Below the pieces are notes generated by a model that was not told the origin of the DNA, searched no databases, and saw nothing but the letters and a program-made list of their open reading frames with translations. Shown here in pieces: positions 1-64,000 of a DNA stretch of 64,000 bases. Numbering within the stretch: position 1 is the stretch's first letter; the number at the start of each line of letters is the position of its first letter. The stretch is from positions 7,235,501 through 7,299,500 of the forward strand of contig NZ_CP130630.1 in NCBI RefSeq assembly GCF_030551255.1, written 5' to 3'. Source of the stretch: Streptomyces sp. NL15-2K. Lineage in GTDB: Bacteria > Actinomycetota > Actinomycetes > Streptomycetales > Streptomycetaceae. Position numbers and translations under genes: made by a program.

Positions 1-896
1 GCGTCCGGGTGCTTCAGAAAATGGGCCTTCACCTGCTTTTCCAGGTCGGTTATCTGCTCGTTGAGGGCGATCAGCAGCTTCGCGTGGGCGGTGGCGGTGG
101 CCGCGTAGGCGGCGGTGACCGGCTCGGGCAGGCCCAGCTGCCGTTCGCGCAGCGCGGTGACGATCGTGGCTGCCTTCGCGTCACGGTTGTGCCGGCGGGC
201 ACGGGCCAGGACGGCGGTGATCTGGGCGCGGGTCAGCTTCGCCCCGGCCTGCGGGGTGGGCGCCTTGATCAGCAGTTCCAGCGCGTCCGTGCTGGTCAGC
301 GTGAGACCCGCGTAGGCGTTCAGGGCGGCGGGGAAGTACTCGCGCAGCGTACTGCGCAGCCGCTGGAAGGTGCGGGTGCGTTCCCAGATCAGTGTCTGGT
401 GGGCACGGGCGACAACCTTGACGGCCTGAGCTTGCTCGCTGTCTCCCGCCACCGGCCGCAGCTGGGCCCGGTCGATACGGACCATGTCGGCCAGCGCGTG
501 CGCGTCGCCCTTGTCACTCTTGGCACCGGAGGAGGCGTACCGCTCCTTGAACCGGGCAGCCTGCCGGGGGTTGATGGCGTAGACCTGGTAGCCGCAGGCG
601 ATCAGGGCTTGCACCCACGAGCCGCGGTCGGTCTCGATCCCGACCACCACCCCGGCCGAATCCAGGTCCTCGCCGCCGTGCCTCGCGATGAGCTCGTGCA
701 GCTTCGTGATCCCCTCCACACCCTCGGGCAGCCTCGCCGCAGCGAGTTTCCGGCCCGCCTCGTCCTGGACCTCGACGTCGTGGTGGTCTTCGGCCCAGTC
801 ATCGCCGATCAGCAGCAACTCGCCCTCCCGGTCTGGTACTTCGCTCGTGCAGCCTGCGGAAGGCGCGGCACGCGGCCTAATGGATCCAGTGCTCAC
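1..896 (-). CDS. IS110-family transposase (C-terminus beyond window)
   Basis: Reading the minus strand from a GTG at 896 gives about 298 codons open to the window edge, so the C-terminal serine domain is missing. The DEDD RuvC-like catalytic domain is visible: IGDDW (Asp near residue 32), GIETDRGSW (Glu near 88) and KSDKGDAHALA (Asp near 128 and 131). The sequence RTFQRLRSTLREYFPAAL that follows is typical of IS110 transposases. Such enzymes move a circular intermediate and, in the IS110 group, use a bridge RNA encoded upstream of the gene. A TTG near 826 would give a start closer to the conserved domain, so the start is uncertain. No terminal inverted repeat is expected for this family and none was seen. 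Confidence 0.9.
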   Translation of the reverse strand, partial: MSTGSIRPRAAPSAGCTSEVPDREGELLLIGDDWAEDHHDVEVQDEAGRKLAAARLPEGVEGITKLHELIARHGGEDLDSAGVVVGIETDRGSWVQALIACGYQVYAINPRQAARFKERYASSGAKSDKGDAHALADMVRIDRAQLRPVAGDSEQAQAVKVVARAHQTLIWERTRTFQRLRSTLREYFPAALNAYAGLTLTSTDALELLIKAPTPQAGAKLTRAQITAVLARARRHNRDAKAATIVTALRERQLGLPEPVTAAYAATATAHAKLLIALNEQITDLEKQVKAHFLKHPD

Positions 897-1171
897 GCCC
901 CACTGCCCGGCGGGCACGCCACCCCATCAACGGTCTGGCCTCCCGGCCGACCAGCAGGGGCACGGTCTGACCTCAGAAGTCGGATACTTCCGGCGGCGTG
1001 AGTGCTCACCTGCTGGCGGCTACGGCACCGAGTCTCTACGACCCGACAGCTCCCATTAGGCGGCTCCGCTCTCGCGGTGGTGCACCTTTCGAGGTGCCGA
1101 GTCGGGTGGTGGGTGGGCATAGGCCCGGGGGTCCAGGGGGCGGAGCCCCCTGGTGGGGGCGACACCCTTCC
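897..1171. repeat. Intergenic region with Streptomyces repeat and possible IS110 non-coding end
   Basis: The 275 bases between the transposase start and the transporter stop hold no gene. Positions 1107-1153 carry a dispersed element: a GGTGGGTGGGCATAGG block, a G run, then the palindrome AGGGGGCGGAGCCCCCT. The same element recurs at 54057-54104. It can fold as a hairpin and probably terminates the transporter gene read from the other side. The part next to the transposase (897 to roughly 1085) is where IS110-group elements encode their bridge RNA. I cannot define the element boundary. Confidence 0.5.
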
Positions 1172-2455
1172 TCAGCGCACCGCCACCGGCACCGGCCCCC
1201 GCCGCGCAGCGACCCGCGCCGCACGCGTCCCGAGCACCGTGATCGTCACCACGCCCACCACCGCCAGCAGACCGACCCCCACCGTCCCGGCCCAGCCGCC
1301 CGCATGAAACGCCACCGCCCCCACCATGCTCCCCGCGCTGGAGCCGACGTAGTACGCCGACTGATACAGCGCCGACGCCTGCGCCCGCCCCCGTGTCGCC
1401 GTCTTGCTGACCGCCGACGACGCGACCGCGTGCCCCGCGAAGAAACCCCCGGTGATCAGCACCAGCCCCAGCAGCACCAGCGGCAGCGACCCGGCCAGCG
1501 ACAGCAGCAGCCCCGAGGCCGTCGTGCCGCCCGCCGCGTACAGCGCACCCCGCCGACCCAGCCGGCCCACCAGCCGCCCCGCCGTCGACGCCGACACGGT
1601 ACCGACCAGGTAGATCAGGAAGATCGAGCCGACGATGCCCTGAGGCAGCCCGAAGGGAGCCTCCGACAGCCGGTACCCGATGACCGTGTACACGCCGCCG
1701 AACACCGTCATGAACAGCGCCCCGATCGCGTACAACCGGCGCAACAGCGGGTCGGACAGGTGGTCACGGACCGTACGCGCCAGAACCCGCGGCCGCAGCG
1801 ACCCCGCCACGAAGTGCTTCGGCGCCGGCAACAACGCCCGGAACGCCACCGCACACGCCACCGCGATCGCGCCGATCACGCCGACGGCCACCCGCCAGCC
1901 CCACTCCTGCGCGACCCACCCGGTGATGACCCGGCCACTCATCCCACCGACACTGTTGCCCGCGACGAACAGTCCGATCGCGGTGACCAGCGCCTTCGGC
2001 CGGACCTCCTCCGCGAGATACGCCGTCGCCGAGGCCGGCAGACCGGCCAGCGCCGCGCCCTGCACCGCCCGCAGCGCGACCAGCGCGGTCAGCGAGGGGG
2101 CGAAGGGGACCAGGAGACCCACGGTCACCGCGACCGCCAGCGAGGCCGTCATCACCGTACGACGGCCGAAGCGTTCCGACAGGGCGCTCATCGGCAGGAC
2201 GAACAGCGCCAGCCCACCGGTCGCGGCCGCCACCGTCCAGCTCGCCTCGCTCGCCGCCACCCCGAACTCGCCCGAGATCAGCGGCAGGAGCGCCTGTGTG
2301 GAGTACAGGAGGGCGAAGGTCGCGACACCCGCGAGGAAGAGGGCGAAGCTCATCCGGCGGTAGCCGGGGCCGCCCGGGGCCATACGGGAGTCGACGACAG
2401 GTGCAGGGGATGCGGCGCCCACGATGGTGGACGCCCCGGTACTGGCGGGAGACAT
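1172..2455 (-). CDS. MFS transporter, drug or metabolite efflux type
   Basis: A 427-aa integral membrane protein with about twelve hydrophobic segments after a 35-residue polar N-terminus. The loop between helices 2 and 3 reads SERFGRRTVM, the major facilitator motif A, and the second half has a matching RLVGRLGRRGALY. This is the layout of proton-driven drug:H+ antiporters of the YnfM/Bcr type; the substrate cannot be read from sequence. It is transcribed divergently from the LysR-type gene about 120 bases away, a common arrangement in which the regulator controls the pump. The start is the ATG at 2455. A repeat hairpin lies just downstream (1131-1150). Confidence 0.88.
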   Translation of the reverse strand: MSPASTGASTIVGAASPAPVVDSRMAPGGPGYRRMSFALFLAGVATFALLYSTQALLPLISGEFGVAASEASWTVAAATGGLALFVLPMSALSERFGRRTVMTASLAVAVTVGLLVPFAPSLTALVALRAVQGAALAGLPASATAYLAEEVRPKALVTAIGLFVAGNSVGGMSGRVITGWVAQEWGWRVAVGVIGAIAVACAVAFRALLPAPKHFVAGSLRPRVLARTVRDHLSDPLLRRLYAIGALFMTVFGGVYTVIGYRLSEAPFGLPQGIVGSIFLIYLVGTVSASTAGRLVGRLGRRGALYAAGGTTASGLLLSLAGSLPLVLLGLVLITGGFFAGHAVASSAVSKTATRGRAQASALYQSAYYVGSSAGSMVGAVAFHAGGWAGTVGVGLLAVVGVVTITVLGTRAARVAARRGPVPVAVR

Positions 2456-2575
2456 GCTTCGAAGCTACGTACGCCCCCACTGATCCGTCCAATGCACGGA
2501 AACGCCATAATCGTTCCCATGGTGCATCAACGCAGCTCACAGGCTCACCTGTCACCATCCGGTGACACAGAAGAC

Positions 2576-3490
2576 ATGACCGGGACAGCGGACATGTCGA
2601 GGCTCCTCGCCCCCCGCCTCGCCTACTTCGCCGGCGTGGCCCGCACCGAACACGTCACCCGCGCCGCCCAGGAGATGCAGGTCCCGCAGTCCACCCTCTC
2701 CCGCGCGATGGTCCGCCTGGAACAGGACCTGGGCGTCGACCTGTTCGCCCGCCGCGGCCGCACGGTCTCCCTGACCCCCGCCGGCCGCACCTTCCTCGGC
2801 TCCGTCGAACGCGCCCTCGCCGAGATCGAGCGCGCCGCCGAGGAGGTCCGCGCCGACGCCGACCCCACCGCCGGCAAGGTCGCCTTCGGATTCCTGCACA
2901 CCATGGGCGCCGAAACCGTGCCAGGCCTCATCCAGGCCTTCCGCGCCGACCACCCGCGCGTCCGCTTCAGCCTCGTCCAGAACTACGGCGAGGCGATGAT
3001 CGAACGCCTGCGAGCGGGCGAACTGGACCTCTGCCTGACCTCCCCCGTCCCCGACGCCCCCGACCTCGTGGCCCGCCGCCTCGACGAACAGAAACTCCGC
3101 CTCGTCGTCCCGGCCGACCACCGCCTCGCCCCCCGCAGACGCGTCCGCCTGGCCGAGGCCGCCGACGAAACCTTCGTCACCCTGGAACCCGGCTACGGTC
3201 TGCGCCGCATCACGGACGACCTGTGCCAGGAGGCGGGCTTCCGCCCCCGCGTCGCCTTCGAGGGAGAGGAGGCGGAGACCTTGAGGGGCTTGGTGGCAGC
3301 GGGCCTGGGCGTCGCGCTCCTGCCCCCGCCGGCAGTCCCACGCCCGGGGGTGGTGGAACTGACGGTCACGGCCCCAAGGGCGGCGAGAGAAATCGGCGTG
3401 GCCTGGCTGGACGGCCACCCGGACACCCCGCCGGTGGCAGCCTTCAAGAAGTTCCTGCTTTCGAGAAGAGGGAATTTGCTGCCCACCTAG
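2576..3490 (+). CDS. LysR-family transcriptional regulator
   Basis: About 304 residues with the LysR winged helix-turn-helix at the N-terminus (YFAGVARTEHVTRAAQEMQ, then PQSTLSRAMVRLEQDLG and LFARRGRTVSLTPAG). A two-lobed periplasmic-binding-protein-like effector domain follows (GKVAFGFLHTMG onward, with RLRAGELDLCL and LVAAGLGVALLPPP). It should bind DNA as a tetramer and respond to a small molecule. The divergent MFS gene is the likely target. Start choice: ATG 2576 (MTGTADMSRLL) keeps the helix-turn-helix close to the N-terminus; ATG 2519 adds 19 residues and ATG 2594 removes 6. None has a strong ribosome-binding site. The long open frame further upstream is antisense to the MFS gene. Confidence 0.87.
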   Translation: MTGTADMSRLLAPRLAYFAGVARTEHVTRAAQEMQVPQSTLSRAMVRLEQDLGVDLFARRGRTVSLTPAGRTFLGSVERALAEIERAAEEVRADADPTAGKVAFGFLHTMGAETVPGLIQAFRADHPRVRFSLVQNYGEAMIERLRAGELDLCLTSPVPDAPDLVARRLDEQKLRLVVPADHRLAPRRRVRLAEAADETFVTLEPGYGLRRITDDLCQEAGFRPRVAFEGEEAETLRGLVAAGLGVALLPPPAVPRPGVVELTVTAPRAAREIGVAWLDGHPDTPPVAAFKKFLLSRRGNLLPT

Positions 3491-3496
3491 GGGCGC

Positions 3497-3544
3497 GGGG
3501 CTGTGTTGAATATGCGGCTCCGCCGCGTGGGCGCGACCAGCCCC
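3497..3544. terminator. Streptomyces repeat-type hairpin between convergent genes
   Basis: GGGGCTG (3497-3503) pairs with CAGCCCC (3538-3544) around an inner GCGGCTCCGCCGC palindrome. The block begins with GGGGCGCGGGG right after the LysR stop. This GGGGCGCGGGG...CAGCCCC repeat is common at Streptomyces 3' ends and probably terminates the LysR gene and the convergent hydrolase gene. A related GGGGCGCGGGGAAC block lies on the minus strand near 47757-47785. Confidence 0.6.
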
Positions 3545-3577
3545 CCACAAACCCGCACACCCTACCGAACCGAGGGA

Positions 3578-4339
3578 TCAACGGCGAAGGGACCGCCCGA
3601 AGCCGGAGGCAAGCGGCATCCGCAACCCCAAAGGAGGCGGAGCCGCCAACGCATCCCGAACAGGCCGAGAAAACGCCCGCCCGAACAACGCCCCCATCAC
3701 AAAGTCCTCAGCCAACGCATGCACTTCATCCCGATGCTGATGCAACCCGTGCCCATCGGAGTGCACCTCGAACCGGCACACCTCCCGGTTCGCCTTCTTC
3801 ACCCGGGCCGCCAGCCGGAACGACAACTCCGGATCCGTACGCTCGTCATTCGTGCCGTGCACGACCAGCACCCGGCGCCCCACGAGCTGCTTCACCGGTT
3901 CGGGCGGTGCGGCCACGTCCTCCTCGGGCAGCCAAGGGGCCATCGCGACCACGGAGTTGACGGCCTCGTGTCCGCCCGCGTGCAGTGCCGCGCGGCCGCC
4001 CATGTCGACGCCGGCGAGGCAGACGGGGACGTCGCCGTAGCGCCGTACGGCCTCCTCGACGGCCCAGGACGCGTCCTGGGCCAGATGGGCCTCGCTGCCG
4101 TTCCAGCCGCGATAGCGGTAGTGGACGACGTGCGCGGCGAGCCCCTCCTCGCGGCCCGCGCGGACGAGCCGGCGGCCCAGCGTCCGTACGGAGGCCGTCG
4201 CCAGGATGGAGGACGGTCTGCGGTGGGAGACCTCGTCGCCGCCGGGGAGCAGCAGAACCACCCCGCTCACCGCCGTCGGCTCCGGACCGAGCGCCCGCCC
4301 CAGCCGGGCCGTGCGAACCGGCGTCGCTTGCTGTGCCAT
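3578..4339 (-). CDS. Alpha/beta-fold hydrolase with Asp at the nucleophile elbow
   Basis: A 253-aa cytosolic protein with the alpha/beta hydrolase core: an early VVLLLPGG strand with oxyanion loop, the nucleophile elbow AGVDMGG, the acid VVHGTNDERTD, and the late histidine SDGHGLHQH. The elbow has Asp where esterases have Ser (GxSxG). A covalent Asp nucleophile is used by haloalkane dehalogenases and epoxide hydrolases, but those have cap domains not apparent here. The residue may therefore be a specialised nucleophile or a loss of activity. Substrate unknown. It is divergent from adenosine deaminase with about 110 bases between. Confidence 0.75.
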   Translation of the reverse strand: MAQQATPVRTARLGRALGPEPTAVSGVVLLLPGGDEVSHRRPSSILATASVRTLGRRLVRAGREEGLAAHVVHYRYRGWNGSEAHLAQDASWAVEEAVRRYGDVPVCLAGVDMGGRAALHAGGHEAVNSVVAMAPWLPEEDVAAPPEPVKQLVGRRVLVVHGTNDERTDPELSFRLAARVKKANREVCRFEVHSDGHGLHQHRDEVHALAEDFVMGALFGRAFSRPVRDALAAPPPLGLRMPLASGFGRSLRR

Positions 4340-4424
4340 GACAGAACAGTGTCAGAAGAGATGGTGTACGCCACTAGTCCGTGCGGTCACCGTTACGTAT
4401 CGGCGGATTCGTACACCGAGCGAT

Positions 4425-4436
4425 CTACGCGCGTAG
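4425..4436. promoter_or_regulatory. Operator CTACGCGCGTAG upstream of add
   Basis: A perfect 12-bp palindrome, extended context GATCTACGCGCGTAGGAG, overlaps the first bases of the AGGAGG ribosome-binding site of adenosine deaminase. The same 12-mer occurs at 36243-36254 (deoC) and 40161-40172 (purine nucleoside phosphorylase). It is probably a repressor operator for nucleoside salvage; the regulator is not identifiable in the window. Confidence 0.7.
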
Positions 4437-4452
4437 GAGGTAGAGTGCGGAG

Positions 4453-5616
4453 ATGACGAGCCAGACTGCCCCGATGGGAACCACCCCGAGCTCGGACCAG
4501 ATCCGCCAGGCACCCAAGGTTCTGCTCCACGACCACCTCGACGGCGGGCTGCGCCCCGGCACGATCGTCGACCTCGCCCGGGAGACGGGGTATGCCCACC
4601 TGCCCGAGACCGACCCCGACAAGCTCGGCGTCTGGTTCCGCGAGGCCGCCGACTCCGGTTCTCTGGAACGGTACTTGGAGACCTTCTCGCACACCGTCGG
4701 CGTCATGCAGACCCGCGACGCCCTCGTCCGCGTCGCCGCCGAGTGCGCCGAGGACCTCGCCGAGGACGGAGTCGTATACGCCGAGGTGCGGTACGCCCCC
4801 GAGCAGCACCTGAACGGCGGGCTCAGCCTCGAAGAGGTCGTCGAGGCCGTCAACGAGGGCTTCCGGGAGGGGGAGCGCCGGGCCAGGGCGAACGGTCACC
4901 GGATCCGCGTCGGCGCCCTGCTCACCGCCATGCGGCACGCCGCCCGCGCCCTGGAGATCGCCGAACTCGCCAACCGCTACCGCGACTTGGGTGTCGTCGG
5001 CTTCGACATCGCGGGCGCGGAGGCGGGCTACCCGCCCACCCGGCACCTCGACGCCTTCGAGTACCTCAAGCGCGAGAACAACCACTTCACCATCCACGCC
5101 GGCGAGGCCTTCGGGCTGCCGTCCATCTGGCAGGCCCTGCAGTGGTGCGGCGCCGACCGGCTCGGCCACGGCGTGCGCATCATCGACGACATCCAGGTCC
5201 ACGAGGACGGCTCGGTCAAGCTAGGACGGCTCGCCTCGTACGTGCGGGACAAGCGGATCCCGCTGGAGATGTGCCCCAGCTCCAACCTCCAGACGGGAGC
5301 CGCCGACTCCTACGCCGAGCACCCGATCGGGCTGCTGCGCCGACTGCATTTCCGCACGACCGTGAACACGGACAACAGGCTCATGTCGGGGACCAGCATG
5401 AGCCGGGAATTCGAGCACCTTGTCGAAGCATTCGGTTACACGCTCGATGACATGCAGTGGTTCTCCGTCAATGCGATGAAATCCGCATTCATTCCTTTCG
5501 ATGAAAGACTCGCCATGATCAATGACGTCATCAAGCCTGGGTATGCCGAGCTGAAGTCCGCATGGCTGTTCCAGCAGACCGCTTCCACCAGCGGCTCTGT
5601 GGGCGCGGAGGGCTGA
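4453..5616 (+). CDS. add: Adenosine deaminase
   Basis: A 387-aa metal-dependent amidohydrolase that converts adenosine and deoxyadenosine to inosine and deoxyinosine. Zinc ligands are visible: HDHLDGG (His26, His28), HAGEA (His215, with catalytic Glu218), LGHGVR (His239) and NTDN (Asp307). The start is ATG 4453 with AGGAGG at 4435-4440. Length is slightly above the usual 330-370. The CTACGCGCGTAG operator at 4425 links it to deoC and the purine nucleoside phosphorylase gene, the next steps in deoxyadenosine breakdown. The last third of the gene (from about 5400) has visibly lower G/C at third positions than the rest. Confidence 0.96.
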
Positions 5617-5754
5617 TCGAGGGGAGACCGGGGCGCGGCGTACGGGCGGGCGTTCACAATCCATCCGCATTTCGATGTTTGCGGTGTGTGGCTGGGCATG
5701 TTTACGGTCGTGGGCCGCTCATATCCCCGTGACTCCATTTCGAGGACGCATTTC

Positions 5755-6312
5755 ATGAAGCAGTCTGCTGCCAAGACCCTCGGTGTCGCCGCCCTCGGTG
5801 CCGCCTTCGCCGCCGCCGGTGCGGGTGCCGCGAACGCCGCGCCGGCCGTGCCGGACGCCACCCAGGCGCTGAACGGCATTACCAAGACGCTCCCGACGGA
5901 GAACGTCGGCAAGACGCTCCCGGCGAAGAACGTCGGCAAGACGCTGCCCGCGGGGAACCTCGGCAAGACGCTGCCTGCGGGGAATCTCGGCAAGACGCTG
6001 CCGACGAAGAACGTCGGCAAGACGCTGCCCGCGGGGAACGTCGGCAAGGCGCTGCCCGCGGGGAACGTCGGCAAGGCGCTGCCGGGTGCCGGAGAGGTGC
6101 TGTCCCAGGCGCAGCCGGCGCTCGCCGGGGGTCGGAACGCCGTGCAGCCGGCCGCCCAGAAGGGCACCGGCGGTCCGACCGCGCCGGTCGCCGGTCTGCT
6201 CGGCGGTCTGCCGGTGAAGGGCCTGCCCACGCAGGGCCTGCCCACGCAGGGCCTGCCGGCGCAGGGTCTGCCCACACAGGGTCTGCCCCTGAACGGCGTT
6301 CCGCTCGTCTGA
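5755..6312 (+). CDS. Secreted low-complexity protein with two tandem-repeat blocks
   Basis: A 185-aa exported protein. The N-terminus MKQSAAKTLGVAALG with a following Ala-rich core ending in AANAAPA is a Sec signal peptide, cleaved near residue 27. The mature part contains about eight copies of a nine-residue unit of the form (V/L)GK(T/A)LPAGN at residues 45-110, then a C-terminal block of GLPTQ units (about five copies). No enzymatic motif is present, and any ATP-binding label used for relatives would not be supported by this sequence. Likely a cell-wall or extracellular protein; function unknown. ATG 5755 is preceded by GAGGACGC. It is monocistronic and ends at a strong terminator. Confidence 0.8.
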   Translation: MKQSAAKTLGVAALGAAFAAAGAGAANAAPAVPDATQALNGITKTLPTENVGKTLPAKNVGKTLPAGNLGKTLPAGNLGKTLPTKNVGKTLPAGNVGKALPAGNVGKALPGAGEVLSQAQPALAGGRNAVQPAAQKGTGGPTAPVAGLLGGLPVKGLPTQGLPTQGLPAQGLPTQGLPLNGVPLV

Positions 6313-6324
6313 TCGGCGTCGCCT

Positions 6325-6381
6325 CCGTACGCGCCGGTGGGGCGCACCCTCGGACACGGGGTGCGCCCCACCGGCGTACGG
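6325..6381. terminator. Bidirectional hairpin terminator
   Basis: Positions 6325-6349 and 6359-6381 form an almost perfect stem of about 23 bp (core GCCGGTGGGGCGCACCC with its complement, 2-nt bulge). It sits between the plus-strand secreted protein gene and the minus-strand PspC gene. Confidence 0.85.
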
Positions 6382-6393
6382 CTGTCCGGGCGG

Positions 6394-6597
6394 TCACCAG
6401 GCCGTGCGGGCCGCCTTCCCCTCCGAGGGGAACAGGATCCACAGCGCGATGTACAGCAGGAACTGCGGGCCCGGCAGCAGGCAGGAGACCAGGAAGATCA
6501 CGCGCATGGTCGTCGCGGAGGTGCCGAAGCGCTGCGCCAGCGCGGCGCACACTCCGCCGATCATGCGGCCGTTGGTGGGGCGGGCGAGGCGGTTCAT
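6394..6597 (-). CDS. PspC-domain membrane protein
   Basis: A 67-aa protein that is essentially a single PspC domain: RMIGGVCAALAQRFG followed by a hydrophobic helix (VIFLVSCLLPGPQFLLYIALWILFP) and a short basic tail. PspC proteins are small inner-membrane proteins tied to envelope stress responses. The start is ATG 6597, with AAGGAGCCGAT just upstream; longer frames beginning at 6654 lack this signal. Confidence 0.85.
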   Translation of the reverse strand: MNRLARPTNGRMIGGVCAALAQRFGTSATTMRVIFLVSCLLPGPQFLLYIALWILFPSEGKAARTAW

Positions 6598-6696
6598 ATC
6601 GGCTCCTTCGTCTGCGCGTCTTCGCGTCTTCGCATGGACCGGTTGGCTGCCCATCTACCGACAACACTACGGACCCGAAACGGACGTAGCGTCGCT

Positions 6697-7248
6697 CTAT
6701 GGGGCGATCCCGACCCTGGGAATCGTCGGGGTCCGACCCTGAAGTGCTTCCTCCTGGTGGAGGGAACCGCGCCGGGCGCGCTCCTTCCTGCGGCGGAGCC
6801 AGGCACGGGCCGCCGGCACGAACGCGGCGTGGGCCAGGCCCACGCCCGCCGTGTTCAGCAGGAGCGAGTCGATGTCGACGACCTGCCCGGGCACCGCCGT
6901 CTGGAGCAGCTCGATGCCCAGCGAGATGAGGGCGCCGGCGGCGGTCGTGCGCAGGAAAGAGGCGAGCGGGGAGACCGCGAGCCTGCCGTGGACCATGGGC
7001 AGCAGGACGCCCAGTGGGGCGAGCAGCCCGAGCCCTTCGACGATGCGCCGGGCGCCTTCCTGCCAGCCCAGCGCGAGATCGGACCGGATGCCGGCCAGCG
7101 GATGCAGGTTGGGCGGCATCACCCAAGGGACGTCCAGCGGACGCAGCGTGAACCAGGCGACGAACGCCAGGTGCGCGACGAGGAGGGCACCTCCTGTCAC
7201 ACGGATGCGAATCGCGGCGCTGCCGCCGATGGAGCCTTGACGCTGCAC
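6697..7248 (-). CDS. VanZ-family membrane protein
   Basis: A 183-aa membrane protein with four to five hydrophobic segments. The VanZ signature is present: FTLRPLDVPWV after helix 1, a GLLAPLGVLLP segment, SLGIELLQTAVPGQVVDIDSLLLNTAGVGLA, then a polar Arg-rich tail. VanZ proteins can affect teicoplanin resistance, but most actinobacterial members are of unknown role, so no resistance function is claimed. The GTG start at 7248 follows TAGGGGATC. It precedes the PspC gene in the same direction with about 100 bases between. Confidence 0.82.
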   Translation of the reverse strand: MQRQGSIGGSAAIRIRVTGGALLVAHLAFVAWFTLRPLDVPWVMPPNLHPLAGIRSDLALGWQEGARRIVEGLGLLAPLGVLLPMVHGRLAVSPLASFLRTTAAGALISLGIELLQTAVPGQVVDIDSLLLNTAGVGLAHAAFVPAARAWLRRRKERARRGSLHQEEALQGRTPTIPRVGIAP

Positions 7249-7353
7249 GATCCCCTAGACGCGGCCTCCGGCACGGTCGGTTCCGGGATGCCCAGGAGCA
7301 CGGCATGAGGCTTGCGCCACACGCCCCTTTTCAGGCTCGTGCGTCCTCGTACG

Positions 7354-7968
7354 TCAGGGCCCCGCGACCTCGCCCGACGGCGGCTCCTTGCTGCCCGGCC
7401 GGGAGCGGACCTCGTCCGTGCACTCGTAGCGGCGCGGCGGCTCGCCGTCAGGCCCGCCGAGGATCACCGAGCCGTCGCCCTCGGCGGCCGCCGAGTCGGA
7501 GAACGTGCAGACCAGCTGGGCGAGGGCGTAGGAGGTGAGGTCGCCGGGCGCGGTGCTCAGGCGCAGTGTGTCCTCGGGGTCCCCGAGGCGCGGCCCGCTC
7601 ACCGTCATGCCGCCGCGCACGTCGGTGCTGTACCCGGCCTCCTTCTCCGCGGACGAAGGCGTCTCGGCGAGCTCGTCGAGCAGGCCCTGCGCCACCAGCA
7701 CCCGCCGCTGGGAGTCCGCCGTACCGTCCGGGACGCGCACGGTCCGGTCGACGGCCACCAGCGACGAGCCGCACAGCAGGAACACCTGCACCGGCAGCCC
7801 GCGCGAGGCCTGCGTCGAGATGTCCGGCTCGGTCAGGGAGCAGCGCACCCGGGAGGGCGCGGGACCGAAGTCCGTCGGCACCTCCGTGGCCCGGATGCCG
7901 CATCCCGCGAGGAGCCCGGCGAGCACGGGGAGCGCGAGCAGGTGTCGTACGTTCCGTCGTACGTTCAT
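7354..7968 (-). CDS. Lipoprotein with GerMN-like domain, co-transcribed with afsQ1-afsQ2
   Basis: A 204-aa secreted lipoprotein with lipobox LAGLLAGCG (lipidated Cys near residue 23). The mature region (VQVFLLCGSSLVAVDRTV, then QGLLDELAETPSSAEKEAGYST) resembles the GerMN fold seen in LpqB-like envelope proteins. The start ATG 7968 shares one base with the afsQ2 stop (TGATG), so the gene is translationally coupled to the sensor kinase. In S. coelicolor a lipoprotein gene also follows afsQ2. It may modulate AfsQ2 signal sensing at the membrane, but that is inference. Confidence 0.85.
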   Translation of the reverse strand: MNVRRNVRHLLALPVLAGLLAGCGIRATEVPTDFGPAPSRVRCSLTEPDISTQASRGLPVQVFLLCGSSLVAVDRTVRVPDGTADSQRRVLVAQGLLDELAETPSSAEKEAGYSTDVRGGMTVSGPRLGDPEDTLRLSTAPGDLTSYALAQLVCTFSDSAAAEGDGSVILGGPDGEPPRRYECTDEVRSRPGSKEPPSGEVAGP

Positions 7969-9539
7969 CAGGTGTCCCCCTTGCCCTTGTCGCCTTCCTC
8001 GGTCTCCTCCATCAGTGCCGAGGCGTCCCGCGGCAGCCGCAATGTGAACACCGCGCCGCCCTCGGGGGAGTTGGCGGCGGTTATCTCGCCGCCGTGGATG
8101 TGCGCGTTCTCCAGGGCGATGGACAGGCCCAGGCCGCTGCCCTCGGAGCGCGGCCGGGAGGCGCTGGCCTTGTAGAACCGGTCGAAGACGTGCGGCAGGA
8201 CGTCCTCGGGGATGCCGGGCCCGTGGTCGCGCACCTGGATGACGACCTCCGCGCCTTCTCGTTCCGATTCGCGTACGGCGACCCGCACCGGGGAGCCGCC
8301 GTGTTTGAGGGCGTTGCCGATCAGGTTCGCCATGATCACGTCCAGCCGGCGCGGGTCGAGGCGGGCGTGGATGCCGCGCTCGGTCTCCAGCTCCACCGCG
8401 TCCAGCCAGGCCCGCGCGTCGATGCACGCGGTGATCTGGTCGGCGACGTCGACATCGTCCAGGACGAGCCGCGCGGTGCCCGCGTCGAAGCGGGTGACCT
8501 CCATGAGGTTCTCGACGAGGTCGTTGAGCCGTCGGGTCTCGCTGACGACGAGCCGTACGGCGGGCTCGATCATGGGGTCCATGGACCCGGTCTCCGCCTC
8601 CAGCTCCTCCTCCAGCACCTCCGTGACGGCGGTGATGGCGGTGAGCGGCGTACGCAGTTCATGGCTCATGTCAGCCACGAAGCGCCGGGACGCATCGTCC
8701 CGTGCGGCCATGTCGGCGACCCGCTTCTCCAGCGCCTCGGCCGCGTTGTTGAACGTCCGGGAGAGATCGGCGAGTTCGTCGGTGCCGGACACGCGCAGCC
8801 GGGTGTCCAGCTTGCCCTCGCCGAGCCGGCGGGCGGCCACACCCAGCCGGTGCACCGGCTTCAGTACGGTCGTCGCGGCGGCCTGCGCGAGCAGCGCGGA
8901 GCCGATCAGCGCGAGGCCGGTGGCGATGCCGAGCGACCAGGCCAGCGAGTTGAGGTCCTTCGCCTCCGGCTCCAGCGACTTCAGCATGTAGCCGGTCGGC
9001 CCCCCGCCGATCACCTTCGTGCCGGCCACCAGATACGGGGTGCCGTGGTTGACGACCCGCTGCCAGTACAGGTGGTACGCGTACTTGTTGGTCGAGTTGA
9101 CCGTCTGTTCCTCGTTCACCGCCTCGCGCAGCGACGCCGGCACGTCCTGCAGCGAGAAACCGTCCAGCGCGCCGGAGTTGCCGTACACCGTCTTGCCGCT
9201 CGCGTCCTCGGCGACGAGCAGCACGCTGAAGCGCTGGCTGCTGTTGGCCATCTGGCCGGCGGTGTGCTGCAACTCGTCCTGCGACGGGCTCTGCGGCAGC
9301 GCGCCCGCGCGGTTCTGCATCTCCTGCTCGAAGTCGCGCAGCACGGCGTCCTGGGTACGGGTGAGCACGGCCTCGCGGTTGAGCCAGTAGGCGATCCCGG
9401 ACGCGGACACGGCGGCGGTCAGCGCCACCAGGCCGAAGACGACGACCAGGCGCAGGCGCAGGCTGGTGAAGCGCAGCCGTGACCAGCTTCCCTTACGAGC
9501 CGCGGTCCAGCCGCGGAACCCCCCTTGAGCTTCGGTCAC
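7968..9539 (-). CDS. afsQ2: Two-component sensor histidine kinase AfsQ2
   Basis: A 523-aa membrane kinase. A first transmembrane helix (residues about 30-55), an extracytoplasmic sensor of about 140 residues, a second transmembrane helix (LNSLAWSLGIATGLALIGSALL), HAMP (KPVHRLGVAARRLGEG), then HisKA with DMSHELRTPLTA (phospho-His near 293) and HATPase_c with NLIGNALKHG, DHGPGIP and GSGLGLSI. The GTG start at 9539 overlaps the afsQ1 stop (GTGA), indicating coupling. AfsQ1/AfsQ2 in S. coelicolor links nitrogen status, notably with glutamate, to antibiotic production and morphology. Confidence 0.94.
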   Translation of the reverse strand: MTEAQGGFRGWTAARKGSWSRLRFTSLRLRLVVVFGLVALTAAVSASGIAYWLNREAVLTRTQDAVLRDFEQEMQNRAGALPQSPSQDELQHTAGQMANSSQRFSVLLVAEDASGKTVYGNSGALDGFSLQDVPASLREAVNEEQTVNSTNKYAYHLYWQRVVNHGTPYLVAGTKVIGGGPTGYMLKSLEPEAKDLNSLAWSLGIATGLALIGSALLAQAAATTVLKPVHRLGVAARRLGEGKLDTRLRVSGTDELADLSRTFNNAAEALEKRVADMAARDDASRRFVADMSHELRTPLTAITAVTEVLEEELEAETGSMDPMIEPAVRLVVSETRRLNDLVENLMEVTRFDAGTARLVLDDVDVADQITACIDARAWLDAVELETERGIHARLDPRRLDVIMANLIGNALKHGGSPVRVAVRESEREGAEVVIQVRDHGPGIPEDVLPHVFDRFYKASASRPRSEGSGLGLSIALENAHIHGGEITAANSPEGGAVFTLRLPRDASALMEETEEGDKGKGDT

Positions 9540-10213
9540 TGAGGACTGTCCAGCCGATAGCCCACGCCACGCACGGTACGGATCAGCGTCGGGGACGACG
9601 GCACGTCCTCGACCTTGGCGCGCAGCCGCTGCACACAGGCGTCCACCAGCCGCGAGTCGCCGAGGTAGTCGTGCTCCCACACCAGCCGCAGCAACTGCTG
9701 CCGCGACAGCGCCTGCCCCGGCCGCCGGCTCAGCTCCAGCAGCAGCCTGAGCTCGGTCGGCGTGAGCTGGAGATCCTCGCCGTTCTTGGTCACGGTCATG
9801 GCCGCGCGGTCGATCACCAGGCTGCCGAACGTGGCCGCGTCGTTCGACTCCCGCTCGCCGCGCCGCAGCACGGCCCGGATCCGGGCGTCGAGCACCCGCC
9901 CCTGGACGGGCTTGACGACGTAGTCGTCGGCGCCGGACTCCAGCCCGACCACGACGTCGATGTCATCGCTCCGCGCGGTCAGCAGAATGATCGGCAGCTG
10001 GTCCGTGCGCCGGATGCGCCGGCACACCTCGAACCCGTCGATGCCGGGCAGCATCACGTCCAGCACGATCAGATCCGGCCGCTGCTCGCGCAACAGCTTC
10101 AGACCGTCCTCACCGCTGGCAGCGGTGGCCACCCGGTGACCCTGGCGCGTCAGAGAGAGCTCCAGGGCCGTCCGGATGGCGTCGTCGTCCTCGATCAGCA
10201 ACAGGGAAGGCAC
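9536..10213 (-). CDS. afsQ1: Two-component response regulator AfsQ1
   Basis: A 225-aa OmpR/PhoB-family regulator, the same length as S. coelicolor AfsQ1. The receiver domain has acidic pocket EDDD (residues 8-11), phospho-acceptor Asp52 in VLDVMLPG, Thr in LLTAR and Lys in DDYVVKPV. The C-terminal winged helix includes LTPTELRLLLEL and VDACVQRLRAKVED, ending RTVRGVGYRL. The start was set to GTG 10213 (VPSLLLIEDDD); upstream in-frame ATGs would add residues not found in the family. Known targets of AfsQ1 include sigQ, transcribed divergently here, with an AfsQ1-type box at 10354-10369. Confidence 0.95.
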   Translation of the reverse strand: MPSLLLIEDDDAIRTALELSLTRQGHRVATAASGEDGLKLLREQRPDLIVLDVMLPGIDGFEVCRRIRRTDQLPIILLTARSDDIDVVVGLESGADDYVVKPVQGRVLDARIRAVLRRGERESNDAATFGSLVIDRAAMTVTKNGEDLQLTPTELRLLLELSRRPGQALSRQQLLRLVWEHDYLGDSRLVDACVQRLRAKVEDVPSSPTLIRTVRGVGYRLDSPQ

Positions 10214-10353
10214 GGGCTCATTCTGGCCCATGGGGGCCCGGGGTTTCGACACTTGTCTTCTTACCGGCCGGTACCTGTATTTCTGCGGGCCCTTGGCGCT
10301 CTGTTCTGTGTGGGGGCTGTGCCGAACCCGAGCAACATCCGGAGAGGTTCCCT

Positions 10354-10369
10354 GTGACAGGTCTGTGAC
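10354..10369. promoter_or_regulatory. AfsQ1 box (GTGAC-N6-GTGAC)
   Basis: GTGAC at 10354-10358 and again at 10365-10369, separated by AGGTCT, exactly fits the reported AfsQ1 consensus GTnAC-N6-GTnAC. It lies in the 263-bp space between divergent afsQ1 and sigQ and should allow autoregulation and sigQ control. No other clear feature was seen in the rest of this spacer. Confidence 0.85.
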
Positions 10370-10476
10370 AGTCGACGGACACGGCCATGAAGTGGCCCGG
10401 GCAAGCTTTTCGGCACAGGCAAGGAAGCACGACGCAACAAGCCGAACACCGGTAAGTCCACGACGGGGGGCGCGAG

Positions 10477-11250
10477 ATGAACACGCTGCACAGCAACAGC
10501 ACCAGCGCAGTGATCACGCGTCTGCACGACGTGAACGCGAACGTGAACCGGGGTTCCGAGAAGTCCGGTGCCGTGAGCGGGCGGGGGTGCGCTCGCGGCA
10601 CCGGGCGTCAGCACACCGCTTACATGGCGGTGGTTGACGTCCGCACGGGGGAAAGCAAGGGGGCTCACGGGGGAGCCGCGTACGGGGAGGTCACGGGGGA
10701 GCGTCGTTCGCCGTCGGAGACGGTAGATGCCGAAGCGGCGTTTACCGCCTACGTCCAGGAGCGCCGCGCCTCCCTGTACGCAACCGCCTACCACCTCACC
10801 GGTGACCGCTTCGAGGCCGAGGACCTGCTGCAGAGCGCGCTGTTCTCGACGTACAAGGCGTGGGACCGGATCAGTGACAAGGCGGCGGTCGGCGGATACC
10901 TCCGCCGCACCATGACCAACCTGCACATCAGCGCGTGGCGCCGCCGCAAGCTGAACGAATACCCGACCGAGGAACTGCCGGAGACGCCCTCCGACACGGA
11001 CGCGATGCGCGGCACCGAACTGCGCGCGGTCCTGTGGCAGGCGCTGGCCCGGCTGCCGGAACTCCAGCGCACCATGCTGGTCCTGCGCTACTACGAGGGC
11101 CGCACGGACCCGGAGATCGCGGAGATCCTCGACATCAGTGTCGGCACGGTGAAGTCCAGCATCTGGCGGTCGCTCCGCCGGCTGCGCGAGGACGAGGTCC
11201 TCAGCTTCGGCCGTGACGAGGAAGACGCCTTCGGGGAGCTCGTCGCCTGA
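10477..11250 (+). CDS. sigQ: Extracytoplasmic-function-type sigma factor SigQ
   Basis: A 257-aa sigma factor of the SigE-like/SigL subgroup. Region 2 runs from FTAYVQERRASLYATAYHL through FEAEDLLQSALFSTYKAW; region 4 contains LPELQRTMLVLRYYEG, DPEIAEILDISVGTVKS and IWRSLRRLRED. The first 85 residues are Gly/Arg/Ser-rich and lie before the sigma domains. Part of them is encoded by repeated ACGGGGGAG blocks (10646-10700), so a later start, for instance ATG 10624, is possible. In S. coelicolor SigQ opposes AfsQ1/Q2 action on antibiotic genes. It is divergent from afsQ1. Confidence 0.88.
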   Translation: MNTLHSNSTSAVITRLHDVNANVNRGSEKSGAVSGRGCARGTGRQHTAYMAVVDVRTGESKGAHGGAAYGEVTGERRSPSETVDAEAAFTAYVQERRASLYATAYHLTGDRFEAEDLLQSALFSTYKAWDRISDKAAVGGYLRRTMTNLHISAWRRRKLNEYPTEELPETPSDTDAMRGTELRAVLWQALARLPELQRTMLVLRYYEGRTDPEIAEILDISVGTVKSSIWRSLRRLREDEVLSFGRDEEDAFGELVA

Positions 11251-11255
11251 GGGTC

Positions 11256-11369
11256 TGGGGGGGAGCAAGTACGGGGGAGCGGTAACTGGGGGAGCGGTAA
11301 CTGGGGGGACCGACGGGGGTCACGGGGGACCAACGGGGTCACGGGGGAAGCACGGGGGAGCACCAAGAG
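11256..11369 (+). repeat. G-run direct repeats downstream of sigQ
   Basis: About ten runs of four to seven G on the plus strand in 110 bases. They are built from near-repeats such as GGGGGAGCGGTAACT (twice, 11273-11306) and TCACGGGG(G)AC. Similar ACGGGGGA blocks lie inside the 5' part of sigQ (10646-10700). They could form G-quadruplexes or bind a protein; no coding potential was seen. Confidence 0.55.
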
Positions 11370-11411
11370 AGCGGGACTGGAGGGCCGGGGGGTCCGTCCG
11401 GTCCCGCTTTT
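11370..11411. terminator. Terminator between sigQ and the kinase-like gene
   Basis: AGCGGGACTGG (11370-11380) pairs with CCGGTCCCGCT (11398-11408), followed by TTTT on the plus strand. The genes on either side converge. Confidence 0.8.
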
Positions 11412-11465
11412 GCGTGCGTGCGTCTGCGCGGGCGTACGTCCGTCATCCCTGCCTCCGTACGACCG

Positions 11466-12101
11466 TCAGGCCGCCGTACGCGCCGTCGCGCTGCGTCCCG
11501 CGGCCGCGGACGCCAGGCGGCCCATCGCCTCGTCCCGGTCGCAGGCGTACGCCCCCAGCGCCGTCTGACGGGCCACGATGGAGCGCTCGGCGCGCATCAG
11601 GCGCCAGCCGCGTCGCAGCAGGAAGGGGACCGACTTGCGGCCCTCCCGCAGATCGCGGAGGAAGCGGCGGCGGAAGGTCCTGACCGGGCCGCGGCTCAGG
11701 CACAGCGCGTCGGCCAGGACACCCAGCTCCCGGCAGCGCGTGACGATCTCGGCGGCGAAGATGCCCTCCGCGATGAACACGGGGGTACGCCCCAGCTCCA
11801 CCGACTCCTCGCCGGTACGGGCGCTCAGTGAGATGTCGTAGACGGGAACCTTCGTCCGGCCCGTGCGGCACAGGTCCACGATCGCGGTGATCGTCGTGTC
11901 CGCGTCCCACGAGTCGGGGTGGTCCCAGTCGATGTCCGAACTCCCCGCCACCAGCGGCAGCGTCGGGTCGTCGCCCTCCTTGTAGAAATCGTCGAGCCGC
12001 AGCACCGGAAGGCCGGAGCGGGCCGCGAGGAGGGACTTGCCGGAGCCGGAAGGGCCGCAGAGCAGCACGACTCGCGTCGGTATGGGTGGTTGGGAGCTCA
12101 C
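11466..12101 (-). CDS. Uridine-kinase-like P-loop NTPase
   Basis: A 211-aa cytosolic protein with a P-loop near the N-terminus (LLCGPSGSGKSLLAARSG), LRLDDFYKEGDD (the DDFY acceptor-site motif of uridine kinases), WDHPDSWD, and VFIAEGIFAAEIV as the Walker B strand. It is probably a nucleoside or small-molecule kinase of the Udk/PRK superfamily. Phosphoribulokinase or pantothenate kinase activity is less likely from the DDFYKE motif. The GTG start at 12101 places the P-loop at the expected position; longer frames add an Arg/Pro-rich tract that looks non-coding. Confidence 0.82.
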   Translation of the reverse strand: MSSQPPIPTRVVLLCGPSGSGKSLLAARSGLPVLRLDDFYKEGDDPTLPLVAGSSDIDWDHPDSWDADTTITAIVDLCRTGRTKVPVYDISLSARTGEESVELGRTPVFIAEGIFAAEIVTRCRELGVLADALCLSRGPVRTFRRRFLRDLREGRKSVPFLLRRGWRLMRAERSIVARQTALGAYACDRDEAMGRLASAAAGRSATARTAA

Positions 12102-12226
12102 GGGACACCAGTGTGAGGCATCGACCGGGCCACGAACGACCCCGCGGTTCGGCTTTGAAGCGCGCGTCACACCTCCACTACTGTTCGTGCGGACTTGATT
12201 ACCCTCTGCATGAAAAGGTGGCAGCG

Positions 12227-12631
12227 ATGGCCCGACACGCGTCCCTCCGCAACCCGACCGCCCGGCGTGCGCTCGTCGTCCTGGCGACGGCCGGCATGGC
12301 CCTGGGAGCAGGCGCGGCAACGGCCTCCGCGGACGCCACGACAAGCGCCGGCGCGGACCGCGACCGCCCCACCTCGCGAGGCGAACTCCACCCGCAGGCC
12401 GCCCCCGAGTCGGCCACCGGTCTGGTCGGCCACGTCACGGGCCCGGTCTCGCAGTTCCAGCCCAACCCGCTCGCGGGCACGGGCTCCGACCCGCTCGACA
12501 ACAGCGTCGACACGACAGTGGGCGACTTCAGGCCGGTCTCCACGAAGAGGCTGACCGGACCGGTCGCGCAGGCGCCGTCGGTGGGCAGGATCCCGGTGGT
12601 CGGCCCGGTGACGCGGCTGCCGCGGGGCTGA
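12227..12631 (+). CDS. Small secreted protein of unknown function
   Basis: A 134-aa protein with an N-terminal signal peptide (RNPTARRALVVLATAGMALGAGAATASADA, cleavage near residue 35). The mature region is polar and ends in VGHVTGPVSQFQPNPL, TVGDFRPVSTKRLTGPV and VPVVGPVTRLPRG-like segments. A repeated pattern of GPV triplets (four) is visible, but no known domain. The start ATG 12227 follows AAAAGGTGGC. It is likely an extracellular or wall-associated protein. It marks the last core gene before the defence island. Confidence 0.72.
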   Translation: MARHASLRNPTARRALVVLATAGMALGAGAATASADATTSAGADRDRPTSRGELHPQAAPESATGLVGHVTGPVSQFQPNPLAGTGSDPLDNSVDTTVGDFRPVSTKRLTGPVAQAPSVGRIPVVGPVTRLPRG

Positions 12632-12647
12632 GGGCTGCAGCGGCGGA

Positions 12648-12690
12648 GAGTCGCGCCTTCCCTGGGTGGAGGGGAGGCGCGGCTCTCTCT
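12648..12690. terminator. Terminator at the left edge of the defence island
   Basis: AGAGTCGCGCCTTCCC pairs (with G-T pairs) with GGGGAGGCGCGGCTCT around a TGGGTGGA loop, then TCTTGTTT. It lies between the secreted protein gene and the convergent toxin gene. Confidence 0.8.
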
Positions 12691-12708
12691 TGTTTGCCTG
12701 GTGGCGGG

Positions 12709-12960
12709 TCAGGCGGTTCGACCGAGGTGGGTGACCATGATGCGGATTACGTCATCGTCGATGATGTAGAGCACCCGGTAGTCGCCGACGTGCAGGCGGC
12801 GTACATTCTGCGACCCGTAGGGAATGGAGTCGCGCGGACGGGGTTGGGTGGCCAGGGTGTCGACGGCCTCATAGACGGCGGCCAGTCCAGCCGGGTCGTC
12901 CTTGAGGAACCGCGCGGCCGCGTTGGTGGCCTGCGGTTCCCAGATGATCTCGTAGGTCAC
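12709..12960 (-). CDS. RelE/ParE-family toxin
   Basis: An 83-aa RelE-like toxin: YEIIWEPQATNAAARFLK at the N-terminus, a central YGSQNVRRLHVGDYRVLYIIDDD, and IRIMVTHLGRT at the end. RelE family members cleave mRNA at the ribosome. The basic RRLHVGDYRVLY segment contains the Arg/Tyr residues typical of the active site. Its GTG start overlaps the stop of the antitoxin gene by four bases (GTGA), the usual antitoxin-toxin order. Confidence 0.9.
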   Translation of the reverse strand: MTYEIIWEPQATNAAARFLKDDPAGLAAVYEAVDTLATQPRPRDSIPYGSQNVRRLHVGDYRVLYIIDDDVIRIMVTHLGRTA

Positions 12961-13208
12961 TTACGCAGCCCCAGCATCCTGCCGACTTCCTCGTGAGGGA
13001 TGCCCGGGCCAAGCGTGCCGCGCTCCTTCTTCAGCTCGTACTCGGCCACAGCCAAGGCGTCTTCCAGATCCTCTATGACTTGGGGTGAGATGAGGAGGGC
13101 GGCGACGTGGCCGTGGTCGGTGAGGGCGATGGTCTCGCGGCCGTGGGCGGCGCGACGGACCAGGTCGCCGAGCTGGGAGCGGGCTGCGCTGATCGCGATC
13201 TCAACCAT
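12957..13208 (-). CDS. Phd/YefM-type antitoxin
   Basis: An 83-aa antitoxin: MVEIAISAARSQLGDLVRRAAHGRETIALTDHGHVAALLIS is the Phd/YefM DNA-binding fold, followed by an acidic toxin-neutralising tail (LEDALAVAEYELKKERG). ATG 13208 was chosen because it begins exactly at the conserved fold; the frame extends upstream without support. The complex should repress its own promoter through the palindromic site at about 13204-13230. Confidence 0.9.
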   Translation of the reverse strand: MVEIAISAARSQLGDLVRRAAHGRETIALTDHGHVAALLISPQVIEDLEDALAVAEYELKKERGTLGPGIPHEEVGRMLGLRK

Positions 13209-13232
13209 GCGCACATGGTTGCACATGGTGCA
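13203..13232. promoter_or_regulatory. Probable toxin-antitoxin operator
   Basis: AACCATG...CATGGTT inverted arms around CGCA at the antitoxin start codon, followed by a second GCACATGGTGC copy. Repeated ACATGGT half-sites at a Phd/YefM promoter are expected for antitoxin autoregulation. Confidence 0.55.
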
Positions 13233-13274
13233 TCTTGTGAGCAATCCATAAGTCGAAGTCGGCCTGCAGAACAT

Positions 13275-13296
13275 GTTCCGCGGAAACGGACGGAAC
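13275..13296. promoter_or_regulatory. Palindrome GTTCCG-N10-CGGAAC upstream of the AIPR gene
   Basis: GTTCCG (13275-13280), ten bases, CGGAAC (13291-13296). An identical architecture with the same 10-base spacer lies at 20627-20648, between the XRE regulator and its divergent neighbour. A TAGCCT -10-like hexamer follows at 13315-13320. This is the probable promoter region of the island's first operon. Confidence 0.6.
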
Positions 13297-13374
13297 AGTG
13301 CCGGATCCGCAAGGTAGCCTCGCTCGACATCCGCAAGACCTGCGGTGATCGCCAACGGTGACTGAGGGGGATCC

Positions 13375-15561
13375 GTGCCTTACCCGGTCCAGGCTCGGAG
13401 GCTGGCCATGAAGCTGACCGAACGGTACCGCCCAATGAATATCGCGGAGGATGTGGCGGACCATCCCAACGAGGAACGGATGTTTCTGAGCCGCGCGGTC
13501 GCGGCCCTCTCCTTGCAGTACGAGGCCGGCATGAGCGCCGAGGACGCGGCGCGAGCGATCACCGACGGCAGGGGGGACGAAGGCTTCGACGCTGTCGCCG
13601 TCAGGGGCCGGGAGATCTTCGTCGTTCAGGCGAAATGGAAGGACAACGGGACTGCGGGATTCGGCAACTCCGACGTCGCCGCCGTCGTGGACGGGCTGCG
13701 CTATCTCTTCAACCGCGACTTCGAGCAGTTCGGGCCGAAGATGGCCCCGCATGTCGACGAACTGACCCGCGCTCTGAAAGCGCCACGCCCGCGCGTGACC
13801 CTCGTCCTTGCGCTCGTCAACGGTGAGGTCGGAAAGGAGCTCCACAACGACACCCGGAAGCGGCTGGAGAAACAGATACGGGCCCTGCATCCGCGTGATC
13901 CGAGCCTGGTCGAGGTCAAGATCGTCAACCTCCTCGACATGTACCACTTCGCCCTGGAGAAGACCCAGCGGAAGGTCACCCTGGTCTTCGACCTGGACAG
14001 TCCGGGCAGGCAGACGAAGCCCTTCCACCTCTACTACGGCACCGTCCCCGCCGCGACGGTGGCCGAGTGGTACGCCGGTGACAACGGCGACTTCCTCACC
14101 GACCGCAACGTCCGTGACGCGCTTGAGGACACCGAGGTGAACTCGGGGATTCGCAACACCCTGATCCAGCACCCGGAGCACTTCCTCTATCTGAACGGCG
14201 GCATCACCCTGGTCTGCGACAAGCTCGGCGGCAAAGGGGTGGACCCGCCCGCCAAATGGGCGCCCGTGGGGCTGAGGCTGCAGGGCGCGAGCGTCATCAA
14301 CGGCGCCCAGACCGGGGAGGTGATCCGTGCGGTGGCGGAATCCCATCCCGACGAGGTCGCCCAGGCCCGGGTGCACATCCGGATCATCTCCCTGGAGGAC
14401 TGCCCCGAGGATTTCGGCGATGCGATCACTATCGCGGCCAACACGCAGAATCCGATCGAGGCCCGGGACTTCAGGGCGCTGGAGCAGGAGCAGGTCGACC
14501 TGCAAGAGGACTTCCAGCTGTCGCTCGATCTCACGTACTCCCGCAAGCGGGGCGAGGACGAGCCCAAGCCCGACCGCGGGTGCACGATGGAGGAGGCTGC
14601 GTTCGCCCTCGCTGCCGTACATCCGGACCCGGTCTGCGCGGCAGCGGCCAGACAAGATCCGGCGTGGCTGTGGGAGAAGAAGAACTACCAGGAGATCTTC
14701 GGCCCGCTGCCGACCGCTCACCGCGTGTGGCGCTGCGTCGGCCTGCTCCGCGCGGTGCGTGCCGAGCTGCGGGAGATCGACCCGGACCAGAGAACTCGCT
14801 TGCGGCAGTTGGCCGATTCCTGCGATCTCCTCCTCACCCACGTTCTGTTCCGGGTCTTGGAGACAGGAGATCTCGACGACGAGGACGCCGGGCCGTCGTG
14901 GTGGGAGCGGCTGGCCCAAGTGCCGTCGTGGGTACGGCAGTCGGTGCCGCTCCTGCTCGACGTCATCTACGCCGCGTACGGATCCAGGGCCCATCTCGCC
15001 AAGGCCGTCGCGTCCACGGAGCGGGTGCCGGAGATCGCGGAGAGAATGTATGAGCTCCTGCTGGCAGCGGACTCGCTCGTGGAGGAGATTCCGGCGGAGG
15101 CCGGTGAGCCGGCGGGTGAGTCCGGTCCCGGGTTGGCGAGTCTGGTGACGGCCATGGATCCGAAGCCTCCGGCCGAGGCGGGTGCCCGGGCGCAGTCCGC
15201 CGTCGGCAGCCGTAGCGCCCGTGCTGTCACCGTGATCGTCGAGCTGAGACTCATCGAAGAGGGGACCCGCCTGGAGCTCCGCCCCGACACCGAGGCGGAC
15301 TACAAGAACCTGCCCCGCTGGATCCAGGAGGACCCGCGACGAGGAGTCGCCCATTGGCGGAACAGCAAGAGCGCCCCTCTCGTCTGGGCCGCCGACGGCC
15401 AGGCGTACTCACCTTCCCGGCTCGTCCGCCGCATCCGCCGCGAGGCGATGGGCAACGACCAGCAGGTCCAGGGGACGAAGTACTGGTTCACGCCGGACGG
15501 CCGCCCACTGACCAAGGTCGTGGAGGAAGCGCCCGACGCGGACAGGGACGCCGAAGCCTGA
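13375..15561 (+). CDS. AIPR-family anti-phage protein with predicted PD-(D/E)XK nuclease
   Basis: A 728-aa protein. Residues about 40-200 look like a restriction-endonuclease-fold domain: GRGDEGFDAVAV (Asp72) followed by EIFVVQAKWK (Gln85-x-Lys87), the D...QxK form of the PD-(D/E)XK site. Residues about 220-560 match the AIPR (abortive infection phage resistance) domain: LNGGITLVCD (274 onward) and GASVINGAQTGEV (304 onward). The last 100 residues (PLVWAADGQAYSPSRLVRRI, GTKYWFTPDG) resemble a RAMA-type domain that reads modified DNA; this is tentative. GTG 13375 follows GAGGGGGATCC. It heads the methylase-specificity operon. Likely an effector or restriction component of the system. Confidence 0.82.
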   Translation: MPYPVQARRLAMKLTERYRPMNIAEDVADHPNEERMFLSRAVAALSLQYEAGMSAEDAARAITDGRGDEGFDAVAVRGREIFVVQAKWKDNGTAGFGNSDVAAVVDGLRYLFNRDFEQFGPKMAPHVDELTRALKAPRPRVTLVLALVNGEVGKELHNDTRKRLEKQIRALHPRDPSLVEVKIVNLLDMYHFALEKTQRKVTLVFDLDSPGRQTKPFHLYYGTVPAATVAEWYAGDNGDFLTDRNVRDALEDTEVNSGIRNTLIQHPEHFLYLNGGITLVCDKLGGKGVDPPAKWAPVGLRLQGASVINGAQTGEVIRAVAESHPDEVAQARVHIRIISLEDCPEDFGDAITIAANTQNPIEARDFRALEQEQVDLQEDFQLSLDLTYSRKRGEDEPKPDRGCTMEEAAFALAAVHPDPVCAAAARQDPAWLWEKKNYQEIFGPLPTAHRVWRCVGLLRAVRAELREIDPDQRTRLRQLADSCDLLLTHVLFRVLETGDLDDEDAGPSWWERLAQVPSWVRQSVPLLLDVIYAAYGSRAHLAKAVASTERVPEIAERMYELLLAADSLVEEIPAEAGEPAGESGPGLASLVTAMDPKPPAEAGARAQSAVGSRSARAVTVIVELRLIEEGTRLELRPDTEADYKNLPRWIQEDPRRGVAHWRNSKSAPLVWAADGQAYSPSRLVRRIRREAMGNDQQVQGTKYWFTPDGRPLTKVVEEAPDADRDAEA

Positions 15562-15679
15562 AGGCATGGCGCGGAGCGGTGAGGAACCGGTTCCGCGCTG
15601 GCCTAGTCTTGGGCGGTGCCGCCGGATGACAGCAGGCGGGCGAATTGCGGTAATACGGGACAAGGTGGGCGCAGGCGCG

Positions 15680-17983
15680 ATGGGTGAGGAACAGCTGGGC
15701 TTCGACATTCCCGGGGAGGACGGACGGAGGCCGGCGCAGTCGGCCAAGGCGAGGTCGCAGGCGTCCGGCAGGGGGCGCGCGCAGAAGGCGCAGGAGGAGA
15801 CCTCGGGGCCGCGCAAGCTCCAGGACGACGAGATCTTCGACTACATCTCCGGAGACAAGGTCGTCAAGCACACCCCGATGGAGGAGGTGCGGCAGCGCAT
15901 CGCCCGCGCGCTGGTCCATCAGTACGGCATCGATCCGCGCGACATGAGGGCCGACTTCCCGCTCCAGGTGGAGAACCGCAAGACCGGCCGCAAGTCGCGC
16001 AAGCGGGCGAGCATTGTGATCTTCAAGCACGGCTCGATCGAGCCCGACGCGGAGCCCAGGCCGGAGGACATCCGCCGGATCGTCGTCATCAAGCCGCCCC
16101 GCAACGACAGCCGTACCGTCTCCAAGATCCGTACGTTCGCGCGGGCCAAGGAGCAGGTCGACGAGGTCGCCGACCTGATGCACGCGGCCGGGCCGCAGTG
16201 CGAGTACGGCATGTGGACGGATGACAAGGACCTCTACTTCATCCACCGCAAACGGCACCGCTTCGAGGACGAGTACCTGCCGCTTGCCAACTGGCCGCGC
16301 GGCGACGCCAGCCTCTTCGATCCCAAGGGCAACATCTCCTCGCTCGGCATCATGAAAAGCGCCGACGAGACGATGCTCAAGTTCGCCTTCCGCCGCTGCC
16401 ACGACTTCATCCACGGCAACGAGGGCCTGCCCAAGGACGCCGCGTTCTGGCAGTTCCTCTACGTCCTGTTCGCCAAGCTGCACGACGAGGAACTGGTCCG
16501 GGAGCAGGGCCGTGACCCCCGGTTCTACATCGACCACACGGAACTCGCCGCCCTCGCCGAGAGTGATGAGGGCAGTAAGGCCGTCGCCGACCGGGTACGG
16601 GACCTCTTCAAGGAGGTCAAGGAGGCCCACGCGGACGAGAACCAGTTCACCGAGTACGACCGGCTCACCCTCAACGACGCCGCGCTCACCTTCATCACCG
16701 GTGAACTCTCCACCTACCGCCTGCACGGCACCTCCCTGGACGCTCTCGGCGCCGCCTACCAGGAACTCGTCGGCGAGAACCTGCGCGGCGACCGTGGCCA
16801 GTACTTCACCCCGAACGTCGCAACCCGCTTCATGGTCGAACTGCTCGACCCGCAGCGCGACGAGACCGTCCTCGACCCGTGCTGCGGCACCGGCGGTTTC
16901 CTGCGCGAGACCTTGCTGCATGTGCTTCACCGGGACGGGCTGCCCGACTTCGGGCGGGGCCTGTCCGTGCAGGAGAAGGCCGAGTTGGAGACGGCGTACC
17001 GCCCGAAGCTCGCGAAGTACGCCAGGGAACGGGTCTTCGGCCTCGACTTCGACCCGTTCCTCACCCGCGCCGCCTCCTTCGGCGTGATGATGATGACCAA
17101 GGCCAAGGGCAACACCTTCCAGGTGGACTCGCTCCGGTTCCCCTACGCGGGCACGGACAAGCCTGGATTCGGGCCCGCCAAGGAGCACGAGGACCGCATC
17201 GGTATCGGCAAGGTCCACGTCTTGATCACCAACCCCCCCTTCGGCACCGACATCCCCGTCACCGGGCCGACGCTGGACCTGTTCCGGGTGGACGAGTACA
17301 GCAGGGTGAAGGACGCGAGCATCGCCTACGACTGGAGCAAGGACAAGGAGAAGGGCGACGGCTCGCTCAAGCGTGGCAAGCCCGCCTCCTCCGTCCCACC
17401 CGAGCGGCTGTTCGTCCAGAAGTGCGTGGAGTGGGTCAGGCCCGGCGGACGCATCGGGATCGTGCTGCCCAACGGCATCCTCTCCAACCCGGGCCCCGAC
17501 GACGAGGCGGTACGGCGGTACATCCTCGACGAGTGCTGGGTGATGGCCAGCGTCGAACTCCCCGTGGAACCCTTCGTGTTCGGCGCCGGCGTCAACATCC
17601 TCACCACCATGCTTTTCCTGCGGAAGAAGACCAAGGCGGAGAAGGAAGAGGAGCGGGAGTACGGCCCCACCGACTACCCCGTGTTCATGTCCGTCGTCGA
17701 GAAGGTCGGCCACGACCGGCGTGGCAACCGGCTGTACGTACGTGATGCGCGCGGTGAGTACGAGTGGCGGGAGTACTTGGAGAACGACGACATCTGGGTC
17801 GGGGACGTGGTCGTGCCCCGGAAGATCAAGCGGCGCAAGCGGATCCTGGACAACGACCTGCTCGCTCTGCGGGACCGGCCCGAGAAGGACGTTGAGGTGC
17901 GGGCCAATGTGATCGACGCGTACCACGAGTTCCTGAAGAAGCATGGGCATGAACTTCCCTGGTTGAAGGGGGAGTCGGCGTGA
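15680..17983 (+). CDS. mad2: MADS-type N6-adenine DNA methyltransferase (HsdM-like)
   Basis: A 767-aa methylase. A basic linker is followed (residues about 55-200) by a segment resembling the HsdR N-terminal domain (PMEEVRQRIARALVHQYGID, then RKRASIVIFKHG), with a degenerate nuclease core. The HsdM helical domain (AAYQELVGENL, GQYFTPNVATRFMVELL) precedes the Rossmann fold with motif I DPCCGTGGFL (Asp399) and motif IV NPPFG (Asn518-Pro-Pro-Phe). It transfers methyl from SAM to adenine N6 and needs the S subunit for site choice. The frame opens earlier (15566); ATG 15680 was chosen because AAGGTGG lies upstream. It overlaps the specificity gene by four bases (GTGA). The mad2 label rests on domain content and on the order methylase-S-kinase-mad7-mad8. 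Confidence 0.86.
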   Translation: MGEEQLGFDIPGEDGRRPAQSAKARSQASGRGRAQKAQEETSGPRKLQDDEIFDYISGDKVVKHTPMEEVRQRIARALVHQYGIDPRDMRADFPLQVENRKTGRKSRKRASIVIFKHGSIEPDAEPRPEDIRRIVVIKPPRNDSRTVSKIRTFARAKEQVDEVADLMHAAGPQCEYGMWTDDKDLYFIHRKRHRFEDEYLPLANWPRGDASLFDPKGNISSLGIMKSADETMLKFAFRRCHDFIHGNEGLPKDAAFWQFLYVLFAKLHDEELVREQGRDPRFYIDHTELAALAESDEGSKAVADRVRDLFKEVKEAHADENQFTEYDRLTLNDAALTFITGELSTYRLHGTSLDALGAAYQELVGENLRGDRGQYFTPNVATRFMVELLDPQRDETVLDPCCGTGGFLRETLLHVLHRDGLPDFGRGLSVQEKAELETAYRPKLAKYARERVFGLDFDPFLTRAASFGVMMMTKAKGNTFQVDSLRFPYAGTDKPGFGPAKEHEDRIGIGKVHVLITNPPFGTDIPVTGPTLDLFRVDEYSRVKDASIAYDWSKDKEKGDGSLKRGKPASSVPPERLFVQKCVEWVRPGGRIGIVLPNGILSNPGPDDEAVRRYILDECWVMASVELPVEPFVFGAGVNILTTMLFLRKKTKAEKEEEREYGPTDYPVFMSVVEKVGHDRRGNRLYVRDARGEYEWREYLENDDIWVGDVVVPRKIKRRKRILDNDLLALRDRPEKDVEVRANVIDAYHEFLKKHGHELPWLKGESA

Positions 17984-19395
17984 AGGTCGCGGAGGCGGGG
18001 AATCCGGCGCGGCGGGGGTGGTTCGACAGGCAGGGGCTGCGGCTTGTTGCTAAGCCTTATCTGTCGGGGGCGTTCGCTACGCAGCGGATGTTGGAGCGGC
18101 TGCCCGTGGAGAGCACGGCGCTGAAGGAACTTACGGCGAGGCACGGGGGCATCTTCAGCGGACCGCAGTTCGCACGCGTGTACCTCACCGCGCCCGAGCA
18201 CAGCGTTCCGTTCGTCGGCAGCAAGGACATGCTGGTGGCTGACTTCAGCACGCTGCCCCGGCTGAGGAAGAGCGACGCTGAGTTGCCGGGGATGCGCTAT
18301 CTGAAGCTCCAAGCGGGTACGAGCTTGATCTCGCGTTCCGGGTTCAACGCAGGGCGCCGGTCGTATGTGCGCCCGGACATGGCCGGCTTCTGGTCCTCGG
18401 AAGATGTCATCAAGGTCGTACCTGACGAGGACAAGATCAAGCCGGGTTATCTGTACGCGTTCCTGTCGAGCCGATTCGGCGAGGTGCTGGTCAGGTCCGG
18501 GATCTACGGATCGGCCGTCAAGCACATCGCGCCCAACCATGTCGGTGAGATTCGTGTGCCTCGCTTCGGGGCCGCCGTGGAGAATGAGATCCACGAACTC
18601 GTCCAGGACGCGGCCGAGTTGAGGGCGGAGTTCCAGGCGAGGCTGGAGGCGGCGACCAGAGATCTGTTTTCCACGGCCGAGATCGAGGAGCTTTTGGATC
18701 TGCGGTGGCATGAGCGCGGGCGGGATCTGGGGTTCGCCCCGCGCCGGGTCACAGCGACGAGTTTGCGTGCGCTGAACTTCCAGCCCAGGGCGCAGAGGAT
18801 TCTGGAGCGGTTGGGGGAGCGGGAGTGCGTGACGTTGGGGGAGGTTTGTGAGGGGGGCATGCTCAGAACCGGGAAGCGGTTCAAGCGTGTTGAGGCGGAC
18901 CGGGCCCATGGCGTTCGGCTGGTCGGGCAGCGTCAATCCTTCTGGGTTCGGCCGGAAGGGCGCTGGATCAGCGCAGAACAGGCGCCGGACGACATCCTGC
19001 AACAGGACGAGACTGTCTTGATCGCCGCTCATGGCACGTTGGGCGAGAACGAGGTGTATGGTCGGTCGATCCTGGTCACGGGGTCGTGGCTGGACAACGC
19101 GTTTAGCCAGGACTTCGTGCGGGTCCTCAGTGGGGACGCAAACGTTCCCGGGGCTTACCTGTTCGCGTTCTTCCGCTCGGACGCCGCATTCCGCGTTCTG
19201 CGATCCATGAGCGTCGGGGGGAAGCAGCAGGAGTACCACACCAAGCTGCTCCGCGAACTGCCCATTCCCCTTCTCACCCAGCCTGACCGCGACCGCATCG
19301 CCGCCACCGTCCGCTCCGCCTACAAGAAGCGGGACGAGGCCGACCGTAAGGAGGACCTGGCCCTCGCGAGGCTGGAGGAGGCCGTGACGGGCTGA
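17980..19395 (+). CDS. mad5: Restriction-modification specificity (S) subunit-like protein
   Basis: A 471-aa protein with two target-recognition halves: one with SAVKHIAPNHVGEIRVPRFG, the other with VGGKQQEYHTKLLRELPIPLL. Each is followed by a helical coiled segment (ENEIHELVQDAAELRAEFQARLEAA and RDRIAATVRSAYKKRDEADRK), the classic HsdS arrangement. It should direct the upstream methylase to an asymmetric bipartite site. The GTG start overlaps the mad2 stop. Codon use around 17990-19300 is clearly less biased than in neighbours (many T-ending codons), as expected for fast-evolving, transferred recognition genes. It ends at a hairpin shared with the convergent DUF397 gene. Confidence 0.88.
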   Translation: MKVAEAGNPARRGWFDRQGLRLVAKPYLSGAFATQRMLERLPVESTALKELTARHGGIFSGPQFARVYLTAPEHSVPFVGSKDMLVADFSTLPRLRKSDAELPGMRYLKLQAGTSLISRSGFNAGRRSYVRPDMAGFWSSEDVIKVVPDEDKIKPGYLYAFLSSRFGEVLVRSGIYGSAVKHIAPNHVGEIRVPRFGAAVENEIHELVQDAAELRAEFQARLEAATRDLFSTAEIEELLDLRWHERGRDLGFAPRRVTATSLRALNFQPRAQRILERLGERECVTLGEVCEGGMLRTGKRFKRVEADRAHGVRLVGQRQSFWVRPEGRWISAEQAPDDILQQDETVLIAAHGTLGENEVYGRSILVTGSWLDNAFSQDFVRVLSGDANVPGAYLFAFFRSDAAFRVLRSMSVGGKQQEYHTKLLRELPIPLLTQPDRDRIAATVRSAYKKRDEADRKEDLALARLEEAVTG

Positions 19396-19407
19396 GTCGC
19401 CTGTTTC

Positions 19408-19440
19408 GGAACGGTCATGGAACAACTCCAGGACCGTTCC
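19408..19440. terminator. Hairpin between the S subunit and the DUF397 gene
   Basis: GGAACGGTC (19408-19416) pairs perfectly with GACCGTTCC (19432-19440) across a 15-base loop. It also contains GGAAC half-sites like those of the regulator palindromes. It lies between convergent genes. Confidence 0.7.
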
Positions 19441-19456
19441 CAGTCAGGTAACCGCC

Positions 19457-19666
19457 TTACAGGGAGCTGTCCTTGACGCCGTCGACGAATGGCCGCCAGG
19501 CCGAGCCGTCGAGCATCAGGACGGGGCCGGTGGGGTTCTTGCTGTCTCGGACGGGGACCGTGCCGGGGAAGTCGGCGGAGACCTCGACGCATTCGCCCCC
19601 TTCCTGGCCGTCGCTGTAGGAGGACTTGCGCCAGCGGGCGGTGCTCAGGTCCGGGGTGACTCGCAT
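19457..19666 (-). CDS. DUF397 protein paired with the XRE regulator
   Basis: A 69-aa protein with the family signature WRKSSYSDG, GECVEVS, VPVRDSKNPTGPVL and W-x-PFVDGVK. DUF397 proteins are encoded next to XRE-DUF5753 regulators across Streptomyces (WhiJ/AbaA-like clusters) and are thought to bind and modulate the partner. The start ATG 19666 lies 22 bases inside the end of the regulator gene, so the two are coupled. Confidence 0.92.
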   Translation of the reverse strand: MRVTPDLSTARWRKSSYSDGQEGGECVEVSADFPGTVPVRDSKNPTGPVLMLDGSAWRPFVDGVKDSSL

Positions 19667-20493
19667 GGCTCGTATTTCTCCAACATCGTCTCGATCAGCG
19701 CTGCCGACTCCCGTGGCGAGAGGGCGCAGGCTTTCTTGAGATCGTACTCGCGCACGTGCCGCGTGACGGCTTCCCGGTCGTCGATGATTTCCCCGTACCC
19801 GGCGCCCTCCTGGTACATGGTGGTCGAGTTGTCCGGGAGGGTCAGCAGGATGAGGGTGCCGCTCATCAGAGCGCATGCTTCCGCCGCGAACGGGCTTACT
19901 TGGATGGTCGTATGACGTGTGTTGACCAGTGGCAGCAGCGACGCGAGTTGCCCGCGCATTACTGCGAGGCCGCCGACGAGCTGTCGTAGCGCCGCTTCCC
20001 CGATGATCCACCAGAAGTCCGGCGGGCAGTCCCGTCGCAGGATCTCCTGGCGGCCCAAGCGGTCCGCGACCAGGCTGTCGATCTCCTTGGGGCTCTTCCC
20101 TGGCTCCCCTGCTGAGAACAGCGCACGCATGTACGCCTCCGTCTGTAGCAGCCCAGGGATGATGCTCGCGCCGAAAGCCTGAATCCGTGTCGCCTTGGCC
20201 TCCAACTCCAAACAATGATCGAACCGCCTCGGCGTGTGCTCCCGCTTGACCGCCCCCCACAGCCCCTGGAACAACTCCCCCGTCCCAAAAGCCACATCCA
20301 ACTTCTCCGAGATCGGCGGCAGCGGAAGCCGTTCCCCCGTCTCCACGCCGTACAAGTGCGTCTTGCTGTAGTTGACGATGTCTGACAACCGATCCAACGA
20401 CAGCCCTGCCAGCTGCCGTTGGCGGCGCAGCTCGACCCCGTACAGGTCACGCGCGGAGCTGGCGGGTTCGAGGTCGCGGGCGGGCTGGGTCAT
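19645..20493 (-). CDS. XRE-family regulator with DUF5753 domain
   Basis: A 282-aa regulator. The N-terminal Cro/C1 helix-turn-helix is in ELRRQRQLAGLSLDRLSDIVNYSKTHLYGVETG (about 25-60). The C-terminal DUF5753 domain follows (IPGLLQTEAYMRALF, ADRLGRQEIL, WWIIGEAALRQLVGG, IQVSPFAAEACALMSG). The start is ATG 20493 with GGGAGCACC upstream. With the DUF397 gene and the divergent 92-aa gene it forms the familiar WhiJ-like triad, here embedded inside the defence cluster in the opposite orientation. Candidate operators GTTCCG-N10-CGGAAC lie in its own promoter and upstream of the AIPR gene, so it may repress the island. Confidence 0.92.
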   Translation of the reverse strand: MTQPARDLEPASSARDLYGVELRRQRQLAGLSLDRLSDIVNYSKTHLYGVETGERLPLPPISEKLDVAFGTGELFQGLWGAVKREHTPRRFDHCLELEAKATRIQAFGASIIPGLLQTEAYMRALFSAGEPGKSPKEIDSLVADRLGRQEILRRDCPPDFWWIIGEAALRQLVGGLAVMRGQLASLLPLVNTRHTTIQVSPFAAEACALMSGTLILLTLPDNSTTMYQEGAGYGEIIDDREAVTRHVREYDLKKACALSPRESAALIETMLEKYEPCESPRT

Positions 20494-20531
20494 GGTCGGT
20501 GCTCCCTTGCCGTATGCCGTGTGGGCGTGCC

Positions 20532-20648
20532 GTTCCGTATCTCCGAGGGAACGCGGCACACCATTCAAGGTAATTGCGGTCGGTGACAGTGTGGGCGCGA
20601 ACAGTGAAACAGGGCAGGTGGCGGCCGTTCCGTAACACGCTTCGGAAC
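20532..20648. promoter_or_regulatory. Divergent promoter region with GTTCCG/CGGAAC palindromes
   Basis: A perfect GTTCCG-N10-CGGAAC site at 20627-20648 and an imperfect one (GTTCC-N11-GGAAC) at 20532-20552 lie between the XRE gene and the 92-aa gene. The perfect copy matches the AIPR-upstream site at 13275-13296 in arms and spacer length. Confidence 0.6.
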
Positions 20649-20725
20649 ACCGTCACCCTGGTCGGTCGATGTCACTCGCTGTGACTCTGGCGGTGCGAAC
20701 AGCAAGCGCCACCAGGGAGGCACCC

Positions 20726-21004
20726 GTGACATCCCGACGTACGACAACCCGCCCCGACCGCACCGAACTGGAGAGCACCCGGCTCCCGGTCGGTCAACTC
20801 GCCCACGACACGCGGCTGGAGAGGCGCGGGATCGTCATGGACCACCAGGACGGGCTCGTGTGGCTGCGCCCCGAGGGCGGTGGGATGGAGTGGACGGCGC
20901 AGCCCGGCGACGTAAAGCCGCTGAACTTCCGCGAAGACGCGGAGGCCCTGATGTGGGCGCGGGTGGCCCACGCCAACGCCCGCAGCAGAGGGGAGGTTCT
21001 CTGA
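20726..21004 (+). CDS. Small protein divergent from XRE/DUF397 pair
   Basis: A 92-aa hydrophilic protein starting at GTG 20726 after GGGAGGCACCC. It has an Arg/Thr-rich N-terminus, then RLPVGQLAHDTRLERRGIVMDHQDGLVWLRPEGGGMEWTA, which looks like a small beta-rich fold, and a C-terminal EALMWARVAHANARSRG. Similar short genes accompany XRE-DUF5753/DUF397 pairs in Streptomyces. No function is known. It is 170 bases upstream of the kinase gene and may or may not share its transcript. Confidence 0.75.
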   Translation: MTSRRTTTRPDRTELESTRLPVGQLAHDTRLERRGIVMDHQDGLVWLRPEGGGMEWTAQPGDVKPLNFREDAEALMWARVAHANARSRGEVL

Positions 21005-21174
21005 GCTGTGAGTGGTCGCCGCGTGGACCCTGCGTGACCGGTTCGGGGCGCGTTGTCAGTAGGGCGTCCTAGAGTGTTCCGTGAGTCAGGTGTCGGCGCA
21101 TGTGCCCTGGGGATACCCGGGCGGGTGCGTGCGCCGGGACAAGCACGGCGGGAACGGGGAGCGGGGGCAGGGCG

Positions 21175-24100
21175 ATGGCGCGGATCATCCCGATCGGGGA
21201 GCCGGCCAACGAGGCCGAGCGCATGGTGCTGCGCCATCTGCGGGAGCAGGCGCCGGACGACTGGATCGTGGTGGCCAACTTCGAGCTGCCATACGGGCCG
21301 GGGCGTCCGATGTTCGAGGTGGACCTGGCGATCGTCGCGGATCACGCTGTCTATCTAGCCGACACCAAGGGCGTTCATGGGCGGGTGCAGGTGCGCGGCG
21401 GGCGGTGGTATCCGCAGGGGGCGCCGTTCCCCAGCCCGGCGCGCAAGATCCGCAACCACGCCCGGGTCGCCGGTGACCTGCTGGCGCGGTCCCGGGCGGC
21501 GAGCGCCCGGCTCGGGTCGGTGTGGTGCGAGGGGCTGGTGATCCTGCCGTATCCCGGTGCCACGCTGCACGACCCGGACGGCCGCGACGAGGTGAGCACA
21601 TATCACCTCGACGACCTGGTGCCCTTCCTCCGGCGGCACCGGCCGCCCGACCACGGCAGGCGCCCCGGCGGAGATGACATCTCCGCGCTGCGTGAGGACA
21701 TCGCCCGGGTCTTCCAGGCGGAGACCCGACAGCCGTCCGGGCCGCGCCGCTTCGGTCACTACGAGGTCGTCGAGACGCTGTACGAGGCGTCCCCCGCCGA
21801 CCTGGCCGACCAGGACGGCGATCCCGCCCGGCGCGTCTCCGTGTACCGGGTGCGGCTGGCCGACCAGCCGCGGTCGGGCACCCGGATTCTCCAGGCGCAT
21901 GCCGTCGACCCGCTGCTGCCCGAGGGCGCGCGGTCCACGGCATACGCCCGCATCGGTAACCCGGTCCAGGCTCTCAGCAAGCTGCCGGGCAGCCCGTTCA
22001 TCGTGCCGTGCGAGACGTCTTTCCCACTCGACGAAGGGGACGGGTACGCCGTCGTCCTGAAGGACGTGCTCGCCGAGGCACTGCGGGTCAGGCTCGACGC
22101 CCGGGGACAGGCCACGCTCGGCGCGGACGCCCGACGGCGGGTGGTCGACGGGGTGCTCGGCGGTCTCGCCGTCGCGCACGCCCACCGGGTCGTGCACCGC
22201 TACCTCAGCCCGGACTCGGTCCTCATCGGGCGCAACGGCACCGCCATGCTCACCGGCTTCGACTACGCGCATCCCGGGCCGCCGCGCCCGCGTGACGAGT
22301 CACGGGGCATCGAGGCGTACGCGCACCAGTCGCCGGCCTATCTCGCCCCCGAGTGCCATGAGCGGCCGGGCGTCTTCTCCCCGGCCACCGACCTGTACGC
22401 GGCCGGGGTGCTCTTCCACGAGCTGTACACCGGAGAGGAGCCGACTCTCGGCGCGGGCGCCACCCCGCTCGACAGCCTCGACGACGCCGACCGGATCGAT
22501 CCCGAACTCAAGGCGATCATCCGTGAGTTGCTGACCGCCGACCCGACCGCCAGACCGCCCGCCCGCGAGGCCATCCGCCGTCTCGACAGCGCCGACAAGG
22601 GGCGTGCCCGTGCCCAGGTCCGGCGGCCGGGGCGGGCGGAATCCGGTGACTCGTTCGACTGGGACGACCCGCACAGCTACACCGACCTGCCCGAGGGCTT
22701 CCGGCTCACCGAGCGGTTCCGGGTGCGCTCCCGGCTAGGGCACGGCCAGTTCGGCGTCGTCTACCAGGTCTACAACACCCTCGACGACACCGACGAGGTC
22801 CTGAAGATCATCACCAGGGACCGGGAGTCCGTACGGGAGCGCCTGGAGAGCGAGTACCGCATCCTGCGTAGAATCGCCCCGCACCCCAACCTGGTGCGGC
22901 TCATCGACGCGGAGTTCCTGCCCAGGGGCGAATTCCCTTATCTGCGCATGGAATACGCCGAGGGACAGGACCTCAAGCGCGCCCTCGACCAGGGGCGACC
23001 CCTCGGCCCGGCGGACGTGCGCAAGCTCCTCGACGACTGCCTCGCGGGCCTTGCCCATCTGCATGCGGGCGGTGTCTTCCACTGCGACATCAAGCCCAGC
23101 AACCTGCTGTGGACCGCCGACGGCGCCCGCATTCTCGACTTCAACGCGGCCGTGTCCGCCGACTCCACCCTCACCCCGACCCTTGGTTCACCCCGCTACC
23201 TCGCCCCCGAGGCCACCGGGCTCACCCGGCCCAGCCGTGAGGAACTCACCGACCTCGACCTGTTCGCGCTCGGCATCTCCGCCTACGAGGCGCTCACCGG
23301 CGGCTACCCGTGGCAGGGCCGCGGCACCCCACCGCGTGGCGGACAGCCACTCGACCCCCGTCGGCTGCCCGGCCTCGCCGACCTCGACCCCGGCTTCACG
23401 TCCGTCCTGCTGCGCGCCCTCGCCCCCCGCCGCCACGAGCGCTACCGCGACGCCGACGAATTCCGCGCCGCCCTCGCCAAGGTCCGCGAAGTGCGCCTCG
23501 TGCCGCCCGCCCCGGAACCGGAGGAGACACGGCGGCCCGCACTGGCCGACGGCGGCACCGCCGAGGCCGGTTCCAACCCCTTCGTCAGCCATCTCCAGAC
23601 CCTCTACAGTCAGAGCGACCGAACCAACGCAGGCACCCGCGGCCTCGACCCGGCCGCCTACCCCCTCTATGTCGCCACCGCCCTCGACAACCAGCTCCGC
23701 CCCGATGTTCTGGCCGGCCTGCACCGACTTGTCCTGATCACCGGGAACGCCGGGGACGGCAAGACCGCCTTCCTCCAGCACCTCGCCGACGAGGCCCGCA
23801 GGCGCGGAGCCCGGTTCGGTGAGGCGCGCGCCAACGGCGACGACTTCACCCTCGACGGCCGCTCCTTCCACACCAACCACGACGGCAGCCAGGACGAGGG
23901 CGAGCACGACAACGACACCGTTCTCGACACCTTCCTCGGCCCCTACCGGGGCGCCACCGCGGACGCCTGGCCCGACGACCAGACTCGGCTCGTCGCCGTC
24001 AACGAGGGCCGTCTCGTCGACTTCGTCACCCGGCACCAGGAGCGCTACCCGCTGCTCGCGGACACCGTCCGGGAAGGACTGACCACCGGCCGTACCGACC

Positions 24101-25503
24101 ACGGCGTCGCCGTGGTCAACCTCAACGCCCGCGACGTTCTCGCCGACCCCGACGGCACCGGATCGATCATGCATCGAATGATTGGCGTGCTCACCGACGA
24201 ACGGCACTGGCAGGCCTGCGGCTCCTGCCCGCTCGCCCCGCGCTGCTACGCCCCGCACAACGCCCGTACCTTCTCCCACCCCACCGCGGGTGCCCAGGTC
24301 ACCGAACGGCTCGCCACCCTGTACCGCATGGCCCACCTGCGCGGACGCCTCCACATCACGCTGCGCGACCTGCGCTCGGCCCTCGCCTACACCCTCACCT
24401 CCGGCCGCGACTGCGCCCAGATCCACGCCCTGTACGCGCGCGAGGAACCCGAGGCGGCCCAGGAGATCCTCGACAGCCTGTACTTCACCAGCTGGACCGG
24501 CATCCACACCGGCGGCCACCCGGACGCGGGCACGGGGGCCGGCTCCGGCGCGTCCGCTTCGGCGGCGCGTACCGGCGCCCGCTCCGGCCGTACACCCGAG
24601 AGCGGCACACCGCGACCGGACGAACGCGACCGTCTTCTCACCCAGTTGCGGGACCTGGACGTCGCCGCCGTCCCCGACCCCCAGCTGGACCGGCGGCTCG
24701 ACTACACCGGCCCGGCCGCCGGACACACCCTCGTCTCCTTCGACCAGCGCGGCGACCTCGACGAGCGCCTCCTCACGGACGCCTTCCACGCCCTGCCCCG
24801 CACCCACCAGGCCGACCGCGCCCAGATCTCCGCGCACAGGGCCTATCTCGCCGCGGCCCGGCGCCGCTTCTACTTCGAAAGCCTCGACGACGCCCGCTGG
24901 CGCACCCTCCTGCCCTACCAAGCGGCCGACCGCTTCCTGAACCTGCTCTCCGGCGGACAGCCCGGCCCCGAGGAGCTGGCCCGTCTCATCGAGGCCGTCA
25001 GCCGTGGCGAGGGCATGCCGCGCGGATTCGGTCAGACCGACGGCCGCGACTTGGCGCTCCAGGTACGGGCCGTCCCCGGCGGGACCGTACGCAGCCACCG
25101 GCTGTTCCCCGCCAAGCACTTCACCATCGGGGTCGACGGCCCGCCCGCCTCCCCTTACGTCGAGACCGGCCCCCGTCAACTCGTCGTACGCCATCACTCC
25201 GAGGACGGCCGCCCGCACCGCGCCCAACTGACAGTCCGCCTCGACCTCTACGAGCTGCTCGACCGGTTGCACCGCGGCCACCAGCCCGGCGTCGAGGACC
25301 GCCAGGGCCAGAACCTCGCCCTTGCCGTCTTCAAGAACGCCCTGACCGCGACCTCCTACCAGGAGGTCCTCCTCAACGCCCCCGGCTCGCCGCCCTACCG
25401 GCTGCGCCGCCTCCCGGACGGCTCGCTGCGCCTAGCACCCGCCGCCCAGTCGGACACCCAGCCCGGCACACCTTCGCATCCGGCCCCGGAAGGAGCACGC
25501 TGA
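21175..25503 (+). CDS. mad6: NERD / double-kinase / P-loop ATPase protein (MAD6, PglW-like)
   Basis: A 1442-aa signalling protein. Residues 1-125: NERD nuclease-like domain (FEVDLAIVAD with Asp50, LADTKG with Asp63 and Lys65). Residues about 190-470: a kinase fold with a degenerate catalytic loop HRYLSPDSVL (Tyr343 in place of Asp) and no DFG, so probably a pseudokinase. Residues about 510-790: a second kinase with GHGQFGVVY, Lys544, HCDIKPSN (Asp638, Lys640, Asn643) and DFN (655-657), so active. Residues about 820 onward: an ATPase with GNAGDGKT (about 857-864) and a CxxC...C cluster (C1015, C1018, C1024). PglW of the Pgl/BREX-2 system also joins NERD and kinase domains. The start ATG 21175 begins at the NERD fold. 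It overlaps the next gene by one base. Confidence 0.86.
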   Translation: MARIIPIGEPANEAERMVLRHLREQAPDDWIVVANFELPYGPGRPMFEVDLAIVADHAVYLADTKGVHGRVQVRGGRWYPQGAPFPSPARKIRNHARVAGDLLARSRAASARLGSVWCEGLVILPYPGATLHDPDGRDEVSTYHLDDLVPFLRRHRPPDHGRRPGGDDISALREDIARVFQAETRQPSGPRRFGHYEVVETLYEASPADLADQDGDPARRVSVYRVRLADQPRSGTRILQAHAVDPLLPEGARSTAYARIGNPVQALSKLPGSPFIVPCETSFPLDEGDGYAVVLKDVLAEALRVRLDARGQATLGADARRRVVDGVLGGLAVAHAHRVVHRYLSPDSVLIGRNGTAMLTGFDYAHPGPPRPRDESRGIEAYAHQSPAYLAPECHERPGVFSPATDLYAAGVLFHELYTGEEPTLGAGATPLDSLDDADRIDPELKAIIRELLTADPTARPPAREAIRRLDSADKGRARAQVRRPGRAESGDSFDWDDPHSYTDLPEGFRLTERFRVRSRLGHGQFGVVYQVYNTLDDTDEVLKIITRDRESVRERLESEYRILRRIAPHPNLVRLIDAEFLPRGEFPYLRMEYAEGQDLKRALDQGRPLGPADVRKLLDDCLAGLAHLHAGGVFHCDIKPSNLLWTADGARILDFNAAVSADSTLTPTLGSPRYLAPEATGLTRPSREELTDLDLFALGISAYEALTGGYPWQGRGTPPRGGQPLDPRRLPGLADLDPGFTSVLLRALAPRRHERYRDADEFRAALAKVREVRLVPPAPEPEETRRPALADGGTAEAGSNPFVSHLQTLYSQSDRTNAGTRGLDPAAYPLYVATALDNQLRPDVLAGLHRLVLITGNAGDGKTAFLQHLADEARRRGARFGEARANGDDFTLDGRSFHTNHDGSQDEGEHDNDTVLDTFLGPYRGATADAWPDDQTRLVAVNEGRLVDFVTRHQERYPLLADTVREGLTTGRTDHGVAVVNLNARDVLADPDGTGSIMHRMIGVLTDERHWQACGSCPLAPRCYAPHNARTFSHPTAGAQVTERLATLYRMAHLRGRLHITLRDLRSALAYTLTSGRDCAQIHALYAREEPEAAQEILDSLYFTSWTGIHTGGHPDAGTGAGSGASASAARTGARSGRTPESGTPRPDERDRLLTQLRDLDVAAVPDPQLDRRLDYTGPAAGHTLVSFDQRGDLDERLLTDAFHALPRTHQADRAQISAHRAYLAAARRRFYFESLDDARWRTLLPYQAADRFLNLLSGGQPGPEELARLIEAVSRGEGMPRGFGQTDGRDLALQVRAVPGGTVRSHRLFPAKHFTIGVDGPPASPYVETGPRQLVVRHHSEDGRPHRAQLTVRLDLYELLDRLHRGHQPGVEDRQGQNLALAVFKNALTATSYQEVLLNAPGSPPYRLRRLPDGSLRLAPAAQSDTQPGTPSHPAPEGAR

Positions 25504-27194
25504 TGGCGCTGCGTCGCCGAGACACCGAACTCAAGCACTTCGGTGTCTCCTACTTGGACTTCAAGCGGGTGCAGATGGACCGGGTCCTCACCGGATTCCT
25601 CATGCGGCTCAACCACAAGGGCCTCGCCAGCCGCCTGGTGCGACGCAACGGCCTGTCCGCCAAGGAGTTCGCGGGAGAGTTCACCGACCCCGCCAACGCG
25701 GACCGCTTCCAGGGCTTCGCGGACCACCCCGACATGGCCCGGCGCTGGGTGGAGACCCAACTGCTGGACATGGTCAACCGCGGCAGACCCACCCAGGCCG
25801 TCGCGGGACTGCGTCCGCTGCACGGACTCACCTACAAGTTCCGCGACACCTACCACTCCCGGGCCTACGGCGCCGACGCCCAGCTGTACGAGATGCTCCG
25901 GCATGCCCGCGGCCCGTACGGCAGACTCGCCCTCGACCAGCTGCGCGAGTTCTTCTTCACCGGGCTTGGTACCGCCGCCGAACCCGACCGGAAGACACCG
26001 GTCGACGTCGAGACTCAGGCCGTTCTGCACCTCAACAGCCAGGTCAGGGGAGACAGCCCGCACCAGGCCAAGGGCTGGTACTCCGCACCTCCGCTGTGCG
26101 TCGGGCAGGCGGATCTCCTGGCCGACGACGTGATCCGGCTGATGTCCCTGAAGGACCTGCTGCCCCGCGTCACCATGGTCGAGTACTTGAAGATCCTCTT
26201 CGCCTTCCACCTGGCCCTCGGCCAGCTCAAGACGATGAAGCTGTTGCCCGTCGCTGCGGCCCGGTCGGCGGCCGATCCCGCCTGTGGTACCGACCGCTGC
26301 CCGGCCGCCGGCGCGGCGCCCGACCCGCTCGCCGGATGCCCCTTCCGCGTCGGGCTGCTCGTCGACGTGGCCGGTGTGCCCGGCACCCCCACCGCAGTAC
26401 TCGCCGAACACAGCGCCGAGTACTGGCTGCGCCGCATCCCGGACTTCCTGCGGGCCGCGTACACCATCCGCAAGCTGGACGACTTCGCCGAGCACCTCGT
26501 CGGCCAGGGAAAGGAGAGCCGCCCGCAGCGAGGCCACTTCACGGTGTCAGAGCTGCTCCGCTTCGGCACGGACGACTACCGCAGACAGCGCGACGAGTTC
26601 TTCGGCGCCCGGCTGACCGCGATCCTCGACGACACGTCGGTCGAGGAACAGCCCGAGGAGGTCAGGCCGCTGCTCGACGAGTCCATGGGACTCGCACCCT
26701 TCGAAAAATACCTCGAACTCCTCATGGCCTACCGGGGCCGTTACCACCACAAGTACGTCGTCGACACCATCGATGCCTTCCTGCTCAAGAACCGCTCCGG
26801 TGCGGCCATAGCGCAGCCCCACGGCGGCCGACGCCGCTTCGTCCTCGACAGCGCGCTGTTGGAGGTGCTGGTCCAGGTGGCGCTGCTGCGCCGAAACTCC
26901 CGCGGCGGCTCCTCCCCGTACACCCACCACACTGTCTCACTCCGGCTCGACGAGTTCCTCGCCCTGCTGCGCGACCGGTACGGGCTGTACGTGGACCGAC
27001 TGCCCATGGCGGACGGATTCGGCCCCGCGGGCCTGGAGGAGGAGGCCGCGCTCAGGGCCAACACCGAGGCGTTCACCACGCGGATGCGGGAGATCGGCTT
27101 CTACGACGACCTCTCCGACGCTTATCTCACCCAGGTGATCACCCCGAGGTTCTCCATCACCGAGGACGGCACGGTGACCACCGGCGGACGGTGA
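25503..27194 (+). CDS. mad7: MAD7-like protein of unknown fold
   Basis: A 563-aa soluble protein. ATG 25503 overlaps the kinase gene stop (TGATG), so the two are translationally coupled. There is no nuclease, helicase or nucleotide-binding motif that I recognise. Visible features are a basic N-terminus (ALRRRDTELKHFGVSYLDFKRVQMDR), many amphipathic helices, a Cys cluster (CGTDRC...GCPF, residues about 261-280) that could bind a metal, and a C-terminal ordered region (SLRLDEFLALLRDRYGLYVDRLP) suggesting a winged-helix-like fold. The name rests on its position between the MAD6-like kinase and the MAD8-like ATPase. A structural or adaptor role in the complex is likely. Confidence 0.7.
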   Translation: MALRRRDTELKHFGVSYLDFKRVQMDRVLTGFLMRLNHKGLASRLVRRNGLSAKEFAGEFTDPANADRFQGFADHPDMARRWVETQLLDMVNRGRPTQAVAGLRPLHGLTYKFRDTYHSRAYGADAQLYEMLRHARGPYGRLALDQLREFFFTGLGTAAEPDRKTPVDVETQAVLHLNSQVRGDSPHQAKGWYSAPPLCVGQADLLADDVIRLMSLKDLLPRVTMVEYLKILFAFHLALGQLKTMKLLPVAAARSAADPACGTDRCPAAGAAPDPLAGCPFRVGLLVDVAGVPGTPTAVLAEHSAEYWLRRIPDFLRAAYTIRKLDDFAEHLVGQGKESRPQRGHFTVSELLRFGTDDYRRQRDEFFGARLTAILDDTSVEEQPEEVRPLLDESMGLAPFEKYLELLMAYRGRYHHKYVVDTIDAFLLKNRSGAAIAQPHGGRRRFVLDSALLEVLVQVALLRRNSRGGSSPYTHHTVSLRLDEFLALLRDRYGLYVDRLPMADGFGPAGLEEEAALRANTEAFTTRMREIGFYDDLSDAYLTQVITPRFSITEDGTVTTGGR

Positions 27195-27252
27195 GAGGGA
27201 CCAGGCGGACGGTGAACAGGACAGGCAAGAGGGAGACGGGGGAGACAGGACC

Positions 27253-30200
27253 ATGACAGGCGGATTGGTGGAGATCACCGAGACCGATTGGCGACGCGCG
27301 CTCGAACACGTCGCGCTGCCGGGCCTCGCCGACCTGCTGCGCACGCGCGAGGCCGGCCACTGCATGCGGGTCGGCGGACTCGACGCCGACCTCGCCGCAC
27401 GCCTGACCGGCGGCCTGCGCCAGGCCGTTCCCGACGCCCAGGTGTACGTCCTCACGGCCGGGCCCGCCGACGCGCGCGGCGACGGCATGTCCGTCAGCAG
27501 CACGAAACTCGTCGAACTGCGCAACCCCGACGAGCAAGGCAACCTCAGGCCTCCGCTGCTGGTGTTCGTACCGCCCGGGACCAAGGCCAGCGCGGAGGAC
27601 TCCTTCTCGGTCGCGACCTTCGAGGAAGTCTCCCTCCGGGAGGTGCACACCCGGCTCCGGCGCAACCTCCTCAAGGACGTGCCCGAACCGCTGCGCGCGA
27701 GCGTCGAGCGGTTGCTCGCCGAGACCTCCGAAGCCTCGGACCGGGATGCGGCCCGATATCTGCTCACCCTGCGGGAGAATCAGCACGACCCGCAGGCCGC
27801 CGGAGCCGCCGTCCATCTGCTCGGCCTCATCCCGGACTTCCAGCTCTTCACCGACCCCTCCCTCCTCGTCACCAAGATCCAGCGCAACCGGCGTACCGTC
27901 GAGCGCCTCACCGACGGCCCCGCCACCGACCGGCAACGCGTCCTCGCCCTCGGCCTGCCCCGCAATTCCGACGAACACCAGCGCTTTCTGCGCCGCCTCG
28001 TCGACTTCGCCGCGGCCACAGGCCTGTCGGACCCCCGGCACTGGTGCCGGGCCATCGCCGTCGACCCGGACAACTGGCCGTTGGCTTTCCACCACTGGCC
28101 GCAGGAGAACGACCCGTCCGACCAGACCGTACGCATCGAGGTCGACGACCTGACCGCACTGCCCAAGGCCGGGGAGAACGCGGAGGACCAGCGCAATCAC
28201 CCCGCCCTTGACCGGCTCTTCGGCCAGCCCTACCTCCTGCCCGGCGGACTTCCCTCCCTCCCGGTCACCTTCTCCGTGGACCGGGACCAGCGGGGCATCA
28301 CCGGCCTGAAACGCTTCAAGGTCGAGATCTGCGCGGAAACCGGCGACGAGCCAGGAGACGCGGACGGCGGAGACGCGGTCGTCCCGCTGACCAGCCCGAC
28401 CGGGCTGACCGTGACCGTCCCGGCCGGCGCACGCATCAAGCCGCAGTACAAGACAAGCATCAAACTCCGCAAGGGGCGCCGTGCGCCGGACTGGGCGGAG
28501 GGCTGGCACTTCGTCCGTGTCACCCCGCTCGACGGGAACGACGACCCCATGCACGTCGCCGGCAGTGAGCAGGCCGTCGGCCGCCGCCCGTACGAGAGCG
28601 ACCGCTTCTACGTCGTCCCCGAGGGCGAGTTCGACGAGCCGCCCACCCCCCGGGGCCACCATGCGCCCGGCCTCGCCCAGGCGATCAACCGGCTGCGCTT
28701 CACTGCGCTCGCCGAAGGCCGCGACCCGGCGCGGGTGCAGTGCCGCGAGACTGGCTGGGGCCCGCGCGGCACCAGTCTGAAGACACGCTCACTGCGCGCA
28801 TCCTTCGGCCCCGCCGGAGTAGTCACCATCGACTTGCCGCGGCTCTTGGCCGAGGCCGAGCAGCACGTCCTGCGGGCCCCGCACATCCTTCACGGACCCC
28901 AAATCGATGTGGACGCGGCCGGAGCCGCCCGGCTCTCCGTAACGGGGGACGGGGGTCCGCAGGCCGAGGGCGACACCGGGTCCACCACCGCCCCCTCGCC
29001 CACCGAACCGTCGTACGACCCCTTGGACGGCTCCACCGAGGGGCCGGGCGAGGGATCGTTCACCGGTTACTTCCGCGCGCGAGCAGAACTCTTCGGACGA
29101 CTCGCCCTGTCACAGGCCACGGACGGCGCGTCGGACGTCCTGGTCGTGGAGGGCGCGGACCCGCGCGTGCTGCGGGCCGACGTCGAGGCATACGCGGAGG
29201 CATACCTCATCGCCGTCTCCGCCTGCCTGCGAGCTTTGGACCGGCCCAACGCCGCGCACGCCGATCAGCGGCGGGCGCGGCTGCACAGCCTGCTGCGCAC
29301 CGACACCGTCACGGTCCGACTGCACGACACGGACGGCAGCCGACGCACCGTCGTCCTGGTCGCCCCCACCCACCCGCTGCGCGTGTTGTGGTGGAGCGGA
29401 CAGGCCGCCCTCGCCGACCAGTGGCTCGAACAGCTCCGCGACGCCCGGGAAGGGGAGGTCAAGGCGCGGCTGGACAGCCTGGAACGGCAGCTGGCCCCCT
29501 TGGGCTACCCCCTCGCCGTACCGCTGGACTCGGGGGAACTCGCCTTCGCCAGCAGCCCGTTGACGGACTACTGGCAGGTCTGTCTGCCCAGTGAGGCCGA
29601 CGACCCCCGAGAGGTCCTGGCCCGGGTCGCGGGCGCGCTCGGCGTCGACGTGGCGGCAGCGGCGGGTGGGGTGACCGGCGCGGAACTCGCCGACCGGGTG
29701 GAGAAGTACATCCGCCTGCACCCCTACGCCGACAGCCTGGTGATCAACACACTCGGCGCCGGCCACGGGGAACTCGTCGCAGACATGCTGGTCGCCCTTC
29801 AGGAGCGCCGACACCTGTCCCACCTGCACTACACGGTGCGGCTGTTCGCCACCGCGCCCGACGACCCGTGGACGGGGTCCGCGCTGACCGACCTGATGGC
29901 TCCGGCGAGCGGCCCGCGTTCCGCCGCTGCGGAGGCCTTCGCCACCCCCGGGGACCCACTGCGGCCCAAACTGTCGGTGGTGGTGCGCGGCGCCACGGAA
30001 CTCCTGACGGCCGCCGACGACTTCCCTGCCCACCTCACCTTCCTGTTCAACCCCTTCGGTGGCGAGAGCCACGACATCGCTCCCGGCCGCGACGGCACCG
30101 GACGGGTCGCCGTGCACGGGCTCGTCCAGGAGATGAGCGGCGACTATCAGGAGGACGACGACAACGTCGAGTGGACCCGCCGTCCCCGGCACGGCGTCAC

Positions 30201-32877
30201 CGCCCCCGTGCCGGGCGCCGAGACGACCGGTGACCTGCTCGCGGCCCTGCCCCGGACGCTGTCCGCCGCCCTGGTCGCGGCCAGTGCGGGCGAGCACCGG
30301 CCCGGCATGCTGCCGCAGATAACGGTCCGGCTCGACCCGGACGACCGGGCCCTCCTGCACGACGTGCACCGGATCAGCGACTGGGTCGTGACCGTGGACC
30401 GCACCCTCGGCGCGGAGTACTTCGACCACGGTCGGCGCGGGCGCACTGAGTACGTCATCGACCACACCACAACGTCACACAGCGGGCTCGGCCACCAGAT
30501 CGTCGTCTCCTCCCGGTCGCTGGACGAGATGCGCGCCCTGCTCGGCCCGGTGCTGGCCGACAGGTCGCTCGACATCCCCGAACGGCACATCCGTACCTTC
30601 TTCGACCAGCTGCGGGAGCTGTCCGGCAGCCTTGTGTTCAAGCTCGCCGCGCTCGGTGAGAACCAGCGCACCGAGGTCCTCGGCCTGGCCCTCGCACGCC
30701 GGTACCTCGGTGCGCGGGACGCGCTGCGCGATCAGATCCTCGTCCCCCTCGACGCCCACCCCGAGCTCTACGAGGAGGAACGCGGCCGGGCGGCGGCCGG
30801 GGACACAGACGTACGGCTCCAGCGCACCGACCTCGCCTTGTTCGACCTCGACGCCGAGCGACGCACCATCGTGTGTCGTCTCCTGGAGGTCAAGTGCCAT
30901 ACTGGCGGTGGTCTCGGCGCCTACCAGGGCAAGCGCCAGCACATCATCCGCCAGACCGAGAACACCGAGCGGATCATCGCCGAACGGTTCGATCCGGTGC
31001 GAGGACGCACCGACCGCCCGCTGCAGAACGTGGCGCTGCGCACGCTGCTGGAGAAGTACCTCTCTCGCGCGGGCCGTTACGGTCTCTTCGGCGAGCGTGC
31101 GATGGCCGAGGCACGGTGGCTGCTGGACCGCCTCGATCACGGCTACCGCCTCAAATTCACGCGTACCGGCCTCGTGTTCGACCTCTCCAAGGACGGCTTC
31201 GACACCGATCACGACGAAGGGGTGTCGTTCCACCGGATCGGCCGCGACCACGCCGTGCGGCTGCTCGACGACATCGAGACGGAATACCGATCGACCCCGG
31301 AAAACTCCGAACAGGACTCCGCGGCGCACGAGCCGGTCCTGCCGGGCTTGGAGGACCTCAGCGCACAGGACGGGGATGCTGTCCCAGTCACGGCCACTGT
31401 TCAGCTACGCCCGCGTGCACGTACTCGGGAGATCCCCGAGGAACCCGCCCCCTTGCCCGACGATCCCGACGATGCCGCGTCGGAGTTCCGGGAGGCCGTC
31501 GGCGCTTCGGGAGCCGATGCCCTGGCAGCGACAGAGGGCACCGAGGCCGTACCAGGGAACACTGAGGTTGAGCCGGAGGAAACCCCGGATGCCCCGGGGG
31601 CCGTCGCCGGAGAACCGGGCCAGGGCGGTGGGGCGCCCGATGGCTCATCGGCTGATGCATCCGATGCCTCGGAGACCAAGGGCCCGGACATTGTCCTCGG
31701 CGTCTCGCGGCCGTCCCCGCAATTCGGTCTCCTCGGCATGAGCGCGGGCCGCACCGTTGGTCTGGATCTCAACGAGACCCATGCGATCAGCCTGTTCGGT
31801 GTGCAGGGCGGCGGCAAGAGCTACACCTTGGGCTCGGTTCTGGAAATGGCGAGCCTGCCGGTGTCAGGGGTCAACCGTCTGGCGAGCCCCCTGGCCAGCG
31901 TCGTCTTCCACTACAGCGAGACCTCGGAGTACGAGCCTGAATTCCTGAGCATGATTCACGCCAACGACGATGAGGGGCAGCGGGAGGCTTTGCACCGCCG
32001 GTACGGTGCGCGGCCTGCAGCTCTCTCCGACGTCGTATTGCTGGTTCCCGAGGAGTATGTGGAGGAGCGCCAGGCCCGCTACCCGGGTGTCCTCGTGCGC
32101 CCCCTGGCCTTCGCCGCCGCCGAACTGAAGATCGCCCATTGGAAGTTCCTCATGGGAGCCGTCGGCAACCAGTCCGGCTACATCCGGCAGATTGGCCGGA
32201 TCATCAAGGCGAACAGGGCCGACCTGACCCTCGAGGCGGTCCGTCGCGGGGTTGATGAGTCGACACTTGACGATCACCTGAAGAGAAAGGCCAGGGAACG
32301 GCTCGACCTGGCAGGTGACTTCATCGACGACTCGGCGCGCATCAAGGACCTTGTGCGGCCGGGCCGTCTGATCGTCGTGGACCTGCGCTCCGACGACATC
32401 GAGAAGACCGACGCCCTCAGTCTCTTCGTCGTTCTGATGCACCTGTTCTCGGAGGTGACCGATGACGGCCGCCCCTTCAACAAGCTGGTCGTCTTCGACG
32501 AGGCGCACAAGTATGCGGACAGTGGCGACTTGGTGACAGGACTCGTGTCCAGCGTGCGTGAGATGCGGCACAAGGGCATGTCGGTGCTTGTGGCCAGTCA
32601 GGATCCACCGTCGGTGCCGTCTGAGCTCATCGAGCTCTGCACCCACATGGTGCTGCACAGGTTTACGTCACCGGCGTGGCTGAAGCACTTGCAGAAGGTC
32701 AATGCAGCACTGTCCGGGCTCAATCCCGAGAAGCTGGCGGCCCTCAGACCGGGTGAGGCGTATGTGTGGTCAGGGAAGGCGACGGATGAGGCATTCGTCA
32801 GGGGGACGGTAAAGGTCGACTGCCGACCGCGAGTGACACGGCACGGAGGTGCGACGCGGACTGCGGTGGGCCGGTGA
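27253..32877 (+). CDS. mad8: HerA-like ATPase with embedded PD-(D/E)XK motif (MAD8, DptH-like)
   Basis: An 1874-aa protein starting at ATG 27253 after GGAGACAGGACC. Residues 1-1150 have no motif I recognise. Near 1198-1214 the sequence LFDLD...LLEVKCH gives Asp1198, Glu1212 and Lys1214, the spacing of a PD-(D/E)XK nuclease. An acidic, Pro-rich linker (about 1370-1490) leads to a HerA/FtsK-type ATPase: GVQGGGKSYTLG (Lys1522), Walker B VVFDEAHKYAD (Asp1749, Glu1750), sensor region VLVASQDPPSVP, and C-terminal RPGEAYVWSG. This is the layout of DptH and related defence translocases. Codon bias weakens from about 31300 on, which suggests the ATPase module has a different history. Confidence 0.84.
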   Translation: MTGGLVEITETDWRRALEHVALPGLADLLRTREAGHCMRVGGLDADLAARLTGGLRQAVPDAQVYVLTAGPADARGDGMSVSSTKLVELRNPDEQGNLRPPLLVFVPPGTKASAEDSFSVATFEEVSLREVHTRLRRNLLKDVPEPLRASVERLLAETSEASDRDAARYLLTLRENQHDPQAAGAAVHLLGLIPDFQLFTDPSLLVTKIQRNRRTVERLTDGPATDRQRVLALGLPRNSDEHQRFLRRLVDFAAATGLSDPRHWCRAIAVDPDNWPLAFHHWPQENDPSDQTVRIEVDDLTALPKAGENAEDQRNHPALDRLFGQPYLLPGGLPSLPVTFSVDRDQRGITGLKRFKVEICAETGDEPGDADGGDAVVPLTSPTGLTVTVPAGARIKPQYKTSIKLRKGRRAPDWAEGWHFVRVTPLDGNDDPMHVAGSEQAVGRRPYESDRFYVVPEGEFDEPPTPRGHHAPGLAQAINRLRFTALAEGRDPARVQCRETGWGPRGTSLKTRSLRASFGPAGVVTIDLPRLLAEAEQHVLRAPHILHGPQIDVDAAGAARLSVTGDGGPQAEGDTGSTTAPSPTEPSYDPLDGSTEGPGEGSFTGYFRARAELFGRLALSQATDGASDVLVVEGADPRVLRADVEAYAEAYLIAVSACLRALDRPNAAHADQRRARLHSLLRTDTVTVRLHDTDGSRRTVVLVAPTHPLRVLWWSGQAALADQWLEQLRDAREGEVKARLDSLERQLAPLGYPLAVPLDSGELAFASSPLTDYWQVCLPSEADDPREVLARVAGALGVDVAAAAGGVTGAELADRVEKYIRLHPYADSLVINTLGAGHGELVADMLVALQERRHLSHLHYTVRLFATAPDDPWTGSALTDLMAPASGPRSAAAEAFATPGDPLRPKLSVVVRGATELLTAADDFPAHLTFLFNPFGGESHDIAPGRDGTGRVAVHGLVQEMSGDYQEDDDNVEWTRRPRHGVTAPVPGAETTGDLLAALPRTLSAALVAASAGEHRPGMLPQITVRLDPDDRALLHDVHRISDWVVTVDRTLGAEYFDHGRRGRTEYVIDHTTTSHSGLGHQIVVSSRSLDEMRALLGPVLADRSLDIPERHIRTFFDQLRELSGSLVFKLAALGENQRTEVLGLALARRYLGARDALRDQILVPLDAHPELYEEERGRAAAGDTDVRLQRTDLALFDLDAERRTIVCRLLEVKCHTGGGLGAYQGKRQHIIRQTENTERIIAERFDPVRGRTDRPLQNVALRTLLEKYLSRAGRYGLFGERAMAEARWLLDRLDHGYRLKFTRTGLVFDLSKDGFDTDHDEGVSFHRIGRDHAVRLLDDIETEYRSTPENSEQDSAAHEPVLPGLEDLSAQDGDAVPVTATVQLRPRARTREIPEEPAPLPDDPDDAASEFREAVGASGADALAATEGTEAVPGNTEVEPEETPDAPGAVAGEPGQGGGAPDGSSADASDASETKGPDIVLGVSRPSPQFGLLGMSAGRTVGLDLNETHAISLFGVQGGGKSYTLGSVLEMASLPVSGVNRLASPLASVVFHYSETSEYEPEFLSMIHANDDEGQREALHRRYGARPAALSDVVLLVPEEYVEERQARYPGVLVRPLAFAAAELKIAHWKFLMGAVGNQSGYIRQIGRIIKANRADLTLEAVRRGVDESTLDDHLKRKARERLDLAGDFIDDSARIKDLVRPGRLIVVDLRSDDIEKTDALSLFVVLMHLFSEVTDDGRPFNKLVVFDEAHKYADSGDLVTGLVSSVREMRHKGMSVLVASQDPPSVPSELIELCTHMVLHRFTSPAWLKHLQKVNAALSGLNPEKLAALRPGEAYVWSGKATDEAFVRGTVKVDCRPRVTRHGGATRTAVGR

Positions 32878-32894
32878 GGTGGATGACGGAGCAA

Positions 32895-32934
32895 GAGGGC
32901 CGCGCTCCTCCGGACGGAGAGGAGCGCGGCCCTC
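32895..32934. terminator. Bidirectional terminator at the right edge of the defence island
   Basis: GAGGGCCGCGCTCCTC (32895-32910) and GAGGAGCGCGGCCCTC (32919-32934) form a perfect 16-bp stem with an 8-base loop, followed by TGTTTC. It separates mad8 from the convergent aldehyde dehydrogenase-like gene. Confidence 0.93.
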
Positions 32935-32949
32935 TGTTTCATGAAGGGC

Positions 32950-33837
32950 TCAGTACGACGAGCCGGACGCGCCCAGTGAACCCGTCGGGTGCCAGACCGT
33001 CTTCGTCTCCAGGAACGCCGTCATGCGGTCGATGCCCGGCGTCTGCGCGTAATCCACAGGCTGTGGACGGAGAACCCGCTTGAGGTTGTCCGCCGCCGCG
33101 ATCTCCAGCTCCTTCGCCAGTACGTCGTCGGCGCCGGCCAGGTCGATCGCGTTGACGTCCTGGTGGGACGCGAGGGGCGTCGCGATCTCCGCCGTACGGC
33201 CGGAGAGGACGTTGACCACGCCGCCGGGGAGGTCCGAGGTGGCCAGTACCTCGCCGAGGGAGAGGGCCGGGAGCGGGGACTTCTCGGAGGCCACCACGAC
33301 CGCCGTGTTGCCCGTCGCGATCACCGGGGCGACGACCGAGACCAGGCCCAGGAAGGACGACTCCTGGGGCGCGACGATCGCCACCACGCCCGTCGGCTCC
33401 GGAGTGGAGAGGTTGAAGAACGGGCCCGCCACCGGGTTGCCGCCGCCGACCACCTGGGCGATCTTGTCGGTCCAGCCGGCGTACCAGACCCAGCGGTCGA
33501 TCGTGGCCTCGACCACCGCGGCCGACTTGGACTTGGAGAGGCCTTCGGCGTCGGCCACTTCGCGCGTGAACTGGTCGCGGCGGCCCTCCAGCATCTCCGC
33601 GACGCGGTACAGGATCTGGCCGCGGTTGTACGCCGTCGCCCCGGACCATGCCCCGAATGCCTTGCGGGCCGCGACCACGGCGTCCCGGGCGTCCTTGCGG
33701 GAGGAGAGCGGTGCGTTGGCCAGCCACTTGCCCTTCGAGTCCGTCACCTCGTACACCCGACCGCTCTCGGAACGCGGGAACTTCCCGCCGACGTACAGCT
33801 TGTAGGTCTTGAAGACGGACAGTCGTGCATCAGACAT
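32950..33837 (-). CDS. Truncated, probably non-catalytic aldehyde dehydrogenase-like protein
   Basis: A 295-aa protein with the ALDH N-terminal and cofactor-domain fold (YKLYVGGKFPRSESG, ARDAVVAARKAFGAWSG, PTGVVAIVAPQESSFLGLVSVVAPVIATGNTAVVVAS). It lacks the usual LELGGK glutamate and the catalytic Cys, and stops about 180 residues short of a full ALDH. The Lys of the KPA cofactor motif is Ser here. Its start overlaps the stop of the full ALDH gene by eight bases. The pair resembles ALDH16, in which a catalytic and a non-catalytic ALDH unit are fused, so this is likely a structural partner rather than a decayed gene. Confidence 0.83.
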   Translation of the reverse strand: MSDARLSVFKTYKLYVGGKFPRSESGRVYEVTDSKGKWLANAPLSSRKDARDAVVAARKAFGAWSGATAYNRGQILYRVAEMLEGRRDQFTREVADAEGLSKSKSAAVVEATIDRWVWYAGWTDKIAQVVGGGNPVAGPFFNLSTPEPTGVVAIVAPQESSFLGLVSVVAPVIATGNTAVVVASEKSPLPALSLGEVLATSDLPGGVVNVLSGRTAEIATPLASHQDVNAIDLAGADDVLAKELEIAAADNLKRVLRPQPVDYAQTPGIDRMTAFLETKTVWHPTGSLGASGSSY

Positions 33838-35260
33838 CGAGGTACGCCTCCAGGCCGTGGCGGCCGCCCTCGCGGCCGAAGCCCGACTCCTTGTAACCGC
33901 CGAACGGCGAGGTCGGGTCGAACTTGTTGAACGTGTTGGACCAGATCACGCCCGCGCGGAGCTTGTTCGCCACCGCCAGGATGCGGGAGCCCTTCTCCGT
34001 CCAGATGCCCGCCGACAGGCCGTACGGGGTGTTGTTGGCCTTGGCGACCGCCTCGTCCGGGGTGCGGAAGGTGAGGACGGACAGCACCGGGCCGAAGATC
34101 TCGTCACGGGCGATGGTGTGCGCCTGGGTGACGTTCGTGAACAGCGTCGGGGCGAACCAGTAGCCGGAGGAGGGCAGTTCGCAGGCCGGGGACCAGCGCT
34201 CGGCACCCTCCGCCTCGCCCTGCTCGGTGAGGGCGGTGATCCGGGCCAGCTGCTCGGCGGAGTTGATCGCGCCGATGTCCGTGTTCTTGTCCAGCGGGTC
34301 GCCGAGGCGGAGGGTGGACAGGCGGCGCTTGAGGGAGTCCAGGAGCTCGTCCTGGATCGACTCCTGGACCAGCAGGCGGGAGCCCGCGCAGCAGACCTGG
34401 CCCTGGTTGAAGAAGATGCCGTTCACGATGCCCTCGACGGCCTGGTCGATCGGGGCGTCGTCGAAGACGATGTTGGCGCCCTTGCCGCCGAGCTCGAGGG
34501 TGAGCTTCTTGCGGCTGCCGGCGACCGTGCGGGCGATCTCCTTGCCCACGGCCGTGGAGCCGGTGAAGGCGACCTTGTCGACGTCGGGGTGCGCGACGAG
34601 CGCGGCACCCGTACTGCCGTCACCCGTCACGATGTTCACGACGCCCTTCGGCAGGCCCGCCTGGCGGCAGATGTCCGCGAAGAACAACGCCGACAGGGGT
34701 GTGGTCTCCGCCGGTTTCAGGACGACCGTGTTGCCGGTCGCCAGGGCCGGGGCGATCTTCCACGCCAGCATCAGGAGGGGGAAGTTCCAGGGGATGACCT
34801 GGCCTGCGACACCGAGGGGCCTGGGGTTCGCGCCGAACCCGGCGTGATCGAGCTTGTCGGCCCAGCCCGCGTAGTAGAAGAAGTGCGCGGCGACCAGGGG
34901 GAGGTCGGCGTCCCTCGTTTCCTTGATGGGCTTGCCGTTGTCGAGGGTTTCCAGGACGGCCAGTTCGCGGCTGCGTTCCTGGATGATCCGGGCGATGCGG
35001 AAGAGGTACTTGGCGCGTTCGGAGCCGGGGAGCGCCGACCACTTCTCGAAGGCCTTGCGGGCGGCCTTGACCGCGCGGTCGACATCCTCCGCGTTGGCCT
35101 GGCTGTACTCCGAGAGCACTTCTTCGGTGGCCGGAGAGACTGTCTTGTTGAGATCCCCACCCGAGCTTTCGACGAACTCCCCGTCGATGAAAAGGCCGTA
35201 CGACGGGGCGATGTCGACGATCGCGCGCGATTCGGGCGCGGGAGCGTACTCGAATGCCAT
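33830..35260 (-). CDS. NAD(P)-dependent aldehyde dehydrogenase
   Basis: A 476-aa catalytic ALDH. It has VIPWNFPLLMLAWKIAPALATGNTVVLKPAE, FTGSTAVGK, the general base in LTLELGGKGA, and the nucleophile in NQGQVCCAGSR, plus DEIFGPVL and the C-terminal SPFGGYKESGFGREGG. Downstream of deoC in the same direction with only three bases between, it could oxidise acetaldehyde released by deoxyribose-phosphate aldolase. It is coupled to the truncated ALDH-like partner that follows. Confidence 0.93.
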   Translation of the reverse strand: MAFEYAPAPESRAIVDIAPSYGLFIDGEFVESSGGDLNKTVSPATEEVLSEYSQANAEDVDRAVKAARKAFEKWSALPGSERAKYLFRIARIIQERSRELAVLETLDNGKPIKETRDADLPLVAAHFFYYAGWADKLDHAGFGANPRPLGVAGQVIPWNFPLLMLAWKIAPALATGNTVVLKPAETTPLSALFFADICRQAGLPKGVVNIVTGDGSTGAALVAHPDVDKVAFTGSTAVGKEIARTVAGSRKKLTLELGGKGANIVFDDAPIDQAVEGIVNGIFFNQGQVCCAGSRLLVQESIQDELLDSLKRRLSTLRLGDPLDKNTDIGAINSAEQLARITALTEQGEAEGAERWSPACELPSSGYWFAPTLFTNVTQAHTIARDEIFGPVLSVLTFRTPDEAVAKANNTPYGLSAGIWTEKGSRILAVANKLRAGVIWSNTFNKFDPTSPFGGYKESGFGREGGRHGLEAYLDV

Positions 35261-35263
35261 GAG

Positions 35264-36223
35264 TCAGTCCACCGTAACGTAGTCGGGGCCGGAGTAGCGG
35301 CCGGTGGCCAGCTTCTGACGCTGCATCAGCAGGTCGTTCAGGAGCGAGGAGGCGCCGAAGCGGAACCAGTGGTTGTCCAGCCAGTCCTCGCCGGCGGTCT
35401 CGTTGACCAGGACCAGGAACTTGATCGCGTCCTTGCTGGTGCGGATGCCGCCGGCCGGCTTCACGCCGACCTGTACCCCGGTCTGGGCGCGGAAGTCGCG
35501 TACGGCCTCCAGCATCAGGAGGGTGTTCGCGGGGGTGGCGTTGACGGCGACCTTGCCGGTGGACGTCTTGATGAAGTCCGCCCCGGCGAGCATGCCGAGC
35601 CAGCTGGCGCGGCGGATGTTGTCGTACGTCGACAGCTCGCCCGTCTCGAAGATGACCTTCAGGCGGGCGGAGGTCCCGCAGGTCTCCTTCACGGCGACGA
35701 TCTCGTCGTACACCTTCATGTAGTTGCCCGCGAGGAACGCCCCCCGGTCGATGACCATGTCGACCTCGTCCGCGCCCGCGGCCACGGCGTCGCGCACGTC
35801 GGCCAGCTTCACCGCGAGCGCGGCGCGGCCCGCCGGGAACGCGGTGGCGACCGAGGCGACCTTCACGTCCGAGCCGGCGACGGCCTCCTTGGCGACGGCC
35901 ACCATGTCGGGGTAGACGCAGACCGCGGCCGTCGCCGGCGTCGTGCGGTCGGTCGGGTCGGGGCGGACCGCCTTGGCGCCGAGCGCCCGGACCTTGCCCG
36001 GGGTGTCCGCGCCTTCCAGCGTCGTCAGGTCGACCATCGAGATGGCGAGGTCGATGGCGTACGCCTTGGCGGTCGTCTTGATGGAACGGGTGCCGAGCGA
36101 GGCGGCGCGCGCCTCCAGGCCGACCGCGTCGACGCCGGGCAACCCGTGGAGGAAGCGGCGCAGCGTGCTGTCGGACGCGGTCACTTCGGTGAGTGCGTGC
36201 GAGGCAGGTGCATGGGTGGGCAT
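35264..36223 (-). CDS. deoC: Deoxyribose-phosphate aldolase
   Basis: A 319-aa class I aldolase that splits 2-deoxyribose 5-phosphate into acetaldehyde and glyceraldehyde 3-phosphate. It has EVDMVIDRGAFL, KVIFETGELST, the Schiff-base lysine in ADFIKTSTGK, and VGVKPAGGIRTSKDA with the second conserved lysine. It is longer at the N-terminus than the roughly 220-260 residues of many DeoC. ATG 36223 was chosen (MPTHAPASHAL), because the frame upstream runs through the CTACGCGCGTAG operator at 36243; GTG 36229 is an alternative. It is the first gene of an operon with the two ALDH genes. Confidence 0.95.
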   Translation of the reverse strand: MPTHAPASHALTEVTASDSTLRRFLHGLPGVDAVGLEARAASLGTRSIKTTAKAYAIDLAISMVDLTTLEGADTPGKVRALGAKAVRPDPTDRTTPATAAVCVYPDMVAVAKEAVAGSDVKVASVATAFPAGRAALAVKLADVRDAVAAGADEVDMVIDRGAFLAGNYMKVYDEIVAVKETCGTSARLKVIFETGELSTYDNIRRASWLGMLAGADFIKTSTGKVAVNATPANTLLMLEAVRDFRAQTGVQVGVKPAGGIRTSKDAIKFLVLVNETAGEDWLDNHWFRFGASSLLNDLLMQRQKLATGRYSGPDYVTVD

Positions 36224-36242
36224 GGTCACCAGACGAGCATAT

Positions 36243-36254
36243 CTACGCGCGTAG
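36243..36254. promoter_or_regulatory. Operator CTACGCGCGTAG upstream of deoC
   Basis: A perfect palindrome, context ATATCTACGCGCGTAGCGG, 20 bases upstream of the deoC start. It is the same 12-mer as at add and the purine nucleoside phosphorylase gene. Confidence 0.7.
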
Positions 36255-36378
36255 CGGCTGTACACCCCGGGAGTGCGGCTCTGTGAAAGGCCGGGGAGGT
36301 GTCCCACCTGCGGCACGGCGTGCGGTGCACGCATGGGCGATCGGATCCAGCGCGGCGGGCTGAGGCAGAATCGGGGCC

Positions 36379-37083
36379 ATGACGACCCCGGATCATCAGT
36401 CACCGTCGCCGCAGCCCCCGGTACCGCCGTCCAGGGACCGGGTCTATCGGTCGCCCTCGGGTATCGCCGGTGGTGTCCTGCTGCTCGGCATCGCCGCGTG
36501 GCTCGGTATCGACGCGATCGTCGCCGGGGACGGGCGGACGCCTTGGCTGGCTCTTGCCGCGCTGATTTTCGTGGTGCCGTTGATCGCGGCGTTCACTCTG
36601 CGACCCGCCGTGTTCGCAGGGGACGACCGGTTGCGGATTCGTAATCCGTTCCGGGTCATTGTGCTGCCCTGGGGCGAGGTCGAGTCGTTGCGCTCCGGGT
36701 ATTCGAACGAGGTGGTGGCCAAGTCCGGCAAGAAGTACCAGCTGTGGGCCATTCCCGTCTCGCTGCGGGCGCGCAAGCGGGCGGCTCGGCGGGAGGCCCG
36801 GAGGGGCGCGGGGGACGACGGTCGTGGCGGCGCGTCCGGGGGCATGCGGGGCGGCATGTTCGGTGGGATGGGAGGCGGTGCCTTCTCGGGGCGGACGCCG
36901 GTGCCGGACGGGCCTGTGCGGGCCGAGGCCGACAAGATCATGGACGAGCTGCGGGGGCTGCTGGAGGCGCGCGGGAAGGCGGAGGCGGCCCAGGGTGAGG
37001 TGAGCGTGCGGTGGGCTTACGAGGTTGTGGGGCCTGCGGTGGCTGGGGCGGTGTTGTTGGCGATTTTGGTGGTGGTGGGGTGA
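36379..37083 (+). CDS. PH-domain membrane protein
   Basis: A 234-aa protein. A Pro-rich cytoplasmic N-terminus is followed by two transmembrane helices (IAGGVLLLGIAAWLGIDAIV; WLALAALIFVVPLIAAFTL). Next comes a bacterial PH-like domain (DDRLRIRNPFRVIVLPWGEVESLRSGYSNEVVAKSGKKYQLWAIPVSL), a Gly/Met-rich basic linker (GGMRGGMFGGMGGG), and a final helix (AGAVLLAILVVVG). Function is unknown; it may sense membrane or ligand state. ATG 36379 lies after GAATCGGGGCC. Confidence 0.82.
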   Translation: MTTPDHQSPSPQPPVPPSRDRVYRSPSGIAGGVLLLGIAAWLGIDAIVAGDGRTPWLALAALIFVVPLIAAFTLRPAVFAGDDRLRIRNPFRVIVLPWGEVESLRSGYSNEVVAKSGKKYQLWAIPVSLRARKRAARREARRGAGDDGRGGASGGMRGGMFGGMGGGAFSGRTPVPDGPVRAEADKIMDELRGLLEARGKAEAAQGEVSVRWAYEVVGPAVAGAVLLAILVVVG

Positions 37084-37171
37084 GTGTGGTGGTGGGGTGA
37101 GTTGGGTGGGGTGGCGCGGGGAAGTGGACGCCGCGGCCACCCCGATGCGTGCGGCTCGAGTGTCGAGGGCC

Positions 37172-38875
37172 TCAGATGCCGGCCGCTGTCGACAGGTCTC
37201 GCTTGATCGTCGCCAGCAGGGTCGTCGCCTTTGCGCGGGCCGTGGGGAGGTCGGCGTGTGTGGCGACGGGGACGACCACTTCCAGGTAGCACTTCAGCTT
37301 GGGTTCCGTGCCGCTGGGGCGGACGATGACGCGGGCGCCGTCGAGGGTGTAGCGGAGACCGTCCGTGGGCGGGAGCCTGTCCGTGCCTTGCGTGAGGTCC
37401 TCGGTGCGGGTGATGGGGAGACCCGCGAGGTGGGTGGGGGGCTGCTCGCGCAGGCGTCGCATCGCGTTCGCGATGAGGGAGAGGTCCTCCACCCGGACCG
37501 AGAGCTGGTCGGTGGCGTGCAGGCCGTGTTCCACCGCGATGTCGTCCAGGAGGTCCAGGAGGGTGCGGTTCTGTGACTTGAGGACGGAGGCCAGTTCCGT
37601 GATCAGGAGCGCGGCCGTGATGCCGTCCTTGTCCCGTACGCCGTCCGGGTCGACGCAGTAGCCGAGGGCTTCCTCGTAGCCGTAGCGGAGGCCTTCCACG
37701 CGGGCGATCCACTTGAAGCCGGTGAGGGTCTCTTCATAGGGGAGGTTCGCCTTTTCGGCGATCCGGCCGAGGAGGGAGGAGGAGACGATGGACTCGGCGA
37801 AGGTGCCGTGCGCTCCGCGGTGGATCAGGTGGGTGGCCAGGAGGGCGCCTACCTCGTCGCCTCGGAGCATGCGCCAATCGGTGGCGGTGGCGGTGGCGGT
37901 GGCGGTGGCGGTGGCGGTGGCGGTGGCCGTGGCCGTGGCCGTGGCGGTGGCGGTGGCGTCCTTGACCGCTACGGCGAGGCGGTCCGCGTCCGGGTCGTTG
38001 GCGATGATCAGGTCGGGGTTCGTCTCGCGGGCCTTGGCGAAGGCGAGGTCCATCGCGCCGGGCTCTTCCGGGTTGGGGAAGGCGACGGTGGGGAAGTCCG
38101 GGTCGGGCTCGGCCTGTTCGGTGACGAGGGCGGGGGCGGGGAAGCCGGCGCGGGCGAAGGCGGCCAGGAGGGTGTCCTTGCCCACGCCGTGCATCGCTGT
38201 GTAGGCCGTGCGGGCGGTGCGGGGGGAGTCGGGGGCGAGGACCGCGTCCGTGCGGGCGAGGTAGGCGTCGAGGACGGTGTCGTCGAGGGTTTCCCAGCCG
38301 GTGGTGGGGCGGGGGACGGTGGTGAGGCTGGGGACGGCGTCGATCTCCGCCGCGATCTCGGCGTCCGCCGGGGGGACGATCTGGGAGCCGTCGCCGAGGT
38401 AGACCTTGTAGCCGTTGTCGCGGGGTGGGTTGTGGCTGGCGGTGACCTCTACGCCGGCCACCGCGCCGAGGTGCCTGATGGCGAAGGCGAGGACCGGGGT
38501 GGGGAGGGGGCGGGGGAGGAGGGCCGCGCGGAGTCCGGCGCCGGTCATGACGGCGGCGGTGTCCTGGGCGAAGTCGGCGGACTTGTGGCGGGCGTCGTAG
38601 CCGATGACGACGAGGCCGTCGGTGTGGCCGTTCTTCTTGAGGTACGCGGCGAGGCCGGCGGCGGCTCGGATGACCACGGAGCGGTTCATGCGCATCGGGC
38701 CGGCTCCCAGTTCGCCGCGGAGGCCTGCGGTGCCGAACTGGAGGGTGCCGCTGAAGCGTGCGGTGAGCTCTTTGACGTCCTGGGCTTCGATGAGCTTGGC
38801 GAGTTCGTCGCGGGTTTCCGCGTCGGGGTCCTCGGTCAGCCATGCCTTGGCCCGGGCGATGAGATCGTCGTGCAC
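37172..38875 (-). CDS. Phosphohexomutase (phosphomannomutase/phosphoglucomutase family)
   Basis: A 567-aa alpha-D-phosphohexomutase interconverting hexose 1- and 6-phosphates; by context it may also serve deoxyribose phosphate salvage. Motifs in order: FGTAGLRGE, the phosphoserine loop TASHNPP, the metal loop NDPDADR, the sugar loop GYEEALGY, and the phosphate-binding RPSGTEPKLK. Right after the metal loop (VAVKD) lies an insertion of 13 Ala-Thr repeats encoded by a hexanucleotide repeat (37880-37957), between conserved blocks. The start is GTG 38875. Exact substrate preference cannot be read from sequence. Confidence 0.92.
   Translation of the reverse strand: MHDDLIARAKAWLTEDPDAETRDELAKLIEAQDVKELTARFSGTLQFGTAGLRGELGAGPMRMNRSVVIRAAAGLAAYLKKNGHTDGLVVIGYDARHKSADFAQDTAAVMTGAGLRAALLPRPLPTPVLAFAIRHLGAVAGVEVTASHNPPRDNGYKVYLGDGSQIVPPADAEIAAEIDAVPSLTTVPRPTTGWETLDDTVLDAYLARTDAVLAPDSPRTARTAYTAMHGVGKDTLLAAFARAGFPAPALVTEQAEPDPDFPTVAFPNPEEPGAMDLAFAKARETNPDLIIANDPDADRLAVAVKDATATATATATATATATATATATATATDWRMLRGDEVGALLATHLIHRGAHGTFAESIVSSSLLGRIAEKANLPYEETLTGFKWIARVEGLRYGYEEALGYCVDPDGVRDKDGITAALLITELASVLKSQNRTLLDLLDDIAVEHGLHATDQLSVRVEDLSLIANAMRRLREQPPTHLAGLPITRTEDLTQGTDRLPPTDGLRYTLDGARVIVRPSGTEPKLKCYLEVVVPVATHADLPTARAKATTLLATIKRDLSTAAGI
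37880..37957 (-). repeat. Hexanucleotide tandem repeat inside the phosphohexomutase gene
   Basis: Thirteen copies of a 6-bp unit: GGTGGC on the plus strand (ten exact, three CGTGGC variants at 37928-37945). On the coding strand it reads GCCACC, giving (Ala-Thr)13 near residues 307-332. The unit length keeps the frame when copies are gained or lost. Confidence 0.95.
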
Positions 38876-39310
38876 GGTCGGTCAGCCTCTCGTTTCGGTT
38901 CGTGCGGGTGCGGTTGCCTCCGGCGGTTGGGCCGGGGGTGCCTGCGGCGGCCTGTGCGTGTGCCTCCGGCGCTTGGGCGGGATGCCTGCGGCGGCCTGTG
39001 CGGGTTCGGTGGGGGTGCGGGTAGCGCCTGCGGGTTCGGTGGGGGTCGGGGCCGTGTCGGGGGGTGTCCGTCCTCGGAACGGCGCGGAATCGGTCACTTA
39101 CCAGCGTGCCCGTGTTGACGCGCCAACCGCTGCGGGCGGACACCCCCCCGACACGTCCCCTTGCCGCCGTACGCGACTGCGGGTCCGCTCAGCTGCGGCA
39201 GCCGGTCCCGCCCAGCTGCGGGCCCCGTAACGCCGGGCTGCGCGACCCACCCCCGGTCGGCACCCACGCCGGGTGACCGGACACGCAGGGTGCCTGGACC
39301 TACCCCCGGC
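38876..39310. repeat. Intergenic spacer with imperfect repeats
   Basis: 435 bases between the phosphohexomutase start and the purine nucleoside phosphorylase stop. From 38895 to 39060 it carries imperfect direct repeats: GCCTCCGGCGnTTGGGC (two), GCCTGCGGCGGCCTGTGCG (two) and GCGGGTTCGGTGGGGGT (two). A 71-codon minus-strand frame over these repeats encodes only Pro/Thr/Ala-rich sequence and is not called. No promoter could be assigned. Confidence 0.5.
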
Positions 39311-40141
39311 CTACAACCGCCCCAGCACCTGCGCCAGCAGCGACCCCATCCGCGTCGCGCTGTCGCGGCCCGCCTGGAGGACCTCCTCGTGGTTCAGCGG
39401 CTCGCCCGTCATGCCGGCGGCGAGGTTGGTCACCAGGGAGATGCCCAGGACCTCGGCGCCCGCCTCACGCGCGGCGATCGCCTCCAGGACCGTCGACATG
39501 CCCACCAGGTCCGCGCCTATGACCCGGGACATGCGGACCTCGGCCGGCGTCTCGTAGTGCGGGCCGGGGAACTGGGCGTAGACGCCCTCCTCCAGAGTGG
39601 GGTCGACCTCCTTGCACAGGGCGCGCAGGCGCGGGGAGTACAGGTCGGTGAGGTCGACGAAGTTGGCGCCGATGATGGGGGAGGCGGCCGTCAGGTTGAT
39701 GTGGTCGCTGATCAGGACCGGCTGGCCGGGGCGCATGCCCTCGCGCAGGCCGCCGCAGCCGTTGGTGAGGATGATCGTCTTGCTGCCGGCGGCGACGGCC
39801 GTGCGGACGCCGTGGGCCACGGCGGCCACTCCGCGGCCCTCGTAGTAGTGCGTACGGCCGAGGAAGACCAGGGCACGCTTGTCGCCGATGGTGTACGAGC
39901 GGATCTTGCCTCCGTGGCCCTCGACCGCGGGGGGCGGGAAGCCGGGCAGCTCGGTGACCTGGAACTCGGCGTCGGGGACACCCAGGGCGTCCACGGCCGG
40001 CGCCCAGCCGGAGCCCATCACGAGGGCGACGTCGTGGGTCTCGGCGCCCGTCAGTTCGCGCAGGCGAGCGGCGGCGGCGTCGGCGGCGGCGTGGGGGTCG
40101 CCCTGGAGGTCGTCCGGAAGAAGAGATGCGTTCACGCGCAC
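39311..40141 (-). CDS. punA: Purine nucleoside phosphorylase (trimeric type)
   Basis: A 276-aa enzyme cleaving purine (deoxy)nucleosides with phosphate. Trimeric-PNP motifs: [11 protein letters not shown] (phosphate loop), [38 protein letters not shown] (base-binding Glu region) and [20 protein letters not shown] with LVTNLAAGM. The start is GTG 40141. Together with adenosine deaminase and deoC it forms a complete route from deoxyadenosine to deoxyribose phosphate and acetaldehyde. The operator CTACGCGCGTAG lies 20 bases upstream of the start. Confidence 0.95.
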
Positions 40142-40160
40142 GAGAGTAGCCGGTCAGGGC

Positions 40161-40172
40161 CTACGCGCGTAG
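40161..40172. promoter_or_regulatory. Operator CTACGCGCGTAG upstream of punA
   Basis: The third perfect copy of the 12-bp palindrome, context CCTACGCGCGTAGATGAG on the plus strand, 20 bases upstream of the punA start codon. Confidence 0.7.
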
Positions 40173-40246
40173 ATGAGAGAGCTCATGGGATGGGGATCGT
40201 TGTCTCGTCGTTTCCAATGAGGGCGTACGTGCGACGGCCGGTGTGG

Positions 40247-40528
40247 TCAGTCACCCGTGACGAAAATGTCCTTGTCGCTGAAGACTTCGACAATGAAGAT
40301 CAGGAGTCGGCCCACGCTGACGGTGTACTCGATGAGGATGTTCTGCGTCAGCCGGATCGTCCGGTCGTCTCCGGTGGAGCTTATGGGCCGGGACAGGTCG
40401 GGAAACGGGTCCTGGGCGAGCATCGAGATGCCCTTGTCGAACGCGGCGCGCTGCTGTTCGTCGAGCCGGTCCCGAGCCGCTGCCGCCTGCTCGGTGTAGT
40501 GAACGGTGTACACATTCCTGCCGGTCAT
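40247..40528 (-). CDS. RelE/ParE-like protein without a visible antitoxin
   Basis: A 93-aa protein with a RelE-fold pattern: YTVHYTEQAAAARDRLDEQQRAAFDKGISMLAQDPFPD, then DRTIRLTQNILIEYTVSVGRLLIFIVEVF. The Arg-rich active-site stretch is weak compared with the toxin at 12709. There is no room for an antitoxin on either side (about 50 bases upstream, 105 downstream). It may be an orphan or inactive toxin, or a domesticated protein. The start ATG 40528 is supported by the conserved fold beginning at residue 6. Confidence 0.72.
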   Translation of the reverse strand: MTGRNVYTVHYTEQAAAARDRLDEQQRAAFDKGISMLAQDPFPDLSRPISSTGDDRTIRLTQNILIEYTVSVGRLLIFIVEVFSDKDIFVTGD

Positions 40529-40580
40529 CGCGCTCTCCAGTTTCTGCGTCGATCCCGGTCCAGTTTGGGGTGAGATGCCC

Positions 40581-41018
40581 TCAGCACGGCCGTTTCCGCA
40601 GCTCCATCACGTAATCGTGTGGTGCTCCCGCCGACTCGGCGGCATCGGCGATCTCCCCGAGATAACGGGCCGACGGCAGGCCCCCCTCGTAGCCGTTGAG
40701 GACGTACGTCCAGGCCTGTTCCTGGCCGTCGAGGGTGTGGACGTGGACCCGCATGCGGCGGTAGATGTCCAGGCCCGCGCCCTCCCAGCGGTCCATGGAG
40801 TCCTCGTCCATGGGGGCGATGTCGTAGAGCGCCACGAAGACCTGGGCGATGGGGTCCTCGACGATCGTGGCCACGGCGCCCTCCCAGCCCATGTGCTCGC
40901 CGCCGAAGGTCAGCCGCCAGCCGTTCAGCCAGCCTGTCGCACGCAGTGGTGAGTGCGGTGCGCGGCGGGTCATCAGCCGCGCGTCGAGGTTGCCGGCGTA
41001 GGCGGCGTAGAGCGACAT
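40581..41018 (-). CDS. Gamma-glutamylcyclotransferase-like protein
   Basis: A 145-aa protein beginning MSLYAAYAGNLDARLMTRRAP, which is the YxYGSN-like substrate loop of the GGCT fold. It continues with GWRLTFGG and AVATIVEDP, a conserved acidic position in LYDIAPMDEDSMDRWEGA, and YVLNGYEGGLPSARYLGEI. It probably acts on a gamma-glutamyl or similar amide substrate. ATG 41018 starts exactly at the fold; the longer frame to 41102 lacks homology. Confidence 0.83.
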   Translation of the reverse strand: MSLYAAYAGNLDARLMTRRAPHSPLRATGWLNGWRLTFGGEHMGWEGAVATIVEDPIAQVFVALYDIAPMDEDSMDRWEGAGLDIYRRMRVHVHTLDGQEQAWTYVLNGYEGGLPSARYLGEIADAAESAGAPHDYVMELRKRPC

Positions 41019-41101
41019 GCGTCGAGGGTACGGCAGGGGTCGCGGGTGCCTCAGCCGTCGCGTGGGCCCCGGGGGAGTGGCGTTTGGTGGCGTGCGGGAC
41101 A

Positions 41102-42550
41102 ATGGAGTACGTGACTCGGATCGTGATCATCGGTGGCGGACCCGGCGGCTATGAAGCGGCGCTGGTGGCCGCGCAGCTCGGCGCGGAGGTGACCGTCGTC
41201 GACTGCGACGGTCTGGGCGGGGCGTCGGTGCTCACCGACTGTGTGCCGTCGAAGACCCTTATCGCTACGGCCGAGGTGATGACCACCTTCGATTCGTCGT
41301 ACGAGGAACTGGGGATCATCGTCGCCGACGACACGCCGCCCATGGAGCAGGCCGCTCGGGTGGTGGGAGTCGATCTCGGGAAGGTGAACCGAAGGGTCAA
41401 GCGGCTCGCGCTGGCTCAGTCGCACGACATCACGGCGTCCGTGACGCGGGCCGGGGCTCGTGTGCTGCGGGGACGCGGGCGGCTGGAGGGGATGCAGGCC
41501 CTCGACGGGTCGCGGAAGGTGATCGTGCGGGCCGCGGACGGGAGTGAGGAGACCCTCGTCGCGGATGCCGTGCTGATCGCCACCGGGGGGCATCCCCGTG
41601 AGCTGCCCGACGCGCAGCCCGACGGCGAGCGGATTCTGAACTGGACGCAGGTGTACGACCTGACCGAGCTGCCCGAGGAGCTCATCGTGGTCGGGTCCGG
41701 TGTCACCGGTGCCGAGTTCGCGGGGGCCTATCAGGCGCTCGGGTCGAAGGTCACGCTCGTGTCGTCGCGGGAACGCGTGCTGCCGGGCGAGGACCCGGAC
41801 GCCGCGGTCGTGCTCGAGGACGTCTTCCGGCGGCGTGGCATGAATGTGCTGGCGCGCTCGCGGGCACAGTCGGCCAAGCGGGTCGGGGACCGCGTCGAGG
41901 TCACGCTGTCCGACGGTCGGGTCATCACCGGCTCGCACTGTCTGATGGCCGTCGGCGCCATTCCGAACAGCGAGGGCATGGGGCTGGAGGATGCCGGGGT
42001 CCGGCTGCGCGAGTCCGGGCACATCTGGACCGACAAGGTGTCGAGGACCACGGCTCCCGGTGTGTACGCCGCCGGTGACGTGACCGGGATCTTCGCGCTC
42101 GCTTCGGTGGCGGCGATGCAGGGGCGTATCGCCATGTATCACTTCCTGGGTGACGCGGTGAACCCGCTGAATCTGAAGACCGTGTCGTCGAACGTCTTCA
42201 CCGATCCCGAGATCGCCACGGTCGGGTACAGCCAGGCCGACGTCGACGGCGGGAAGATCGACGCCCGGGTCGTGAAGCTGCCGCTGCTGCGCAACCCGCG
42301 CGCGAAGATGCAGGGCATCCGGGACGGCTTCGTCAAGATCTTCTGCCGGCCGGGCACGGGGATCGTGGTGGGCGGTGTGGTCGTGGCGCCGCGCGCCTCG
42401 GAACTGATCCATCCCATCTCGATCGCCGTCGACAACAATCTGACGGTCGAACAGATCGCGAACGCGTTCACCGTTTACCCCTCCCTCTCGGGGTCGATCG
42501 CCGAGGTGGCGCGGCAGCTGCACACCCGTAAGACCGGGGATGGCGGCTGA
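41102..42550 (+). CDS. lpdA: NAD(P)H-quinone dehydrogenase, LpdA-type flavoprotein
   Basis: A 482-aa FAD- and NAD(P)-binding protein: IVIIGGGPGGYEAAL (FAD), IVVGSGVTGAEFAGAY (NAD(P)), GVYAAGDVTG, and a dimerisation domain (NVFTDPEIATVGY). It belongs to the disulfide-reductase family, but the redox pair CLNxGC is reduced to GASVLTDCVPSK with a single Cys. The C-terminal HxHP is FTVYPSLSGS, without the catalytic His. This matches the LpdA/Rv3303c branch, which reduces quinones rather than lipoamide. GTG 41111 is an alternative start. Confidence 0.9.
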   Translation: MEYVTRIVIIGGGPGGYEAALVAAQLGAEVTVVDCDGLGGASVLTDCVPSKTLIATAEVMTTFDSSYEELGIIVADDTPPMEQAARVVGVDLGKVNRRVKRLALAQSHDITASVTRAGARVLRGRGRLEGMQALDGSRKVIVRAADGSEETLVADAVLIATGGHPRELPDAQPDGERILNWTQVYDLTELPEELIVVGSGVTGAEFAGAYQALGSKVTLVSSRERVLPGEDPDAAVVLEDVFRRRGMNVLARSRAQSAKRVGDRVEVTLSDGRVITGSHCLMAVGAIPNSEGMGLEDAGVRLRESGHIWTDKVSRTTAPGVYAAGDVTGIFALASVAAMQGRIAMYHFLGDAVNPLNLKTVSSNVFTDPEIATVGYSQADVDGGKIDARVVKLPLLRNPRAKMQGIRDGFVKIFCRPGTGIVVGGVVVAPRASELIHPISIAVDNNLTVEQIANAFTVYPSLSGSIAEVARQLHTRKTGDGG

Positions 42551-42716
42551 CGACCGAAAGCGATTCCCCGCTGGTCACGGGGAGTTGTCGGGCATGCGTG
42601 CGGCATAGGTGCCCGGGTTGGGCCCTATACCACTTGCCGTCCTCTTGTGCGAACAACTTCTGCTATTCGGTGCAAACTGCTGAAACCAGACGGTCGTTGG
42701 GGTTACTGTCAGTTTC

Positions 42717-43679
42717 GTGTTCGCTGCAGAACGTCGCCAATTGATCCTCGAAATGGTGCGAGCGAACGGGGCCGTGTCGCTCCGTGAGCTCGCCCGCGTC
42801 GTCCAGACCTCCGAAGTGACCGTACGGCGGGACGTGCGCGCACTGGAGGCAGAAGGACTCCTCGACCGCCGGCATGGCGGTGCGGTATTGCCGGGCGGGT
42901 TTACGCGGGAGTCCGGCTTTCCGCAGAAATCACATCTCGCGACCGCCGAGAAGACGGCCATCGCCGATCTCGCCGCGAGCTTCGTCGAAGAGGGCGAGGC
43001 CATCGTGGTCGGGGCGGGGACCACCACGCAGGAGCTGGCCCGCCGGCTCGCGCGGGTGCCCGGGCTGACCGTCGTCACCAACTCGCTGTTGGTGGCCCAG
43101 GCGTTGGCCCATGCCAACCGGGTGGAAGTCGTGATGACCGGCGGTACGCTCCGCGGTTCGAATTACGCCCTCGTCGGCAGTGGTGCCGAGCAGTCCCTTC
43201 AGGGGCTCCGGGTCTCCCGGGCCTTCCTCTCCGGGAGCGGGCTGACCGCCGAGCGTGGGCTGTCCACGTCCAACATGCTGTCCGCGTCCGTCGACCGCGC
43301 GCTGGTTCAGGCGGCCGCCGAGGTCGTCGTCCTCGCCGACCACACCAAGCTCGGCACGGACACCATGTTCCAGACGGTGCCGACGGACCTCATCACCCGT
43401 CTGGTGACGGACGATCCGCCCGCCCACGACGACCGCGCCGCCACCGAGCTCCAGGCCCTCGCCGACCAGGGGGTGCAGATCGCCGTGGCCGGGGCGACCG
43501 GGAACCCGGGGGGTGACGAGGTCCCGGCGCGTCGGCAACAGCGCCGGGACGTGCCCCTTCCGAGCCCGCGCCGCGGTCAGGTGCCGGGCGCCGGGCCCGG
43601 GTTGCGGACGGCCCCGGTGCTCGGCGATCAGCCTCCCGGTGCGGAGCGGGCGCGGGTCGCGGACCTGCGCCGTCGCTGA
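42717..43679 (+). CDS. DeoR-family transcriptional regulator
   Basis: A 320-aa regulator. The N-terminal DeoR helix-turn-helix reads ERRQLILEMVRANGAVSLRELARVVQTSEVTVRRDVRALEAEGLLDRRHGGA. The sugar-phosphate sensor domain follows (IVVGAGTTTQELARRL, TVVTNSLLVAQAL, TGGTLRGSNYALVG, ADHTKLG). The last 80 residues are Pro/Arg-rich and not conserved. The GTG start at 42717 begins exactly at the domain, with no clear ribosome-binding site, so leaderless translation is possible. Its targets may include the neighbouring carboxylase or nucleoside genes. Confidence 0.9.
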   Translation: MFAAERRQLILEMVRANGAVSLRELARVVQTSEVTVRRDVRALEAEGLLDRRHGGAVLPGGFTRESGFPQKSHLATAEKTAIADLAASFVEEGEAIVVGAGTTTQELARRLARVPGLTVVTNSLLVAQALAHANRVEVVMTGGTLRGSNYALVGSGAEQSLQGLRVSRAFLSGSGLTAERGLSTSNMLSASVDRALVQAAAEVVVLADHTKLGTDTMFQTVPTDLITRLVTDDPPAHDDRAATELQALADQGVQIAVAGATGNPGGDEVPARRQQRRDVPLPSPRRGQVPGAGPGLRTAPVLGDQPPGAERARVADLRRR

Positions 43680-43737
43680 CGGGACGACAGCGGTACGGCC
43701 GCGCCGCTGACCCGGAACCGGAGGACGCCGCCTGGGT

Positions 43738-44020
43738 GGGGCCTGTCCGGCGGATCAGGCCGCAGAAAATCGGCGGCGACCTATCAACGCCGGTGAGCGG
43801 GGTCTGGTGCGTCCAGCTGCAAGGCGGAGGAGGGAGTCGACGCGGAGCGATGGGGGTCCCCCCGCGCGAGCTCTGTTCGAGCGTGGGGGAGAGTGACGAC
43901 AACGCGGCAGATGGGCGCCCGCCGCGATGGGGGTCCCCCCGCTCGAGCGAAGCCGAGAGTGGGGGAGGCTAGTGTCACTGCGACCCCGCGTCTGCGGCAT
44001 GATCCGCCGGACAGGCCCTA
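43738..44020. mobile_element. MITE-like element with terminal inverted repeats
   Basis: The left end GGGCCTGTCCGGCGGATCA continues as GGCCGCAGA; the right end, read inward, is the same 19-mer followed by TGCCGCAGA. Inverted repeats are thus about 28 bp with one mismatch, bounding about 283 bp without a transposase gene. Inside are two Streptomyces palindromes, GGGGGTCCCCCCGC...GTGGGGGAG (43853-43895 and 43928-43970). No target duplication could be recognised. It is probably mobilised in trans by an IS with the same ends. Confidence 0.75.
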
Positions 44021-44240
44021 GCGGTGGGGGCGGGCGCTGACCTGACCGCGGTGATGACGCTGTGCCCGCCGACGCGGGACGGGGCTATGGGCTGGCGGCC
44101 GACGGGGAGGGCCTGCGGCTGGCGGCCGACGGGAGGGCGGGTCCGCCTTCTCGCTGCCCGAGGATCCCTCCCCGCGGATCCGGTGGTGATCTACGACCGT
44201 CCTCTGGACCACCGCCGACCGGGATCATGCCGGCGAAAAC
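44021..44240. other. Non-coding spacer downstream of the MITE-like element
   Basis: 220 bases without a convincing gene. A near-duplicate GGCTGGCGGCCGACGGGnAGGGC block occurs twice in tandem (about 44091-44142). It may be a remnant of former coding sequence. Confidence 0.35.
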
Positions 44241-44282
44241 GAGGCGCCCGGCGGACCATGCAGTCGGTCCGCCGGGCGCCTC
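44241..44282 (-). terminator. Terminator of the acyl-CoA carboxylase alpha gene
   Basis: GAGGCGCCCGGCGGACC (44241-44257) and its perfect complement (44266-44282) form a 17-bp stem with an 8-base loop. On the minus strand the stem is followed by GTTTTC, so it acts on the gene ending at 44304. Confidence 0.93.
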
Positions 44283-44303
44283 GGGATGTCGTAGAAGCCG
44301 GGA

Positions 44304-46076
44304 TCAGTCCTTGATCTCGCAGATCGCCGCGCCGGACGTGATCGACGCCCCGACGTCGGCGGACAGGCCCTTGATGGTGCCGGACTTGTGCGCGTTCAGC
44401 GGCTGTTCCATCTTCATCGCTTCGAGTACGACGATCAGGTCGCCCTCCTGGACCTCCTGGCCCTCCTCGACCGCGACCTTGACGATCGTGCCCTGCATCG
44501 GGGAGGCGAGGGTGTCGCCGGAGGCGGCCGGGCCGGACTTCTTCGCCGCGCGCCGCTTGGGCTTGGCGCCCGCTGCCAGACCGGTGCGGGCCAGCGACAT
44601 GCCGAGCGAGGACGGCAGGGAGACCTCCAGGCGCTTGCCGCCGACCTCGACGACGACCGTCTCGCGGCCCGGCTCCTCGTCCGTGTCCACGTCGGCGGGG
44701 GCGGTGAAGGGCTTGATCTCGTTGACGAACTCGGTCTCGATCCAGCGGGTGTGGACCGTGAACGGCGCGTCCGAACCGGTGAGCTCGGGGGCGAACGCCG
44801 GGTCCGTGACCACCGCGCGGTGGAACGGGATGGCCGTCGCCATGCCCTCGACCTGGAACTCGGCAAGGGCGCGGGCGGCGCGCTGGAGGGCCTGTTGGCG
44901 GGTGGCGCCGGAGACGATCAGCTTGGCCAGCAGGGAGTCCCAGGCCGGGCCGATCACGCTGCCGGACTCCACGCCCGCGTCCAGGCGGACGCCAGGGCCG
45001 GTGGGCGGGGCGAACGTGGTGACCGTGCCGGGGGCCGGGAGGAAGTTGCGGCCGGGGTCCTCGCCGTTGATGCGGAACTCGAAGGAGTGGCCGCGCAGCG
45101 GCGGGTCGTCGTAGCCGAGTGCCTCGCCGTCGGCGATGCGGAACATCTCGCGGACCAGGTCGATGCCGGTGACTTCCTCGGTGACCGGGTGCTCGACCTG
45201 GAGGCGGGTGTTGACCTCCAGGAAGGAGATCGTGCCGTCGGCGCCGACGAGGAACTCCACGGTGCCCGCGCCGACGTAGCCGGCCTCCTTGAGGATGGCC
45301 TTCGACGCCGCGTACAGCTGCGCGTTCTGCTCGGCGGACAGGAAGGGGGCCGGGGCCTCCTCGACCAGCTTCTGGTGGCGGCGCTGCAGCGAGCAGTCAC
45401 GGGTCGATACGACGACCACGTTGCCGTGCGTGTCGGCCAGGCACTGCGTCTCCACGTGCCGGGGCTTGTCCAGGTACCGCTCGACGAAGCACTCGCCCCG
45501 CCCGAAGGCGGCCACCGCCTCGCGGACGGCGGAGTCGTACAGCTCGGGCACCTCTTCGAGGGTGCGGGCCACCTTCAGCCCGCGGCCGCCACCGCCGAAG
45601 GCGGCCTTGATCGCGATGGGCAGGCCGTGCTGTTCGGCGAAGGCGACGACCTCCTCGGCGCCGCTGACCGGGTCGGGCGTACCGGCGACCAGGGGCGCGC
45701 CGGCGCGCTGGGCGATGTGCCGGGCGGCGACCTTGTCGCCGAGGTCGCGGATGGCCTGCGGCGGCGGGCCGATCCAGATCAGGCCCGCGTCCAGCACCGC
45801 CTGCGCGAAGTCGGCGTTCTCCGAGAGGAAGCCGTAGCCGGGATGGACGGCGTCCGCGCCGGATTCGCGCGCGGCGCCCAGCACCTTGGCCATGTCCAGG
45901 TAGCTGGTCGCCGGGGTGTCACCCCCCAGGGCGAATGCCTCATCCGCGGTGCGGACATGCAGAGCGTCCCGATCCGGGTCGGCGTAGACGGCCACGCTCG
46001 CGATTCCGGCATCCCGGCAGGCCCGGGCCACGCGGACAGCGATTTCGCCACGGTTGGCGATGAGCACCTTGCGCAC
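44304..46076 (-). CDS. accA2: Acetyl/propionyl-CoA carboxylase alpha subunit (biotin carboxylase + BCCP)
   Basis: A 590-aa fused subunit, the same length as S. coelicolor AccA2. The biotin carboxylase domain has [27 protein letters not shown], the ATP-grasp loop [13 protein letters not shown], and [16 protein letters not shown]. The C-terminal biotinyl domain carries EAMKM with the biotinylated Lys near 555. It loads CO2 onto biotin for the beta subunit, making malonyl- or methylmalonyl-CoA for fatty acids and polyketides. The GTG start at 46076 follows AAGGAGG. Beta and epsilon subunits lie at 47796-49634 and biotin ligase at 49745. Confidence 0.95.
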
Positions 46077-46460
46077 GATTGAGGCTCCCTCCTTGAAACA
46101 AGCCGAGTTTAGGGACTGCCGACACGACACTTCGACCCGTCCCCATTGGTGAGCTTGCCCACACGGAGCGTGATGCGAGGCTTGCTCGACCCGCGAAATC
46201 CCTTGTCGCACCTCGGTACGCAGGACTCCTCCGGGAAACCCTAGCCCTCCTGTGTGGTCAAGGTCTCTGTGGTGGCGTGCTGCGGCCCACTCTGTTTCTT
46301 TGTGGAGTCCCTACGAATGGCCCAATGATTCTTTGCCCTCCGCCGGACTCTTGTCCCCGGGTTTACCCGTTAGTAGCGTTCACGATGTCCGAACGTACTT
46401 CGGGTAACCGCAGTCTTGCTCGACTGTCTCTGGAAGAGCTCTGAAAGTGGGTGGGGACCG
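46077..46460. promoter_or_regulatory. Divergent intergenic region upstream of accA2
   Basis: 384 bases between accA2 and the divergent membrane protein gene, with lower G/C than its surroundings and no open frame of note. TTTACC-N4-AGTAGCG near 46361-46378 may hold a promoter. No riboswitch fold was recognised. Confidence 0.4.
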
Positions 46461-46943
46461 GTGGTGCGCAGACCGGTGGCGTGGGTCGTGGCGGTCGTGC
46501 TCTTCGCCGAGGCGCTGGGCATCGCCCTGCTCAACTGGTACCTCGGGACCGTCGTCGACCGGCAGAACATGTCCCTCGCCGGTCTCGACCCGCATCTGAT
46601 GTCCTCGTCGTCGAAGATCGGCGGGATCGTCTTCGGCCTCTACTTCGCCCTGTGCGGCCTGGTCGCGCTCCTGGTCGCCGTGCGCGGCCGCCGCCCCGCC
46701 GGGCTCGGCCGCATCCTGCTGATCAGCGCGGCCGTGGTGCACGGGCTGCTGGGCGCGTTCGCGTGGGGACTGGTGGGCTGGCCGCAGTTCCTGTTCATGA
46801 TGCTGGTGCTGGCCCTGATCGTGCTGCTCCTGATGACGTACGACGGTCAGGGCGGGCCGGAGCCCGCCGATGCGACGCCGGACGGCACCAAGGGCGACGG
46901 CGGCTCGCCGATCACGCCTGGGCCGGCGCCCACAACTCCGTGA
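46461..46943 (+). CDS. Four-helix integral membrane protein
   Basis: A protein of about 160 aa with four hydrophobic helices ([77 protein letters not shown]) and a polar Gly/Pro-rich tail. It is a conserved streptomycete gene in this position of unknown function. Tandem GTG codons at 46461 and 46464 follow GTGGGGACC, so either may start. The last 32 bases overlap the 3' end of maf on the other strand. Confidence 0.8.
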
Positions 46944-47532
46944 TGCCGATGCCCAGATCGGCCAGCAGCCGGCGGACGAGGGGCAGGCTGATGCCGATCA
47001 CGTTGCCGTGGTCGCCGTCGATGCCGTCGATGAACGGGGCCGAGCGGCCGTCGAGCGTGAACGCCCCGGCGACGTAGAGAGGTTCACCCGAGGCGACGTA
47101 CGCGGCGATCTCCTCGTCGGTCGGGTCGCCGAAGCGGACGACGGTGGAGGCGGTGGCGGAGGCGTACCGGCCGCTGAGCGTGTCGTAGACGCAGTGGCCG
47201 GTCTGGAGCGTGCCGGCCCGGCCGCGCATGGACTTCCACCTGGCCGTGGCCTCCTCGGCGTCGGCGGGCTTGCCCAGCGCCTCGCCGTCCAGCTCCAGGA
47301 CCGAGTCGCAGCCGATCACCAGAGCGCCCTTGACCTCGGGCTTCGCCGCCACCACGGACGCCTTCGCCTCGGCGAGGGCGAGAGCCAGGTCGGCGGGGGT
47401 GGGCGCGGTGACGGCGTCCTCGTCGACGCCGCTCACGATCACTTCGGGGTCGAGTCCGGCCTGGCGCAGCAGACCGAGCCGGGCGGGAGACTGGGAGGCG
47501 AGGACGAGTCGGCGGCGCGGCTGATCAGTCAT
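46912..47532 (-). CDS. maf: Maf-family nucleoside triphosphate pyrophosphatase
   Basis: A 206-aa Maf/HAM1-superfamily protein that hydrolyses non-canonical or pyrimidine nucleoside triphosphates. Motifs: [20 protein letters not shown], the DEDA metal region, [17 protein letters not shown], and [30 protein letters not shown]. It lies just before mmpB and the carboxylase epsilon/beta genes in the same direction. The start ATG 47532 is 22 bases after the mmpB stop. Confidence 0.94.
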
Positions 47533-47554
47533 ACGGTCAGCGTATCGGCGACCC

Positions 47555-47683
47555 TCATCGGACGCCGAGCACGATCATCGCGAGCACCATGGCGACCGCC
47601 ATGAAAACGCCCAGCCGCCGAAGCATGTCCTGCATGTCGCGCAGTTCCTTCGGCGGCTCGTCGTCGGGGTCGGACCACAGCAT
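47555..47683 (-). CDS. mmpB: Small morphogenic membrane protein MmpB
   Basis: A 42-aa protein: an acidic N-terminus with [16 protein letters not shown], then one transmembrane helix ([16 protein letters not shown]). It matches the conserved streptomycete MmpB small membrane protein, found between maf and the carboxylase epsilon gene. The gene is too short for many gene callers. The start ATG 47683 gives the conserved full length. Confidence 0.8.
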
Positions 47684-47718
47684 GCGACCAGCGTGCGCTG
47701 GGCTGGAAGCCGTTTGCC

Positions 47719-47785
47719 TGAGTATGCGTACTCAAATCGGCGCCCGGTGTTGCTCCACTGCGCGCGGTTCCCCGCGCCCCTCAGG
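47719..47785. promoter_or_regulatory. Palindrome TGAGTATGCGTACTCA and repeat-type hairpin
   Basis: TGAGTA-TGCG-TACTCA at 47719-47734 lies 36 bases upstream of mmpB and may be an operator. Directly beyond it (about 47757-47785) is a minus-strand GGGGCGCGGGGAACCGCGCGC block, the Streptomyces 3'-end repeat, likely terminating the epsilon subunit gene. Confidence 0.5.
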
Positions 47786-47795
47786 GCGTTGCCGC

Positions 47796-48005
47796 TTACC
47801 CCGGCCAGAAAGTGCGCGCCCACGCCGTCGGGCCCGGCTGCGGCAATCTGTGTGCTGCGATGCGGGACGGGTCCGACCAGGCGTCCCGGGCGGTGGACGC
47901 GCCGGGCGGCTCGGCGGGTGCCGCCGCGGCGCGCGCGCGGACCACCGCCAGGGCGGCGGCCAGCTCCTCCGGGGTCGGATTGCCCCGTACGACCTTGATC
48001 GTCAT
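47796..48005 (-). CDS. pccE: Acyl-CoA carboxylase epsilon subunit
   Basis: A 69-aa protein: IKVVRGNPTPEELAAALAVVRARAAA at the N-terminus, an Ala/Pro-rich middle, and the C-terminal WSDPSRIAAHRLPQPGPTAWARTFWPG, the conserved epsilon-subunit signature. In actinobacteria this small subunit strengthens the alpha-beta complex. The start ATG 48005 lies 27 bases after the beta subunit stop, in one operon. Confidence 0.93.
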   Translation of the reverse strand: MTIKVVRGNPTPEELAAALAVVRARAAAAPAEPPGASTARDAWSDPSRIAAHRLPQPGPTAWARTFWPG

Positions 48006-48032
48006 GACGGTTCCCAATCGATCGACGTGGGC

Positions 48033-49634
48033 CTAGAGGGGGATGTTGCCGTGCTTCTTCGGGGGCAGGGATTCCCGCTTGGTGCGCAGTTGACGCAGGC
48101 CCCGTACGACATGGCGGCGGGTTTCGGACGGCATGATCACGGCGTCGATGTAGCCGCGCTCGGCCGCGATGTAGGGGTTGAGGAGGGCGTCCTCGTACTC
48201 CTGGATGAGCCGCGCCCGGGTCGCCTCCAGCTCACCGGCGGCCTCCGCCTCCGCGATCGTGCGGCGGTGCAGGATGTTGACCGCGCCCTGGGCGCCCATG
48301 ACGGCGATCTGGGCGGTGGGCCAGGCCAGGTTGAGGTCGGCGCCCAGGTGCTTGGAGCCCATGACGTCGTAGGCGCCGCCGAAGGCCTTGCGGGTGATGA
48401 CCGTGATCAGCGGGACGGTGGCCTCCGCGTAGGCGTAGATGAGCTTGGCGCCGCGGCGGATGATGCCGTCGTGCTCCTGGTCGACGCCGGGCAGGAAGCC
48501 GGGGACGTCGACGAAGGTGATGACGGGGACGTTGAAGGCGTCGCAGGTGCGCACGAAGCGGGCCGCCTTCTCGCTGGCCTTGATGTCGAGGCAGCCGGCG
48601 AACTGCATCGGCTGGTTCGCGACGATGCCGACCGGGTGGCCCTCGACCCGGCCGAAACCGGTGACGATGTTCGGCGCGAACAGCGGCTGCGTCTCGAAGA
48701 ACTCGGCGTCGTCCAGGATGTGCTCGATCACCGTGTGCATGTTGTACGGCTGGTTCGCGCTGTTCGGCACGATCGTGTCCAGCTCGGCGTCCTCGTCGGT
48801 GAGGGCGAGGTCCGCCTCCTCGGGGAAGACCGGGGGTTCGCTGAGGTTGTTGGACGGCAGGTACGACAGCAGCTGCTTGACGTACTCGATGGCGTCCTTC
48901 TCGTCGCCGGCCATGTGGTGCGCCACGCCGGAGGCGGAGTTGTGGGTACGCGCGCCGCCCAGCTCCTCGAAACCGACGTCCTCGCCGGTGACGGTCTTGA
49001 TGACGTCCGGGCCGGTGATGAACATGTGCGAGGTCTGGTCGACCATGACGGTGAAGTCGGTGATCGCGGGGGAGTACACCGCGCCGCCCGCGCAGGGCCC
49101 GACGACCAGGCTGATCTGCGGGATCACGCCGGAGGCGTGGGTGTTGCGGCGGAAGATCTCGCCGTAGGCGCCGAGGGAGGCGACGCCCTCCTGGATGCGG
49201 GCACCACCGGAGTCGTTGATGCCGATGACCGGACAGCCGGTCTTCAGCGCGAAGTCCATCACCTTGACGATCTTCTGGCCGTAGACCTCGCCGAGGGCGC
49301 CGCCGAAGACGGTGAAGTCCTGGGAGAACACGGCGACGGGGCGGCCGTCGACGGTTCCGTACCCGGTCACGACCCCGTCCCCGTACGGGCGGTTCTGGTC
49401 CAGCCCGAAGTTGGTGGACCGGTGCCGCGCGAACTCGTCGAGTTCCACGAAGGAGCCCTCGTCGAGCAGCAGTTCGATGCGCTCACGGGCCGTCAGCTTG
49501 CCCTTGGCGTGCTGCTTCTCGACGGCGCGTGCGGAGCCGGCGTGCGTCGCCTCCTGGATGCGGCGCTGGAGATCCGCGAGCTTGCCCGCGGTCGTGTGGA
49601 TGTCGATCTCGTGACGCTCTTCCGGCTCGGACAT
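48033..49634 (-). CDS. pccB: Propionyl-CoA carboxylase beta subunit (carboxyltransferase)
   Basis: A 533-aa carboxyltransferase with two crotonase-like halves. [23 protein letters not shown] opens the N-terminal half, with the acyl-CoA oxyanion glycine motif [19 protein letters not shown]. The C-terminal half has [42 protein letters not shown], the second oxyanion motif [18 protein letters not shown], and ITRKAFGG. It transfers CO2 from biotin to propionyl-CoA. It is divergent from the biotin ligase gene that charges the alpha subunit. Confidence 0.95.
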
Positions 49635-49671
49635 CGGGATGTGGCTCCCTGCCTGCTCAAAAGGGGGGACG

Positions 49672-49744
49672 GTTACTCATCCGTAGAGTAGTGGGGGGTC
49701 CACCGATCGGCAGTGCGGCGTTTACCACACCTAGTCTGGCTTGC
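49672..49744. promoter_or_regulatory. Divergent pccB/birA promoter region
   Basis: TTACTCATCCGTAGAGTAG (49673-49691) contains inverted TACTC/GAGTA arms and may be an operator for pccB. TAGTCT at about 49732-49737 is a likely -10 element for birA, whose ATG follows within eight bases, so birA may be leaderless. Confidence 0.5.
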
Positions 49745-50605
49745 ATGACGCCACGAGATGCAGCAGACGGCAGCCGTTGGTCCGACCTGGACCGTCCGCC
49801 CTTCAACGCCGCGGCCCTGCGGCGCGGACTGGTGCGGGAAGGCTCGCTGTGGTCGGGAGTGGACGTCGTGCCGCGCACCGGCTCCACCAACACCGATCTG
49901 GTGGCCCTGGCGGCTGCGGGCAAGGCGGCCGAGGGCGCGGTCCTGGTCGCCGAGGAGCAGACCGCCGGTCGGGGACGCCTGGACCGGCAGTGGACGGCAC
50001 CGCCCCGCTCAGGCCTCTTCTTCTCCGTCCTGCTCAAGCCCACCGAGATCCCGGTGGCCCGCTGGGGCTGGCTCCCGCTGCTGACCGGGGTGGCCGTGGC
50101 GACGGGGTTGTCGCGGGCGGCGGGCGTGGATACGGCGCTCAAGTGGCCGAACGACCTGCTGGTGACCGTGGGCGGAGAGGAACGCAAGGCCGGCGGGATC
50201 CTGGCGGAGCGGGCCGGGGACGACGGCGTCGTCGTCGGGGTCGGCATCAACGTCACGCTGCGCGAGGACGAGCTTCCGGTGCCGCAGGCGGGCTCGCTGG
50301 CGCTGGCCGGGGCGGTGAGCACGGACCGGGATCCACTGCTTCGGGGGGTACTGCGGGCGCTGGAGGACTGGTACGGGCGGTGGCGGGCCGCCGGGGGCGA
50401 CCCGGCGGCGAGTGGCTTGCAGGAGACGTACGCCGCCGGGTGCGCGACCCTCGGACGGAGGGTTCGGGCCGAGCTGCCGGGGAACCGGTCGGTCGTCGGT
50501 GAGGCGGTGGCCGTCGACGGCGACGGACGGCTGGTGATCGCGACGGAGGAAGGGGTGCAGGAACCGGTGGGAGCGGGGGACATCGTGCACTTGCGGGCGG
50601 GATGA
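49745..50605 (+). CDS. birA: Biotin--[acetyl-CoA carboxylase] ligase
   Basis: A 286-aa class I BirA that forms biotinyl-AMP and transfers biotin to the carboxylase lysine. It has TGSTNTDLVALAAAG, the biotin/ATP loop AGRGRLDRQWTAPPRSGLFFS, LKWPNDLLV, KAGGILAE and VVVGVGINV, then a C-terminal SH3-like domain. There is no N-terminal helix-turn-helix (only about 40 residues precede the catalytic domain), so it is not a repressor. There is no ribosome-binding site before ATG 49745. It is divergent from pccB. Confidence 0.94.
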   Translation: MTPRDAADGSRWSDLDRPPFNAAALRRGLVREGSLWSGVDVVPRTGSTNTDLVALAAAGKAAEGAVLVAEEQTAGRGRLDRQWTAPPRSGLFFSVLLKPTEIPVARWGWLPLLTGVAVATGLSRAAGVDTALKWPNDLLVTVGGEERKAGGILAERAGDDGVVVGVGINVTLREDELPVPQAGSLALAGAVSTDRDPLLRGVLRALEDWYGRWRAAGGDPAASGLQETYAAGCATLGRRVRAELPGNRSVVGEAVAVDGDGRLVIATEEGVQEPVGAGDIVHLRAG

Positions 50606-50707
50606 CCTCCGTATTGTCGGACCACTCGCGGAGTGAGCTACCGCACACCTGCCGTAGAGTTGAGGCCGGTCGATACCTGACCGTGACAGATCGGAAGGGC
50701 AGCAGGC

Positions 50708-51880
50708 GTGACCGTCGACGACACGGGCTCCGGCGCGGACGCGGACGGCCGGGAGGAGCGTCCCCCACTCTCGAGTTCGCTCGAACGGGGGGACCCCCAC
50801 GCCGCCGACCCCGGCGAGGACTCCGGCGAGGACCCTCTCGCCCTGCGTATCGAGCAGCTCATCCTCGGCGCCGAGCGGCGCTACACCCCCTTCCAGGCGG
50901 CCCGTAGCGCGGGCGTCTCGGTGGAGCTGGCCACCCGCTTCTGGCGGGCCATGGGCTTCGCCGACATCGGGCAGGCCAAGGCGCTCACCGAGGCCGACGT
51001 CCTCGCACTGCGCCGGCTCTCCGGTCTCGTCGAGGCGGGGCTGCTGAGCGAGGCGATGGCCGTGCAGGTGGCGCGGTCCACCGGGCAGACCACCGCCCGG
51101 CTGGCCGAATGGCAGATGGACACGTTCCTGGAGGGGCTGACCGAGCCCCCGGAACCCGGGATGACGCGCACCGAGGTGACGTACCCGATCATCGAGCTGC
51201 TCCTGCCCGAACTGGAGGAGTTCCTCGTCTACGTCTGGCGGCGCCAGCTCGCCGCCTCGGCGGGCCGGGTCGTCCAGACCGCCGACGACGAGGAGATGGT
51301 CGACCGGCGCCTCGCCGTCGGCTTCGCCGACCTCGTCGGATTCACCCGACTGACCCGCCGCATGGAGGAGGAGGAACTCGGCGAACTCGTCGAGGCCTTC
51401 GAGACCACCGCCGCCGACCTGGTCGCCGCGCGCGGCGGACGGCTCATCAAGACGCTCGGCGACGAGGTGCTGTACGCCGCCGACGACGCGGGCGTGGCCG
51501 CCGAGATCGCGCTGCGCCTCATCGAGACCATGGCGAACGACGAGACGATGCCGGAGCTGCGCGTCGGCATCGCCTTCGGCACGGTGACCACTCGAATGGG
51601 CGATGTCTTCGGTACGACCGTGAACCTCGCGTCCCGGCTGACGTCCATAGCCCCGCGCGACGCCGTCCTCGTCGACAGCGCCTTCGCGGAGGAGCTGATC
51701 CGTACCGCGGAGGCGCCCGCCTCGGAGGCGGAGGCGGCCGAGGCCGTGGCCGCCGCCGAGAAGGAGGGCGAGGAGCCGCCGACGTACCGCTTCGCGCTCC
51801 AGCCGATGTGGCAGCGGCCGGTGCGTGGGCTGGGCGTGGTCGAGCCGTGGCTGCTGACTCGGCGGGACGGCGGGGGGTAG
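50708..51880 (+). CDS. cya: Class III adenylate cyclase
   Basis: A 390-aa cytosolic cyclase making cAMP. Residues about 45-180 are the adenylate-cyclase regulatory domain (YTPFQAARSAGVSVELATRFWRAMGFADIG). The catalytic domain follows (VGFADLVGFTRLTRRMEEEELGELV, GRLIKTLGDEVLYAADD with the second metal Asp, and GDVFGTTVNLASRLT for the transition-state residues). S. coelicolor has a single adenylate cyclase in this gene context. The GTG start at 50708 follows GGAAGGGCAGC. A repeat palindrome at 50762-50800 contributes residues about 19-31 of the disordered N-terminus. Confidence 0.94.
   Translation: MTVDDTGSGADADGREERPPLSSSLERGDPHAADPGEDSGEDPLALRIEQLILGAERRYTPFQAARSAGVSVELATRFWRAMGFADIGQAKALTEADVLALRRLSGLVEAGLLSEAMAVQVARSTGQTTARLAEWQMDTFLEGLTEPPEPGMTRTEVTYPIIELLLPELEEFLVYVWRRQLAASAGRVVQTADDEEMVDRRLAVGFADLVGFTRLTRRMEEEELGELVEAFETTAADLVAARGGRLIKTLGDEVLYAADDAGVAAEIALRLIETMANDETMPELRVGIAFGTVTTRMGDVFGTTVNLASRLTSIAPRDAVLVDSAFAEELIRTAEAPASEAEAAEAVAAAEKEGEEPPTYRFALQPMWQRPVRGLGVVEPWLLTRRDGGG
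50762..50800. repeat. Palindromic Streptomyces repeat inside the cya coding region
   Basis: CCCCCACTCTCGAG...CTCGAACGGGGGGAC is the same repeat as the pair inside the 43738 element, in inverse orientation. Here it is translated in frame as PPLSSSLERGDPH. Confidence 0.85.
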
Positions 51881-51933
51881 CCGCGGCCGCCGCGGGTTCT
51901 TTCGTCGGTCGTGGCGGGCGATCGGCTGGCTGG

Positions 51934-52102
51934 CTAGTGCCCCGGCAGGCAACGTTTGCCCGTCAAGGAGCGGCGTCCGGTGCGTGCTCTCGGCGTGCCG
52001 GCCGGAAGCCCTCGTACTGGACGTACTTGGGCTTTCGGCCGGTGCGGCGAGAGTGCGTGCCGGGCGTCGCGACGGGGCGAACGTTGCCTGTCGGGGCACT
52101 AG
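51934..52102. mobile_element. Hairpin MITE with CTAG ends
   Basis: About 169 bp bounded by inverted repeats CTAGTGCCCCG(G/A)CAGGC continuing AACGTT(T/C)GCCC (about 30 bp, three differences). The inside is also nearly self-complementary (GCGTCCGGTGCGTGCTCTCGG against CGAGAGTGCGTGCCGGGCGTCG), so the whole element can fold into one hairpin. It has no coding capacity. The right-hand CTAG supplies the TAG stop of the minus-strand gene ending at 52099. Confidence 0.8.
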
Positions 52103-52770
52103 TCGAGGCACACGTTGATCAGCGGTAGGCACAGGCCGGGCCGGTCTGGGTGATCCGACTGGTCCGGCTGGTCCGGCTGTGGGGCCGGGAGCGGCGAGGT
52201 GCGGCTCGGGGGCGGGGTAGGTGCCGGGCGTGGGGCCGTGGGCGTCGAGGCCGGTGGCCGGGGTGCGGTGGTGGGTCGTGCGGTGGTGGGTCCTGCGGCG
52301 GTGCCGGTCGCGGTCGGGTTCGGGGCGTCCGGGATGGTCGTGGGGACGGTTGCTGGCCGTCCCTGGGCGTCGGTCGCGTACGGCGTGGGGGACAGGGACC
52401 TGACCCGGTGAGGTGTCGTGCCCGTCCCGCCCCCCGGTGAGGTCGCCGTCGGGCTCACCTCGGGGGTGCTCCCCGTGGGGGCGGCGGAGTTGGCGGGGCT
52501 GTCCGTGCCGGTGTCCAGATCCGGGCTGGGTTCGGCCTCCGAGGTGCTGAGGCTCTGGACGTTCGTGTCGGGTGTCAGGCGTACGAGGCTCAGTACCCCG
52601 GCCGCCACGGCCAGGCCGCCGGCGGCGAGCAGCATCTTGCGGGGGCGGGGCTTGCGGTGACGGCCGCGGGGGCTTCGCAGACGGGTTCCGGGGTCGTACG
52701 ACTCGGGCTGTGCGGTCGCCGTGACCTGCGTGGTCGCTCTCTCCGGCCTCTCCTGCGTGTTCGTCGTCAT
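52099..52770 (-). CDS. Membrane-anchored Pro/Thr-rich protein
   Basis: A 223-aa protein with a cytoplasmic basic N-terminus (RSPRGRHRKPRPRKM), one transmembrane helix (LLAAGGLAVAAGVLSLV), and a long Pro/Thr/Ser-rich extracytoplasmic region (residues about 70-205) ending with GLCLPLINVCLD, which contains two Cys. It is a low-complexity wall-spanning stalk with a small terminal Cys motif; function unknown. Its stop codon lies within the CTAG end of the hairpin element, so the C-terminus may have been altered by the insertion. Confidence 0.72.
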   Translation of the reverse strand: MTTNTQERPERATTQVTATAQPESYDPGTRLRSPRGRHRKPRPRKMLLAAGGLAVAAGVLSLVRLTPDTNVQSLSTSEAEPSPDLDTGTDSPANSAAPTGSTPEVSPTATSPGGGTGTTPHRVRSLSPTPYATDAQGRPATVPTTIPDAPNPTATGTAAGPTTARPTTAPRPPASTPTAPRPAPTPPPSRTSPLPAPQPDQPDQSDHPDRPGLCLPLINVCLD

Positions 52771-52897
52771 CTCCCTCGACCCCTCCCCGATGCGCTCACG
52801 CCCCCTGTACGCCGTGGCGGACGCACGTTATGCGCTCTCGTGGGCGGTGGGGTGGCAGTCGGGCGGTATGTCACTCGAACGGGGTCTCGGGCGTCGA

Positions 52898-52931
52898 TAT
52901 GATCTGGGCAGTGTTGTTAACACACGTTAAC
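52898..52931 (+). promoter_or_regulatory. Promoter and palindromic operator before the enoyl-CoA hydratase gene
   Basis: TATGAT (52898-52903) is a good -10 element. GTTAAC-ACAC-GTTAAC (52916-52931) follows at the expected transcription start. A palindrome there suits a TetR- or FadR-like repressor of fatty-acid genes; the regulator is not known. Confidence 0.6.
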
Positions 52932-52943
52932 CGGGAGGGTGTC

Positions 52944-53801
52944 ATGGGCGGTGTCACGGGCGGTGTCACGGGCGAGGAGCGGTTCGGGGAGTTCGTGCTG
53001 GTACGGCGACACGGGGGCGAGGGCGGGCACGGGGCCGAGGGCGCCGGGCATGGGCATGTCGCGGAGCTGGTCCTCGATCGGCCCAGGGCCATGAACGCCG
53101 TCTCGACGGAGATGGCCCGGTCCATCGCGGCGGCCTGCGCCGCGCTGGGCGGGGACAGGAGCGTGCGGGTGGTCGTGGTGACCTCCACGCATGAGCGGGC
53201 TTTCTGCGTCGGGGCCGACCTGAAGGAACGCAACTCCTTGAGCGACGCCGAGCTGGTGCGACAGCGGCCGGTGGCGCGGGGGGCGTACACCGGGGTGCTG
53301 GAGCTGCCTGTGCCGACGATCGCGGCGGTGCATGGGTTTGCGCTCGGGGGTGGGTTCGAGCTGGCGCTGGCTTGTGACCTGATCGTGGCGGATCGTACGG
53401 CGGTGGTGGGGTTGCCGGAGGTGTCCGTGGGGGTGATTCCGGGGGGCGGTGGTACGCAGCTGCTGCCGCGGCGGGTGGGGGCGGCGCGGGCGGCCGAGCT
53501 GATCTTTACCGCGCGGCGGGTGGAGGCTGTGGAGGCGGGGGAGCTGGGGCTGGTGGATCAGGTGGTGGAGGAAGGGCGGGATCGGGAGGAGGCGTTGGTG
53601 CTGGCCGGGCGGATCGCGGGGAACTCGCCGGTTGGGCTGCGGGCGGCCAAGCGGGCGTTGCGGTTGGGGCAGGGCTTGGATCTGCGGGCCGGACTGGAGG
53701 TCGAGGACGCGGCTTGGCGGGCGGTGGCGTTTTCGGGGGATCGGGCGGAAGGGGTTGCGGCGTTCAATGAGAAGCGGCGGCCTTCTTGGCCGGGGGAGTG
53801 A
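52944..53801 (+). CDS. Enoyl-CoA hydratase/isomerase family protein
   Basis: A 285-aa crotonase. After a 30-residue Gly-rich N-terminus come AELVLDRPRAMNAVSTEM, the first oxyanion motif AFCVGADLKERN, the second HGFALGGGFELALACDLIVAD, and GLPEVSVGVIPGGGGTQLLPR with the catalytic glutamates of hydratases. It hydrates 2-trans-enoyl-CoA in fatty-acid breakdown. ATG 52944 follows CGGGAGGGTGTC. Codons in the second half are strongly G-ending. Confidence 0.92.
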   Translation: MGGVTGGVTGEERFGEFVLVRRHGGEGGHGAEGAGHGHVAELVLDRPRAMNAVSTEMARSIAAACAALGGDRSVRVVVVTSTHERAFCVGADLKERNSLSDAELVRQRPVARGAYTGVLELPVPTIAAVHGFALGGGFELALACDLIVADRTAVVGLPEVSVGVIPGGGGTQLLPRRVGAARAAELIFTARRVEAVEAGELGLVDQVVEEGRDREEALVLAGRIAGNSPVGLRAAKRALRLGQGLDLRAGLEVEDAAWRAVAFSGDRAEGVAAFNEKRRPSWPGE

Positions 53802-54231
53802 TTCGGACGTGTGCTTTTAGGGTGCCGGGGGCGGGTCTGGGCCGGTTGGTGGTGCCGTCTGTTGTCTGGTTGCCCCGGGGTGGGGGCTGGGCGGGGGTGG
53901 GTCGCGCGGCCCGGCGCTGCGGGGTGCCGCCTGCGCCCACCCGTGCCGCCCCTGGGGGCACCTCCCAGGCCCTTAAGGCACTGGGGGAGGCACGAATGCC
54001 CGCAGCCAGCGGGGCGCGATCGCTTGTGAGGGTCACCTCTTGGCCGACCGAGTCAAATGGTGGGTGGGCATAGGCCGGGGGTCTGGGGGCGGAGCCCCCA
54101 GCGCACGACTGTCCGCAGGCTGGCGGCGTCGGCTGTGCCCAGTGGCTCCCGCACCCGGCGCCGGCTGTCGCCGGCGGTCACCCCAGCGCCGCGTCAAGTG
54201 ACCGGTTCGTCCCGATTCTCCCTAGCCTGGA
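53802..54231. repeat. Intergenic spacer built of dispersed Streptomyces repeats
   Basis: 430 bases without a gene. Copy A (53883-54005): GGGCTGGGCGGGGGTGGGTC..., GGGGTGCCGCCTGCGCCCAC, then a tail ...GCCCGCAG; it is shared with 61892-61982. It contains an extra palindromic insert (TGGGGGCACCTCCCAGG...CACTGGGGGAGG). Copy B (54057-54104): GGTGGGTGGGCATAGG followed by GGGGGCGGAGCCCCC, shared with 1107-1153. It is likely the 3' end region of the hydratase gene. A TAGCCT near 54222 may be the -10 of the next gene. Confidence 0.7.
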
Positions 54232-54234
54232 GTG

Positions 54235-55380
54235 ATGGGTGAGGACAGTCGGCTCGCCGCCGTGGTGGCGTTGGCTCAAGGCATGGCGGCGGCCCGTTGC
54301 TCGCGGGAGGCCTGGTGGGCCGCCGCCCATGGGGCGTGCCGCGCGCTCGGGGGGAGTTTCGCCGCGCTGTCCGTGTGGGAGCGGGAGCTCGGACGGCTCA
54401 AGGTCCTGGTCAACGTGGGTGAGCGGGCCGAGGGCGAGGAGGAGTTCCCGGACGACGAGGCCTACCCGGTGCACCAGTTCGCCGAGATCACCGAGTTCCT
54501 GCACGAACGGTGGGCCGGCGGCGGCGAGCCCAACGCCTGGGTGGAGACGGCGGAGGGACCGGCGGCCGGCCGCCGCCCCGGTTACGTCCACCAACGCGTC
54601 GCCGCCCTGCGCAGGAGAGGCCGCGGCTCCTGCGTCGTCGCGCCGATTGTGCTGCACGGGCGGGCCTGGGGCGAGCTGTACGTCGCCCGCCCGGTCGGCG
54701 CCCCCGTCTTCGACCGCGCCGACGCCGACTTCGCCACCGTCCTGGCCTCCGTCGTCGCCGCCGGCATCGCCCAGACCGAGCGGCTGGAGGAGGTCCGCCG
54801 ACTGGCGTTCACCGACGCGCTCACCGGTCTCGCCAACCGCCGCGCCGTCGACGCGCGCCTGGACCGGGCCGTGGAGCGGCACCGTAAGGAAGGCGTCGTC
54901 GTCAGCCTCGTCGTCTGCGACCTCAACGGGCTCAAGCGCGTCAACGACACCCACGGGCACGCCGTAGGCGACCGGCTCCTCGAACGCTTCGGATCCGTCC
55001 TCTCCCTCTGCGGCGCCATGCTGCCCGGCACCATCGCCGCCCGCCTCGGCGGCGACGAGTTCTGTCTGCTCGCGGTCGGGCCGCCCGCCGACGAGGTCGT
55101 CAAGGCGGCCGACGAACTCTGCCGCCGGGCGGCCGAGTTGGAGCTGGGGGAAGGGGTCGCCTGCGGGGTCGCGTCCACGGGGGATCCCATCGGGGAGGTG
55201 CGCTCGGCCCGCCGGCTGTTCCGGCTCGCCGACGCGGCCCAGTACCGGGCCAAGGCCGAACGGTCCACCCGGCCGGTCGTCGCCGGACGCGAGGGCCCCG
55301 ACGATCCCGTCGTACGACTGGCCGACGAACCCTCCGTCGAGCCGACCGCGGAGCGCCGCCGCTTCCGCGGACGTCACTGA
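54235..55380 (+). CDS. cdgE: GAF-GGDEF diguanylate cyclase, CdgE type
   Basis: A 381-aa protein. A GAF-like sensor occupies residues about 10-185. The GGDEF domain follows: FTDALTGLANRRAVDARL, VVCDLNGLKRVNDTHGHAVGDRLL and RLGGDEFCLL, with an intact active site. The canonical RxxD inhibitory site upstream of GGDEF is absent (GTIAARL). It makes cyclic di-GMP, which controls development through BldD in Streptomyces. The gene position before hutH matches S. coelicolor cdgE. GTG 54232 directly precedes ATG 54235; translation may be leaderless. Confidence 0.9.
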   Translation: MGEDSRLAAVVALAQGMAAARCSREAWWAAAHGACRALGGSFAALSVWERELGRLKVLVNVGERAEGEEEFPDDEAYPVHQFAEITEFLHERWAGGGEPNAWVETAEGPAAGRRPGYVHQRVAALRRRGRGSCVVAPIVLHGRAWGELYVARPVGAPVFDRADADFATVLASVVAAGIAQTERLEEVRRLAFTDALTGLANRRAVDARLDRAVERHRKEGVVVSLVVCDLNGLKRVNDTHGHAVGDRLLERFGSVLSLCGAMLPGTIAARLGGDEFCLLAVGPPADEVVKAADELCRRAAELELGEGVACGVASTGDPIGEVRSARRLFRLADAAQYRAKAERSTRPVVAGREGPDDPVVRLADEPSVEPTAERRRFRGRH

Positions 55381-55480
55381 CGATGTTCACGGTACTGAAG
55401 GGTGACCCATCGGTAAGGGGTGAACCCGGCCCCCACTGGTGACATTCTCGAATTCACTGCGTACGCTCCTGAATATGGAT

Positions 55481-57019
55481 ATGCACACTGTGGTGGTGGG
55501 GACGTCCGGCGTGACCGCGTCCGACGTTCTCGCCGTGGCGCGCGCCGGCGCCCGGGTCGAGCTCTCCGAGGAGGCGGTAGCCGCCCTCACCGCGGCCCGG
55601 GAGATCGTGGACGCGCTGGCCGCCAAGCCCGACCCCGTCTACGGCGTGAGCACCGGCTTCGGCGCCCTGGCGACCCGGCACATCAGCCAGGAGCTGCGGG
55701 CCCGGCTGCAGCGCAACATCGTCCGCTCGCACGCCGCCGGGATGGGACCGCGGGTCGAGCGGGAGGTCGTACGCGCCCTCATGTTCCTGCGGCTGAAGAC
55801 CGTCTGCTCCGGGCGCACCGGCGTCCGCCCCGAGGTCGCGCGGACCATGGCCGACGTCCTCAACGCCGGCATCACCCCGGTCGTCCACGAGTTCGGCTCC
55901 CTCGGCTGCTCCGGCGACCTGGCCCCGCTGTCCCACTGCGCCCTGACGCTCATGGGAGAGGGGGACGCCGAAGGGCCCGACGGGGTCGTACGGCCGGCCG
56001 GCGAGCTCCTCGCCGAACACGGGATCCAGCCCGTCGCACTGCGCGAGAAGGAGGGCCTCGCCCTCCTCAACGGCACCGACGGCATGCTCGGCATGCTGGT
56101 CATGGCCCTCGCCGACCTGGAGACGCTGTACAAGTCGGCCGACGTGACAGCGGCCCTGTCGCTGGAGGCACTCCTCGGCACCGACAAGGTCCTCGCCCCC
56201 GAACTGCACGCCATCCGCCCGCACCCCGGGCAGGGCGCCAGCGCCGCCAACATGCTGGCCGTACTGAAGGGTTCGGGCCTGACAGGGCATCACCAGGACG
56301 ACGCGCCCCGCGTCCAGGACGCCTACTCCGTGCGCTGCGCACCGCAGGTCGCCGGCGCCGGGCGGGACACCATGGCCCACGCCCGGCTGGTCGCCGAGCG
56401 CGAGCTGGCCTCCGCCGTGGACAACCCGGTCGTCCTGCCCGACGGGCGCGTGGAGTCCAACGGTAACTTCCACGGCGCCCCGGTGGGCTACGTCCTCGAC
56501 TTCCTCGCCATCGCCGCCGCCGACCTCGCCTCCATCACCGAGCGCCGCACCGACCGGCTGCTCGACAAGAACCGCAGCCACGGTCTGCCGCCGTTCCTCG
56601 CCGATGACGCCGGCGTGGACTCCGGGCTGATGATCGCTCAGTACACGCAGGCCGCGCTGGTGAGCGAGATGAAGCGGCTCGCCGTACCGGCGTCGGCGGA
56701 CTCCATCCCGTCCTCCGCCATGCAGGAGGACCACGTCTCCATGGGCTGGTCGGCGGCGCGCAAGCTGCGCACGGCCGTCGACAGTCTCACGCGCGTCATC
56801 GCCATCGAGTTGTACGCCGCCACGCGCGCCGTCGAACTGCGTGAGGGGCTGACCCCGGCGCCGGCGTCACGGGCGGTCATCGACGCCGTACGGGAGGCGG
56901 GGGTGGAGGGCCCGGGACCGGACCGGTTCCTGGCGCCCGACCTCGCCGCCGCGGACGCGTTCGTGCGGGCCGGGCGGCTGGTCGCGGCGGCGGAGACGGT
57001 CACCGGGCCGCTGCGGTAA
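55481..57019 (+). CDS. hutH: Histidine ammonia-lyase
   Basis: A 512-aa lyase converting histidine to urocanate and ammonia, the first step of histidine use. It has YGVSTGFGALATRHI, the MIO cofactor region GSLGCSGDLAPLSH (Cys143-Ser144-Gly145), LLNGTDGMLGM, NFHGAPVGY and SAMQEDHVSMG. The cofactor tripeptide is Cys-Ser-Gly rather than the usual Ala-Ser-Gly. ATG 55481 gives the streptomycete-type N-terminus MHTVVVGTSGV; ATG 55475 is two codons earlier. A 15-bp direct repeat (GGGCCGCTGCGGTAA) overlaps the stop and recurs 25 bases later. Confidence 0.95.
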   Translation: MHTVVVGTSGVTASDVLAVARAGARVELSEEAVAALTAAREIVDALAAKPDPVYGVSTGFGALATRHISQELRARLQRNIVRSHAAGMGPRVEREVVRALMFLRLKTVCSGRTGVRPEVARTMADVLNAGITPVVHEFGSLGCSGDLAPLSHCALTLMGEGDAEGPDGVVRPAGELLAEHGIQPVALREKEGLALLNGTDGMLGMLVMALADLETLYKSADVTAALSLEALLGTDKVLAPELHAIRPHPGQGASAANMLAVLKGSGLTGHHQDDAPRVQDAYSVRCAPQVAGAGRDTMAHARLVAERELASAVDNPVVLPDGRVESNGNFHGAPVGYVLDFLAIAAADLASITERRTDRLLDKNRSHGLPPFLADDAGVDSGLMIAQYTQAALVSEMKRLAVPASADSIPSSAMQEDHVSMGWSAARKLRTAVDSLTRVIAIELYAATRAVELREGLTPAPASRAVIDAVREAGVEGPGPDRFLAPDLAAADAFVRAGRLVAAAETVTGPLR

Positions 57020-57048
57020 CCGGTCAGCGGGCCGCTGCGGTAAGCAGA

Positions 57049-57089
57049 ACGGGCCTTGTCGGTCGGGTCGGCGAACCGGCAAGGCCCGT
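57049..57089. terminator. Terminator between hutH and the lipoprotein gene
   Basis: ACGGGCCTTGTCGGT (57049-57063) pairs with ACCGGCAAGGCCCGT (57075-57089), with one G-T pair. It serves both convergent genes. Confidence 0.88.
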
Positions 57090-57093
57090 CGGA

Positions 57094-57885
57094 TCACTTG
57101 AGCTTGGCCGCCTGCGCGTCGATCACGGCCGCCGGGACGTCGTACGCCTTGCCGGAGGTGACCAGGGCGAGGTTCACCGTGTAGTACGTGGCGATGGTGT
57201 TGCCGTGACGCACCACCTCGGTGTGGAAGACGCCCGTCCCGTCGCCGTCCATCGCGGATTCGGCGGCGAACGCGACGGACTCGTCACCGGCGCCCGAGGC
57301 CTTCTCGGGGGCGATCTTGGTGATCTTCGTGTCCGTGCCCTCGGCGCTGAAGCCGAACCCGCCGGAGCAGGCCGTGACCCCGTCGGAGACGGCCTTGAAG
57401 GCCTTTTCCGCGCCGTCGCCCTCGTACGAGGACAGGCCCACGTAGGTGGCGGCGAGGTTGAACGCCTCGCTGAAGTCGCCCTCGGCCAGGTCCTCCAGGG
57501 ACGTGGAGGCGGAGTCCGACGGAGCCGCCTGGGTGACGGTGTTGCTCGCCTGCGCGTCCGTGTCCCCCGGCGGGAGCGCCGCCATGGAGTGGGCGACGGG
57601 CTCGCACTCCGCCTTGTCGACCTTCAGCACGCTCTTGGAAGCGGGCAGGGTGTCGTCACCGGAGGTGACCTTGTAGCCCTCGATCTCGCCCTCGGCGAGC
57701 AGCAGCTTCTCCAACTCGGCCGCGCTGTACGCCTTCGCGGCGACGGTGGGTGAGGAGGAGGACCCGGAGTTCGCGGAGTCCTTGGAGTCGTCCGACCCGT
57801 CGCTGGAACAGCCCGTCATAAGGGCGAGCGACAGAACGCTCACGGCAGCCGTGGCGCTCATGCGCGCGCCCGTTGATCTCTTCAT
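57094..57885 (-). CDS. Secreted lipoprotein of unknown function
   Basis: A 263-aa lipoprotein with signal sequence and lipobox LSLALMTGCSS (lipidated Cys near 26), a Ser/Asp-rich linker, then a folded domain of about 215 residues (YSAAELEKLLLAEGEIEGYKV, FNLAATYVGLSSYEGDGAEKAFKAV, FHTEVVRHGNTIATYYTVNLA). It resembles the substrate-free sensor-type lipoproteins common in Streptomyces envelopes. ATG 57885 (MKRSTGARM) has the expected basic n-region. Confidence 0.82.
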   Translation of the reverse strand: MKRSTGARMSATAAVSVLSLALMTGCSSDGSDDSKDSANSGSSSSPTVAAKAYSAAELEKLLLAEGEIEGYKVTSGDDTLPASKSVLKVDKAECEPVAHSMAALPPGDTDAQASNTVTQAAPSDSASTSLEDLAEGDFSEAFNLAATYVGLSSYEGDGAEKAFKAVSDGVTACSGGFGFSAEGTDTKITKIAPEKASGAGDESVAFAAESAMDGDGTGVFHTEVVRHGNTIATYYTVNLALVTSGKAYDVPAAVIDAQAAKLK

Positions 57886-57927
57886 GGGCGGACTATGAAG
57901 GTTTTCTGAAGATCGCGTCAAGCGAGT

Positions 57928-58254
57928 TCAAAAACCGAGACGTTCCCGGCGAACCGAGTACACGACGAACCCGGCACCCAGAGTGAGGAAGAGGGTGCCT
58001 CCGACGACGTACGGGGTGGTGTCGAAGCTGCCCGTGTCCGCGAGTTGCGTGCCCTCGGCGGTCGTGCTCGACGTGCTGGACGTACTCGTGGACGCGGCCC
58101 GCGCCTGGGTCGTGACCTGCGACGTCGGGGTCGCAGAGGGGTCCGTTCTGGCCGGGTGGTCCGCCGTCGCGTTGGCGGAGGGGACGAACCACAGGGCGCC
58201 CAGCAGGGTCCCCGCGGCGGTGGCGGTCAGCAACGGACGGCGAGCGGATGACAC
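57928..58254 (-). CDS. LAxTG sortase-anchored cell-wall protein
   Basis: A 108-aa protein: signal peptide (residues 1-29, ending SANA), a Ser/Thr-rich spacer, then the sorting signal LADTG (71-75), a hydrophobic helix (YVVGGTLFLTLGAGFVVYSV) and a basic tail RRERLGF. LAxTG is the motif of class E sortases, which anchor chaplins in Streptomyces. The mature part is only about 40 residues, so it is a minimal wall-linked stalk. Start ATG 58254. Confidence 0.85.
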   Translation of the reverse strand: MSSARRPLLTATAAGTLLGALWFVPSANATADHPARTDPSATPTSQVTTQARAASTSTSSTSSTTAEGTQLADTGSFDTTPYVVGGTLFLTLGAGFVVYSVRRERLGF

Positions 58255-58363
58255 GGAATATCGATCCCCTTGTGGCGCTGGCGAATTGGCCGTGTGGGGC
58301 GATGTTAGTGAAAGGCGCGGGTCACGGGAAAGTCACGGGAGCGACGGGCCGTACGCTCCGGGC

Positions 58364-58741
58364 ATGAGCACTGAAGAGACATCACGTTTTGTGCGCCTTC
58401 GCGTGGAAATTGTCCTGGAGGTCGACGACGCCGGCGCCGTGTCCGAGGCCGCGCTGGGGCGGATCGCGAAGGACGCCGATATGCCGGCCGAGGAACGGGT
58501 ACACGCCGAGAGCGCTGTGACAGAAGACACCGCGGAGGCCCTCGCGTATCTCGTGGACCCGTTCGACCTGGTCAGCGGGGTGCCGGGGGTCGAACTCGCG
58601 CAGGCCTCCTGGAGCAGCGAGCAGATCGACTACGACCCCGATTCGCCGGAATGGGACATCGACGAGGATGATGTCGACGAGGACGACGACGAAGTGGACG
58701 TCGTCGACGACGTCGACGACGGACAAGAGGCGGCCGGCTGA
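58364..58741 (+). CDS. Acidic conserved protein of unknown function
   Basis: A 125-aa soluble protein. The N-terminal part RFVRLRVEIVLEVDDAGAVSEAALGRIAKDA looks like a small alpha/beta fold. The last 30 residues are almost entirely Asp/Glu/Val. The gene is followed by a strong terminator. ATG 58364 is the only start with a plausible context; the long frame upstream is antisense to the LAxTG gene. Confidence 0.75.
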   Translation: MSTEETSRFVRLRVEIVLEVDDAGAVSEAALGRIAKDADMPAEERVHAESAVTEDTAEALAYLVDPFDLVSGVPGVELAQASWSSEQIDYDPDSPEWDIDEDDVDEDDDEVDVVDDVDDGQEAAG

Positions 58742-58762
58742 GCCCGCTTGGGGAAATCGTGA

Positions 58763-58791
58763 CCCCGGGCGGAAACCGCCGCCCGGGGTTT
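58763..58791 (+). terminator. Rho-independent terminator
   Basis: CCCCGGGCGG (58763-58772) pairs perfectly with CCGCCCGGGG (58779-58788), followed by TTTCG. Confidence 0.9.
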
Positions 58792-58978
58792 CGTCGTCTC
58801 AAGAGGCGCACGGACCGACACTCCCACCACCCGCCACGCGGACGTGGTGTGCCCCACACCTTCGAAGAATGTGGAACGGGACGAACCGGTCGTAGCGTTG
58901 AAGGCTTATGGGCGGGGACTCTCGGCTCGACGGGGCTCTCGGTGTTTTGGGGATTCGGCAACGATGGAGAAGCGTGTG

Positions 58979-60232
58979 ATGACGGTCGGTAAGCGGCGCA
59001 AGGGCCTGACGGTCGCGTCCGCACTGCTCGGCGGTGTGCTGGTGCTCACGGCGTGTTCCGGCGGCGGCGACGACGCCTCCGGGAGCGACGGGGGCGGCGA
59101 CAGCTCACAGTCCAAGGTGGACGAGGCGGCCGCCAAGAAGACCTCCGAGGCCCAGATCAAGATCACGCCCAAGGACGGCTCGGACAACGCCTCGATCAAC
59201 AACTCCGCCGCCGTCACCGTGAGCAAGGGCACGCTCACGGACGTGAAGATGACGACCACCGAGGGCACCGAGGTCAGCGGCCAGATATCCGCGGACAAGC
59301 TCACCTGGAAGCCCAGCGCCCAGCTGGAGCGGTCCACCACCTACAAGGTGACGGCGGAGGCGAAGGACGCCGACGGCCGCGTCGCCCACGAGAACGCCTC
59401 GTTCACCACGGTCTCCCCGGCCAACAGCTTCATCGGCAACTTCACGCCGGACGACGGCACCACGGTCGGCGTCGGCATGCCCGTGTCGATCAACTTCGAC
59501 AAGGCGATCACCAACAAGGCGGCCGTCCAGAAGGGCATCACCGTCTCCACCACCAGCGGCCAGGAAGTCGCCTGCCACTGGTTCAACGCCAACCGCATGG
59601 ACTGCAGGCCCGACAAGTACTGGCAGGAGAACTCCACCGTCACGCTGAAGCTGGCGCTCGACGGTGTCGAGGGCGCGGACGGGGTCTACGGCGTCCAGCA
59701 GAAGACGGTCACCTTCAAGATCGGCCGCAACCAGGTCACGTACGTCGACGCCAAGACCAAGCAGATGAAGGTCACGCAGGACGGCAAGACGGTCAGGACC
59801 ATCCCGATCTCCGCCGGCGCGCCCGACAACAAGACGTACGAAGGCCAGATGGTGATCTCCGAGAAGTTCAAGGAGACCCGGATGAACGGCGCGACGGTCG
59901 GCTTCACCGACGACGACGGCAAGGGCGAGTACGACATCAAGGACGTGCCCCACGCCATGCGTCTGTCCACCTCCGGCACCTTCGTCCACGGCAACTACTG
60001 GGGCGCCAAGTCCATCTTCGGCAGCGTGAACACCAGCCACGGCTGCGTGGGCCTGTCGGACACCAAGGGCGCGAACGACCCGAACACGCCGGGTGCGTGG
60101 TTCTACAACAACTCGATCATCGGTGACGTGGTCGTCGTGCAGAACACCGGCGACAAGACCATCGCGCCGGACAACGGGCTGAACGGCTGGAACATGAGCT
60201 GGGAGCAGTGGAAGGCCGGCTCCGCCGCCTGA
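58979..60232 (+). CDS. L,D-transpeptidase lipoprotein
   Basis: A 417-aa lipoprotein that forms 3-3 peptidoglycan cross-links. The lipobox is VLVLTACSG (lipidated Cys near 22). An acidic Gly/Ser linker and two Ig-like domains follow (ITPKDGSDNASINNSAAVTVSKG; NSFIGNFTPDDGTTVGVGMPVSINFDKAI). The YkuD catalytic domain comes last, with FVHGNYWGAKSIFG and the active site NTSHGCVGLSD. ATG 58979 has GGAG eight bases upstream; ATG 58964 is the alternative. Confidence 0.92.
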   Translation: MTVGKRRKGLTVASALLGGVLVLTACSGGGDDASGSDGGGDSSQSKVDEAAAKKTSEAQIKITPKDGSDNASINNSAAVTVSKGTLTDVKMTTTEGTEVSGQISADKLTWKPSAQLERSTTYKVTAEAKDADGRVAHENASFTTVSPANSFIGNFTPDDGTTVGVGMPVSINFDKAITNKAAVQKGITVSTTSGQEVACHWFNANRMDCRPDKYWQENSTVTLKLALDGVEGADGVYGVQQKTVTFKIGRNQVTYVDAKTKQMKVTQDGKTVRTIPISAGAPDNKTYEGQMVISEKFKETRMNGATVGFTDDDGKGEYDIKDVPHAMRLSTSGTFVHGNYWGAKSIFGSVNTSHGCVGLSDTKGANDPNTPGAWFYNNSIIGDVVVVQNTGDKTIAPDNGLNGWNMSWEQWKAGSAA

Positions 60233-60270
60233 CGTCCCCGCAGTTTCAGGCCCGCACCCTCAGGTTGACC

Positions 60271-60303
60271 CGATGCCGCCCCCAGGGGCGGCATCGGTGT
60301 TTT
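60271..60303 (+). terminator. Terminator after the L,D-transpeptidase
   Basis: CGATGCCGCCCC (60271-60282) pairs with GGGGCGGCATCG (60285-60296), then GTGTTTT. The sequence GGCATCGGTGTTTT is repeated immediately downstream. Confidence 0.88.
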
Positions 60304-60406
60304 CGGCATCGGTGTTTTCCGGGGGCTCATGGTCGCCCACAGCCTTCTCATCCATCTCTTATGTCAGCCTTATCCCTTCATCACGCGCCGTACCTAGCTT
60401 TCGGCC

Positions 60407-61879
60407 ATGTTCTTCACCTACCTGAGGCGCGAGCTGCGCCGCCGCAGAAAGGCGGCCCTCGTCGTCGCCTCCGGGCTCGCGCTGGGCATCGCGCTGGTCA
60501 TCGTGGTCAACTCCGTGTCGTCCGGCATGGGCAAGGCCCAGGACAAGGTCCTCCAGTCGTTGTACGGCCTGGGTACGGACATGACAGTCACCAAGGCGGC
60601 CGAACCCACCGCCGACAGCTCCGATCGCCCGCGGTTCCAGTTCGACGCGCAGGGCGACGGCTCCGGCGAGGAGCAGAGCAGCGATCGCGTCCTGGTACGG
60701 GGCTTCCAGACCCTGGCGACCTCGACCGTCACCAAGGTCGGCGCGCAGAGCGGGGTCTCGGACGCGGTGGGCGGGCTGAGCCTTCAGGTCGTCAAGGTCA
60801 GCGGGGAGTTCACCCCGGGGCAGTTCCAGCAGAACGGGGAGGGTGGTCAGCAGCCGGGCGGTCCCGGCGGGGGCGGTAGCGGTCAGCCGCAGGGTGAAGT
60901 GCAGGGCGGTGGCGCGAACTTCGACGTCAACAGCTACTCGGTGTACGGCACGGACGTCACCAAGCCGGCTCTCGGACCGTTGACCTCCTCGAAGATCACC
61001 AGCGGTCGTACGTTCGAGTCGTCGGAGGCCGATGCCGAGGTCGCCGTCGTCGACTCGGCGTACGCCAAGGAGAAGAAGCTGAAGGTCGGCAGCACGGTCA
61101 CCATCAAGGACACCAAGTTCAAGGTGATCGGCATCGCGACCGCGGACAGCGGGGACGCGGCCGCCAACCTCTACATCCCGCTGAAGCCGGCGCAGACGCT
61201 GAGCGACTCGAAGGACAAGGTCACCACGATCTATGTCCAGGCGACCGACTCCCAGAAGATCGACAGTGTGAAGTCCGAGGTCCAGAAGAACATCTCGGGT
61301 ACGACGGTGACGACCTCCGCCGATCTCGCGGACACGGTGTCCGGGTCCCTGTCCACGGCGTCCTCGCTCGCGACCAGTGTGGGCAGGTGGCTGTCGATCG
61401 TGGTGCTGGTGGCGGCGTTCCTGGTGGCCGGGTTGCTGACGTCCTCGGCGGTGTCCCGGCGGGTGCGGGAGTTCGGGACGCTGAAGGCGCTGGGATGGAA
61501 GTCGGGGCGGGTCACTCGGCAGGTGGTGGGTGAGGCCGTCGTCAACGGGCTTGTCGGTGGGGCGTTGGGGATCGCTCTCGGGCTGGCGGGGGCGTATGTC
61601 GTGACCGCCATCAGCCCCACGTTGCAGGCGGAGTTGGGCGGCGGTACCGGGGGTGCCGGGGGTGGCTTCGGTGGCGGTCCTGGGGGAGGGGGTGGCTTCG
61701 GTGGTGGTCGGCAGGCTGCGACCAGGACGCTTGAGGTCGCGCTCACCGCGCCGGTCAGTCTCGCCACGATCGGCCTGGCGGTTGGCCTTGCCGTGGCCGG
61801 GGGGCTGATCGCGGGTGCCTTTGGTGGGTGGCGGGCTTCTCGGTTGCGGCCTGCGGATGCGCTGCGGCGTGTCGAGTAG
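60407..61879 (+). CDS. MacB/FtsX-type ABC transporter permease
   Basis: A 490-aa permease. An N-terminal transmembrane helix (VVASGLALGIALVIVVNSVSS) is followed by a large extracytoplasmic MacB-like domain (about 50-320) with a Gly/Gln-rich loop. Three C-terminal helices of the FtsX domain come last, with VREFGTLKALGWKSGRV as the cytoplasmic coupling motif and a second Gly-rich loop (GGAGGGFGGGPGGGGG). The end, GWRASRLRPADALRRVE, is typical. It pairs with the ATPase gene 150 bases downstream. It may export a peptide or drug or act on the envelope. Confidence 0.9.
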   Translation: MFFTYLRRELRRRRKAALVVASGLALGIALVIVVNSVSSGMGKAQDKVLQSLYGLGTDMTVTKAAEPTADSSDRPRFQFDAQGDGSGEEQSSDRVLVRGFQTLATSTVTKVGAQSGVSDAVGGLSLQVVKVSGEFTPGQFQQNGEGGQQPGGPGGGGSGQPQGEVQGGGANFDVNSYSVYGTDVTKPALGPLTSSKITSGRTFESSEADAEVAVVDSAYAKEKKLKVGSTVTIKDTKFKVIGIATADSGDAAANLYIPLKPAQTLSDSKDKVTTIYVQATDSQKIDSVKSEVQKNISGTTVTTSADLADTVSGSLSTASSLATSVGRWLSIVVLVAAFLVAGLLTSSAVSRRVREFGTLKALGWKSGRVTRQVVGEAVVNGLVGGALGIALGLAGAYVVTAISPTLQAELGGGTGGAGGGFGGGPGGGGGFGGGRQAATRTLEVALTAPVSLATIGLAVGLAVAGGLIAGAFGGWRASRLRPADALRRVE

Positions 61880-61891
61880 CTGACGTCGGCT

Positions 61892-61982
61892 GGGGCTGGG
61901 CGGGGGTGGGTCGCGCGGCCCGGCGCTTACGGGGTGCCGCCTGCGCCCACCCGTGCCGCCCCAGCGGCACGACTGCCCGCAG
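61892..61982. repeat. Dispersed Streptomyces repeat, second copy
   Basis: GGGGCTGGGCGGGGGTGGGT..., GGGGTGCCGCCTGCGCCCAC and CGTGCCGCCCC, then a tail GGCACGACTGCCCGCAG, nearly identical to 53883-54005 but without the palindromic insert found there. It lies between the permease and ATPase genes. Confidence 0.85.
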
Positions 61983-62028
61983 GCTGTGACAACTACCAAC
62001 CCTCATACCTCTCCCAGGAGTTGCACCC

Positions 62029-62712
62029 ATGTACGAACTCAAAGACGTCACCAAGCGCTACACCCGGGGCAAGGAAACCGTCGACGCCCTCGTCGGTGTC
62101 GATCTGACCATCGCCGACGGCGACCGGCTCGTCATTCAGGGGCCCACCGGTGGCGGCAAGTCCACATTGCTGCAGATGCTAGGTGGGCTGGACCGGCCGA
62201 CCTCCGGGGAAGTCGTGCTCGACGGCACGGACATGGCCCGGTTGTCCGAGGCGCGGCTCACCAAGGTGCGCAGCGAGAACATCGGTTTCGTCTTTCAGAG
62301 CTTCAACCTCATCCCGACGCTCACCGCACAGGAGAACGTCGAGACCGCCCTCGTACCGCTCGGCGTGAAGACGAAGGAGCGGCGCGAGCGGGCCGCCGAG
62401 GCGTTGAGGTCGGTGGGGCTCGGTGAGCGGCTCGGGCATCTGCCCGGCGAGATGTCCGGCGGTCAGCAGCAGCGCGTCGCGATCGCTCGCGCGCTGGTCA
62501 AGCAGCCGAAGGTGCTGCTGGCCGACGAACCCACCGGAAACCTCGACGAGTCGATGCGCGACGAGATCATGGACGTACTCGAACGCATGTGGAAGGAGCT
62601 CGGGCTGACGTTCATCATGGTCACCCACGACTCCTCGATCGCGAAAAAAGCCCCGCGGGTGGCGACGATCCGCAAGGGGAAGATCACGGTGAAGGAGAAC
62701 GCCGCCTCGTAG
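62029..62712 (+). CDS. ABC transporter ATP-binding protein (MacB/LolD type)
   Basis: A 227-aa ATPase with Walker A GPTGGGKST, Q-loop FVFQSFNLIPTLTAQENV, signature MSGGQQQR, Walker B VLLADEPTGNLD and H-loop MVTHDSS. It powers the FtsX-type permease encoded just upstream. ATG 62029 follows CCCAGGAGTTGCACCC. Confidence 0.94.
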   Translation: MYELKDVTKRYTRGKETVDALVGVDLTIADGDRLVIQGPTGGGKSTLLQMLGGLDRPTSGEVVLDGTDMARLSEARLTKVRSENIGFVFQSFNLIPTLTAQENVETALVPLGVKTKERRERAAEALRSVGLGERLGHLPGEMSGGQQQRVAIARALVKQPKVLLADEPTGNLDESMRDEIMDVLERMWKELGLTFIMVTHDSSIAKKAPRVATIRKGKITVKENAAS

Positions 62713-62944
62713 CCGTCTCATCGCCGCCTCTTAGCCGTGTCATAGGGGAGAATTTCGGAACTGGCCGAGGATATTCGCTTCCCCGGCGATCGTGTAACAG
62801 ACCTTTCCTGTCAGCCGCCTGTCTATTGAGGTGCTTGAACGCCCCCCGGCATACTGCGAGTTCCGGGGGGCGCGCACGAGCGTGCGAGTCTGCCCCCGGC
62901 CGGGTGAACGGGGAATTCGCCCGGTTCTTCTGCAAGGGGGAATC
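62713..62944. promoter_or_regulatory. Spacer upstream of the subtilase gene with a hairpin
   Basis: 232 bases. A near-repeat GCCGCCTCnTAGCCGT occurs twice just after the ATPase stop. GCCCCCCGG (62841-62849) pairs with CCGGGGGGC (62863-62871), a perfect 9-bp stem that may terminate the ABC operon or shape the protease leader. No promoter could be assigned. Confidence 0.45.
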
Positions 62945-64000
62945 TTGCGCAGACAAGTGAAAAGAGCGTGCGCGGCCACGGTCGCCACAGCGGCCGCGGT
63001 GGCCCTGGCGGCGGGCATGACCAGCCCGGCGTCGGCGGAGGGGGAGTCACAGACCACCGGCGCCACGAAGGCCTCGCTCACGGCAAAGCACCGCATCACC
63101 CTGATCACGGGTGACCGCGTCACCGTCGACTCCAAGGGCCGGGTCGTGGGCCTGGACCGGGCGAAGGGGCGCGAGCACATACCCGTCCAGATCCGCAAGG
63201 CCGGCGGCCACACGCTCGTGATCCCGGCCGACGCCGCCCGCCTGGTCACCACCGGCAAGCTCGACCAGCGGCTCTTCGACATCACCGAGCTCAGCAAGTC
63301 CGCGACCCGCAAGTCCCAGGCCAAGGGCCTGAAGGTCATCGTCGGCTACAAGGGAGCCGCCACCGGCGCCAAGGCCGACGTCCGTGACGCGGGCAAGCTC
63401 CGCCAGACCCTTGAGACCCTGAACGCCGACGCCGTCCAGACCCCGCACGAGGACGCGCCCGAACTGTGGGACGCCGTCACCAACGGCGACAAGACCGCCT
63501 CCGGCATCGCGCAGGTCTGGCTGGACGGCGTCCGCAAGGCCAGCCTCGACAAGTCCGTGCCGCAGATCGGCGCCCCCAAGGCGTGGGCGGCCGGCTACGA
63601 CGGCAAGGGCGTCAAGATCGCCGTACTGGACACCGGCGTCGACGCGACCCACCCGGACCTCAAGGACCAGGTGATCGCGGCCAAGAACTTCACTCCGTCC
63701 GCGGACGCCACCGACAAGCAGGGCCACGGCACGCACGTCGCGTCCATCGCGGCGGGCACCGGAGCCAAGTCCGGCGGCAAGTACAAGGGCGTGGCGCCCG
63801 GCGCCGACGTCCTCAACGGCAAGGTCCTCGACGACAACGGCTTCGGCGACGACTCCGGCATCCTCGCCGGCATGGAGTGGGCGGCCGAGCAGGGCGCCCA
63901 GGTCGTCAACCTCAGCCTCGGCGGCACGGACACCCCCGAGGTGGACCCGCTGGAGGCGGCGGTCAACAAGCTGTCCGCCGAGAAGGGCATCCTCTTCGCG
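62945..64000 (+). CDS. Secreted subtilisin-family serine protease (cut by window end)
   Basis: 352 codons are present. A signal peptide (RACAATVATAAAVALAAGMTSPASA) is followed by an inhibitor-like propeptide (HRITLITGDRVTVDSKGRVVGL onward, about 45-190). The S8 peptidase domain has catalytic Asp in VLDTGVDATHPDL and His in GHGTHVASI; the catalytic Ser lies beyond the window. TTG 62945 has a GGGGG ribosome-binding tract nearby; GTG 62957 is the alternative start. It is probably an extracellular protease of the large streptomycete S8 group. Confidence 0.9.
   Translation, partial: MRRQVKRACAATVATAAAVALAAGMTSPASAEGESQTTGATKASLTAKHRITLITGDRVTVDSKGRVVGLDRAKGREHIPVQIRKAGGHTLVIPADAARLVTTGKLDQRLFDITELSKSATRKSQAKGLKVIVGYKGAATGAKADVRDAGKLRQTLETLNADAVQTPHEDAPELWDAVTNGDKTASGIAQVWLDGVRKASLDKSVPQIGAPKAWAAGYDGKGVKIAVLDTGVDATHPDLKDQVIAAKNFTPSADATDKQGHGTHVASIAAGTGAKSGGKYKGVAPGADVLNGKVLDDNGFGDDSGILAGMEWAAEQGAQVVNLSLGGTDTPEVDPLEAAVNKLSAEKGILFA

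Follow-up and report, generated by a model that had tools for sequence, protein, structure and literature searches.

What is an AIPR protein doing at the head of a defence locus? This is the question raised by a 64,000-nt stretch of DNA, hereafter the window, from Streptomyces sp. NL15-2K (GCF_030551255.1, NZ_CP130630.1, positions 7,235,501-7,299,500; all coordinates below are those within the window). The methylation-associated defence system, MADS, was reportedly described by Maestri et al. in 2024 as comprising mad1-mad8. An earlier note on this DNA had placed mad2, mad5, mad6, mad7 and mad8 in that order behind an AIPR gene, and we find open frames of the expected size at the coordinates it gave, with all five products (15566-32877) scoring above the curated NCBIfam cut-offs for MADS members and a PF10592 protein lying directly ahead of mad2 (Table 1). 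At the level of sequence, we establish the gene content, co-inheritance, domains and conserved motifs of this locus.

Table 1. Features of the window; scores are bits scored/bits required, and domain positions are residues of the AIPR protein.
Feature	Position	Strand	Evidence
Inserted island	12690..32893 (approximate ends)	.	Flanking blocks adjacent in empty relatives
RelE-like ORF	12709-12960	-	RelE_StbE 18.6 bits, below cut-off 27.9; weak
Phd/YefM-like antitoxin	12957-13355	-	Phd_YefM 33.6/29.8
AIPR protein, 728 aa	13375..15561	+	PF10592 116.3/25; PADLOC AbiU 98.1 bits
AIPR PD-(D/E)XK nuclease-like domain	residues ~18-195		Motif D72...Q85-x-K87
AIPR ParB-like domain	residues ~213-366		
AIPR helical middle	between ParB-like and RAMA domains		
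AIPR RAMA domain	residues ~611-723		C-terminal
mad2, N6-adenine methyltransferase	15680..17983	+	MAD2 821.9/720
mad5, specificity (S) subunit	17980..19395	+	MAD5 567.1/400
DUF397 gene	19457..19666	-	DUF397 79.7/24
XRE-family regulator	19645..20493	-	HTH_31 35.4/27; DUF5753 169.6/23.4
111-aa ORF, no family	20669..21004	+	Relatives at other XRE-bearing MADS loci
mad6	21100..25503	+	MAD6 648.3/460; NERD and Pkinase matches
mad7	25503..27194	+	MAD7 584.6/410; weak SspG similarity
mad8	27253..32877	+	MAD8 219.7/175

The most likely start of mad2, from N-terminal alignment, is 15680 and not the ORF opening at 15566; its product conserves the motifs DPCCGTGGF and NPPF and contains an HSDR_N_2 stretch. 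This stretch is the only trace of a type I restriction subunit, as no complete HsdR is found among the matches listed for island proteins, and neither PglZ nor a Dnd protein is among them, just as the earlier note had said; mad6 reaches only 137 bits against PglW (cut-off, 990), and BREX/Pgl and type I restriction-modification are rejected as identities. Nor is any model named for MAD1, the HTH protein, among the matches for island proteins. We do find a likeness of mad6-8 to SspFGH in PADLOC, whose models carry no curated cut-offs: the C-terminal part of mad6 matches SspF (95.8 bits, 6e-28), mad8 matches SspH (31.6 bits, 7.5e-9) and HerA (25.4 bits, 1.2e-6), and mad7 weakly matches SspG (24.2 bits, 3.8e-6). 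Unlike SspFGH and DndFGH, which restrict in phosphorothioate systems, the mad6-8 genes of the window are tied to a base methylase.

An alignment of 19 sequences shows that Mad6 keeps a NERD-type motif and two kinases, of which the first is degenerate (HRY, TGF) and the second has HCD...DF, as well as a P-loop in its SspF-like part. Mad8 combines an SspH-like middle, a conserved D...E-V-K at residues ~1193-1214 and, at its C-terminus, a motor of HerA type in which Walker A and B are conserved. These motifs and the Ssp matches agree with the DndF variants with NERD and with inactive and active kinases, and with the HerA/FtsK motor of DndH, as set out in the available text of Rakesh 2024 (PMC10853773), the main text of which, as available, does not contain the word MADS. 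The link to DndFGH runs via SspFGH and that article, since no Dnd model is among the mad7 and mad8 matches.

The locus is a mobile anti-virus gene island of known MADS type, ~20 kb in size, and its description as an insertion holds up well. Flank pieces at 8020-10230 and 34000-36200 were searched across 199 genomes of the genus and are matched in 199/199 and 198/199 of them, respectively, and the same locus is uninterrupted in five relatives (L209-L213) selected because both flank matches lie only a few kb apart. In these empty sites the gap between the flanks is -43 to +215 bp, with the left block ending at window position ~12240-12690 and the right block starting at ~32890-32950. Comparison with 18 other MADS loci of the genus reveals both window flanks in three (G192, G242 and G261) and similarity confined to the island interior in the remaining 15, and MADS thus occupies several genomic sites. 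At the left edge of the island lie a Phd/YefM-like gene and a weak RelE-like gene (12709-13355), with no implication that they belong to MADS. Similar terminator-like hairpins are seen at either end (12645-12688 and ~32893-32935), and such a hairpin is present in two of three empty sites inspected.

Relative to described MADS, the window keeps the order of MAD2, 5, 6, 7 and 8 and differs in having no MAD3 or MAD4 found, an AIPR in first place and an XRE/DUF397 pair between mad5 and mad6. The earlier note had pointed out that genes lying near the methylase in described MADS loci, an AAA ATPase and mad4 among them, are missing here. For mad3 and mad4 this is borne out by zero matches to custom profiles among the window ORFs, and PADLOC mad4 has no match in the whole 12.4 Mb genome at E 0.001; PADLOC mad3 is uninformative genome-wide, each of 21 genomes giving more than 100 matches to it. 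MAD2 exceeds its cut-off in 19 of 392 genomes of the genus, all with mad2, 5, 6, 7 and 8, and their loci fall into three arrangements: A, mad2-mad3-mad4-mad5 followed by mad6-7-8 (five genomes, of which three carry a minus-strand AIPR at another place in the locus and two have none); B, AIPR-mad2-mad5-[XRE/DUF397]-mad6-7-8 (four genomes, NL15-2K among them); and C, AIPR-mad2-mad5-mad6-7-8 (ten genomes). PADLOC mad4 is found at 5/5 arrangement A loci and 0/14 of the rest, and in the arrangement A locus of S. resistomycificus (L046) both MAD3 (538.9/420 bits) and MAD4 (226/160 bits) exceed their cut-offs.

We then have a second set, the best 80 of 273 named mad2 loci found with a Streptomyces-based query and for that reason biased to actinobacteria, about a dozen of which lie on contigs already present in the genus sample. 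Here, by the same custom profiles, the mad3/mad4 slot holds mad3 and/or mad4 in 35 loci, a second mad2-like gene in 8 and neither in 37, so that mad3/mad4 are not universal in MADS; two of these 37, L100 and L111, have ~2 kb in the slot, and L111 shows a 41-bit mad3 match. The loci with a second mad2-like gene are non-actinobacterial (L096, L101, L104, L106, L108, L115, L116 and L120). In a MADS locus of Arthrobacter (L072), the place just 5' of mad2 that AIPR often takes in Streptomyces is occupied by a type IV methyl-directed restriction enzyme (6564-9716; PADLOC, 1129 bits).

The inverted XRE/DUF397 pair reported between mad5 and mad6 is indeed there, with both genes on the minus strand and overlapping by 22 bp, and the 267-aa ORF at 19457-20260 is therefore not one gene. 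Relatives of the XRE gene, which has no PADLOC family match at E 0.01, occur at 15 of the 80 named mad2 loci, in 11 of these inverted between mad5 and mad6. The adjacent 111-aa ORF has no match in Pfam, PADLOC or NCBIfam; its relatives stand beside the XRE/DUF397 pair at MADS loci such as G192, G242, G261, G048 and G104.

The position of the AIPR had been called unusual, and this does not survive comparison: AIPR is present at 17 of the 19 genus loci, so it is far from missing at homologous loci, and lies directly before mad2 in 14, the commonest arrangement. In the named set, upstream sequence is available for 41 actinobacterial loci, and at least 29 of these have an AIPR, compared to 0/32 loci from other phyla; 29/41 is a lower bound because only ~10 kb past mad2 was covered, and at L047 (the G280 locus) the AIPR lies beyond that distance. 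The AIPR is thus a recurrent, clade-specific partner, its membership in MADS is well supported, and AIPR-bearing MADS is a widespread actinobacterial variant that is common among sampled Streptomyces MADS loci and occurs also in Actinomadura, Nocardia and Actinacidiphila. An AIPR within 300 bp before mad2 is seen in 20/26 loci with no mad3/mad4 found and 0/15 with them (p 1e-6, the loci not being independent), an exclusion from the head position that hints at a related role for AIPR and mad3-mad4. Plain replacement is disfavoured because nine of the 15 named mad3/mad4 loci have both, with the AIPR inverted downstream in eight and 2.4 kb upstream in L066. Between AIPR and mad2 a scan that does not cover Streptomyces promoters finds neither a sigma-70-type promoter nor a terminator-like site.

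AIPR proteins are often encoded near restriction-modification systems generally (PMC3506569), and their position varies across MADS loci, as would be expected if AIPR were an independent abortive-infection gene lodged with MADS in one defence island; we regard this as very improbable, given the 17/19 co-occurrence and the following evidence of shared descent. In a maximum-likelihood tree (midpoint root) of 17 MADS AIPRs and 40 others, all 17 fall on one side of a single branch (support 100/99) despite occupying three gene positions. AIPR distances correlate with those of mad2, mad6 and mad8 with r of.79-.88, and of mad7 with.83-.85; with rpoB partialled out, the mad2, mad6 and mad8 values are.78-.87, reached by 0 or 1 of 2000 permutations. 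Correlations with rpoB itself are -0.18 (AIPR) and -0.23 (mad2) over the 17 loci, and 0.22 and 0.32, respectively, over the ten arrangement C loci. Since AIPR and mad2 distances follow one another and not rpoB, the unit appears to move horizontally together with its AIPR. The specificity gene behaves otherwise: over all 17-19 loci mad5 is still correlated (r.75-.88), but within the ten arrangement C loci it is nearly decoupled from the other genes (r.11-.33; 47 of 2000 permutations reach the highest value, that with mad7). Such decoupling is to be expected from an exchange of recognition specificity and points to swaps of recognition domains in mad5 within this arrangement.

What might such a partner do? 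The earlier note had the gene content right and omitted the RAMA and nuclease domains of the AIPR, as well as the likeness of mad6-8 to SspFGH. The AIPR N-terminus has the PD-(D/E)XK core fold with the D...(D/E/Q)xK pattern, with weak sequence support (Mrr_cat is matched in just 6/50 AIPR members, best E 0.0021), and D72, Q85 and K87 are invariant in 50/50 aligned AIPRs. Both fold and profile identify a RAMA domain at the C-terminus, although the Pfam RAMA model itself gives no match reaching it. The protein shares the AIPR core domain with AIPR/AbiU and MzaE and differs from them in bearing RAMA and residing in MADS; identity with MzaE of the MZA system is rejected (36.1 bits; cut-off, 1050). 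One relative, P0037, with 47% identity, is labelled Mycobacterium tuberculosis, perhaps a mislabelled or contaminant record. A literature search that did not cover the primary MADS paper, which may say more, finds no paper joining "RAMA domain" with "AIPR", and just one joining "AIPR" with "MADS", which to judge from its title concerns building automation.

The ParB-like centre and RAMA could bind DNA in a DndB-like regulator, tuning Mad2/Mad5 or transcription, yet the invariance of the nuclease motif would be needless for a pure regulator, and we consider such a role unlikely. The available text of PMC11037411 proposes fusions of RAMA, an Mrr-like PD-QXK nuclease and an NTPase as candidate 6mA-dependent type IV enzymes; these resemble the window's AIPR in domain kinds, likened here by description only, and differ in order, which in the AIPR is nuclease, ParB-like, helical, RAMA. 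By that analogy, RAMA would steer the nuclease to adenine-methylated DNA of foreign origin, with no part played by Mad2/Mad5. We think this quite unlikely: the AIPR is inherited with a methylase, and the host DNA would itself bear Mad2/Mad5 6mA, so that cutting would have to be context-restricted.

AIPRs outside MADS bear on this question. We sampled 40 of 52 such places, with methylases and kinases scored by custom mad2 and mad6 profiles, and find an N6-methylase within the examined stretch at 17/40 loci, compared to 0/20 displaced control stretches; the remaining 23 have none there, which favours the type IV reading. A Ser/Thr kinase is near the AIPR at 21/40 loci, compared to 3/20 displaced controls, and within 200 bp at 19/40; a possible AIPR-kinase defence pair is seen at L126, L127, L130, L132-L137, L139, L143, L150, L153-L157, L159 and L161. 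Eight neighbour proteins, checked by Pfam and mostly by PADLOC too, comprise three N6-methylases (one with HsdM_N), an HsdS, an HsdR-like protein, two PADLOC PD-T4-6 type kinases and a UvrD-like helicase. Both kinds of partner occur in MADS, as the methylase Mad2 and the kinase Mad6. RAMA is found in 38/40 of these AIPRs and for that reason is not by itself a marker of methylase neighbours. A broader and tentative idea is that RAMA-bearing AIPRs serve adenine-methylation immunity as a portable guard nuclease, with one group attached to MADS and others to type I-like restriction-modification systems and Ser/Thr kinases. The MADS AIPR would then monitor the Mad2/Mad5 mark and fire, possibly under control of the Mad6 kinase, once methylation or restriction is blocked by a phage.

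Our preferred reading, to which we give a probability of about 0.6, is a MADS variant in which marking by Mad2/Mad5 and restriction by Mad6-7-8 are joined by the AIPR as a co-inherited, RAMA-guided second nuclease of backup or abortive function. From homology, Mad2 would place N6-methyladenine on host DNA together with the S subunit Mad5, which would determine the target sequence, and Mad6-7-8, a nuclease, kinase and HerA motor related to SspFGH/DndFGH, would attack unmarked DNA. The AIPR may dock on DNA via RAMA and respond to its adenine-methylation state, and would step in as a backup or abortive effector once the main restriction has failed or methylation of the host is blocked; its sensing of adenine methylation and its backup or suicide role are what we infer from these features.

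A 2026 review, in the text available, lists the mechanism of phage restriction by MADS as unknown (PMC12904381). On the reading preferred here, actinobacterial MADS gains an extra predicted nuclease with an adenine-methylation-linked domain, tied to the core by tree and co-transfer. A domain plan is now available for AIPR, so far named only as an abortive-infection protein, and with it come residues for mutagenesis and a possible reader domain, through which a proposal for how viral DNA may be destroyed by such systems can be put to the test.
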